Assembly: GCA_005772855.1 (NCBI GenBank)
Contig: SXIK01000012.1
Coordinates: 1 to 39,928 of the forward strand
DNA length: 39,928 nt
Direction of reading: 5' to 3'
Source: Planctomycetia bacterium
GTDB lineage: Bacteria > Planctomycetota > UBA8108 > SXIK01
The translations under genes were made by a program, and so were the position numbers. The notes below the pieces were generated by a model. That model searched no databases and was not told the DNA's origin. It saw nothing but the letters and a program-made list of their open reading frames with translations. Of this stretch, positions 1-39,928 are shown one piece after another. Positions within the stretch are counted from its first letter, which is position 1, and each line of letters begins with the position of its first letter.

Positions 1-696
1 ATAGAGTTCCTCCGCCGGGCGCGTCGGGCTGAACAGCAGCTTTTCGGTCAGTGCGTCAAGTTTCCCGGCGGCGTGCAGCGACCGGATCGTCTGCACGATC
101 GTCTTGCCGTCCTGGTGGAGCCGCGTCAAGAACCCGAGGATCTCGCCCTCGGCGGCCGAGTCGAGATTCCCTGTGGGCTCGTCAGCCAGAATCACGAGGG
201 GATCGTTGGCAAGCGAGCGTGCAATGGCCACGCGTTGCTGCTTGCCCCCCGACAGCTGAAACGGACGTTGCTTAACTTGCGTGGCAAGCCCGACGAACGA
301 GGCCAGCGACAGTGCCCGTGCCCGGGCCTCGGAGGCGGAAACGCCCTGGTAGAAGAGCGGCACTTCGATGTTCTCGATCACGTTGAGGTGCGCGATCAAG
401 TTGTAGGACTGGAAGATAATACCCAGCCGCCGAGACCGAATCTCCGAGAGATCGTCGTCGCCCAACTTCGAGACGTCGTCGCCACCCAGCATGTACTGCC
501 CACTCGAGGGCCGCTCGAGGCAGGCGAAAATGCTGAGCAACGTCGACTTGCCGGATCCAGACGACCCCAGGATCGCCACGAACTCGCCCTGCCGGATGGA
601 AATATTAACCCCTCGGATCACGCAGATATTGCCCCCCTCGAGCGGATACTCCTTGGTGAGCTCAACAGTCTCAAGTGCCACCGGGGTAGCCATCAT
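1..696 (-). CDS. MacB-like ABC transporter ATPase (partial, 3' end beyond window)
   Basis: Cytoplasmic ATPase of an ABC exporter, probably paired with the HlyD and TolC-like proteins encoded just upstream. The translation shows a Walker A motif (GSSGSGKST, about residues 40-48), Q-loop (IIFQSYN), ABC signature (LSGGKQQR), Walker B (LVILADEP) and D-loop (NLDS), in the order and spacing of the LolD/MacB family. The start is one of two adjacent ATGs (694-696 or 691-693); the outer one overlaps the hlyD stop in an ATGA, indicating translational coupling. Odd point: after the D-loop, where this family has a TxVMVTHD-type H-loop, the frame reads [16 protein letters not shown] and no H-loop histidine is seen in the usual setting before the frame leaves the window at base 1. 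It could be a divergent or fused ATPase. The permease would lie beyond the left edge. Confidence 0.85.
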
Positions 697-2423
697 CGTC
701 CGCCTCCCGCCGCCACACTGCCATCCTTGTGCACCAGAGGCTTCACGCTGACGCCCTCCGGCCCACCCTGCTTGCCGGAGCTTTCACCAGCACCGCCGCT
801 GGACCCCGTCGACCCACCGGACCCGCCCCCCAGTTCAGGTCCGACCGATCGCGAATTCACGGCATGGATCTCCCTGGCGAGAGTCTCCATTTCCTTCTCG
901 CTTCCCCGACTCCTGATACCCTTGGGAGCCGGCGCAGTAAGCTGGATCACCTCCCCCTCCTCGAGACCGGCAAGGATTTCCATGAAGGATTCATTGAACT
1001 TTCCGCACCGAACGTTCCTGGGCAAGAACTCGCTTCCGCTGAGTACATAGCAAACCTGCGCCTGGTCGATCCTGCTGACGCTCTGAACAGGAACGAAAAC
1101 AATTTCTTTCAGGACTGCTATCAAGATTTCCACCTTGGCCGAGATGCCAGGGCGCAGGAGTCGCACGTCCGGGGAATCCTCGAGCGTGATCTCGGTGGCA
1201 TAGGACTTCAGGTCAGACTTGACCCAACGGTTGACTGAATCCGGCAGCATTCCGACTTTCGTCACATTGCCCTTCAAGCTCAGGCCGGGCAGGGAGTCGA
1301 CGCTCACAAGAGCCGGCAATCCTTCCTTCACTTGATCGACCCACGACTCCGGGACTTCCACATCAACGGCCATGACTGTCAAGTCGGGTAGATACATCAG
1401 GAGCTGCTTCTCGTGCACCTCGGCACCCTGCAAGATCCTGCGATCCCTCCGCCAGGGCTCCGCGTTGGCGTAAACGACGAGACCATCCTGTGGAGCATAG
1501 ATGATGGCCTTCTCGAGCTGATCGGAAATCTTCGCTAGCCTCGTTTTCGAAAGTACAACGGTGGACTCCTTGCCCCGTTTGGCGGCCTCATACTGTGCCA
1601 GTGTCGCCTTCGACTTTCGTTCCGCCCGCTTGAGGGAACTTTGGGCCTCGACATGGGCGGACTTGTACTTGGCGAGGTCCTTTCGGTGGGTGTACTCCTT
1701 GAGAAGCTTCCTCGCGCCGATCGCCTGGCTCAGCTGGATCTCCGCCTTCTCCCAGGAAAGCTTGTCGGCGGTGAGCTCGGTCCCGGAAATGTACCCCTTG
1801 TCTGCAAGTTTTTTCGTCCACTCGTACGTGTTCTGGGCTCGCTTCAGCTCCTGCTCGCTGATCATGACGTTCGCATCGGCCTTCATGAGCGAGAGCACGT
1901 ACTCGCCGCCCTCCTCGCTTTCGTATCGCATGAGATCGAGCTCCGAGAGCTGGCGGTCGAGCTCGGCCTTCTGAATGTCACTCTCGCACAGGCTCTTCTG
2001 GATCTCGAGCATCTCCTCGGCCTGCAAGTACTCCGCGGTAGCCCTGTCCACAGCAATCTGCTGCTGGTTCAGCTCCTGCGTCAGCTCGGAGTCATCAAAC
2101 TCGACCAGAACATCCCCTTTTTTCACACTGGCGCCCTCGGCGACCAGGCTCACGATGGTGTGCTGTCCCTCGAGTCTGCAGAAAATCGGTACCGATCTGG
2201 CCGCCCTCACGTCGCCGGGCTCGATGAGCGAGATCCGGAGATCTCCTCTCGTCACTCGGTACGTGAGCTCCCCTGCGACAACATCAGAGTCGTCAGCATC
2301 GCCCCCCCTGAAGAATGTGTAGCTGAACAGCCCCACCAGGGCGAGAGTCAGGATACTGAAGACAAACCTCCATGTGGGACGCCAGCCACGAGGGACTTCT
2401 CTGCTCGCGCGTTTATCCTTCAA
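693..2423 (-). CDS. HlyD/MacA-type periplasmic adaptor (membrane fusion protein)
   Basis: Periplasmic adaptor linking an inner-membrane transporter to an outer-membrane TolC-like channel. An N-terminal membrane anchor (FVFSILTLALVGLFSYTFF) is followed by a lipoyl/barrel-sandwich half (VSLVAEGASVKKGDVLVEFD), a long alpha-helical hairpin of roughly 180 residues rich in Glu, Lys, Leu and Gln, the second lipoyl half (IIYAPQDGLVVYA), a beta-barrel segment and a C-terminal membrane-proximal domain. The tail is a Gly/Ser-rich low-complexity extension, unusual for the family. Two in-frame TTGs are possible: 2427-2429 overlaps the tolC-like stop as TTGA, while 2421-2423 has AAGGAG eight bases upstream and is chosen here. 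The stop overlaps the start of the downstream ATPase. The family is certain; the transported substrate is unknown. Confidence 0.88.
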   Translation of the reverse strand: MKDKRASREVPRGWRPTWRFVFSILTLALVGLFSYTFFRGGDADDSDVVAGELTYRVTRGDLRISLIEPGDVRAARSVPIFCRLEGQHTIVSLVAEGASVKKGDVLVEFDDSELTQELNQQQIAVDRATAEYLQAEEMLEIQKSLCESDIQKAELDRQLSELDLMRYESEEGGEYVLSLMKADANVMISEQELKRAQNTYEWTKKLADKGYISGTELTADKLSWEKAEIQLSQAIGARKLLKEYTHRKDLAKYKSAHVEAQSSLKRAERKSKATLAQYEAAKRGKESTVVLSKTRLAKISDQLEKAIIYAPQDGLVVYANAEPWRRDRRILQGAEVHEKQLLMYLPDLTVMAVDVEVPESWVDQVKEGLPALVSVDSLPGLSLKGNVTKVGMLPDSVNRWVKSDLKSYATEITLEDSPDVRLLRPGISAKVEILIAVLKEIVFVPVQSVSRIDQAQVCYVLSGSEFLPRNVRCGKFNESFMEILAGLEEGEVIQLTAPAPKGIRSRGSEKEMETLAREIHAVNSRSVGPELGGGSGGSTGSSGGAGESSGKQGGPEGVSVKPLVHKDGSVAAGGGR

Positions 2424-2425
2424 GA

Positions 2426-4186
2426 TCAAATCTCCTTGCGAAGGGGCAGCAGGATCACTTCGCCCCCGTCCGTCACTCTCAAAGACTCGGTATCACGGAG
2501 GACCTCGAGGCGGGCAACGGCGTAGTTAATCAGTGCGGAGGTCAACGCGTTCCGAGCGGTGTTCAGGGAGGCTTGCGCCTCCAGCACGTCGCGCGTCTCC
2601 GCACGTCCAGCCTGAAAAAATAGCGAGGTGCTTTCCACACGTTCTGCGGCAAGTGCCAGGCTGATCTTCTGGATGCGAAAACTCACAATCTCGCGCTCGA
2701 GTCGGCGGTAAGCATCCCGAACGGTCAGACGAACACTGTCTTCAAAGAGGGAGAGGCTGCGCTTGCGGCTCTCGAGGTCGATGAGCGCCGCCACGTAGGC
2801 GTTTCGCTCGGCCTTGCGGTCCAGCGGAAGATTCAGGTCAAACCCGAAACCATACGCGCCGTTTGCAGAATTGAGCTTGAGAGGCGTCTGCGAACGGCCC
2901 CCGCTCGACGCAAGGGCCGCGTTCGCGTTCAGGTCGAGCTGCGCTCGCAGGCCATCCTCTCCCACACGAATTCGTCGAATCGAATCCTCGAGCAGATCCC
3001 GTTCGGTCTTCAAATCGAGGCGGGAAAGCAGGGCAGCCTGAATTGCCTCCTCGACAGGCCTGTCCAGCGGCTCCACGGACTCCCGGATGAGGTTCAGCAG
3101 CTCATCCTGAAGCAGCGTGACCTCCTGGTCGGCCGTGATCCCGAGGGTGACCTTGAAGCGGTCCAGCGCGGACTCGTAAATCTGCGCGGCGCTGCTCCAT
3201 TCATCCTGTGCTCTCAGTTCGTCTTGCCTCGCCTGGCCTACCTCGAAAGGGGGCCGCTTTTGCGCATTGGCGAGGGCCTCAACCCTGTCGCGGTTCGTGA
3301 CGAGACTCTGCCAGTTGAGGTAGGAGTTTGAGACCCGGTCGCGATTTTCCAGAACCCGGTAAAACTCGGTGATGACAATGACGGCAAACGTCTTTCGAAA
3401 TCGCTCAAAGGCTCGAACCTGGTACGTCACGCCACGCTCCGCCTGCGTGAGCGGCTCACGGACAACCTCCGTTCCAAAGCCACGAAGAAGCGGTTGGGTC
3501 AACGAGCCCCCGACGATGGTCTGCGCGACCTCGCGACGGTCCCCTGTGAAGAACTGAAAGAAGCTCTGGACAACTGTCACCGACAGGCGGGCTCCGTTGA
3601 CGAAGAGGAGATTCCAACCAGTACTCGGCGCCACCGATCCCGCTTCACCGTTCGAGTCGCGACTCCAGTCACCCGTGATGATTCCAAGAAACCGCGGCGC
3701 AAACTGGTGCTGCGCGAGGGTGAGGGAAAGCGCCGAGAGGTAGAGGGCCTCCTTCTGCGCCTGGTAATCTCGATTGTTGTGGAACGCGAGCCGCAGCGCG
3801 CCTCGGAGGTCAAGAATGTGTGTCGCAATCAACGGCACCGGCGACGGGCTCGCTCCAGTCGCGGATTGTGCGCCATCGGGGACAGGAGTGTTGGATGCCC
3901 CTGCCACCCCGGGAGCGTTCTGTGCGGAATTTTGAACGTTCAAGGACAATATTACCGGCTTCGGCTCCGGGGTCCGCCTCAAGTCCTCCGTCTCGCCAGC
4001 CTTGCCCTCCGACTCGAGTCTGGAGGGCACCTGGGTCAGTACAAAGCGGTTCTCCTCGCCCAGCACGCTCTTTCGCTCGTGCCGCAGAATCTCCGCGACC
4101 TCCTCATCGGCCGAACTCCTGTACCACGCGGCGCTGCAGCCGGAGAGGGCGACAGTGGAAATGAGGAAGAAAGTTGCGTGCCGCAT
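2426..4186 (-). CDS. TolC-family outer-membrane efflux lipoprotein
   Basis: Outer-membrane channel component of a tripartite efflux system. The open frame extends up to 4417, but ATG 4184-4186 begins a lipoprotein signal peptide (MRHATFFLISTVALSGC) with lipobox LSGC, so this start gives a 586-residue protein. After a Ser/Pro-rich linker come two long OEP-type helical repeats. The first includes LRLAFHNNRDYQAQ, and the second ends in a helix of the SLNTARNALTSALINYAVAR type, as in NodT/TolC lipoproteins. No strong Shine-Dalgarno is seen. It is the first gene of a minus-strand operon with the HlyD-like and MacB-like genes, overlapping the former at 2426-2429. The family is clear; the substrate is not. 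Confidence 0.87.
   Translation of the reverse strand: MRHATFFLISTVALSGCSAAWYRSSADEEVAEILRHERKSVLGEENRFVLTQVPSRLESEGKAGETEDLRRTPEPKPVILSLNVQNSAQNAPGVAGASNTPVPDGAQSATGASPSPVPLIATHILDLRGALRLAFHNNRDYQAQKEALYLSALSLTLAQHQFAPRFLGIITGDWSRDSNGEAGSVAPSTGWNLLFVNGARLSVTVVQSFFQFFTGDRREVAQTIVGGSLTQPLLRGFGTEVVREPLTQAERGVTYQVRAFERFRKTFAVIVITEFYRVLENRDRVSNSYLNWQSLVTNRDRVEALANAQKRPPFEVGQARQDELRAQDEWSSAAQIYESALDRFKVTLGITADQEVTLLQDELLNLIRESVEPLDRPVEEAIQAALLSRLDLKTERDLLEDSIRRIRVGEDGLRAQLDLNANAALASSGGRSQTPLKLNSANGAYGFGFDLNLPLDRKAERNAYVAALIDLESRKRSLSLFEDSVRLTVRDAYRRLEREIVSFRIQKISLALAAERVESTSLFFQAGRAETRDVLEAQASLNTARNALTSALINYAVARLEVLRDTESLRVTDGGEVILLPLRKEI
2432..2437 (-). promoter_or_regulatory. Shine-Dalgarno AAGGAG of the hlyD-like gene
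   Basis: AAGGAG on the minus strand lies eight bases before TTG 2421-2423 but only two bases before TTG 2427-2429. This spacing favours the inner TTG as the start. Confidence 0.55.
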
Positions 4187-4305
4187 GACTTCGTTGGATC
4201 CCGGGCCCACCAAGGGGCCTTGTGAAATTATTCTGTGCGCCCCACTCTGCCCGAATCGACATGCCACAGGTATCCATGACATCTCAGCAAGACGAGAAAG
4301 AAGTG

Positions 4306-4311
4306 TATACT
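4306..4311 (+). promoter_or_regulatory. Possible -10 element (TATACT)
   Basis: TATACT lies in the divergent region between the tolC-like gene and the methyltransferase gene, 52 bases before ATG 4363. No good -35 hexamer is visible at 17 bases. The stretch TATACTCCGCGC from 4306 to 4317 recurs exactly at 37239-37250, in another divergent intergenic region. Confidence 0.3.
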
Positions 4312-4362
4312 CCGCGCCGGCCCAGGCAAGGCTCCGAGAAGACTTCCAGGTCAATTTTACAA

Positions 4363-5439
4363 ATGATCCACAACCCTCACTCAAATTCAGCTCGAACTTC
4401 CAAGGTCTTGTGGCCACGGGTGATTTTTTTCCCGATCCTTTCTCTGGGCTGTCAGGCAGTAAACGAAACGAGGCTCCAGGAAGATTCCGACAAACCGCTC
4501 GAGCGCTTCGAGCCCGCTCCCCCCGAGGTTCTCACCGCCATGCTCGATGCGGCACAAGTGACCTCCGCAGACACCGTGTACGACCTTGGCAGCGGCGATG
4601 GGCGCATCGTTATTCAGGCCGCACGCCAGTACGGGGCGCACGGCGTCGGGATCGACATCGATGACCAACGGGTGCTCCTCGCTCACGAGCGGGCGCGCGA
4701 GGCCGGCGTTGAGACCCGGGCGACATTCAGGCAAGCAGATGCCCTGTGCGAGGACATCTCGGCGGCCACGGTTGTCACCCTCTTCCTGAGTTTGAGGGGC
4801 AACCCCAGGCTCGAAGAGAGGCTGAGGACGCACCTCCGACCCGGAACCAGGGTCGTCTCACTGCTGCCTGTTTTCACCGGACGGAAACCGGAGAGAACAG
4901 TCCGGGTCAGAGCGGCCGGAAAGGAGCACACGGTCCATGTGTGGACCGTCCAGGGGGCCGAGACGTCGCCCAACCTGGGCCCCTTCGTGCCGACACCGAT
5001 GCCCATCGTTCGCCTCATGCTCGAGATGGCTCAAGTGGGTCCCAAGGACCTGGTCTATGACCTCGGCTGTGGCGACGGAAGAATCGTCATCGAGGCGGCC
5101 AGGACCCACGGAGCTCGCGGTGTCGGAATCGAGTACGACGCACGCCTCTGCAAGGAGGCGAGGGAAAGGGCCGAGCGTGAGGGCGTGGCGGACCTCGTGG
5201 AGATCCGTCACGAGGATGTGACCCTCTCGAATTTTTCCGACGCCACCGTCGTCGCCCTCTATCTCTTGCCAAAGTCGAACGAGCTCCTGCGCCCCAGGAT
5301 TCAAGCCTTGCGGCCCGGCACTCGAATCGTCGCCCATGACTTCGAGATCGGCGACTGGAAGCCGCGCGAGACTCGAGAGGTCTGGCTCCGTGACAACACG
5401 GAGAGGCGAATCGTCCGCCTCTGGCACGTGGGAGAGTAA
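4363..5439 (+). CDS. Tandem-domain SAM-dependent methyltransferase, possibly exported
   Basis: Two class I methyltransferase domains lie in one chain of 358 residues. Each begins with the same layout: a helix (PPEVLTAMLDAAQV or MPIVRLMLEMAQV), then motif I (VYDLGSGDGRIVI about 72-84; VYDLGCGDGRIVI about 230-242), an acidic motif II (GVGIDID, GVGIEYD) and a late RPGTR(V/I)V strand. This resembles the FAM173/ATPSC-KMT-like lysine methyltransferase group, and the duplication is obvious by eye. The frame is open from 4222, but ATG 4361 region downstream of the possible -10 element, at 4363, begins a segment with a hydrophobic stretch ending in a cysteine (LWPRVIFFPILSLGC), which looks like a poor lipoprotein signal (Ser at -3). 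A cytoplasmic location would suit SAM use better, so export is uncertain. The substrate is unknown. Confidence 0.72.
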   Translation: MIHNPHSNSARTSKVLWPRVIFFPILSLGCQAVNETRLQEDSDKPLERFEPAPPEVLTAMLDAAQVTSADTVYDLGSGDGRIVIQAARQYGAHGVGIDIDDQRVLLAHERAREAGVETRATFRQADALCEDISAATVVTLFLSLRGNPRLEERLRTHLRPGTRVVSLLPVFTGRKPERTVRVRAAGKEHTVHVWTVQGAETSPNLGPFVPTPMPIVRLMLEMAQVGPKDLVYDLGCGDGRIVIEAARTHGARGVGIEYDARLCKEARERAEREGVADLVEIRHEDVTLSNFSDATVVALYLLPKSNELLRPRIQALRPGTRIVAHDFEIGDWKPRETREVWLRDNTERRIVRLWHVGE

Positions 5440-5777
5440 GTGCCTATTTCAGTCGCAACTTCACGGGCGAGGAGATTTCCTGGATTCGAGCGCTCATCGC
5501 TCGAGAGGCACAGGCAAGCCGCCTCCGACTTTCAGAGCTTGTCTCGGGAGGTCTGGCGTGGCTACGCCCTGATGGTCGTTTGAAGAAAATGTCCTGCCGT
5601 GTGACCATGCTCCGCATGCAGCGCGATGGCCTCATCTCTCTGCCGCCGCCACGAAATCGCCACGCTAACGGGCGGACGCGCCCTGGTATCCGCCCAGGGG
5701 TGGCGAGGGTCCACCGTCATCCCCAGGCCAAGCAAGACCCGGGCGGTCGGGAGGGACCATCTCAAGTGAAAGCCTGA
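5436..5777 (+). pseudogene. Fragment of a DruA/DUF4338-type protein
   Basis: A frame without a usable start codon begins at the end of the methyltransferase gene. It reads NFTGEEISWIRALIAR, then SRLRLSELVSGGLAWLRPDG, RLKKMSCRVTMLRMQRDGL and ISLPPPRNR, before drifting into Arg/Pro/Gly-rich sequence and a stop at 5775-5777. The helix, G-W-x-x-P-x-G-R-L-K, C-R, L-x-R-G-L-I-x-L-P-P-P-R layout is that of the N-terminal part of DUF4338 proteins. That family includes DruA of the Druantia defence system and many insertion-sequence-linked proteins. Start and C-terminal domain are both missing, so I call it a decayed remnant. Family assignment is from memory of the motif; no search was run. Confidence 0.58.
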
Positions 5778-5989
5778 CCACCGGCCAACCTCTTGATCTG
5801 CCACCCGCCCCGTAGGACAATCCCCCCCTCAATATTTCTCTGCGCACTCACCGTGCGCGTCATCAGTCATCGACCCTGTACTGGTCAAAAAGCTTCTTGC
5901 GATCCCAGGCCTGAGGTGGGTAGATCTTTTTTTCGCCTCGAACGCCGCGATCACGAACGAATCGAGCGCACCGATGGAGACGGTGGTCC
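5778..5989 (+). other. Intergenic region upstream of the pfa-ole operon
   Basis: No plus-strand gene is seen here; it should hold the operon promoter. A weak candidate is TTGCGA (5897-5902) and TAGATC (5921-5926) with an 18-base spacer. It is too far from consensus to rely on. On the minus strand a short frame ends in KKIYPPQAWDRKKLFDQYR (stop near 5863), which looks protein-like and may be the tail of another broken gene. I do not recognise it. Confidence 0.35.
5976..5980 (+). promoter_or_regulatory. Shine-Dalgarno GGAGA of pfaD
   Basis: GGAGA lies nine bases before TTG 5990-5992. No ATG or GTG lies in frame nearby, so this site supports the TTG start. Confidence 0.6.
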
Positions 5990-7672
5990 TTGGTAACACC
6001 TATCGAGACGAATCCAGAACTCACCCGACTCCACTTGCAGTCTGCCTCCAGACAGCCTGTCGGATGGTGGAGCCCCACCGACGAGGGTCCCACCCAGGAC
6101 CCGGCGCGGATCGCTTCCGCCCTGATGGACTTACGGAAGAATCTGATCCTCGTGGGAAACCCGCTGAATCCAATGCTGGCCTGCGGAGGTTGGGCCGTCC
6201 TTGGCCGCGATGCCGGGAGGGAGGACGCCCTGCCCATCGTCGCCTTTTCACCATCGCTTCGCCCGGAAGACCTGGGGGATCCGACCTTCTTGAAGGATCA
6301 CGGAGTCCAGTATCCCTACGTCACGGGCGCGATGGCCAACGGTATCGCCTCCGTGGAGGTCGTCGAAGCAGCCTCGCGGGGTGGAATGCTTGGGTTTTTC
6401 GGCTCCGCCGGGCTTCCCCTCGAAACCGTGGCCCGGGCCATCGATCGTTTGCAGACGAGCCTGGGCTCTTCACCCCACGGCTTGAATTTGATCCACAGCC
6501 CCAACGAACCCGGGCTGGAAGCGCAACTCGTGGATCTCTACCTCCAACGCGGAGTTCGCAGGATCGAAGCCTCGGCCTTCATGGAGCTGACTCCCGCGAT
6601 CGTGCGCTACCGTGTTTCCGGGCTCGAGGCCACGCCCGCTGGCGTTGTGGCTCCTCGCAACAGGGTCGTCGCCAAGATCTCACGTGCGGAGGTGGCCACA
6701 AGATTCCTGTCGCCTCCGCCAGAACGGATCCTTGCCGAGCTCCTGGCAAGGGGTCAAATCTCACGCCAGGAGGCTTCGTTTGCAGGGCGGATCGCGATGG
6801 CCGACGATGTGACGGTCGAGGCCGATTCGGGTGGTCACACCGACAACCGGCCGCTGGTCGCTCTCCTGCCCTCGATCATCGCGCTCCGGGACCGTCTCCA
6901 GGCGCAGCACCGCTTTGCGACGCCTGCACGTATCGGCGCCGCAGGTGGAATCTCGACGCCGGCTTCGGCCGCGGCCGCCTTCGCCATGGGCGCAGCCTAC
7001 GTCGTGACAGGATCCGTGAATCAGGCGTGCGTCGAGTCGGGATCGTCCGATGCGGTGAGGATTCTGCTTGCCGAGGCCGGCATGGCGGACATCGCGATGG
7101 CTCCCGCCGCCGACATGTTCGAGATGGGCATCAAGGTGCAAGTCCTGAAACGAGGAACAATGTTCCCCATGCGAGCAGCAAAGCTCTTCGACATCTATCG
7201 CTCCTCATCAAGCCTCGAGACGATCTCTCCACCGGAGCGAGCAAGCCTCGAGCGGGACCTCTTCCGCAGATCTCTCGAAGATGTGTGGCGTGAAACTCAC
7301 GACTTTTTCCTCGCTCGAGACCCGGCGCAGATCGAGCGGGCGCAGCGGGATCCAAAGCACAAGATGGCGCTCGTCTTCCGCTGGTACCTTGGGCTCTCAT
7401 CCCGTTGGGCCAACTCGGGCGATCCCACTCGCAGGCTCGACTATCAGGTCTGGTGCGGCCCCGCGATGGGTGCATTCAACGAATGGACTCGAGGCTCGTT
7501 CCTCGAACAGCCCGCGAACCGCCGCGTGGCCATCGTCGCACGCAATATCCTTCACGGTGCGGCCTACAGTCTCCGTCTGAGCCTGCTGCGATCGCAGGGT
7601 ATACACCTTCAGGGTGTTTCAGCTCGGGCGGCTCCACTCGAATCTCAGGAACTGGACAGGTACTTGAATTGA
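5990..7672 (+). CDS. pfaD: PfaD-type trans-acting enoyl reductase of a PUFA synthase
   Basis: FMN-dependent enoyl-ACP reductase of the 2-nitropropane dioxygenase-like TIM-barrel type. It reduces enoyl intermediates for the iterative synthases encoded next. Family marks include GWWSPTDEG near the N-terminus, IGAAGGISTPASAAAAFAMG and AAYVVTGSVNQAC in the barrel, MAPAADMFEMGIKVQVLKRG, and a C-terminal WCGPAMGAFNEWTRGSFLE region typical of PfaD. At 560 residues it is full length. The start is TTG with GGAGA nine bases upstream. Its TGA overlaps the TTG of the next gene (TTGA, 7669-7672). A pfaD-first gene order resembles the pfa1-pfa2-pfa3 loci of myxobacteria rather than the pfaABCD order of Shewanella. 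Confidence 0.93.
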   Translation: MVTPIETNPELTRLHLQSASRQPVGWWSPTDEGPTQDPARIASALMDLRKNLILVGNPLNPMLACGGWAVLGRDAGREDALPIVAFSPSLRPEDLGDPTFLKDHGVQYPYVTGAMANGIASVEVVEAASRGGMLGFFGSAGLPLETVARAIDRLQTSLGSSPHGLNLIHSPNEPGLEAQLVDLYLQRGVRRIEASAFMELTPAIVRYRVSGLEATPAGVVAPRNRVVAKISRAEVATRFLSPPPERILAELLARGQISRQEASFAGRIAMADDVTVEADSGGHTDNRPLVALLPSIIALRDRLQAQHRFATPARIGAAGGISTPASAAAAFAMGAAYVVTGSVNQACVESGSSDAVRILLAEAGMADIAMAPAADMFEMGIKVQVLKRGTMFPMRAAKLFDIYRSSSSLETISPPERASLERDLFRRSLEDVWRETHDFFLARDPAQIERAQRDPKHKMALVFRWYLGLSSRWANSGDPTRRLDYQVWCGPAMGAFNEWTRGSFLEQPANRRVAIVARNILHGAAYSLRLSLLRSQGIHLQGVSARAAPLESQELDRYLN

Positions 7673-10600
7673 AGCTAAACGGTAAAAACTCGACCTCTTC
7701 CGGCGTGAGCGTGCGTGAGCAAGCATGCCCCATCGCAGTCATCGGAATCGGGTGCATGTTTCCTCGGGCGGAGAACGCCGGAGCGTACTGGGCCAACATC
7801 AAGGGCCGAATCGACGCCATCATCGAGGTCCCCCCGACGCACTGGAGGCGTGAGGAGTACTTCGACGCCGACCCGAAGGCCCCCGACCGAGTCTACTCTT
7901 GCCGCGGTGGATTCCTCTCCCCCGTGGAGTTCAACCCGATCGAGCTCGGTATCAGCCCGCACACGCTGGAAGCCACCGATTCCACCCAGCTTCTGGGACT
8001 ACTGGTCGCAAGGGAAGCGCTCCGGGATGCCGGGTACCTGGGCGGCCGGGTATTCGACAAGAGTCGGGTGAGCGTGATTCTCGGCGTGACGGGCACACTC
8101 GAGCTCGTGATCCCGCTCGGGGCCAGGCTCGGCCATCCCATCTGGAAGCGGGCCCTGAAGGAAGCCGGCGTTCCCGACGAGGTTGCCGCGGACGTCGTCG
8201 AGCGGATCTCGAGCTCCTACGTGCCGTGGCAGGAGAACTCCTTCCCAGGCCTGCTTGGAAATGTTGCGGCGGGCCGCATCGCGAGCCGGCTGGACCTGGG
8301 GGGGACGAACTGCGTGGTCGATGCCGCCTGCGCCAGCTCCTTGAGCGCAGTCCACCTCGCCGCGCTCGAGCTCTCCGCGGGTCGCTGCGACATGGCGGTG
8401 TCGGGAGGACTGGACACCTTCAACGACATCTTCATGTACATGTGTTTCACCAAGACTCCGGCCCTGAGCCCGTCGGGTCACGCGCGGCCCTTCGATGCCG
8501 CAAGCGACGGGACAACGCTCGGCGAAGGGCTCGGCGTGGTCGTGCTCAAGCGCCTTGAGGATGCTCGCCGCGACGGCGACAGGGTTTACGCAGTCATCCG
8601 GGGCATCGGCACCTCCAGCGACGGCAAGGGCAGCGCGATTTATGCTCCCAGCGCCTCCGGGCAAGCCAAGGCGCTGAGGGCGGCTTACGAGGTTTCGGGT
8701 GTAAGCCCGGCCACGATCGAGCTCCTCGAGGCGCATGGCACGGGGACCCGAGTCGGCGATATCACCGAAGCCACTGCGCTCACGGAAGTCTATACCGCGG
8801 CGCGGCCGCACGGCGCCTGGTGCGCAATCGGCTCGGTCAAGTCCCAGATTGGGCACACGAAGGCCGCAGCCGGGGCCGCGGGACTCATCAAGGCCGTCCT
8901 TGCGCTTCACGCGAAAGTTCTACCCCCAACGGCGAAGGTGACACAGCCGGTCGAGCCTCTCCTGCCAGGGAAGAGCCCCTTCTACGTCAACATGGAGTGC
9001 CGCCCCTGGCTTGCCCGATCAAGCCACCCGCGGCGTGCCGCCGTGAGCGCGTTTGGTTTTGGGGGCAGCAACTTCCACTGCGTCATCGAGGAGGCAATCC
9101 CCGAAAAGTCCGCTCCCGACTGGGACGGCGACGTCCAGATCATCCCCTTCAGCGCCTCGAGCGCGGCAGAGCTGGCGACCCACGTGGCCTCGTGGCCCCT
9201 CCGAAGGGCGGCAGAGTCGGCTCACGCCCTCCGCCTCGCGGCGGCTGCCTCCCGCAGGACGTTGGATGGGACCCTGCGGTACCGCCTTGTCGTGGCCGCA
9301 CGGCACGGAGCGTCGGACCTCGGGAAAATGTGGGAATCGCTCGGCGCGCTCCTCCGTTCCCGGGGTAGCGAGCAGGCGTGGATGACACCCGACGGAGCGT
9401 TTTACTGCTCAGCACCCGCGTCCGCGAGGGGGAAGCTGGCGCTGATTTTCCCGGGTCAAGGCTCGCAGCACGTTGGCATGTTGCGGGATCTTGTCTGCCT
9501 CTTTCCAGAAGCGCTGAATGCCATCGCGGAAGGGGACGCCGCCTACTCTGGCGGCACGGAGCTTGAGCACGGGGAGCGCCTGAGCGATCGGATCTACCCG
9601 CCTCACGCCTTTACCACCGAGGAGAGGACGGCGCAGGAAGCAGCCCTCCGCGAAACAGCATGCGCGCAGCCGGCAATCGGCGCAGCCAGCCTCGCTGCGC
9701 TTCGTGTGCTCGCACGCTTTGGCGTGAAGCCCGAGATGACCGCGGGACACAGCTTTGGCGAGTTGACCGCGCTCGCTGCCGCCGGCTGGATCGACCCGCA
9801 TGCCTTGCTCCGTCTCGCCAGCCTCAGAGGCCGCATCATGACTGCCGATACAGGGGACCGAGGAGCCATGGCTGCCGTGGCGCTGCCCCTGAAGGAGCTC
9901 GAGAGCCTTCTTGCGACCGAAGCGCCTGGACTTGTCCTTGCAAACCGAAACACTCCGGTGCAGGGAGTCGTCTCCGGACCGACAGCGCAGGTCGAGAGCC
10001 TCCTGGCGAAGCTTGAGACTCGCGGAGTTCGAGCGAAGCGCCTGCCTGTCTCCGGTGCCTTTCATTCGAGCTTGGTGGCCGCAGCTACGAGGCCCCTTGC
10101 CGATGCGCTCCGCAGCGTGGTCTTCACCCCCACGACCATTCCCGTCTTTTCGAACACACTCGCCCGGGCCTACCCGGAAGACCCCGAGGCGGCGCGCTCT
10201 GTGGTCTCGAGCCATCTTTCGAGCCCGGTCGATTTCGACGGCGAGGTCCGCGCCATGCACCGCCTGGGCGCAAGGGTCTTCCTCGAGGCCGGACCGTCGA
10301 ACAAGCTGACTGGCCTCGTGGGTGCGATCCTCGCAAAGGACGAACACACCGCACTTTGCCTCGATGCCTCTTGCGGCAAGGGGTCGGGCACACTGGAGCT
10401 GGCCCGCACGCTCTGTCAGCTCTGGGCGCTTGGATTTCCCGTCGACCTTGCGAAGTGGGACGAAGCCTTTGATCCCAACCAGGCCCCCCCGGCTGCGAAG
10501 CCCGGCGCGAGTGTCACCCTCACGGGTGCGAACTACGTCAAACCGCGCGAGCGCAAGCCGCCCGTCACTTGTCCCTCTGTCACGGTTCCAGTGTCTGTTC

Positions 10601-13600
10601 CTGCAACTGTTCCTGTTTCCGACTCTGCGGCTCCTCCCGCTCTGGTGCCGGTACCCACGCAAGAGTCCCTCGACTCGACGCTCGCCGCCCTTCTCCAGAT
10701 GCAGGAGAAGACCGCTGAGCTTCACCGCCAATTCCTCGAAGGTCAGGAGACGGCGAACCGAACCCTTCAAAGGATCCTGGAGTCGCAGGCGGGAGCCCCC
10801 GGTTTCCGGCCCATCGAAGTTGCGACGCACACGGGCGAACCGGCGGCGGCGAGAATGGATCCGGCCCCGAGGCCCGAGCCTCAGCCGACGGTCTCGCAAG
10901 GACCAGAGATTCCGGTTCCGATTTCTGGCTCCCCAGAGACTCCCGCCCCGCGTTCTGCACCCCCGGCTCCTCCCGCACCGGCGCTGAAGGCTCCGTCCGG
11001 CTCCGAGATCATCGCTCCGGTGCTCCTCGCGGTCGTGGCGGAGAAGACGGGATATCCCGCAGAGATGCTGAACCTTGACATGAGCCTTGAAGCCGACCTG
11101 GGCATCGACTCCATCAAGCGCGTTGAGATCTTCAGCGCTCTGAGGGAACGGCTCCCCAACGCACCGGAAGTGACGCCAGCCGAGCTGCCGTCTCTCGTCA
11201 CGCTCAGGAGCATCACCGAGTTCCTCGCAGGCTCCGCTGGCCTCGAGGCAGCGCCCCTGGTTACAGCCACAATGCCCTCCATGGAGGCTGCGACTCACTC
11301 CGCAGCAGCCAGCGCGCCGGAGGCGGAGTCCGCGCTGATCAGCACGGTGGCCGAGAAGACGGGGTATCCAGCCGAGATGCTCAACCTGGACATGAGCCTG
11401 GAAGTGGACCTGGGCATCGACTCCATCAAGCGAGTCGAGATCTTCAGTGCGCTTCGCGAGCGGCTGCCCGACGCGCCCGAGATCACACCCGACAAGTTGC
11501 CCCTTCTGGGGACCCTGCGGGCTGTTGCGCAGTTCCTGTCCCACGCCGCCCCGGCGACGTCTTCTGCACTCGAGAAGACTCCGACCTTCACCGTTGCCCC
11601 GTCAACCCCCGAGCTCGCCAAAGCTGCTCCTGAATCCCCCCCGGCGCCCCGGCTGGATCGCTTCGTCATCGAGGCAAAACCGATCGATCGCAAGGGAGGC
11701 GCGAAGCTCCCGCTCAAGCCCGGCGGCGAGGTCTGGATCGCAAGCCGTGACCCCGTCGCGCTGCAAATCGCCGCGCTCCTTCGCGCTCGAGGCTTCGCTG
11801 CCATCGCGCAGAGCCCCCTGGAGCTGCTCGCTCGTCCACAATCCATGTCGTTACACTGGCTCATCCTCTTCGCTCCCCCACCGGAAGCACAGATCGAAGC
11901 TGCCGCTTTCGAGCTGCTCCAGCTGCTCCAGCGCTCCAGCGCCGCACTGCGAACGGGTTCTCACTCCGCACACCCGATGGTCACCGGCATCATCCGACTC
12001 GACGGCCGCTTTAACCTCGAGTCCCCCGCTTCCGCGGAGTCCAGCGTGGCCGCCGGCGCTCTGGCCGGCATCGTCAAGACCGTGGCAAGGGAATGGCCGG
12101 AGGTTCACGCGAGGGTGATCGACCTTGCCGGAGAGCTCACCGATTCGCTTGAGGCTGCCGAGGCTCTGCTCGAGGAGCTGGAGCTGGACGGACCGCTCGA
12201 GCTGGGCCTTTCCCGGGGAGGGGCCACGACGATCGAGACCGTTCGGAGCGCCCTTCCTGAAGAATCATCCCATCGCCAACTCTGCGGACCGGGCGACACC
12301 ATCGTCGTGACCGGGGGCGCCCGAGGAGTGACGGCGGAAGTCGCCGTGGCCCTCGCCGACTACTGGCGCGTGAATCTCCTTCTCCTCGGACGGACTAGGC
12401 CGCCCTCGCCCGGGCCGGCGTCCATCGAGCACCTCGGCACCGAGGCGGAGCTGAAACGGGAGATCCTGCTACGGCTCGGGGAGTCTGCGTCGCCTCGAGC
12501 GGTGACCGAGGAGTACAACCGCCTCGTTGCGGATCGCGAGATCCGTTCGACCTTGAGCCGCATCGAGCGCAATGGAGCACGTGTGCTCTACCGTCAAGCC
12601 GACGTCCGCGATCGGGCGCAAGTCGAACGCGCGCTCAAGGAAGCCCGCACAGCACTCGGCCCCATCCGGGGAGTTGTTCTCGGGGCCGGAGTCCTGGCCG
12701 ACAAGCGAATTGAGGACAAGACCGTGGAGCAAGTGCGCGCTGTGCTTTCAACCAAGGTGGAGGGCGCCAGATGCTTGATCACGGCGACGGAAGGAGACGA
12801 CCTCAAGCTCATCGTTTTCTTCTCCTCGTCCACGGGCCGCTTCGGACGCTCGGGGCAGGTGGACTACGCGGCCGCAAATGACGCGCTCAACAAGCTCGCC
12901 CGGCACGAGGCACGCCGCAAACCAGGCTGCCGCGTGCTCAGCATGAACTGGGGCCCGTGGGAAGGCGGAATGGTCACACCGGTGCTCCGAAAGGTCTTTG
13001 AGACCGAAGGCGTGGGCTTGATCCCCCTCGCCGATGGCTCGCGCCAACTCATCTTGGAGCTCGAAGCCAGGGAATCCCGCGATGTCGAGGTGGTCATCCT
13101 CGCTGATGGCTCCAGATCGCCGGCAAGCTCGGCCGGGAGTCCGGGGGACTTGCCAACCCCGCTGAAGCTGCCCGCTTCCAGCCCCACGAGCCCTTCACAG
13201 ACAGCCTTCAAGCTCGATCTGAGCGTCGACAAATTCCCGCTACTGGCTTCCCACGTCCTCAACGGCAAGGCGGTATTGCCAGCGGCACTCATGCTTGAGT
13301 GGCTGGCCCACGGCGCGATCCATGGCCACCCGGGCCTGATCTTTCAAGGGTTTGAGGAGTTCAAGGTTTTCAAGGGTGTGATTCTTGGGCCGGAGGACAC
13401 GCTGCCTCTTCGCATCACGACCCACGAGAGCATTCCGGGCGCTGACGCTCATTCCCTTCGCGTGCCAGTCGAGCTCTGGAGCGGTGATGCGGGCACGGAT
13501 CGGGTCCACGCACGAGCAACCGTGTTGCTCGGCGACGAGCTGATATCGGCTCCGAGGTTCATCGCCGAGCCCCGCGTGCACCCCTACCCGCAGCGCGGAC

Positions 13601-14076
13601 CACTCTACGACGGCCAGCGGCTCTTTCATGGACGCGACTTCCACGCAATCGACCGCGTCGAGGGGGTGAGCGAGGAAGGAATCACAGCCCTCGTACGGAC
13701 TAGCCCGCCGCCCGCCACATGGATCCAACGACCTCTCCGGGGGTCGTGGATCACGGATCCACTCGCCATCGATGCCGCATTCCAGCTGTTGATCCTGTGG
13801 AGCTTCGAGCGGCACGGCAAGGGTTGCCTGCCCTCGGCCGTTGGCTCCTACCGACAGTTCCGGCGAGCCTTTCCGCACAATGGATTGCGCCTCCTTGCCA
13901 GGGTGACCCGCTCGACGCCGAGCTCGGTCGAGGCCGAAGTCGATCTGGTCGCACTCGATGGGAAACCGGTGGCCCGAATGGAGCGGTGTGAATGCGTCCT
14001 CGATGAGTCGCTCGAGGCTGCGTTTGGCCGTAACCAGATCTCGGGACGCACGGCCGACGGATCCAACCGTTCATGA
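7669..14076 (+). CDS. pfaA: PfaA-type PUFA synthase, KS-AT-ACP-ACP-KR-DH
   Basis: Iterative multidomain synthase of 2135 residues that elongates and processes a polyene acyl chain from malonyl units. Domains in order: ketosynthase about 20-460 with Cys221 (DAACASS), His356 (EAHGTGT) and His396 (GHTKAAAG); malonyl acyltransferase about 590-890 with FPGQGSQ and GHSFGE (Ser695); a Val/Pro linker and helical segment (about 1000-1045, TLAALLQMQEKTAELHRQFL); two carrier domains with LGIDSIKR serines 1148 and 1252; ketoreductase with TGGARGVTAE (about 1548) and Tyr1733; and a C-terminal hot-dog dehydratase with H-x3-G-x4-P (His1862). The start is TTG 7669, overlapping the pfaD stop, with a weak AGG eight bases upstream; GTG 7705 is an alternative. 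Only two carrier domains are present, against about five in Shewanella. The stop overlaps the next ATG. Confidence 0.94.
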   Translation: MKLNGKNSTSSGVSVREQACPIAVIGIGCMFPRAENAGAYWANIKGRIDAIIEVPPTHWRREEYFDADPKAPDRVYSCRGGFLSPVEFNPIELGISPHTLEATDSTQLLGLLVAREALRDAGYLGGRVFDKSRVSVILGVTGTLELVIPLGARLGHPIWKRALKEAGVPDEVAADVVERISSSYVPWQENSFPGLLGNVAAGRIASRLDLGGTNCVVDAACASSLSAVHLAALELSAGRCDMAVSGGLDTFNDIFMYMCFTKTPALSPSGHARPFDAASDGTTLGEGLGVVVLKRLEDARRDGDRVYAVIRGIGTSSDGKGSAIYAPSASGQAKALRAAYEVSGVSPATIELLEAHGTGTRVGDITEATALTEVYTAARPHGAWCAIGSVKSQIGHTKAAAGAAGLIKAVLALHAKVLPPTAKVTQPVEPLLPGKSPFYVNMECRPWLARSSHPRRAAVSAFGFGGSNFHCVIEEAIPEKSAPDWDGDVQIIPFSASSAAELATHVASWPLRRAAESAHALRLAAAASRRTLDGTLRYRLVVAARHGASDLGKMWESLGALLRSRGSEQAWMTPDGAFYCSAPASARGKLALIFPGQGSQHVGMLRDLVCLFPEALNAIAEGDAAYSGGTELEHGERLSDRIYPPHAFTTEERTAQEAALRETACAQPAIGAASLAALRVLARFGVKPEMTAGHSFGELTALAAAGWIDPHALLRLASLRGRIMTADTGDRGAMAAVALPLKELESLLATEAPGLVLANRNTPVQGVVSGPTAQVESLLAKLETRGVRAKRLPVSGAFHSSLVAAATRPLADALRSVVFTPTTIPVFSNTLARAYPEDPEAARSVVSSHLSSPVDFDGEVRAMHRLGARVFLEAGPSNKLTGLVGAILAKDEHTALCLDASCGKGSGTLELARTLCQLWALGFPVDLAKWDEAFDPNQAPPAAKPGASVTLTGANYVKPRERKPPVTCPSVTVPVSVPATVPVSDSAAPPALVPVPTQESLDSTLAALLQMQEKTAELHRQFLEGQETANRTLQRILESQAGAPGFRPIEVATHTGEPAAARMDPAPRPEPQPTVSQGPEIPVPISGSPETPAPRSAPPAPPAPALKAPSGSEIIAPVLLAVVAEKTGYPAEMLNLDMSLEADLGIDSIKRVEIFSALRERLPNAPEVTPAELPSLVTLRSITEFLAGSAGLEAAPLVTATMPSMEAATHSAAASAPEAESALISTVAEKTGYPAEMLNLDMSLEVDLGIDSIKRVEIFSALRERLPDAPEITPDKLPLLGTLRAVAQFLSHAAPATSSALEKTPTFTVAPSTPELAKAAPESPPAPRLDRFVIEAKPIDRKGGAKLPLKPGGEVWIASRDPVALQIAALLRARGFAAIAQSPLELLARPQSMSLHWLILFAPPPEAQIEAAAFELLQLLQRSSAALRTGSHSAHPMVTGIIRLDGRFNLESPASAESSVAAGALAGIVKTVAREWPEVHARVIDLAGELTDSLEAAEALLEELELDGPLELGLSRGGATTIETVRSALPEESSHRQLCGPGDTIVVTGGARGVTAEVAVALADYWRVNLLLLGRTRPPSPGPASIEHLGTEAELKREILLRLGESASPRAVTEEYNRLVADREIRSTLSRIERNGARVLYRQADVRDRAQVERALKEARTALGPIRGVVLGAGVLADKRIEDKTVEQVRAVLSTKVEGARCLITATEGDDLKLIVFFSSSTGRFGRSGQVDYAAANDALNKLARHEARRKPGCRVLSMNWGPWEGGMVTPVLRKVFETEGVGLIPLADGSRQLILELEARESRDVEVVILADGSRSPASSAGSPGDLPTPLKLPASSPTSPSQTAFKLDLSVDKFPLLASHVLNGKAVLPAALMLEWLAHGAIHGHPGLIFQGFEEFKVFKGVILGPEDTLPLRITTHESIPGADAHSLRVPVELWSGDAGTDRVHARATVLLGDELISAPRFIAEPRVHPYPQRGPLYDGQRLFHGRDFHAIDRVEGVSEEGITALVRTSPPPATWIQRPLRGSWITDPLAIDAAFQLLILWSFERHGKGCLPSAVGSYRQFRRAFPHNGLRLLARVTRSTPSSVEAEVDLVALDGKPVARMERCECVLDESLEAAFGRNQISGRTADGSNRS

Positions 14077-17000
14077 GCTCCGGGCCTCTTGAAATCGCGA
14101 TCGTTGGCATGGGGACTGCGTTTCCGGGCGACGACGGCCTCGAGGGTTTCTGGCGAACCATCGAGGGAGCGGTCGATACCGCCCGTGAAGTTCCACGGGA
14201 CCGATGGGCGATTCCGCGAGAGGTTGTCCATGACCCGGAGGGTCCGAAGCCCGACCACGTCTACTCCCTTCGAGGCTGCTTCGTCGAGCGATCCTTGCTG
14301 GACTCCGACGAACAGGAGGCACTGAATAGGCTCCGCGCGGGGGAGCTCCCGTCAAGAAGCCCCGATGCTGGCCGCGAGCAGCAACTCTCTTCGGCGCTCC
14401 TCGGGAATCTCGACCCCGTCTTTCACCTTGCACTGCGCGCCGGCCTTCGGGCATGGCATGATGGGAGACTCGATCGGCTCAGCTCTGCAACACGCGGCCG
14501 CTCGGCGGTGATCCTCGGAAATATCGTGCTCCCAACGGAGAAGGCCTCCGAGCTGGCGCTCGAACTTCTTGGACGGGCCCGCCGGCCCGTCCACCCGCTC
14601 AACCGTTATCCGGCTGGATTGCCCGCTGCCGTTCTCGCCAACGCACTGGGCTTGCACGGCCCGGCCTTCACGCTCGATGCCGCATGCGCCTCCTCGCTCT
14701 ACTCGCTGGCCATCGCGGCTCGGGAGCTGGAGCGGGGGCGAATTGATCTGGCCCTTGCAGGGGGAATCTCCCGCCCCGACTGCCTCTACACGCAGATGGG
14801 CTTCTCGCAGCTCCGGGCGCTTTCGCCCACCGGGCGATGCTCGCCGTTTGACTCGAAGGCCGACGGCCTCGTCGTGGGTGAGGGGGCAGGGATCCTCGTC
14901 CTCAAGCGCCTCGGGGACGCCCTCCGTGATGGTGATCGAATCGTGGCGGTGATCCGGGCCGTCGGGCTCTCCAACGACATCGCCGGAAGCCTCATGTCCC
15001 CCGCCTCCGAGGGACAGCTCCGCGCAATGCACGCGGCCCATCGCCGGGCCGGCTGGCGACCCGAAGATCTCGACTTGATCGAGTGCCACGGGACAGGAAC
15101 GCCGGTGGGCGATGCGGTGGAGCTTTCGAGCCTGGAGACTCTCTGGCGCGAGACCGGCGCCCGTGTAGACCCGCTCCGACGCTGCGTGGTCGGCAGCGTG
15201 AAGTCGAACGTGGGCCATCTACTCACCGCCGCCGGCGCGGCCGGAGTGATCAAGGTGATCCTCGCGCTCAGGAACAAGCAGCTCCCCCCCACAGCCAACT
15301 CGAGGCAGCCCCTGAACGCCCTGGAAGCTTCGAAGGCCTTTCGCATCCTGTCGCTCCCGCTTCCCTGGAGTCGTCGCGATGCGGCCACGCCGCGACGAGC
15401 CGCAGTCAGCGCCTTCGGGTTCGGCGGCATCAACGCTCACTTGCTCCTGGAGGAGTGGGACGAAAGTCTTCCCACGGCAAGGCTCAAGGGACGCAGCGCC
15501 GAGCCGCCGGGCGCTGCGTTTGCCGAACCGTGGGTGGCCATCGTGGGGATGGACACCCACTTCGGCGCAGCGACCAGTCTCGAGGCTTTTCGTCAGAGGG
15601 TCTTGCGATCAACGGAGGATGACCTCGAGCCCACCCCCGAGGGACCTCCCCTCGGGAGCATCGAAATCGACTGGACCCGATTCCGCATCCCACCGAGGGA
15701 GCTGGCAGAGACTTTGCCTCAACAGCTCCTCATGCTCAAGGTCGCCGCGGGCGCGCTCGATGACGCGGGGCTCAAGAACCCCGACCGAATGGGTATCGGG
15801 GTTTTCATCGGAATAGCGCTCGACTTGAACACTACCAATTTCCATGCACGCTGGTGCGCCTCGCCCTCCGAGCGCGACCTGGTCCATCCGCCGCTCACCG
15901 CGAACCGCACGATGGGTGCCCTCGGCGGCATCGTCGCCAGCCGCATCGCACGCTGGCTTCAGGCGGGAGGACCCAGCTTCACGCTGTCGAGCGAGGAGAC
16001 GTCGGGCCTCCGGGCGCTGGAGACCGCCGTTCGTGCCCTCCAGGCCGGCGACGTGTCCATCGCCATCGCGGGAGCCGTTGACATCGCCTCCGATGAGAGA
16101 GCCACTCGAGGTGCGAACGCGCTGCGCCCGTTCTCTCCCTCGGGACGGGCGCGCCCCTTCGCGGCCAGTGCCGACGGCGCTGTCCCCGGCGAGGGCGCAG
16201 CGGCCGTGGTACTGAAGCGGCTAGAAGATGCCGTCCGCGACGGAGATCGTCTCTACGCCGTGATTCGAGGGATCGGCTCCAGCGTTGGCTCGGGCCACAT
16301 CGGCGCGCCTCCGGAAGTCGAGACCTACATCTCCGCGCTCGAGCGGGCCCACGAGGACGCCAAATTCGACCCGGCGCTCGTCGACTGGATCGAGGCGCAT
16401 GGCAGCGGAGATCCAGGGGAAGACGCGGTGGAGGCCGAAGCACTGGAGCACTTTTTTGGACGCCTCGAGACAGACACTCCGTGCGCGATGGGGTCGGCGA
16501 AGGGCACGATCGGGCATACAGGCGCAGCGGCCGGGCTCGCGTCGATCGTGAAGGCAGCATTGTGTCTTCGCGAGGAGCTGCTTCCTCCCCTCCCCGGCCC
16601 CCGGCCCCTGAGGGTTGAGCTCGAGCGATCAGGCCGGCTCTACGCACCCCGGAAGCTGCGTTACTGGCTCCGCGACCGTGCGCGGGGCCCTCGCCGGGTT
16701 GGGGTCAGCGCAATGGGAATCGATGGGAGCTGCATTCACGTGTGCCTTGAAGGCGTGGAGCCAACGGCTCCGCTGGCCTCCGAGGCTTGCGAGCCGACGA
16801 GCCCGGCCAGATCCGTGTCACCTGCAGTCTTTGCACTCGGCGCCCCGGAGATCGCAAGCCTCCGCGAGGAGCTCGACGAGTTGAGGGCCTTCGCTGCGCG
16901 TCGTCAGGAACGGCCCGTGGAATCGCTGGCAAGCGAATGGCTCGCGACGCGGCGCGGAGTTATTGCGCAGAACCCGTTCTGCGCTGCCCTGGTGGCTCAG

Positions 17001-20000
17001 GATACCGCTTCCCTCGCCGCAGGGGTCGAGGCGGCCACACGACGCCTCCTCTCCGGCAAGGATCCTGCGCCCCAGGTAGTGGGCGCTCACGGCACGAAAC
17101 CGGCCACATTTCACTGGACCCCGGAACCTCTCGGACGCAGCGGTCGCGTCGCCTTCGTATTCCCGGGCTCGGGGAGCCAGCTCACCGGCATGGGACGCGA
17201 CCTCGCAGCGACCTGGCCGGACGTGCTCCGCACGCTCGACCGGAAGAATTTGCGACTCGCCTCGCAGATGGCTCACGGCCGACTGTGGGAACCTCGAATT
17301 TCCTCCCAGGCCTGCCCGGATCACTGCTCCTTGATCCTCGCGCAAGTCTCGTTGGGCGCAGCCATCAGTGACCTCGTGCGCTTCTTCGGGGTCGAGCCCC
17401 AGGCCGCGATCGGTTACAGCCTCGGCGAGTCGACCTCGCTATTCGCCCTGGAAGCCTGGCGGGAGCGCGACGAGATGCTTCGTCGCATCGAGGCCTCGAC
17501 CCTGTTCACCGACGACCTCGCCGGACCTTGCGAGGCGGCCAGGCGCGCCTGGCACCTCGGCCCCCGGGACCGTGTGGATTGGCTGGTCGGAGTGGTGGAT
17601 CGTCCGGCCGTCCAGGTGCGTGCCTCGCTCTTGAACTTCCCGCGGGCGTATCTTCTCATTGTCAACTCGCCCCATGAGTGCGTGATCGGCGGCGATCGTT
17701 CCGCGGTGGATCGCCTCGTCAAGGCGCTCGGGGCTGGCTTCCTCCCGCTCGAAGGCGTCACGACGGTGCACTGCGAGGTCGCTCGTGAGGTTGCGGACGC
17801 GTACCGTTCCCTCCACCTTTTTGACACCACACCGCCGGAGGGTGTGACCTTCTACAGCGCGGCCTGGGGACACTCGTATGTGCCCACTCGCGAGGCCGCA
17901 GCCGACTCCATTCTCGCGCAGGCAGTCCAGCCTTTTGACTTCACGAAGGGAATCGAATCGGCCCACAACGACGGAGTCAGGATCTTCCTGGAGGTGGGCC
18001 CCGGGAGCTCGACCACCCGAATGGTCGGAAAGATCCTTGCGGGCCGCCCCCATGTGGCGCTCGCGACGTGCCCCGGCACGGTCGATGAAGTCACAGCCTT
18101 TCTTCGTTTTCTGGCAAGCTGCCTCGCCGAGGGCCTTCCCGTCAACCTCGAGCGCCTCTACCCCCCGGCGTCCCCGCCATCAGCATCCTCCGCGACGGCG
18201 AGGACCCCTGGCGCGACGATGACCGTGCGCTGCGGCACGCTGCTCGATGCCCCCACCGCGCCAGCTCCAGCTGCGCCAGCTCCAGCCACACCGCCACGTG
18301 TACTTGCGCCTTCGCTGCAGAGAATCCAGCGTGCCGGGGTCCCCTCCACGCGAGGAGCCTCGCTGGCGGAACGATGCATTGCGGCTCAATCGGCCTCCAT
18401 GGCAGCCGAGGATGTGTTCCAGCGCACACGAGCACTGGGCCTGCGGACGATCGAGCAGGTCGCAGCCTTGCGAGCACGAGTGCAGAGCGCTCCAGCAGCT
18501 TCGCGCCAGCGAGAGGCACTGCTGCCGACGCTCGGGACGAATCTGAAGCGGCAACCATTCCTCGATCGAGCCCAGTGCCTCGAGTTTGCCGCCGGAGCCG
18601 TGGCCAACGTGCTCGGGCCGCGCTTCGCCCCAATCGATGCCCATCCCACCCGGGTCCGGCTTCCCAGCGGACCACTGATGCTCGTCGACCGTATCCTTTC
18701 GATCGAGGGCGAGCCGCTCTCCATGACTCCGGGCCGCGTGGTCACCGAGCACGACGTGACGCCCGATCGATGGTACCTCGATTGCGGTCGAATCCCAGTG
18801 AGCGTGGCTGTCGAGGCGGGCCAGGCCGATCTCTTCCTCTCTGGGTATCTCGGAATTGATCTCGAGACCAGGGGGCTGGCCGTCTATCGGCTGCTCGATG
18901 CCGTGGTGACGTTTCATCGGGGCCTTCCCTCCCCTGGAGAAAAAATCCATTACGACATCCGCATTGAGCGCTTTTTCCGTCAAGGCCCAACGTGGCTCTT
19001 CCGCTTCCGGTTCGATGCGAGCATCCAACAACAACCCTTTCTCACGATGGAAAACGGCTGCGCCGGGTTCTTCACGCAAGCCGAGCTCGGGGCCGGCAAG
19101 GGCATCGTGCACACCGCGCTCGACCGCAGGCCAGGCACTGGAAAGCGCCCGAATGATTGGCGGCCGCTCGTGCCAATGGCTGTCGAGTCCTTCGATGACT
19201 TCCAGGTGAGCGCCCTGCGGGGAGGCGATCTATCCGCTGGCTTCGGACCGAGCTTCTCGAGGCTCGGGCTCAGGAAGCCCGTCACGTTGCCGTCGGGGAA
19301 GCTCACGCTCGTCGACCGGGTGGAGAGCCTGAATCCCACCGGCGGCCGATACGGACTCGGCCTCATCCGCGCCGAGATGGACATCCACCCGGACGATTGG
19401 TTCCTCACATGCCACTTTGTCGACGACCCGGTCATGCCGGGCACGCTCATGTACGAGTGCTGCCTGCACACGCTACGGATCTTTTTACTCAGGATGGGCT
19501 GGGTCGGCGAAACTGGCACCGTTGCGTACGAGCCTGTGCCAAACCAATCGAGCCAGCTCAAGTGCCGGGGACAGGTGGTTGCCTCCACGAGGAAGGTGAC
19601 CTACGAGGTCACGATCCGTGAGCTGGGTTACCGCCCCGAGCCATACGCCCTGGCGGACGCTCTCATGTACGCGGACGGAAAGCCCATCGTGGAGATCCTT
19701 GGCATGAGTGTATGCCTCAAGGGTCTCACCCGCGCTGGCATCGAGGCGATGTGGCAAGAGGCTGCGGGGGCGGCGGCGCAGCGTCCCGAAGGTCCCCGGC
19801 GACCGGCCCTCTTCGACGAGAAGAGCATCCTTGCCTTCGCCGTGGGAAAGCCCTCCGAGGCCTTCGGCACGCCCTACCAGATCTTCGACTCGAAGCGCGT
19901 GATCGCGCGTTTACCGGGCCCACCCTATCAGTTTCTCGATCGCATCGTTGAGGTGCGCAACGCCAGGCCCTTCGTCATGCAGGCAGGAGGCCCGATCGAG

Positions 20001-20888
20001 GCCGAATATGACGTCCCGCCAGCCGCCTGGTACTTCGAGGCCAACCGTTCCAGCGAGATGCCCTTCTGCGTGCTCCTCGAGGCCGCCTTGCAGCCTTGCG
20101 GGTGGTTCTCGGCATACGTGGGCTCGGCGCTCACAAGCCCCACGGACGTCTCCTACCGCAACCTCGGCGGCAGCGCAATCAAGCTCGCCGAAGTAACTCG
20201 GACGACCGGAACCTTGACGACGCGGGTCCAGCTGACGAAGGTCTCTCAGTCCGGCGGCATGATCATCCAGCACTTCGACTTCGAAATGCGCAGTGAGGCG
20301 GGACCGGTTTACAGGGGGAACACCTACTTTGGCTTCTTCTCGAAGACTGCGCTTGCGCAGCAGGTGGGAATCCGCGACACGCCGCGTCACACGCCCGATG
20401 AGGCCGAGCTGCGGCGCGCCGAGGCGTTTGCCTACCCCGAGGCGCCGCCGTTCCCGGACGCACGGCTCTGCATGAGCACTCAAGTGGACGCATGGATTCC
20501 ACAAGGCGGGCCGCACCGCCTCGGATTCATCCGCGGGTCAAAGCCTGTCGATGCCTCGGAGTGGTTCTTCAAGGCCCACTTCCTTCAGGACCCGGTGTGG
20601 CCCGGATCACTCGGGCTGGAGTCGTTCCTCCAGCTTCTCAAGGCCGCCGCTGCGCGCCGCTGGGGCTCTTCCGCGCGGGATTCATTCCTCACGCCCTCCG
20701 TGGGTGAGAAGCACGAGTGGATCTACCGTGGTCAGGTGCTTCCCACGAACAAGCGGGTCGAGGTCGAAGCGGTCCTCACCAAGATCGACGACTCGGAAAG
20801 GCTCCTGGGGGCCGACGGCTTCCTCTCGAGAGATGGCCTTCCCATCTACCAGCTAAAAGGCTTTACGCTTAGAATGTTGCGCTTGTGA
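14073..20888 (+). CDS. pfaC: PfaC-type PUFA synthase, KS-CLF-AT-DH-DH
   Basis: Second synthase subunit, 2271 residues. It contains a ketosynthase (about 1-460; Cys205 in DAACASS, His339 in ECHGTGT, His382 in VGHLLTAAG) and a chain-length-factor-like domain (about 485-915). In the latter the nucleophile position reads FTLSSEETSGL, placing Glu642 where a KS has Cys. A PfaB-like acyltransferase follows (about 1020-1400; FPGSGSQ, GYSLGES with Ser1116), then a Pro/Ala linker and two FabA-like double-hot-dog dehydratases (about 1500-2271). Their catalytic histidines are His1781 (CHFVDDPVMPG) and His2169 (AHFLQDPVWPG). This is the myxobacterial Pfa3 layout without its C-terminal acylglycerophosphate acyltransferase; the protein stops soon after the last dehydratase. 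The acyltransferase is fused here, so no separate pfaB is needed. The start ATG overlaps the pfaA stop and the TGA overlaps oleA. Confidence 0.93.
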   Translation: MSSGPLEIAIVGMGTAFPGDDGLEGFWRTIEGAVDTAREVPRDRWAIPREVVHDPEGPKPDHVYSLRGCFVERSLLDSDEQEALNRLRAGELPSRSPDAGREQQLSSALLGNLDPVFHLALRAGLRAWHDGRLDRLSSATRGRSAVILGNIVLPTEKASELALELLGRARRPVHPLNRYPAGLPAAVLANALGLHGPAFTLDAACASSLYSLAIAARELERGRIDLALAGGISRPDCLYTQMGFSQLRALSPTGRCSPFDSKADGLVVGEGAGILVLKRLGDALRDGDRIVAVIRAVGLSNDIAGSLMSPASEGQLRAMHAAHRRAGWRPEDLDLIECHGTGTPVGDAVELSSLETLWRETGARVDPLRRCVVGSVKSNVGHLLTAAGAAGVIKVILALRNKQLPPTANSRQPLNALEASKAFRILSLPLPWSRRDAATPRRAAVSAFGFGGINAHLLLEEWDESLPTARLKGRSAEPPGAAFAEPWVAIVGMDTHFGAATSLEAFRQRVLRSTEDDLEPTPEGPPLGSIEIDWTRFRIPPRELAETLPQQLLMLKVAAGALDDAGLKNPDRMGIGVFIGIALDLNTTNFHARWCASPSERDLVHPPLTANRTMGALGGIVASRIARWLQAGGPSFTLSSEETSGLRALETAVRALQAGDVSIAIAGAVDIASDERATRGANALRPFSPSGRARPFAASADGAVPGEGAAAVVLKRLEDAVRDGDRLYAVIRGIGSSVGSGHIGAPPEVETYISALERAHEDAKFDPALVDWIEAHGSGDPGEDAVEAEALEHFFGRLETDTPCAMGSAKGTIGHTGAAAGLASIVKAALCLREELLPPLPGPRPLRVELERSGRLYAPRKLRYWLRDRARGPRRVGVSAMGIDGSCIHVCLEGVEPTAPLASEACEPTSPARSVSPAVFALGAPEIASLREELDELRAFAARRQERPVESLASEWLATRRGVIAQNPFCAALVAQDTASLAAGVEAATRRLLSGKDPAPQVVGAHGTKPATFHWTPEPLGRSGRVAFVFPGSGSQLTGMGRDLAATWPDVLRTLDRKNLRLASQMAHGRLWEPRISSQACPDHCSLILAQVSLGAAISDLVRFFGVEPQAAIGYSLGESTSLFALEAWRERDEMLRRIEASTLFTDDLAGPCEAARRAWHLGPRDRVDWLVGVVDRPAVQVRASLLNFPRAYLLIVNSPHECVIGGDRSAVDRLVKALGAGFLPLEGVTTVHCEVAREVADAYRSLHLFDTTPPEGVTFYSAAWGHSYVPTREAAADSILAQAVQPFDFTKGIESAHNDGVRIFLEVGPGSSTTRMVGKILAGRPHVALATCPGTVDEVTAFLRFLASCLAEGLPVNLERLYPPASPPSASSATARTPGATMTVRCGTLLDAPTAPAPAAPAPATPPRVLAPSLQRIQRAGVPSTRGASLAERCIAAQSASMAAEDVFQRTRALGLRTIEQVAALRARVQSAPAASRQREALLPTLGTNLKRQPFLDRAQCLEFAAGAVANVLGPRFAPIDAHPTRVRLPSGPLMLVDRILSIEGEPLSMTPGRVVTEHDVTPDRWYLDCGRIPVSVAVEAGQADLFLSGYLGIDLETRGLAVYRLLDAVVTFHRGLPSPGEKIHYDIRIERFFRQGPTWLFRFRFDASIQQQPFLTMENGCAGFFTQAELGAGKGIVHTALDRRPGTGKRPNDWRPLVPMAVESFDDFQVSALRGGDLSAGFGPSFSRLGLRKPVTLPSGKLTLVDRVESLNPTGGRYGLGLIRAEMDIHPDDWFLTCHFVDDPVMPGTLMYECCLHTLRIFLLRMGWVGETGTVAYEPVPNQSSQLKCRGQVVASTRKVTYEVTIRELGYRPEPYALADALMYADGKPIVEILGMSVCLKGLTRAGIEAMWQEAAGAAAQRPEGPRRPALFDEKSILAFAVGKPSEAFGTPYQIFDSKRVIARLPGPPYQFLDRIVEVRNARPFVMQAGGPIEAEYDVPPAAWYFEANRSSEMPFCVLLEAALQPCGWFSAYVGSALTSPTDVSYRNLGGSAIKLAEVTRTTGTLTTRVQLTKVSQSGGMIIQHFDFEMRSEAGPVYRGNTYFGFFSKTALAQQVGIRDTPRHTPDEAELRRAEAFAYPEAPPFPDARLCMSTQVDAWIPQGGPHRLGFIRGSKPVDASEWFFKAHFLQDPVWPGSLGLESFLQLLKAAAARRWGSSARDSFLTPSVGEKHEWIYRGQVLPTNKRVEVEAVLTKIDDSERLLGADGFLSRDGLPIYQLKGFTLRMLRL

Positions 20889-21940
20889 TGCGCTATACGA
20901 AAGTGTTTCTCGAGTCGATTGGCTATGAGCTTCCACCCTACGTTGTGACGACGAGGGAGCTGGAGGATCAGATACTGCCCGTGTACGAGGCGCTCAAGAT
21001 TTCACCGGGCCAGGTGGAGGCCATGACGGGGATCACGGAGCGGCGCTGGTGGGAGGAAGGCTTTGAGGTCACGCGCGGAGCGGTCGCTGCGGCACGGAAG
21101 GCCATCGAGGGCTCCACCGTCCAGCCTCACGAGATCGAGGCCGTGGTCTACGGTGGTGTTTGCCGCGAGCAGCTCGAGCCCGCAACTGCCTGTCGGGTCG
21201 CGGCCGAGATCGGCACGAGCCCCGACGCGGCAGTTTACGACGTTTCGAACGCCTGCCTCGGCCTGCTGAACGGCATCCTCGACATCGCCAACCGGATCGA
21301 GCTGGGCCAGATTCGTGCAGGTCTGGTTGCCACGTGCGAGTCGGCCCGGGAAATCACGCAGATCACCATGGCTCGTATGCTCGAGCTGCCGAGCTTCGAG
21401 GTCTTCACCTCCTCTCTCGCCACTCTCACCGGCGGCTCCGGAGCCGCCGCCGTTCTCCTCACCGACGGTTCATTTTCAAGCTCTGGCCAGCGGAGGCTGC
21501 GAGGCGGCGTCCTCCGTACTGCGCCAGAAAGGCACAACCTCTGCCGCTGGGGCTTCGTCCCGAGGGGCCAGGAGGTTGGCTCGGGTTTCAATCAGCTCAT
21601 GACCACGGACTCAATCAACGTACTCAAGTATGGCGTGGAGCTGGGGCAGAAAACCTGGGAAGCTTTCCTGCGCGGACTGGAGTGGACTCGAGAGCAGGTC
21701 GACAAGGTGATTTGCCACCAGGTCGGTTCGAGCCATCGGAATTCGATCCTGGAGGGTCTCGGGATCCCTGGCGACCGCGACTACACGACTTTTCAGTACC
21801 TGGGCAACATGGGCACCGTGTCACTTCCGCTGACCGCCGCGCTCGCCGAACAGAGACGCTTCCTCCGCCGTGGGGACCGCGTCGGATTCCTCGGGATCGG
21901 GAGCGGTCTCAACTGCCTGATGCTGGGGCTTGAATGGTAA
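20885..21940 (+). CDS. oleA: OleA, acyl-CoA/ACP head-to-head condensing thiolase
   Basis: Catalyses non-decarboxylative Claisen condensation of two fatty acyl thioesters to a beta-keto acid, the first step of long-chain olefin synthesis. It has the KASIII-like fold. Numbering from ATG 20888, Cys123 (SNACLG), His277 (CHQVGSSH) and Asn307 (YLGNMGT) form the thiolase triad. Glu97 (LEPATA) lies 26 residues before the Cys, exactly the Glu117-Cys143 spacing of Xanthomonas OleA. That glutamate marks OleA rather than FabH. His and Asn are 30 apart, also as in OleA. The start is GTG 20885 or ATG 20888, both overlapping the pfaC stop. In this operon the partner synthase probably supplies polyenoyl chains, and OleA may act as the release enzyme; that is inference. 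Confidence 0.92.
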   Translation: MMRYTKVFLESIGYELPPYVVTTRELEDQILPVYEALKISPGQVEAMTGITERRWWEEGFEVTRGAVAAARKAIEGSTVQPHEIEAVVYGGVCREQLEPATACRVAAEIGTSPDAAVYDVSNACLGLLNGILDIANRIELGQIRAGLVATCESAREITQITMARMLELPSFEVFTSSLATLTGGSGAAAVLLTDGSFSSSGQRRLRGGVLRTAPERHNLCRWGFVPRGQEVGSGFNQLMTTDSINVLKYGVELGQKTWEAFLRGLEWTREQVDKVICHQVGSSHRNSILEGLGIPGDRDYTTFQYLGNMGTVSLPLTAALAEQRRFLRRGDRVGFLGIGSGLNCLMLGLEW

Positions 21941-22848
21941 CGAGGACGATCACGCCGCGGCTCTATCCATTCCAGGGCTCGCGCCTCAACGTTGATGGGG
22001 CCTCGCTCCATTACCTCGATGAGGGCCGGGGCGATCCGGTGGTGATGCTCCACGGCAATCCATCGTGGTCTTTTTACTACCGCAACCTGGTGCAAGCGCT
22101 TCGTGGGCGATTTCGAGTGATCGCGCCGGACCACGTCGGCTGCGGCCTCTCGGACAAGCCGACCGATGACCGTTATCCCTACACGCTCCAGCGGCGAGTG
22201 GATGACATCGACCAGTTGCTCGAGCACCTTGGCGTACGTTCCCGCATCACGCTCGTCCTTCACGACTGGGGTGGGATGATCGGGCTCGCCTACATGGCCC
22301 GGCAGCCCGAACGGGTGGGCCGGGTAATTCTGTTCAACACGGCCGGCTTCCGCCTTCCAGGAAAAAAGAGGTTTCCTTGGGAGTTGCGCCTCGCACGGTC
22401 GCCAGTCCTCGGAGCCTTTCTCGTCCGCGGCCTGAACCTCTTTGCGCGCGGGGCGGCCAGGGCCGGCGTCACTCGCCGAAAGATGGAGCCCGAGGTGCGC
22501 GCAGGGTATCTGGCGCCTTACGCCTCGTTTGCGGAACGAATCGCGGTTCATCGCTTCGTGCAGGACATCCCGCTCTGCCCCCGCGACCCCTCGTTCAGCA
22601 TCGTCGAGGCCGTCGAGGACAACCTCGCGAGGCTCCGCAACTTGCCGGTGCTGATTGCCTGGGGTGCTCGAGACTTTATTTTTGACGACGCTTTCCTGGC
22701 CGAATGGCGTCATCGCCTGCCCGGAGCAGAGGTCCACCGAATTGCTGATGCCGGCCATTACGTGCTCGAGGATGCCTTCGAGGACGTGCTTCCGCTCGTG
22801 CGCGACTTCCTCGATCGTCATCCCATCGCCGGCGAGGCCGCGTTCTGA
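21934..22848 (+). CDS. oleB: OleB, beta-lactone decarboxylase (alpha/beta hydrolase)
   Basis: Final step of the Ole pathway: decarboxylates the cis-beta-lactone to a cis-olefin. It is a haloalkane-dehalogenase-like alpha/beta hydrolase of 304 residues. The oxyanion region reads HGNPSWSFYY, the nucleophile is Asp111 in LHDWGGMIG, the acid is probably Asp251 (DFIFDD) and the catalytic histidine is His275 (DAGHYVLED). A dehalogenase-like fold between oleA and oleC, with an aspartate nucleophile, is the OleB signature. The start ATG lies inside the last codons of oleA (7-base overlap), and the TGA shares one base with the oleC ATG. In some bacteria OleB is fused to OleC; here they are separate. 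Confidence 0.91.
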   Translation: MVTRTITPRLYPFQGSRLNVDGASLHYLDEGRGDPVVMLHGNPSWSFYYRNLVQALRGRFRVIAPDHVGCGLSDKPTDDRYPYTLQRRVDDIDQLLEHLGVRSRITLVLHDWGGMIGLAYMARQPERVGRVILFNTAGFRLPGKKRFPWELRLARSPVLGAFLVRGLNLFARGAARAGVTRRKMEPEVRAGYLAPYASFAERIAVHRFVQDIPLCPRDPSFSIVEAVEDNLARLRNLPVLIAWGARDFIFDDAFLAEWRHRLPGAEVHRIADAGHYVLEDAFEDVLPLVRDFLDRHPIAGEAAF

Positions 22849-24536
22849 TGGAGACTCACCCCGGAAGCACGACAGAAGCTGCTCCGCGAAGAGATCTCCG
22901 CAAGAATATCGCCTCGGCGCTCAGTCGCCTGGCCACCCTCCAGCCGCGCCAGAGCGCCGTCGTTATTCCCGGGCGTGGAGGCCGGGGGGTTCGTGCGAGC
23001 TGGAGCTACGCCGAGCTCGACACAAGAAGCGCGGCGCTGGCTTCAGGGCTCGAATCCGTTGGTGTCGGACGCGGCTCACGCTGTGTCGTCATGGTTCCAC
23101 CGGGCCTGGAGTTCTTCAGCCTCATCTTCGCTCTCCTGCGCTCCGGCATCGTGCCCGTCGTCGTGGACCCTGGCATGGGCTTCAGAAACCTGAGGCAGTG
23201 CCTGTGCGAGGCCAGGCCCGACGCCTTCATCGGCATCCCCAGGGCCAACGCTGCTCGAGCGGTGCTCGGTTGGGCCCGAGAGACCGTGCGCACGGTCGTC
23301 ACAACGGGCCCCTTTCGGCTGGGCCGTGGCTTCACGCTTCGCGACCTCGAATCCCGTGGTCTGTCGGCTCCCGCAAAAGAGCCCGTGGCGCTTGGAGATC
23401 AGGAGACCGCCGCGATTCTTTTCACGAGCGGATCGACGGGCCCGCCCAGGGGCGCGGTCTACACGCACTCGAACTTCGCAGCTCAGGTGGAGGCGCTGCG
23501 CACAACCTATTCGATCGAGCCCGGCGAAATCGACCTCTGCACTTTTCCCCTCTTTGCGCTCTTTGCTCCGGCGCTCGGCATGACCGCCGTCGTCCCCGAC
23601 ATGGACCCCACGCACCCCGCACGCGCCGATCCGGAGCGATTGCTCCGGACGGCCCGTGAGTTCGGCGCAACGAACTTCTTTGGGTCCCCGGCCCTGATTC
23701 GAAACGTGGGCCATTACGCCTCCCGGACTGGATTTCGTGTGCCCACCCTGCGCCGTGCGATCTCGGCTGGAGCGCCGGTTCCAGCGAAGGCGATCGAAAA
23801 ATTTCTTGCGGTCCTTCCTCCGGGAGCGCAGGTCTTCACTCCTTATGGCGCGACGGAAGCGCTGCCGGTGTCGTCGATCGGTAGCGATGAGATCCTGGGG
23901 GTGACCCGGCGCCTCACGGACGAGGGCAAGGGCATCTGCGTCGGCCGTGCGGCGGGCGAAGTCGAGATCGAAATCATCCGCGTGAGTGACGAACCCATCC
24001 CCACGTGGTCGCCTGCTCTGCGCGTCCGGGACGGGGAGATCGGCGAGATCGCAGTACGCGGGGACATCGTCACGACGGAGTACTTCGGCCGCCCCGAAGC
24101 GACACGTCTTGCGAAGATCAGCACTGGAACCGGGATCCTGCATCGCATGGGCGACCTTGGCTGGCGAGACGGCCAGGGACGAATTTGGTTTTGCGGACGC
24201 AAGTCTCATCGTGTTCACACCCCGGAGGGAGTTCTCTACACCATTGCTTGTGAGGCGGTTTTCAACACCCTTGCGGGAATCTCTCGCACGGCTCTTGTCG
24301 GCGTCCAACGCACCGGATCGGTTGAGCCTGCACTCGTTGTTGAGCTCGACAGTCACATTCGCAGCAACCAGAGGGCACGCCTGGCACGTGAGCTCTGCGA
24401 AATTGCCCAGCGGTATCCTCACACTCAAACGATCAAGAAGGTGCTCTTCCACCCTCGATTTCCTGTCGACATCCGCCACAATGCCAAGATTGCACGGGAA
24501 AAACTGGCCCGTTGGGCGGCAAAGAGGTTGCCGTGA
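22848..24536 (+). CDS. oleC: OleC, beta-lactone synthetase (AMP-forming ligase family)
   Basis: Converts the beta-hydroxy acid made by OleD to a beta-lactone using ATP. It is an ANL-superfamily protein of 562 residues with the P-loop-like motif ILFTSGSTGPPRGAVYTH (about 190-207), the adenine-site motif YGATEALPVSS, a DLGWRDGQGRIWFCGR hinge region and a C-terminal lid. Alone it would be called an acyl-CoA ligase, but its place between OleB and OleD and the ALPVSS form after YGATE identify it as OleC. The start ATG overlaps the oleB stop (TGATG), and the stop overlaps the GTG of oleD (GTGA). The product lactone passes to OleB. Confidence 0.91.
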   Translation: METHPGSTTEAAPRRDLRKNIASALSRLATLQPRQSAVVIPGRGGRGVRASWSYAELDTRSAALASGLESVGVGRGSRCVVMVPPGLEFFSLIFALLRSGIVPVVVDPGMGFRNLRQCLCEARPDAFIGIPRANAARAVLGWARETVRTVVTTGPFRLGRGFTLRDLESRGLSAPAKEPVALGDQETAAILFTSGSTGPPRGAVYTHSNFAAQVEALRTTYSIEPGEIDLCTFPLFALFAPALGMTAVVPDMDPTHPARADPERLLRTAREFGATNFFGSPALIRNVGHYASRTGFRVPTLRRAISAGAPVPAKAIEKFLAVLPPGAQVFTPYGATEALPVSSIGSDEILGVTRRLTDEGKGICVGRAAGEVEIEIIRVSDEPIPTWSPALRVRDGEIGEIAVRGDIVTTEYFGRPEATRLAKISTGTGILHRMGDLGWRDGQGRIWFCGRKSHRVHTPEGVLYTIACEAVFNTLAGISRTALVGVQRTGSVEPALVVELDSHIRSNQRARLARELCEIAQRYPHTQTIKKVLFHPRFPVDIRHNAKIAREKLARWAAKRLP

Positions 24537-25564
24537 GAGTGCTTGTAACGGGTGGAGGAGGATTCATCGGAGGCGGTGTCGCCCGGAGGCTGCTCGAGCT
24601 GGGTCACACCGTCCGATCCCTGGCTCGGGGCGAGTACCCCGAGCTCGCAAACCTCGGCATCGACGTGCGACGAGGCGACATTGCCAATGAGAGCGCGGTC
24701 GAGTCCGCGACCAGAGGCTGCGATGCCGTCATTCACACTGCGGCCAAGGCTGGTGTTTGGGGATCACGGATCGAATACGAACGCGCCAACGTCGTGGGCA
24801 CTCGCAACGTGATTGGCGCCTGCCACAAGGGTGGCTGTGGACTCCTCGTCTTCACGAGCTCACCCAGCGTCGTCTTCGATGGCCGCCATCAGGAGAACGT
24901 GGACGAATCAGCGCCCTACCCGGGCCGTTTTCTTGCAAGCTACCCGCGCACGAAGGCGGAAGCCGAGCGGCTCGTGCTCGAGGCGAACAGCCCGAATCTT
25001 GCAACGGTGGCCCTTCGACCGCACCTCGTCTGGGGGCCCGGCGACCGCAACCTCGTGCCGAGAGTCCTTGAACGAGCCCACGCAGGCTCCTTGCGCTCGG
25101 TGCGTGAGCGCTCCGGACAGTCCCGACTCGTCGACTCGACATTCATCGACAACGCGGTCGAGGCGCACGAGCTCGCCCTTCAGAGCATCGCACGAAGCGG
25201 AACCGCGCGGGGCAAGGCTTACTTTATCTCCAATGGTGAACCGCTTCCCATGGAAGAGCTGCTCAACCGAATCCTGGAGGCTGCGGGCCTGCCGGCGATT
25301 CGGCGGACAGTCTCACCCCTCATGGCCTACACGGCCGGCGCTGTGCTCGAGTGCGTGAGCGCTCTTCTCCATCGCTGCAAGGAGCCCCCCATGACGCGTT
25401 TCGTGGCACGGCAACTCGCCACCGCCCACTGGTTCGACTTGAGCGCGGCGCGAAGGGACCTTGGCTACCGTCCCGGGGTCTCGCTCGCCGAGGGCTTTCA
25501 GCGCCTTGAAGCATGGTTGCGTTCCACAAGCCCCGGGCTGAAGGCCTTTCCGTGGTGCAACTGA
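24533..25564 (+). CDS. oleD: OleD, NADPH-dependent 2-alkyl-3-ketoacyl acid reductase
   Basis: Extended short-chain dehydrogenase that reduces the OleA beta-keto acid to the beta-hydroxy acid. The Rossmann motif VTGGGGFIGGGVARRL is at the very N-terminus. The catalytic triad is a Ser in FTSSPSVVF with Tyr137 and Lys141 (YPRTK). The C-terminal half follows the 3-beta-hydroxysteroid dehydrogenase/isomerase pattern (RPHLVWGPGD, then a membrane-leaning helix SPLMAYTAGAVLECV). GTG 24533, overlapping the oleC stop, is chosen because it places the Rossmann strand at residues 3-7; an ATG at 24512 lies inside oleC and would add seven residues. Length 343. It is followed after seven bases by the phosphopantetheinyl transferase gene. 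Confidence 0.9.
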   Translation: MRVLVTGGGGFIGGGVARRLLELGHTVRSLARGEYPELANLGIDVRRGDIANESAVESATRGCDAVIHTAAKAGVWGSRIEYERANVVGTRNVIGACHKGGCGLLVFTSSPSVVFDGRHQENVDESAPYPGRFLASYPRTKAEAERLVLEANSPNLATVALRPHLVWGPGDRNLVPRVLERAHAGSLRSVRERSGQSRLVDSTFIDNAVEAHELALQSIARSGTARGKAYFISNGEPLPMEELLNRILEAAGLPAIRRTVSPLMAYTAGAVLECVSALLHRCKEPPMTRFVARQLATAHWFDLSAARRDLGYRPGVSLAEGFQRLEAWLRSTSPGLKAFPWCN

Positions 25565-25571
25565 CTCGTTC

Positions 25572-26294
25572 ATGATGATCGCGCCCAACGACGTCTGGAT
25601 TTTCACGGCCGACCTCGACACCCGCGGAGCTCAACTCTCCGGAGATCTGGGCCTGCTTTCAGGCGAAGAAAAGGCGCGGTTTGAACGCTTCAAGGTGGAG
25701 ACCCCTGCGCGAAGGTTCGTCGCCGCTCGCGCGTTCCTGCGCGAGGTCCTTGCACGCATCATCACGACGGATTCCCGGTCGATCTCCTTCGTTTACGGGC
25801 CGGAAGGAAAACCCTCCCTTGCCGATCGAGAGGGTTTGTCGAGGATCGAGTTCAACCTCTCACACTCGGCCGAGTTCGCGGTCCTGGCTGTCACGCGAGG
25901 TCGCACTGTCGGGGTGGACGTCGAGTACGTGCGTGACTCGGTCGAGGTCGAGTCCCTGGCGAAACGCTTCTTCTCGGCGCGGGAACGAGAGAGCTTGCTC
26001 TCGTTGGAGAGGGGCGAACGCCAGCGCTCCTTCTTCGCGTGCTGGACCCGGAAGGAGGCGTACCTCAAGGCAAGGGGCGGCGGGCTCACGATTCCACTCG
26101 ACCGCTTCGATGTGAGCCTCGCACCCGGTGAGACTCCTTGTTTACTCGCCGACCGGGGAGATCCGGATGCACCCAGCTCCTGGCAACTTCATTCGCTGAC
26201 CCTGGATCCCCGGGCAGAGGCCGCCCTGGCGGTGGCCGCAACGACCGGCGAGAACCTCTCGATCCAGGTGAATCGATCCTTGAGGGGAGCCTGA
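25572..26294 (+). CDS. Sfp-type 4'-phosphopantetheinyl transferase
   Basis: Transfers phosphopantetheine from CoA to the carrier-domain serines; the obvious targets are the two carrier domains of the PfaA-type synthase (PfaE function). The 240-residue pseudo-dimeric Sfp type shows a KPSLADREG and FNLSHSAEFAVLAV region, then GVDVEYV (Asp116) and WTRKEAYLKARG (Lys161, Glu162), the magnesium and CoA-binding signature. Two ATGs (25572, 25575) are adjacent; no strong Shine-Dalgarno is seen, and the 7-base gap to oleD indicates the same transcript. As the last gene it makes the operon self-sufficient for activation. It faces the convergent DUF218 gene across about 110 bases. Confidence 0.92.
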   Translation: MMIAPNDVWIFTADLDTRGAQLSGDLGLLSGEEKARFERFKVETPARRFVAARAFLREVLARIITTDSRSISFVYGPEGKPSLADREGLSRIEFNLSHSAEFAVLAVTRGRTVGVDVEYVRDSVEVESLAKRFFSARERESLLSLERGERQRSFFACWTRKEAYLKARGGGLTIPLDRFDVSLAPGETPCLLADRGDPDAPSSWQLHSLTLDPRAEAALAVAATTGENLSIQVNRSLRGA

Positions 26295-26387
26295 GATGCG
26301 ATCCCGATAGGCTGCGCTGCACTTGCATGGCCTCGGGAGGGATCCGCCATCGAGGCATACTCAGCCCGCGGTGGCCCAGGCATCTCA
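26292..26387 (+). terminator. Nested inverted repeats between convergent genes
   Basis: TGAGATGC (26292-26299, including the transferase stop codon) pairs with GCATCTCA (26380-26387). Inside, GCCTCG (26330-26335) pairs with CGAGGC (26351-26356). There is no T-tract, so it is at best a factor-assisted or bidirectional stop; the long outer loop could be chance. Confidence 0.25.
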
Positions 26388-26402
26388 ACCGGCCCCCCGG
26401 TG

Positions 26403-27191
26403 TCAAGGCCCCGGCCAGAGATCCGGGGAGTCGCCCTTGACGAAGTGATGGAGGAGCCCCGCAAGCTCGTGCGCGGCCGCACGCCAGGCATGGGCTCTTG
26501 TGGCATGGGGTGCCGAGAGCCAGTCGAGCGCAGAGAAGCGGCCGCTCGTGAGGTAATTGACGGGGTATGGCAGGATTCTCCAGCCAGCGCCACGAAATAA
26601 ACCCATCGCCCTCGGCATGTGAAGGGCAGAGGTCAAGAGCGCCCACTTCTCGTCCGCCTGCGGCCGTACCAGCTCAAAGGTGTTGCGAGCGTTGTCCCGG
26701 GTGTTGAAGGAGTTGGACTCGTACGTGATGCGGGCTGGCGCGACACCCTGCTCCTCAAAGACCCTGGCCGCCAGACGGACCTCCCGTGGGTTGCCCGTGA
26801 AAACGATTCTGGACTTGGGGTAGCGCCTCGCCACCGCGATCGACTCGAACAGGCGCGAAGCGGCGTAGTTGTGGACCGTTTCACCGCGCTCCTCGCTGTC
26901 GGCCAGGACGAAGCTTCCCCCGAGGAGCACGAGGCCCGTCAGGTCCTCCGGAAGACCTCCGGGAAACGCGGCTTGGTGCGGAAATCGTTGCTCGAGGCAA
27001 GTGAGGAGCCATCGCCCGGTCGGCGTCCACTGCGTGACGACCAGGGGCAGGAGGCAGAGCACCACCGTGCGAGAGCGAAGCGAAGACTTCCTCCTGGCGG
27101 CGCGAGCCGCCAGGCCAAGGAGCACAACGATCAGGATGCAGTCCAGGTTGATGAGTGCGTGCCAGCAGATCTTGAGGAGAGTGTTCACCAT
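26403..27191 (-). CDS. DUF218/ElyC-YdcF-like membrane protein
   Basis: Inner-membrane protein with two N-terminal hydrophobic segments (ALINLDCILIVVLLGLAA; TVVLCLLPLVV) followed by a DUF218 domain: GLVLLGGSFV, RLFESIAVARRYPKSRIVFT, a Glu/Asn stretch ITYESNSFNTRDNA, and ALLTSALHMPRAMGLFRGAG. Family members include E. coli ElyC and SanA, linked to envelope integrity and peptidoglycan or lipid-carrier metabolism; the biochemical activity is unsettled. ATG 27191 is chosen, with a G-rich stretch upstream. A GTG at 27206 would add five residues. It is convergent with the pfa-ole operon and probably unrelated to it. Confidence 0.78.
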   Translation of the reverse strand: MVNTLLKICWHALINLDCILIVVLLGLAARAARRKSSLRSRTVVLCLLPLVVTQWTPTGRWLLTCLEQRFPHQAAFPGGLPEDLTGLVLLGGSFVLADSEERGETVHNYAASRLFESIAVARRYPKSRIVFTGNPREVRLAARVFEEQGVAPARITYESNSFNTRDNARNTFELVRPQADEKWALLTSALHMPRAMGLFRGAGWRILPYPVNYLTSGRFSALDWLSAPHATRAHAWRAAAHELAGLLHHFVKGDSPDLWPGP

Positions 27192-27311
27192 GGAGCGGCA
27201 CCCCACCCGATTCCAGGACCGAAGTCAAGCAGCGCACCACGTCGGCCGCTTTTATACCGCACGCGGGCAGTGATGAGACCTTTTGCAGCCTGCGAAAGGA
27301 TGTGGCTGCTC

Positions 27312-27398
27312 GCGCCAGAGGCGCCCGGCGCCCATCAGGCGCCGAGGAGGGGGTTTGCGGCGAGCTGGCGGAGCCGCAAACGGCTCGGAGGGAGCCGG
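27312..27398. repeat. Structured intergenic repeat, copy A
   Basis: The first 42 bases (27312-27353) match 37293-37334 at 35 of 42 positions by hand alignment. Three perfect hairpins follow one another: CGGCGC/GCGCCG (27326-27331 with 27339-27344), GTTTGCGGC/GCCGCAAAC (27353-27361 with 27373-27381) and CGGCTC/GAGCCG (27381-27386 with 27392-27397). It may be a dispersed repeat or a structured RNA. It lies between the DUF218 gene and the truncated dockerin gene. Not known to me as a named family. Confidence 0.5.
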
Positions 27399-27472
27399 CG
27401 CCGGCGGCGTCGTCAGCACCTCGGTCCAGGTCGAGGGCTCGGCGTCGCTGACCGCCCAGCCGGCCGCGCCCG

Positions 27473-28981
27473 GTGCGCGGACTGGGCTGCGTGCAGCAGC
27501 GCGAGCAGGTCGTGCTCGCCTGGAGCAACACGGAGTCGTACGACTCGATCGCGATCCTCCGCAACGGGACCGAGGTCGCCGCCGTGGCGGGGTTCGCGGA
27601 GGAGCACGCCGACACGCCGCCGCCGGGCCCCACGTCCTACGCCGTCGTGGCGCGGCGCGACGGGAAGAGCGCCGCGCCCATCCCCTGCAGCGTCCTCGTG
27701 GACATCCCGCGGCCGACTCCCATCACCGGCTTCACCTGTCAGAGCAGTGACAGCCGCACCTCGCTCGGCTGGACGAACGGCGAGCGCTACGATGCCATCG
27801 AGGTCTTCCGCAACGGCCGGCTGCTCGGTCAGCTCGCTGATGACGCCACCGTCTTCGAGGACGCCTGGACGTCGGACCTCTTCACCGTCTACACGGTGCG
27901 GGCCGCCCAGGCGGGCATCTCCACGTTGCCCGCGACGTGCATGCTCAACACCCTCAGCGATCGCTACCTCATCTGGGCCGAGGAAGTGCGCGCCACGCCG
28001 GGCGCGCGAGGCGTCCCCATCCGGCTCTTCATCACCAACCCGCAAATCCTGCAGGGCATCCAGGTCGGCCTGCGGATCGATCCGGCGCTCATCCGCATCC
28101 GCGAGCTGAGCGTCGCGGGGACGGTCTCCGAGGCCGCCGAGTACGACTACTTCGCCTACCAGCAGTTCTACGTCCCCGGGGAGACGGCGGCCGGCATGCA
28201 GTTCGACACCGTCCCGCCGTTCGGCTTCAAGTTCCCCGCCGGCGCGGACCAGCATTTCCTCACGGTGATCGTGGACGTCCCCGAGACGACGGCGGGCGGC
28301 ACCAAGGTCGCGCTCGACCTCGGCGTCTTCGGCAGGCCGGCGGTGGGCGCTCTCCTGACCGTCGGTGGAGTCTCGCTCACCCCTGACGCGGCGGATGGAG
28401 CCATCCTGGTGGGTGACTCGCCCGTGGCGGAAGTCGAGGCGGCCCGGGCCGTCGTGCCCGACGCTCCCGCGGGGGCAGGTCAGGGCGGCGGCGGGGCAGA
28501 GGGGCGATCGGTCACGCTCACCTGGCGCAACCGGGATGCCTACTCGAGCTTGAAGATCGAGCGCAGCGGCGTGGTCCTGGAGGAGATTCCCGGCGACCGC
28601 ACGAGCTACGTCGACCTCGCCCCCGGCGCGGGGATCCATCGCTACCGCATCACCGCTCGACAGGGAGCGGCGGACAGCTTCCCCGTCGTCGTCAGCATGC
28701 TGCCGCAGGGCGTCCCGGGCACGTTCCTGCGCGGTGACGCCGACACCGACGGCCGCGTCGTCACCTTGACGGACGCCGTGCGCGCCGTCGCCTACCTGCT
28801 CCGGGGCGGCCCCGTGCCGCGCTGCCTCGACGCGGTGGACGCCGACGACAACGGGCGCGTCAACCTCACCGACCCCATCTCCATCCTGCAGATGCTCTTC
28901 GTCGGCTCCGGGCCGCTCCCCGCCCCGGGGCCGTCGGTCGCCTGGTTCGACCCGACTGCCGACGAGCTGTCCTGCGAGTGA
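27473..28981 (+). CDS. Cohesin-like/dockerin secreted protein, 5'-truncated, probably frameshifted
   Basis: The 502-residue frame has no signal peptide, although its domains are extracellular. Two beta-sandwich repeats of FN3-like type (LGCVQQREQVVLAWSN about 4-75; FTCQSSDSRTSLGWTN about 85-160) are followed by a cohesin-like domain (about 165-315), a third FN3-like repeat (about 345-410) and a C-terminal dockerin with two calcium-loop repeats (RGDADTDGRVVTLTDAV; DAVDADDNGRVNLTDPI). Such tails are common in Planctomycetota and some related phyla. Removing one C from the run at 27469-27471 would join a protein-like upstream frame (TSVQVEGSASLTAQPAAP, from about 27410) to VRGLGCVQQ. Before that, the sequence becomes hairpin repeat. 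The GTG start is therefore nominal. Base composition looks richer in G+C than the neighbours. Confidence 0.65.
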   Translation: MRGLGCVQQREQVVLAWSNTESYDSIAILRNGTEVAAVAGFAEEHADTPPPGPTSYAVVARRDGKSAAPIPCSVLVDIPRPTPITGFTCQSSDSRTSLGWTNGERYDAIEVFRNGRLLGQLADDATVFEDAWTSDLFTVYTVRAAQAGISTLPATCMLNTLSDRYLIWAEEVRATPGARGVPIRLFITNPQILQGIQVGLRIDPALIRIRELSVAGTVSEAAEYDYFAYQQFYVPGETAAGMQFDTVPPFGFKFPAGADQHFLTVIVDVPETTAGGTKVALDLGVFGRPAVGALLTVGGVSLTPDAADGAILVGDSPVAEVEAARAVVPDAPAGAGQGGGGAEGRSVTLTWRNRDAYSSLKIERSGVVLEEIPGDRTSYVDLAPGAGIHRYRITARQGAADSFPVVVSMLPQGVPGTFLRGDADTDGRVVTLTDAVRAVAYLLRGGPVPRCLDAVDADDNGRVNLTDPISILQMLFVGSGPLPAPGPSVAWFDPTADELSCE

Positions 28982-29071
28982 CGCCGCTGAGGGGTCTGAC
29001 GACCACCGGAACCAAGAGTTACGACGAAGAGCGGAAGAATCCGGGGGGGCAAGCCGCTGGGGCCCCAGTGC

Positions 29072-29206
29072 TCAAGGGGTGGCGCAAATGGACACGAAAC
29101 CCTGGATGGTAGCCTGGAGAACATCGTGAAGCTCGTAGATCGTGGTGGCAGAAGAAAGCTGTAAGCGATGCCAGATCAACGGGCTAACGCCGGTGAGCAC
29201 CAGCCG
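29072..29206 (-). pseudogene. pRiA4b ORF-3-like gene fragment
   Basis: On the minus strand the translation contains RLVLTGVSPLIWHRLQLSSA followed by TTIYELHDVLQATIQGF and soon a stop. The pattern of a beta strand, P-x-I-W-R-R-hydrophobic, then T-hydrophobic-x-x-L-H-x-hydrophobic-I-Q is the N-terminus of the plasmid pRiA4b ORF-3-like family (PF07929), which is often found near mobile elements. The rest of that domain is absent, and upstream the frame enters the reverse of an FG-GAP sequence. I call it a decayed fragment; family assignment is by eye. Confidence 0.5.
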
Positions 29207-29343
29207 GGGTACTTCGGCGTCCACGCGGCCGGGCTCGGGGAGTTGAACGGCGACGGGCTCGCCGACTTCGGCATCACGGGAGATGATCAACGGAATCGAG
29301 AAGGTCGGGCCTACGTGATCTTCGGCTCGAAGAACCCACCGGC
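29207..29343 (+). pseudogene. FG-GAP (integrin-type) repeat fragment
   Basis: The plus strand reads GVHAAGLGELNGDGLADFGI followed by TGDDQRNREGRAYVIFG, one clear FG-GAP blade with its NGDG calcium loop. A single blade of a normally seven-bladed secreted protein, with no signal peptide and nothing like a second blade after it, is a remnant. It abuts the minus-strand pRiA4b-like fragment almost exactly. Confidence 0.6.
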
Positions 29344-29461
29344 GCGGCCGGCCCTTTCCTTCCAGGCGAGCGCAGGCTTCAACTTTTCCTGCACACCCCT
29401 GGCTTGGCAGCGCCCTCGTCAAAAAGGGCCATCCTGTCCACTCAGAATCGCGCCGAGCTAT

Positions 29462-30325
29462 TTAGAAGACCATTCCCGCATAGCCGACCGCGACCGTGAA
29501 AGGCTCCGTCCCGTGCTCCACTTCGTGGCTGGTGGTGTGCTCGAGCAGCGTGCCCGAGGCAGCTCCAGCCTCGCGAGCGAACGCCGCAAGCGCTGCCAAC
29601 GCCCCCGAGCCGCACGCGTTGCGGTGCTCCTTGGCCTCCTGGGGGATACTCTCCGCCTCCAGACGGGCGGCGAGATGGATCATGCGGTGGTCGTTGGCCC
29701 GCATCCAGCGCAGCGCCTCTTCCCCGGTGCCTGCCGGCAGGAAACCATAGGGCGCGCCGTAATGGGTGAGGTCGGTGGAGGCAACGGCGGTCACTTCGCG
29801 TCCACGGACGAGCCGGGCGAGGAGGCTTCCCAGCTCCGTCGGTGAGGCTTCGGGGGGCACCATGATCGGCACCAGCGGGATACCGGGGAAGAGCGCGCCC
29901 AGGATGGGCATCTCGACCTCGATGGAGTGCTCGGAGTCGTGGGCGGCCTCGTTCCTCTCCGCAAGAGCATCCAGTTGGCTGACGACCTCGTCCGCGAGCG
30001 TTTCGGCCACGGCGAGGGTTCCCAGTGGCGTTTCCCAGCCCCCGTGTGCGTAAACGGCGCTCTTGTGAAGCCGCTCGCGGTGGACCGCTCCGAAGACAAG
30101 GATTGCCGTGGGCTGTGACCTCGATGCGAGCGTCCTCAACGCGCGTGCGGCGACGCCACCGGAGAATCGCCAGCCAGCGTGGGGCACGGCCGCGCCGCGG
30201 AGGGTGGCCGGCAGGCCCTTCGGCGGCTCAAAGCCCGCGAGGAAATGGCTCAACTGGGCGCGAACATCTCCCGGGTAAAAGCTCCTGAAGCGCATGCGCC
30301 GAGTCGCGCCGGGCGAGGTGTTCAT
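29462..30325 (-). CDS. AmmeMemoRadiSam system protein B (Memo family)
   Basis: Metal-binding Memo-family protein of 287 residues with an extradiol-dioxygenase-like fold. Seen motifs: RFRSFYPGD at the N-terminus, VPHAGWRFSGGVAARA (metal histidine), VFGAVHRERL (second histidine), DSEHSIEVEMPIL, STDLTHYG and NACGSG (cysteine ligand). In bacteria Memo proteins often accompany AMMECR1 and a radical SAM protein; neither partner is in this window. The start ATG overlaps the stop of the upstream acyl-CoA ligase gene (30322-30325), so the two are translationally coupled. Function remains unclear for the family. Confidence 0.88.
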   Translation of the reverse strand: MNTSPGATRRMRFRSFYPGDVRAQLSHFLAGFEPPKGLPATLRGAAVPHAGWRFSGGVAARALRTLASRSQPTAILVFGAVHRERLHKSAVYAHGGWETPLGTLAVAETLADEVVSQLDALAERNEAAHDSEHSIEVEMPILGALFPGIPLVPIMVPPEASPTELGSLLARLVRGREVTAVASTDLTHYGAPYGFLPAGTGEEALRWMRANDHRMIHLAARLEAESIPQEAKEHRNACGSGALAALAAFAREAGAASGTLLEHTTSHEVEHGTEPFTVAVGYAGMVF

Positions 30326-31869
30326 GTCCCCCGAGTCCGGAGCTCCTTGCGGAGGATCTTCCCGGTGGGCCCCTTGGGCAAATCAGGGAGGATCTCGAAG
30401 ATCCTCGGGTACTTGGAGGCGGACATGTTCTGCCTGGAGAACTTGAGGAGATCTTCCGACGTTGTTTGAGGGACCCCGGGCCCCACCTTCAGTGATACGT
30501 AGGCTTTCACCTCCTCGCCGTGAGTCGGGCTCGGCACGCCCACGACCGCGGCTTCGCGCACAGAGGGGTGGGAGTAAAGCACTTCCTCGACCTCCCGCGG
30601 GTACACGTTGAAGCCGCCGCGGATGATCATGTCCTTGGACCGGTCGACGATGTAGAAGTACCCGTCCTCGTCCCTCCGGCCAATGTCGCCCGAGTGGAAC
30701 CAGCCGCTTCTGAAGGCCTGCGCCGTCGCCTCGGGCCGGCGGTGGTAGCCCTTCATGACGTTGTAGCCGCGGATAACTACCTCGCCGACATCGCCCACGG
30801 GCACCTCGTGGTCGGTGTCATCGAAGATCTTTACCTCGACGCCGAAGATGGGCTCACCAATGGAGCCAGGTTTTCTCGGCTTCGAGAGCACGCTGAACGT
30901 CGCGACGGGTGACGTTTCCGAGAGTCCATAGCCCTCGAGCACCTGCACCCGGTACCGTTCATCGAAGGATCTCATGACGTCGACCGGCATGGCCGCGCCG
31001 CCGGAGCAGCAGTACTTGAGGCTACCGAGGTCATACTTCTCGGCATCCCTGAAGTTGAGGAGCTGGAAGTACATGGTCGGCACGCCGGCAAAGAGGGTGA
31101 CCCTGTCGCGGGCCATGATGCTGAGCGCTCCCTGTGGATCGAAGCGCTCCAGGTAAGTAAGCGCCCCCCCCGCGAAGATGGTTGCGTTCTGACAGCAGGT
31201 CTGTCCGAAGCTGTGGAAAAGCGGAAGGGCTGCGAGCGTCACGTTGCCAGGTCCGAGAGTCTGAATCTGCGTGCGGCTCGACAGCATGCGCTCGGCCGAG
31301 TACTGCGCGTTCGAGTACATGTTGAAGTGGGTCAGCTCCGCGCCCTTGGGCTCGCCCGTTGTTCCTGATGTATAGAGGATCACGGCCGAGTCTTCGGCAC
31401 CTGTCGAGACGATGTCCGATCTGGCTTCCAGGTCGACGGGGGGGCCGTTGATGGCCGTCAGGGGCCCCTTCGATTCATCCACGAGCAGGAGGTCTCTGGC
31501 AGAGCCCGCATCAGTGAAACCCTTCTCGGCAACGGAGGCGTACGCGTGCCAGGCCACCAGCGCCACGGCCCCGGAGTCCTTGAGAAAGTACGAGACCTCA
31601 CGCGCAACGGACAGGAAGCTCAGCGGGACCACGGTTGCGCCCGCATGGAGGATTCCGAAGTAAGCGACCGTGAAGCTCGGCTTGTTCGGGAGCAGTACCG
31701 CGACCTTGTCGCCCCTTCGGACGCCCAGCTTCTGCAAGTGGTGCGCGAAAGCTTCCACACGGCCCGCGAGCTCCCCATAGAGGAGCCGCTTTTCACCATC
31801 GATCAGGGCCGTCTCATCCGAGAAGTAGCGGCAGCTGGTCCGTACCAGGCTTGCTAGATTGAGGCTCAT
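30322..31869 (-). CDS. Long-chain fatty acyl-CoA ligase (FadD-like)
   Basis: AMP-forming ligase of 515 residues that activates a fatty or other carboxylic acid to its CoA thioester. It has ILYTSGTTGEPKGAELTHFN (164-183), LEGYGLSETSPV, WFHSGDIGRRDEDGYFYIVD and the C-terminal catalytic lysine region GPTGKILRKELR. The C-terminal lid is complete. GGAGG lies only one base before ATG 31869, too close for an ideal Shine-Dalgarno. It is eleven bases after an exported-protein gene and overlaps the Memo gene. Although it lies near an olefin operon, it is on the opposite strand and 4 kb away, so a role there is speculative. Confidence 0.9.
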   Translation of the reverse strand: MSLNLASLVRTSCRYFSDETALIDGEKRLLYGELAGRVEAFAHHLQKLGVRRGDKVAVLLPNKPSFTVAYFGILHAGATVVPLSFLSVAREVSYFLKDSGAVALVAWHAYASVAEKGFTDAGSARDLLLVDESKGPLTAINGPPVDLEARSDIVSTGAEDSAVILYTSGTTGEPKGAELTHFNMYSNAQYSAERMLSSRTQIQTLGPGNVTLAALPLFHSFGQTCCQNATIFAGGALTYLERFDPQGALSIMARDRVTLFAGVPTMYFQLLNFRDAEKYDLGSLKYCCSGGAAMPVDVMRSFDERYRVQVLEGYGLSETSPVATFSVLSKPRKPGSIGEPIFGVEVKIFDDTDHEVPVGDVGEVVIRGYNVMKGYHRRPEATAQAFRSGWFHSGDIGRRDEDGYFYIVDRSKDMIIRGGFNVYPREVEEVLYSHPSVREAAVVGVPSPTHGEEVKAYVSLKVGPGVPQTTSEDLLKFSRQNMSASKYPRIFEILPDLPKGPTGKILRKELRTRGT

Positions 31870-31880
31870 GCCTCCACAAT

Positions 31881-32735
31881 CTACTGCGCGTCCTCAGCGG
31901 GCTCAAGGAATCTCAGCGAGTCGAGACTCTTCTCGAAGGACGCTCTGTGCGCCTCATAGTTTTGCCTGGGGGTAACGTAGGTGAGGACGAAGAGCTCGTC
32001 GTTTCGTTTGGCGAAGACCTGGATGCGGCAGAAAAACTCCTTGTCAGACTGGCACTCGCTCTCGACGATCCACCTCTCGGGCTTCGCTTCCTTGTCGCTC
32101 TTCTTGAGCCGCTCATTCCTGAGGATCGTGTACCCGGAGAAGAGTTTGCTGCAGGCCTCAAGCGCTTTTTTCTTCAGATCTTCAACCGGCTCGGGCGACT
32201 TCTGGGATGACAAAGTGAACGTGGCGCCCGTCGCTGGGTCCCAGTACGAGAGATCGGTGTCAGCGCCCTTCTCCTCACTCCTCTGCCGGAAACCCCTCGG
32301 TGGCGAGATTGCCAGCCGCAATGGCTCCAGGGTCAGTAGCGTCTCGGGGGCATCCGTTCGAAGGGAGGGGATGGCTGGCGCAGGTTGGATCTGTGCCTCT
32401 GGCAGCACAGCGCTCTCGAGCTGTGGCCTCTTGAGCGAGTGCGTCGGTTTTTTCTCTCTCGGCTGCCCGGTGTTCAAGTTGGTTGTTGGTGCGATTGAGT
32501 CCTCGGGCAAGTCCTCGCTCGCACGCCGCACGTGCCTGACGCCGGAACGCTTGAAGGTCAGGACACCGCCCGAGGCGAGCTGTATCGCCACCTCGTCATC
32601 GGTCTCCTTGAGCACTTGACCGTAGAACACGTCTCCCGAAAGCAAGTCAACGCGATCTGCTCCGTGGACGTTTGGAGCAGCGCGGAGGGCCAGAACAAGT
32701 AGGCCTGCCGCAATGTTTTTTTGACAACCTTGCAT
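31881..32735 (-). CDS. Exported protein with small beta domain and DcrB/PsbP-like C-terminus
   Basis: I do not recognise a named family. From ATG 32735 the protein has a Sec signal peptide (KNIAAGLLVLALRAAPNVHGA), a short all-beta module (LLSGDVFYGQVLKETDDEVA, then LTFKRSGVRHV) of a kind frequent in Planctomycetota exported proteins, a Pro/Ser/Thr linker, and a C-terminal domain (ISPPRGFRQRS to SLDSLRFLEP) resembling PsbP/DcrB folds. The frame is open to 32900, but GGAGG nine bases before ATG 32735 and the signal peptide decide the start. 284 residues. It is followed closely by the acyl-CoA ligase gene. Function unknown. Confidence 0.72.
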   Translation of the reverse strand: MQGCQKNIAAGLLVLALRAAPNVHGADRVDLLSGDVFYGQVLKETDDEVAIQLASGGVLTFKRSGVRHVRRASEDLPEDSIAPTTNLNTGQPREKKPTHSLKRPQLESAVLPEAQIQPAPAIPSLRTDAPETLLTLEPLRLAISPPRGFRQRSEEKGADTDLSYWDPATGATFTLSSQKSPEPVEDLKKKALEACSKLFSGYTILRNERLKKSDKEAKPERWIVESECQSDKEFFCRIQVFAKRNDELFVLTYVTPRQNYEAHRASFEKSLDSLRFLEPAEDAQ

Positions 32736-32744
32736 GGATGTTGG

Positions 32745-32749
32745 CCTCC
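32745..32749 (-). promoter_or_regulatory. Shine-Dalgarno GGAGG of the exported-protein gene
   Basis: GGAGG on the minus strand, nine bases before ATG 32735. It decides the start against the longer open frame. Confidence 0.6.
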
Positions 32750-32860
32750 GCAATGACCCTGACTGGCAGAAAGCGACGATAAAGCATAGGATGCTCTGCC
32801 CACACCTGGCAACTGGTGGTGGACCGCAGTGAGCCCAAGTGCGTGCGCCGAGACGCTTTG

Positions 32861-34201
32861 TCAGCCCTGGTCGTTCAGAGTCGAGAGCCAGGCCCGCCAC
32901 TCGGCGATCTCCGCTCCCCGGGCGTTCGGCGTGCCTTCACGCCAGAAGTCAGGGTTGACGATGGTGGGCTTCGCGCTCATTCGAGAAAGCGCGGATGCGG
33001 CAGCCGCGCGGACTTCCCCGTCGGTAGAGTCGAGGAGATCGACAAGGCAGGGGACCCAGTCGGCCTGCGTTCGGCGGCATTCTCCCGCGGCGTCCACAAT
33101 GGTGAGGCTGACCGATCTGGACTCGTTTGAATCGCGGAGGGCTCTCTTGACTCGCGCGACGCCCTTGTGGACGACCTCGTGCTCGAGCACATAGGAGTGG
33201 GTCGCTTGATCCAGGCGCCGCAGGAAAGCGACATGGGCCTGAACCCGAACCTGGAAATCCGGGCTGTCGAGGAGCTCGGCGAGCTCTTCGAGGAGACGCA
33301 GGTCTTCGCCGGAACGCAATTGCCCCAACTTTTCGATGGCCCAGCGGGCCGTGCGCCTCGTGGCGGAGCCCGTGTCTCGAGCGTAAGTCAGCAACGCACC
33401 ATTCAGATCAAAGGATCTGAGGAATTGAATCCATTTGGGTTCCAGCCCCGCGATTTCTCCCCGATCCAACCGATAGAGAGCGTCGATCTTCTCCCCCAGT
33501 GGCATGTCGGCTGGCAAGTGCCGATCCAATAGATAGTAAACCAGCGCCCAGGCGAGAGCGTAGTTACGCTCTCGGTGCTCTCGATCGTGGAACTGGCTCC
33601 AGCTCATGTCAAGAAGGTCCGGGAGTCGCAGAAGCGGCTCCTTGCCACGGGCGCAGTGGCGTGCAACTTGGCCCAGCTCCGGATTCAAGAGCGGAAATTC
33701 GAAACCGTCTGCGTCGAATAACGAGGTCTCCAGCGCGGCGGCGAGGCCTTCATTGAGCCAGCATTCGGAGGTGGCCGCAGGCCATTGCGTCGAGATGAAG
33801 TGGTGGGCGATTTCGTGAAGAAGCACTGGATCGGTGGTTTCGCTCTCGCGTGGGGCCGCGGTGGATTCGATTGATATCAGGTTCAGAAAAGGAATGTAGC
33901 AGCCCAGAATGTCGGGTGAGTAGTGGAAGTCGACGACATCGGTGTCCACTCCCTCCAGAAGGATTGTGGGGTGCCCGAGCCGTTCCCGAGGTACCTTGAA
34001 GACCGCACCCAGCCCCTCGTAAATCCTCTCCACCTTGCTGGCGACATGTTTCAGGTAGGTCTCGCTTCGGTTGGAGTAGAGCGTGAAACGACGCTCCGTG
34101 TGGGCGTGTTTGTAGAGGAGTCCGCAGCCGCTTCCTGACGCGACAATTCCCGGGAGAGCGAGCCAACCGATCAGTCCCAACAAACGCACGTGAGCCCTCA
34201 T
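32861..34201 (-). CDS. Exported gluzincin-like metallopeptidase with HEAT-like C-terminus
   Basis: 446 residues. The N-terminal signal peptide (LLGLIGWLALPGIVASGSGC) has a cysteine at 26, but the lipobox is non-canonical, so anchoring is uncertain. Zinc motif HEIAHH (His129, Glu130, His133) is followed 18 residues later by LNEGLAAALE (Glu151), the gluzincin arrangement of peptidase MA/DUF1570-like proteins. The C-terminal third has alpha-helical HEAT-like repeats (LEELAELLDSPDFQVRVQAH; LVDLLDSTDGEVRAAAASAL). Target proteins are unknown. The start ATG overlaps the stop of a small lipoprotein gene (34198-34201). Confidence 0.8.
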   Translation of the reverse strand: MRAHVRLLGLIGWLALPGIVASGSGCGLLYKHAHTERRFTLYSNRSETYLKHVASKVERIYEGLGAVFKVPRERLGHPTILLEGVDTDVVDFHYSPDILGCYIPFLNLISIESTAAPRESETTDPVLLHEIAHHFISTQWPAATSECWLNEGLAAALETSLFDADGFEFPLLNPELGQVARHCARGKEPLLRLPDLLDMSWSQFHDREHRERNYALAWALVYYLLDRHLPADMPLGEKIDALYRLDRGEIAGLEPKWIQFLRSFDLNGALLTYARDTGSATRRTARWAIEKLGQLRSGEDLRLLEELAELLDSPDFQVRVQAHVAFLRRLDQATHSYVLEHEVVHKGVARVKRALRDSNESRSVSLTIVDAAGECRRTQADWVPCLVDLLDSTDGEVRAAAASALSRMSAKPTIVNPDFWREGTPNARGAEIAEWRAWLSTLNDQG

Positions 34202-34560
34202 GGCGGCACGGTTTCCGTATTCGATTGGAACGTTGTGTGAACGGGACGAGCATCATCCGGACGCCAGATGTAGGCCGCCACCCGTTCTGCCGCCACCGTC
34301 CCTTCGACCGGCGCGAAGTACTCAAAACGCACCTCGTAGACAGGCACCTCGTAGCGTCGCGCGCCCTTCAGCACGAAACGAAGCTCGTCCTCAGCAATTC
34401 TGTGATATTCGTGGATGCTCAGGGGGCGATCGACCGCCACCGCGACCCGAAGTACGTCCTTGTGAGTCTCCTCCACGCGAATTGAGTAAAGTGGCGCGCC
34501 CCGGCAGCCAGCCACGAAAGCCATCAACGCAGTCAAGATTACCATGACAATGGAGCGCAT
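34198..34560 (-). CDS. Small putative lipoprotein
   Basis: From ATG 34560 the 120-residue protein begins with a signal peptide and cysteine (MVILTALMAFVAGC) and continues as a mixed alpha/beta domain with no family I recognise. The frame is open to 34836, but that extension lies antisense to queE sequence and is not signal-like. ATG 34545 is a second possible start. No Shine-Dalgarno is evident. It overlaps the metallopeptidase gene by four bases, suggesting a joint envelope role. Confidence 0.6.
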   Translation of the reverse strand: MRSIVMVILTALMAFVAGCRGAPLYSIRVEETHKDVLRVAVAVDRPLSIHEYHRIAEDELRFVLKGARRYEVPVYEVRFEYFAPVEGTVAAERVAAYIWRPDDARPVHTTFQSNTETVPP

Positions 34561-34720
34561 CAAGAAATTGGAATCGGACTGTTGCAATGCGATGTTCCCT
34601 GACGCCGGGAGTGAAGGCCATTCCTTCACGAGTATTTGGCTTACCCACAGGGCTACAACAGCGATCGTACCACCTGGAAGCTCCCCTGGAAGTGACCAGG
34701 AGCGGCATGTGAAAAAGGAG

Positions 34721-35413
34721 CTATACGCCCCGGCGCGTTGGGCTCCAGATCCACTTGTGAATTTGCAAGTTGAGCCGCACGGGCAACCGATCTTCCAGGA
34801 TCCAGCGAGCAAGGTCCTCCAGGGGCACTCGGCCAAAGGCGGGCGAAAAATGGACGGGCACGCTCTCCGGTATCCTGGGCCTCTCCCTGGTGAGCCAGGC
34901 GCGAGCCCATTCGTAGTCCAGTCGGCTCGAGATCACAAGCTTGAGCTCATCGCCGGCCTTCAGGGCCGGTATCACCTGCGGCTTGTTGCGGCTTGATTCT
35001 CCACTTTCGGGGCACTTCCAGTCGACGATGCGCCGGACCCTGGGGTCCACTCGATCAATGGGCACTGCTCCGCTAGTTTCGAGGAGCACCTCGTGGCCGC
35101 GGTCGCAAAGCTGTGTCAATAGCTCGTACACGGAAGTCTGAAGCAGCGGCTCGCCGCCAGTCACCTCCACCAGCGGGCATTGGGCCTCACCAGCCTTCTC
35201 CACGCATTCCTTTACAGTTCGGACCTCGCCATCAAAGAAGGAGTACTCGCTGTCGCACCACACGCAACGCAGGTGGCAGCCGGTGAGGCGAATGAAAAAG
35301 CAGGGCCGGCCAATGTGGGTCGACTCGCCCTGAATGCTGTGGAAGAACTCGCTGATGAGGAGCTCGCCCGGCTTGAGGCGCCCGAGCTGCTCGGGAAGCA
35401 ATCTGGCGCTCAC
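34721..35413 (-). CDS. queE: 7-carboxy-7-deazaguanine synthase (QueE-like radical SAM)
   Basis: Radical SAM enzyme that converts 6-carboxytetrahydropterin to 7-carboxy-7-deazaguanine for queuosine-type tRNA modification. The N-terminus carries ISEFFHSIQGESTHIGRPC, and the cluster motif is C-x3-C-x2-C at Cys46, Cys50 and Cys53 (GCHLRCVWCD), followed by EVTGGEPLLQ. The length of 230 residues is normal. The start ATG overlaps the DJ-1 family gene stop (ATGA, 35410-35413). Other queuosine genes are not in the window, but thiI, another tRNA modification gene, lies two genes upstream. Confidence 0.9.
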   Translation of the reverse strand: MSARLLPEQLGRLKPGELLISEFFHSIQGESTHIGRPCFFIRLTGCHLRCVWCDSEYSFFDGEVRTVKECVEKAGEAQCPLVEVTGGEPLLQTSVYELLTQLCDRGHEVLLETSGAVPIDRVDPRVRRIVDWKCPESGESSRNKPQVIPALKAGDELKLVISSRLDYEWARAWLTRERPRIPESVPVHFSPAFGRVPLEDLARWILEDRLPVRLNLQIHKWIWSPTRRGV

Positions 35414-35973
35414 GTTGGCACGAGCATCGCGGAGCGGAGCTTGTCAGAGGCCGCCTTCGATTTGAGATCGCCGACGATGTCGAGCGCAAACTCGAGCGAG
35501 GTCCCGATTCCGCGGCTAGTGACCACGTTGCCGTCCCTCACAACCGGTTGGTTCAGATAGGTGACACCGACCAGCTCCTTCTCCATGGCAGGGTAGCTTG
35601 TTGCCCTGCGTCCCTTGAGCACTCCGGCGGCTCCGAGCGCGATGGGCGCGGCGCAAATTGCGCCGAGCTTCGCGCCGCGTTCATTCTGCCTTCGGATGAG
35701 GGCTTGAACCTCGGGGTCGTCGCGCAGGTGCATGGATCCTGGCATGCCCCCCGGCAGGATCACCATTTCCCATGGCTTGGCAGCGCCGGCGGAGAGGGTC
35801 TCGTCAGCCCGCACGACAATGCCGTGAGCTCCCCTCACGTCGAGCCTCTCCGTGCCCGTCCCGGCGATGGAGAGTGTCGTGACATCAATCTCTCCACGGC
35901 GCAGAACGTCGATGATCGTTATCGCCTCGATCTCCTCAAATCCAGGAGCCAGCAGAACGCAAATCTTCGGCAT
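35410..35973 (-). CDS. DJ-1/PfpI family protein (YajL-like)
   Basis: 187 residues of the DJ-1/ThiJ fold. The conserved glutamate region is PGFEEIEA (13-14), and the nucleophilic elbow cysteine is Cys107 (LGAICAAPIALG). GMPGS and SRGIGTSLEFAL also match the YajL/DJ-1 subgroup. Members act as oxidative-stress chaperones or glyoxalase/deglycase-type enzymes; the exact role cannot be read here. A purine-rich AAAGG lies about eleven bases before the ATG. It sits 20 bases after thiI and overlaps queE; a ThiJ-like gene beside thiI is also seen in other bacteria. Confidence 0.9.
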   Translation of the reverse strand: MPKICVLLAPGFEEIEAITIIDVLRRGEIDVTTLSIAGTGTERLDVRGAHGIVVRADETLSAGAAKPWEMVILPGGMPGSMHLRDDPEVQALIRRQNERGAKLGAICAAPIALGAAGVLKGRRATSYPAMEKELVGVTYLNQPVVRDGNVVTSRGIGTSLEFALDIVGDLKSKAASDKLRSAMLVPT

Positions 35974-35993
35974 GTTGACTGTACCTTTCTATC

Positions 35994-37220
35994 TCAAGTC
36001 GCCGCGTTCGAGCCAGGCGCGCCAACCTCTTCGACGGCCGCCTCGGCCACAAGTCTTGCCACCTCCGCATCGACGTCGAAGATCTTCTCCACGGTCTCCA
36101 GGTACTCCGGCGTCGAGCGCGTTGCCGGGTTCTGGGGCATGAGAAACGAGCAGCAGTCGCCGTGCGGCTCGATGGACGTATCAAAAGTTCCGATCCTCTG
36201 CGCTTGCTTGACGATCTCGTCCTTGTCCAGACCGATCAGCGGGCGCAGGATCGGGAGCTTTGCCACGCAGTCAATGGTTCTCAAGTTCTCAAGCGTCTGA
36301 CTGGCCACCTGCCCCAGACTCTCACCGGTCACAAGAGCCAGTGCGCCTTCCCTGAGGGCAATGGCCTCGGCTGCTCGCACCATGAACCTGCGGTAGAGGA
36401 TCACTCGCAGCGCCTCGGGGCACTGGGCGACAATCCGACGCTGCAACTCTGCGAAGGCAATGCCGTAGAGGCGCGACCACCTTCCTGGTGGTTGTACCAG
36501 GGCGGCCAGTTCTCGAACCTTCCTCTGACTTTCGAGACCTGTATGAGGATGGCTGTGGAAGTGAACATAAGCCGCGGTCGCACCCCGCCGGAGGATTCGG
36601 TGTGCGGCGACGGGGGAGTCAATTCCACCGGACAGGAGACAAACCACCTTGCCGGCCACGCCAGTGGGGAGTCCGCCCCACCCGTCAATGCGTCCAAAGC
36701 CAAGGTAGGCCGCGTGGTTCACGAGCTCCACCTTCACGGGCAAATCCGGATCCTTTAGCTTCACGGGCCATTCCGTGACGCCCTGAATTGCGGCGCCGAC
36801 CACGCGCTGGACCTCGAGCGAGTCGAAGGGAAAAGTTTTCGTGGCGCGCTTGCAGTGGACACCGAAGGTGCGTGGCTCGGATTCGCCCCGGACCACCTCC
36901 TGGGCGGCCCGAGACATGGCCTCCAGCGTCGGCTCGGAGGTGATGGCCGGCATGAGGTACTCGATCCCGAACACTCGCGTGAGTTTCTCCGCGACGCGAT
37001 CCCAGATCGCCTCCGGGGTGAGAAGCACGATGAGCCGACCGTACAGGCGCCTGACGGTGGATCCTGATTCGGGACCCAGGGCGAGTCGCATGTTCTGTAC
37101 GAGAGTCTCCTCGAAGTGATCGCGATTTCGTCCCTTGAGCGCCAGCTCGCCGTAGTGCACGAGCAGGTGCGACGGCGAAAAATGCGTCAGCGGCTTTTCT
37201 GTTTGCGAGAAGGTGAGCAT
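35994..37220 (-). CDS. thiI: ThiI, tRNA 4-thiouridine sulfurtransferase
   Basis: Makes 4-thiouridine in tRNA and may supply sulfur for thiazole synthesis. An N-terminal ferredoxin-like and THUMP region (LVHYGELALKGRNRDHFEE) is followed by the PP-loop ATPase motif LLSGGIDSPVAAHRILRRG (near residue 195) and, later, the TGESLGQVASQTLENL region. It is about 408 residues with no C-terminal rhodanese domain, so it is the short bacterial form. ATG 37220 aligns with family N-termini; the frame is open to 37256. A TATACT at 37235-37240 on the minus strand would place transcription start about eight bases before this ATG. Confidence 0.9.
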   Translation of the reverse strand: MLTFSQTEKPLTHFSPSHLLVHYGELALKGRNRDHFEETLVQNMRLALGPESGSTVRRLYGRLIVLLTPEAIWDRVAEKLTRVFGIEYLMPAITSEPTLEAMSRAAQEVVRGESEPRTFGVHCKRATKTFPFDSLEVQRVVGAAIQGVTEWPVKLKDPDLPVKVELVNHAAYLGFGRIDGWGGLPTGVAGKVVCLLSGGIDSPVAAHRILRRGATAAYVHFHSHPHTGLESQRKVRELAALVQPPGRWSRLYGIAFAELQRRIVAQCPEALRVILYRRFMVRAAEAIALREGALALVTGESLGQVASQTLENLRTIDCVAKLPILRPLIGLDKDEIVKQAQRIGTFDTSIEPHGDCCSFLMPQNPATRSTPEYLETVEKIFDVDAEVARLVAEAAVEEVGAPGSNAAT

Positions 37221-37234
37221 GACTTGCGATCGAT

Positions 37235-37244
37235 AGTATATACT
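37235..37244. promoter_or_regulatory. Palindromic AGTATATACT, possible divergent -10 pair
   Basis: The perfect palindrome reads TATACT on both strands (37235-37240 minus; 37239-37244 plus). It could drive thiI leftward and a plus-strand transcript through repeat copy B. No clear -35 hexamers were found. Confidence 0.35.
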
Positions 37245-37292
37245 CCGCGCGGCCATGATTGGGACATCGTGGGCAACGCTCCCTCGCCATTG

Positions 37293-37380
37293 GCGCCGGA
37301 GGCGCCCGGCGGCTATCGAGCGCCGGGGAGGGGAGGGACGCCGCCAGGCGGCCGGTGCTTGGGAGGTCTTCCTCCCCCGC
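37293..37380. repeat. Structured intergenic repeat, copy B
   Basis: 37293-37334 matches copy A (27312-27353) at 35 of 42 positions. Hairpins: CGGCG/CGCCG (37307-37311 with 37321-37325), a short GCCG/CGGC stem near 37342, and GGGAGG/CCTCCC with a TCTT loop near 37361-37376. It lies between thiI and the lipoprotein gene, in the same kind of divergent gap as copy A. Confidence 0.5.
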
Positions 37381-37466
37381 GAGGAGTATCGTATGCGGGC
37401 ACTGTCTCGGGCCCGTGGTCCGCGTGCTGGATTCTGCCGCGGATGAGCGTTTGATGCGCTCTTCGG

Positions 37467-37472
37467 TATAAT
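37467..37472 (+). promoter_or_regulatory. -10 element TATAAT of the lipoprotein gene
   Basis: A consensus TATAAT lies seven bases before GTG 37480. The 17-base-upstream hexamer (37444-37449, TGAGCG) is not -35-like. If it is used, transcription would begin at or next to the GTG, giving a leaderless mRNA. Confidence 0.45.
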
Positions 37473-37479
37473 CGGTCGC

Positions 37480-38253
37480 GTGAAGAGTCCGACCCAGCCC
37501 GGATTGGCAAGAAGTTCTCGCGGGCAAAAAAGAGCCGCATTGCGCCTTGGCGCACTCCTGGGCGTTCTTGCCCTCTCGGGGTGCAGTGGGTCTCCCCCGC
37601 ATCGGACCGACTCTCCACCTCGACGCTCCGTCGCGGAAGTGCGGCCCGTGACGCCGGCTCCGCAGAGGCCGTTGATCGGGAAAACCCCGGTTGCGAAGAC
37701 CCCGATCGACAGAAAATCCGAGTTGCAGGCTCCTCGCCAGGATCCCCATCCAACGACTCCTCCTGTGAGCAGAGAATCTCCGAAGGAAAGGATCCGCGAG
37801 CGCCTCCGCGGACTTCAGTCAACCAGCGAGGGGGCTCTCCAGACGCTGCGGGAGTTGTGGGAAGTGGAGGCCGAGCTGATCCCTGAGCTCATTCTCGAGC
37901 TTGAGAATCCCGCACCCACGCAAGTCTTTGAGCTCAAGATACTCATTCCTGACAAGGAGCGCTTTGCGAAAAAGAACGTGGGGCTCGATGCGAAGGGGCA
38001 AGTCTTTGTCTACGAGATCCCCGGGATGGGCGCGCTGGCTTACGATGACCTCGCCACAGGGCCAGCCAGGGGGAATGGCGTGAAGGTGATAGTGAAGCGT
38101 TTCCAATCCTCGGCTCCCTTCACGGTGGGGGAGGTACTTCGCGCTGCGTTACTGAATCGCTTTCGATCCAGCAATTACCCACCAGCCGACCACCGTTCGA
38201 ACCTGATGGGTTGGTGGCAACAGTATTACGAGCAGGTGCGTCAGAGCCTGTAA
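37480..38253 (+). CDS. Putative lipoprotein of unknown function
   Basis: 257 residues beginning with GTG. The signal peptide LRLGALLGVLALSGC has lipobox LSGC (Cys35). A basic Pro/Arg/Ser/Thr-rich linker (about 36-105) leads to a C-terminal globular region with helix RIRERLRGLQSTSEGALQTL, beta segments around FELKILIPDKERFAKKNVG and a final Trp/Tyr-rich helix (NLMGWWQQYYEQVRQSL). I recognise no family. It stands alone on the plus strand between minus-strand genes, with a TATAAT immediately upstream and no Shine-Dalgarno in the seven-base gap, consistent with leaderless translation. Confidence 0.68.
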   Translation: MKSPTQPGLARSSRGQKRAALRLGALLGVLALSGCSGSPPHRTDSPPRRSVAEVRPVTPAPQRPLIGKTPVAKTPIDRKSELQAPRQDPHPTTPPVSRESPKERIRERLRGLQSTSEGALQTLRELWEVEAELIPELILELENPAPTQVFELKILIPDKERFAKKNVGLDAKGQVFVYEIPGMGALAYDDLATGPARGNGVKVIVKRFQSSAPFTVGEVLRAALLNRFRSSNYPPADHRSNLMGWWQQYYEQVRQSL

Positions 38254-38291
38254 GTTTAGGCTTTGCGCCCATGGAGGGAAACCGTGAGAGC

Positions 38292-38318
38292 CTCGGACGC
38301 TTCCCGGGCCCCTCCGAG
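38292..38318. terminator. Candidate hairpin between convergent genes
   Basis: CTCGGA (38292-38297) and TCCGAG (38313-38318) can pair around a 15-base loop, between the convergent lipoprotein and ferredoxin genes. No T-tract follows on either strand, so termination is a guess from position. Confidence 0.3.
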
Positions 38319-38323
38319 AGTGC

Positions 38324-38551
38324 CTATCCCTTTGGCACGAGTCTCTCGCCCGTCACGGCGTCGTGAACGGTGATGGCGCCCATGGGGCAGCTGTCGGCGG
38401 CCATGAGTACGACGTCGCGGGGGTCCCCTTCGGGGTTAATGACTCGGGCCTTTGCCTCCGCATCGATTTCGAAAGTGTTGGGCGCGTTCTCCCGGCAAAG
38501 GTCACATGCCGCGCAGGCATCGCGGTCGATGAGGAGGTGAAGCGAGTTCAT
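38324..38551 (-). CDS. Single-cluster [4Fe-4S] ferredoxin
   Basis: 75-residue soluble electron carrier. Cys13, Cys16 and Cys19 (CAACDLC) with Cys55 (DSCPMGAI) form one 4Fe-4S site; the second cluster of two-cluster ferredoxins is absent. The acidic composition and the length fit the Fer4_13/15-type single-cluster proteins. A purine-rich AGAGAG lies shortly before the ATG. It follows the CPBP protease gene by about 40 bases, probably in one transcript. The redox partner is not identified. Confidence 0.88.
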   Translation of the reverse strand: MNSLHLLIDRDACAACDLCRENAPNTFEIDAEAKARVINPEGDPRDVVLMAADSCPMGAITVHDAVTGERLVPKG

Positions 38552-38593
38552 ATTGACTCTCTTGTAACACGCGTGGAGTTCGCCTGCAAATCG

Positions 38594-39190
38594 CTACCCA
38601 CCGGCTGTGCTTCGATCCTCCAGGAACCGCTTTCGTAGCAGCCACAGCGCGACGGCATCGTAAATGGCGTGTACGAGGACGGGTGCTAGCAGGTTGCCGG
38701 TTCGCTCGAAGATCCAGCCCAGGTACAGGCCGAGCAGCGTTGCGAAGATGGCGTAGGTGTAGGTCAGGGCGTGCAGCGCGCCGAAGAGCACGCTTGAGAG
38801 CCACAGGCCCTGCGTCCCGATCACCGTCTGGAGGACTCCTCGAAAGAGCACCTCCTCTCCAATGCCCGCGGCCCCGGCCAGCAGTATTCTGTCCAGGGCG
38901 CTCATCTCGCAGAGCGCAGCGCCCAGGACAGCCTTGACCTTCTCATAGATCCGGCGAAACGGCCCAAATCGGCGACCGAGTGGAGCGGTGAGCAGCACCG
39001 CAAGGAGGAGCAGGGGTGCCGTGGCGAGGAGGCCCCAGCAAAGCCCTTCGAGGTCCAGGCTGAATCGAAACGGAAACGCCACGCCCCTTGTCAGGTAGCC
39101 GATCCCTGCCGCCACGATGACGAGCGAGATCTCAAAAAAGAAGCCGAAGAGAAATACCTGTCGGGGCGGCAGGTCGTGGGACTCATCCAT
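38594..39190 (-). CDS. CPBP family intramembrane metalloprotease
   Basis: 198 residues with about six hydrophobic segments. The CPBP/Abi motifs are all present: EE-x3-R (Glu112, Glu113, Arg117 in GEEVLFRG), F-x3-H (Phe136, His140 in FGALH) and H-x3-D (His174, Asp178 in HAIYD), the zinc and catalytic residues of CAAX prenyl protease 2/Rce1-like proteins. In bacteria these act in membrane protein processing, bacteriocin immunity or unknown roles. The ATG lies 18 bases after the fumarase stop, suggesting co-transcription with fumarase and ferredoxin. Confidence 0.88.
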   Translation of the reverse strand: MDESHDLPPRQVFLFGFFFEISLVIVAAGIGYLTRGVAFPFRFSLDLEGLCWGLLATAPLLLLAVLLTAPLGRRFGPFRRIYEKVKAVLGAALCEMSALDRILLAGAAGIGEEVLFRGVLQTVIGTQGLWLSSVLFGALHALTYTYAIFATLLGLYLGWIFERTGNLLAPVLVHAIYDAVALWLLRKRFLEDRSTAGG

Positions 39191-39208
39191 GAGGGGTGCC
39201 AGGAGCGC

Positions 39209-39928
39209 TCACCTCATTACCGCTGGCTGTACCAGGCGGGCGCTGGGAGGCTTGAAGCGCTCAAAGAAGTCGTTTCCCTTGTCATCAATCACGATGAAGG
39301 CGGGCAGGTTCTCGACGGTGATTCTGTAGACCGCCTCCATGCCCAACTCGGGGTAGTCGAGGACTTCGACATGGTGGATGTAATCCTTCCCAAACTTCGC
39401 TGCCGCTCCTCCGATTGAGCCCAGGTAAAACCCACCATATTTTTTGCAGGATTCCGCCACAACAGCCGAACGGTTTCCCTTCGCCAGCGTGATGAGAGAG
39501 GCCCCCACCTTCTGGAAGTGGGGAATGTAGCTGTCCATTCGGCCTGCCGTTGTCGGGCCGAAGGATCCCGACGCCATGCCCTGTGGCGTCTTCGCCGGGC
39601 CCGCGTAGTAAATGATGTGGTCCTTCAGGTACTGGGGCAGGTCTTCTCCGCGATCGAGTTTCTCCTTCAGCTTCGCGTGGGCGATGTCGCGGGCAACGAT
39701 GATTTCGCCACTGAGAGTCACACGCGATGTCACGGGCAGCGCGGAGAGAGTCGCAAGCACCTCCCGAAAGGGCCGGCGAAGGTCGATGTGGGTCGCGCTC
39801 TTGCCAGAATTCTCCGCCTTCGCGCCTCTCAGGAATCGGCCGGGGTCGAGGTCGAGTTGCTCGAGGAAGACTCCGTCTCGGGTGATCTTGCCCTTCACAT
39901 TGCGGTCTGCGCTACAGCTCACGCCGAT
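39209..39928 (-). CDS. Class I fumarate hydratase, C-terminal part (partial at right edge)
   Basis: Oxygen-sensitive 4Fe-4S hydratase interconverting fumarate and malate. The visible 239 residues match the C-terminal (beta) domain of single-chain FumA/FumB-type enzymes: SCSADRNVKGKITRDG, RDIAHAKLKEKLDRGE, IYYAGPAKTPQGMASGSFGP, TTAGRMDSYIPHFQ, AKGNRSAVV, GGFYLGSIGGAAA and YPELGMEAVYRI. The frame continues past base 39928 (a codon pair reading Ile-Gly precedes GTG 39922, which is a normal internal Val), so the gene begins outside the window. It ends with a slightly extended tail after FIVIDDKGNDFFERF. Confidence 0.93.
   Translation of the reverse strand: MGVSCSADRNVKGKITRDGVFLEQLDLDPGRFLRGAKAENSGKSATHIDLRRPFREVLATLSALPVTSRVTLSGEIIVARDIAHAKLKEKLDRGEDLPQYLKDHIIYYAGPAKTPQGMASGSFGPTTAGRMDSYIPHFQKVGASLITLAKGNRSAVVAESCKKYGGFYLGSIGGAAAKFGKDYIHHVEVLDYPELGMEAVYRITVENLPAFIVIDDKGNDFFERFKPPSARLVQPAVMR

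Follow-up and report, generated by a model that had tools for sequence, protein, structure and literature searches.

A planctomycete gene cluster of the Geobacter tandem pfa–ole type, with an OleA of the Pfa-associated group and a probable polyene hydrocarbon product

The closest described counterpart of the locus presented here is found in Geobacter bemidjiensis, where pfaD, A, B, C, oleA, B, C, D and pfaE lie in tandem (Yoshida et al. 2016, PMC4882568) and the product is the polyene hydrocarbon C31:9 (C31H46; PMC3098273). Shulse & Allen (2011; PMC3098273) reported frequent linkage of ole genes to pfa-like clusters, and described a ‘Type I’ arrangement with a fused pfaBC—the planctomycete Gemmata obscuriglobus among those listed—which they proposed to feed olefin synthesis. 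Allemann et al. (2019; PMC6463001) found that OleA joins the Pfa and Ole pathways in Escherichia coli, yielding a 31:8 ketone, and that clustering of oleABCD with pfa occurs; the same paper documents that Shewanella produces both EPA and C31:9, and that no hydrocarbon was detectable in Photobacterium profundum SS9, whose pfa and ole operons adjoin. A preliminary description of the DNA analysed here had raised the possibility that the linkage was unreported; we reject its novelty on the strength of these 2011–2016 publications, which include a planctomycete carrying such a synthase, and of its frequency among Planctomycetota relatives (see below). Both arrangement and interpretation are already known: the cluster is a further member and reveals no new kind of system, the useful addition being a sharp grouping of OleA sequences and the breadth of the cluster in Planctomycetota.

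The window—the whole 39,928-nt stretch that we analysed—derives from a metagenome-assembled draft (5.0 Mb, 244 contigs) that yielded no 16S gene. We assign it to Planctomycetota through its relatives: planctomycete probe target sites occur in the 16S of two genomes of the same phylum, one of which also shares its class. Open reading frames and family scans show that positions 5990–26294 are filled by eight intact genes, all on the plus strand: pfaD (5990–7672), pfaA (7669–14076), pfaC (14073–20888), oleA (20885–21940), oleB (21934–22848), oleC (22848–24536), oleD (24533–25564) and a pfaE-like phosphopantetheinyl transferase (25572–26294). Working along the cluster, pfaD and pfaA share a TTGA overlap, given our proposed TTG start for pfaA at 7669 (the listed start at 7405 merely gives the longest frame; GTG codons at 7705 and 7711 could also serve); pfaA and pfaC overlap by 4 nt; pfaC and oleA by 4 nt with the GTG start of oleA at 20885, or by 1 nt with ATG 20888; oleA and oleB by 7 nt; oleB and oleC by 1 nt; and oleC and oleD by 4–25 nt, according to the choice of start codon (GTG 24533, with TTG 24512 possible). 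The widest spacing within the cluster is the 7-nt gap between oleD and the transferase gene. These junctions, together with the reading frames and family scans, bear out the initial account of eight co-directional, overlapping or near-touching genes over 20 kb. Terminator-like sites are in no excess over shuffled sequence (6 versus 5.7 expected; 4 versus 8.6), and no sigma-70-like site was found across 5200–29500; from sequence, we infer a single co-transcribed operon running from pfaD to the transferase.

PfaD, the enoyl reductase of the PUFA synthase, scores 649 bits against TIGR02814 (cut-off 449) and PfaA 1410 bits against TIGR02813 (cut-off 1010), placing each within its family; the domains of PfaA run KS-MAT-ACP-ACP-KR-PS-DH, with two ACP motifs. 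In PfaC, the domain scan identifies a KS, a CLF in which the active-site Cys is replaced by Glu, an acyltransferase (AT, 1028–1323), and a series of four FabA-type hot-dog DH modules that match FabA structures, two of them with the catalytic His intact. Across 24 homologues (a few rows being gapped at these positions) the Cys and His of the KS, the Ser and His of the AT and the two DH His residues are conserved; in nearly all of them, the catalytic His is absent from the other two modules. Owing to its internal AT domain, PfaC is a PfaBC fusion; the preliminary description had identified the synthase correctly and left this domain unmentioned. The transferase (PF01648) carries PUFA-type P1a (EGKP) and P1b (FNLSH) motifs. 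The P0 motif (hRxhLS) has no match in the protein, the nearest being GLLSGEE, which lacks the Arg; P0 has been reported for the phosphopantetheinyl transferases of Types A–D, F, I and L as a group, and is not type-defining (PMC3098273). A transferase gene also lies 3′ of oleD in at least eight related Planctomycetota, and its product here is expected to activate the ACPs of PfaA.

OleA, the head-to-head condensing thiolase, reaches 468 bits against PRK09258 (cut-off 285), matches the Xanthomonas OleA structures at about 1e-52, and has Glu97, Cys123, His277 and Asn307 (numbered from ATG 20888) in alignment with the catalytic residues of the Xanthomonas enzyme. OleB, a beta-lactone decarboxylase with a haloalkane-dehalogenase fold, has its nucleophile Asp111 within an HDWGG motif, as well as His275 (numbered from ATG 21934); counted from these two start codons, the catalytic sets named at the outset for both enzymes are correct. 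The beta-lactone synthetase OleC scores 703 bits against PRK09274 (cut-off 478), the next models being olefin beta-lactone synthetases that fall under cut-off. For OleD, the 2-alkyl-3-oxoalkanoate reductase, the two best models are the OleD equivalogs NF042422 and NF042423 (402 and 398 bits, both under the cut-off of 580), and the YxxxK motif is present. Certain OleB, OleC and OleD scores lie under strict equivalog cut-offs; assignment of these three also draws on the conserved oleABCD order, besides models and motifs.

Set against the described systems, the locus reproduces the one-strand order of the G. bemidjiensis tandem cluster, pfaD-pfaA-pfa(B)C-oleA-oleB-oleC-oleD-pfaE, as published (PMC4882568), although the two belong to different phyla and are likened by gene order rather than by sequence. 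With Type I it shares the fused pfaBC, with an AT inside a KS-CLF-DH protein, and the P1a/P1b motifs of the transferase, whereas the P0 motif is missing here; the match that we claim is to the tandem arrangement, formal Type I membership being possible. The enzymatic steps are those of Shewanella pfaABCDE and oleABCD, where OleA likewise joins Pfa-derived chains; there, however, pfaB is separate, the ole genes are sometimes elsewhere in the genome, and EPA is also made. In P. profundum SS9 pfa adjoins ole, as here, but as two operons with pfaT between them; we identified no linked pfaT thioesterase gene within the window. Finally, the OleA of Xanthomonas campestris OleABCD has the same catalytic Glu/Cys/His/Asn set, yet condenses saturated and unsaturated chains from general metabolism, has no tie to a PUFA synthase, and differs at the positions that mark Pfa-associated OleAs.

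Pfa-associated OleAs are set apart in a maximum-likelihood tree of 81 OleAs, in which 47 PUFA-synthase-associated rows are split from 34 rows of genomes without PfaD by one branch with 100/100 support; a rooted quick tree agrees. The 47 take in one genome (G141) with pfaC beside oleA and no PfaD match, and seven sequences from other phyla. When PfaD was sought afterwards in those seven non-planctomycete genomes it was found in every one (7/7), including three Psychromonas and one Desulfobacterales whose fetched ole locus showed no pfaC beside oleA. Residues that separate the two sides fully or nearly so are Gln43/Arg, Gly183/Ile, Thr180/Ser, Ile157/Leu, Trp222 (within LCRWG) and Tyr89/His, numbered in this case from GTG 20885; apart from the Xanthomonas OleA in the first tree, the non-Pfa side is entirely planctomycete, so that, on that side, the rule for the split is otherwise sampled within one phylum. 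Some OleAs carry an insertion of roughly 20–50 residues after LCRWG (L062/L063 of G220 and L091 of G283; L092 of G216 and L094 of G253 judging by length). PfaC and OleA distances correlate strongly (r = 0.905 over 24 genomes, falling to 0.64 when one dense family is left out). Joint travel of the two is expected to give such a correlation, and shared ancestry alone would give one too. Because the OleAs of Pfa genomes all fall to one side of the 100/100 branch, with PfaD present in 7/7 outside the phylum, the OleA of this cluster would be specialised for Pfa products. We lean towards a broader reading, in which Pfa-serving OleAs make up a single group that spans phyla and has fixed diagnostic residues, such that OleA alone would be enough to predict a polyene hydrocarbon, with pfa linked or unlinked, and in which pfa and ole may have moved across phyla as a unit. 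The OleA clustering of Sukovich (2010) may already have shown part of the same grouping.

The preliminary description had suggested looking for pfaC–oleA adjacency in other genomes, and it proves widespread. In our sample of 294 Planctomycetota genomes (OleA match threshold 1e-60), OleA is present in 103, PfaD in 44 and both in 39; in the five of 44 pfaD-bearing genomes that lack an OleA match, Pfa may serve another end product or the assemblies may be incomplete. pfaC lies immediately 5′ of oleA on the same strand (within 171 bases by alignment ends) in 31 Planctomycetota genomes from 14 families, namely the source genome and 30 others. Since G141 shows this adjacency yet has no PfaD match, 30 of the 39 genomes with both genes are adjacent; in the remaining nine the genes are farther apart or on separate contigs, some of which are short. 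Outside the phylum, two Riflebacteria and one Desulfobacterota (Desulfamplus) share this order. Several Planctomycetota that lack PfaD carry an OleA-like gene (L071, L074, L076, L078, L081 and comparable loci) for which no partner (oleB, oleC or oleD) is matched closer than about 6 kb. Closer to home, an OleA match is absent from all nine other genomes sampled from the source genome's family and order, and one of these, from the same family, retains the block found downstream of the cluster (32861–37256, minus strand), comprising a HEAT-repeat protein, a radical SAM protein, DJ-1/PfpI and ThiI; for this reason we think that gain or loss probably involved the whole cluster at once, close to its present location.

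Immediately 3′ of the cluster, ARAGORN calls a 92-nt tRNA-Arg (anticodon gcg; 26402–26493, minus strand), which, given the patchy distribution of the cluster, could mark an integration site; given its unusual length, it is possibly a false call. Beyond it, 26500–29400 is GC-rich (about 0.68–0.69) with long overlapping reading frames on both strands, the three plus-strand frames that we scanned having no Pfam match. On the other side, 1–5439 has divergent minus-strand genes for an ABC exporter, an HlyD-type adaptor and outer-membrane efflux, and then a two-domain methyltransferase upstream of pfaD. We considered whether the cluster extends into its flanking genes and rejected this, matches in related loci being weak or generic: one HlyD match at 24% identity among the related pfa–ole loci, and the acyl-CoA ligase matching OleC.

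In the pathway that we propose, the transferase encoded last would activate the PfaD/PfaA/PfaBC-fusion synthase, which would build up, by iteration, a polyunsaturated acyl chain with methylene-interrupted double bonds, 16:4 n-3 being the likeliest; two such chains would be condensed head to head by the Pfa-dedicated OleA to a beta-keto acid, which reduction by OleD, beta-lactone closure by OleC and decarboxylation by OleB would convert to a long-chain polyene. This hydrocarbon is probably hentriacontanonaene (C31:9) or a closely related homologue, and should reside in the membrane. On the strength of an OleA specialised for Pfa products, a polyene hydrocarbon, probably C31:9 or close to it, is the likeliest product. 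Chain length, unsaturation and the balance with free PUFA are inferred: PfaA has two ACPs, and length is not readable from sequence. Our literature search found no planctomycete C31:9 chemistry. The functional reading, a Pfa polyene passed to head-to-head olefin synthesis as first suggested, is well supported by the conserved gene order, the separate group of Pfa-associated OleAs and the C31:9 made by Geobacter with the same order; that this is a Geobacter-type tandem cluster making a polyene hydrocarbon from Pfa chains, by way of a Pfa-dedicated OleA, we hold with considerable confidence.

The same initial suggestion went further, in having the polyene made for hydrocarbon ‘rather than phospholipid’, and this is unproven. 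As SS9 made no detectable hydrocarbon from adjacent operons, adjacency alone is no proof of hydrocarbon output; Shewanella makes both end products, and five pfaD-bearing Planctomycetota lack an OleA match, all of which would suit a synthase working mainly for phospholipid PUFA beside ole genes that draw on general acyl-CoA or operate only under some conditions. We nevertheless judge that alternative unlikely, if the most serious of those weighed, given that OleAs of Pfa genomes stand apart with full support, that the ole genes here sit within one row of overlapping genes, and that the OleA of Shewanella takes only the Pfa-derived chain despite the presence of a type II FAS (PMC6463001). A polyene ketone or beta-lactone as end product is very improbable: OleA alone does yield ketone, and beta-lactones come from oleACD clusters without oleB (PMC7064751), but oleB is present here with its Asp111 nucleophile and His275, and comes after oleA at almost every Pfa-linked locus examined. 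An artefact of assembly or binning, for which one might cite the fragmentation of the draft and the 0/9 order-level relatives with an OleA match, we reject for the arrangement itself as scarcely credible, the junction overlaps spanning only a few bases, the same order recurring in independent genomes (30 other Planctomycetota and three genomes of two other phyla), and the flanking genes being syntenic with those of a family member.

For the preferred reading, in which Pfa chains pass through a dedicated OleA to a polyene hydrocarbon, the OleA grouping gives an easy way to recognise Pfa-fed olefin synthesis from sequence, and singles out residues to mutate. Judging by gene content, planctomycetes would commonly carry a dedicated polyene-hydrocarbon pathway, and C31:9 in membranes or sediments is therefore not necessarily a marker of cold marine gammaproteobacteria or of Geobacter.
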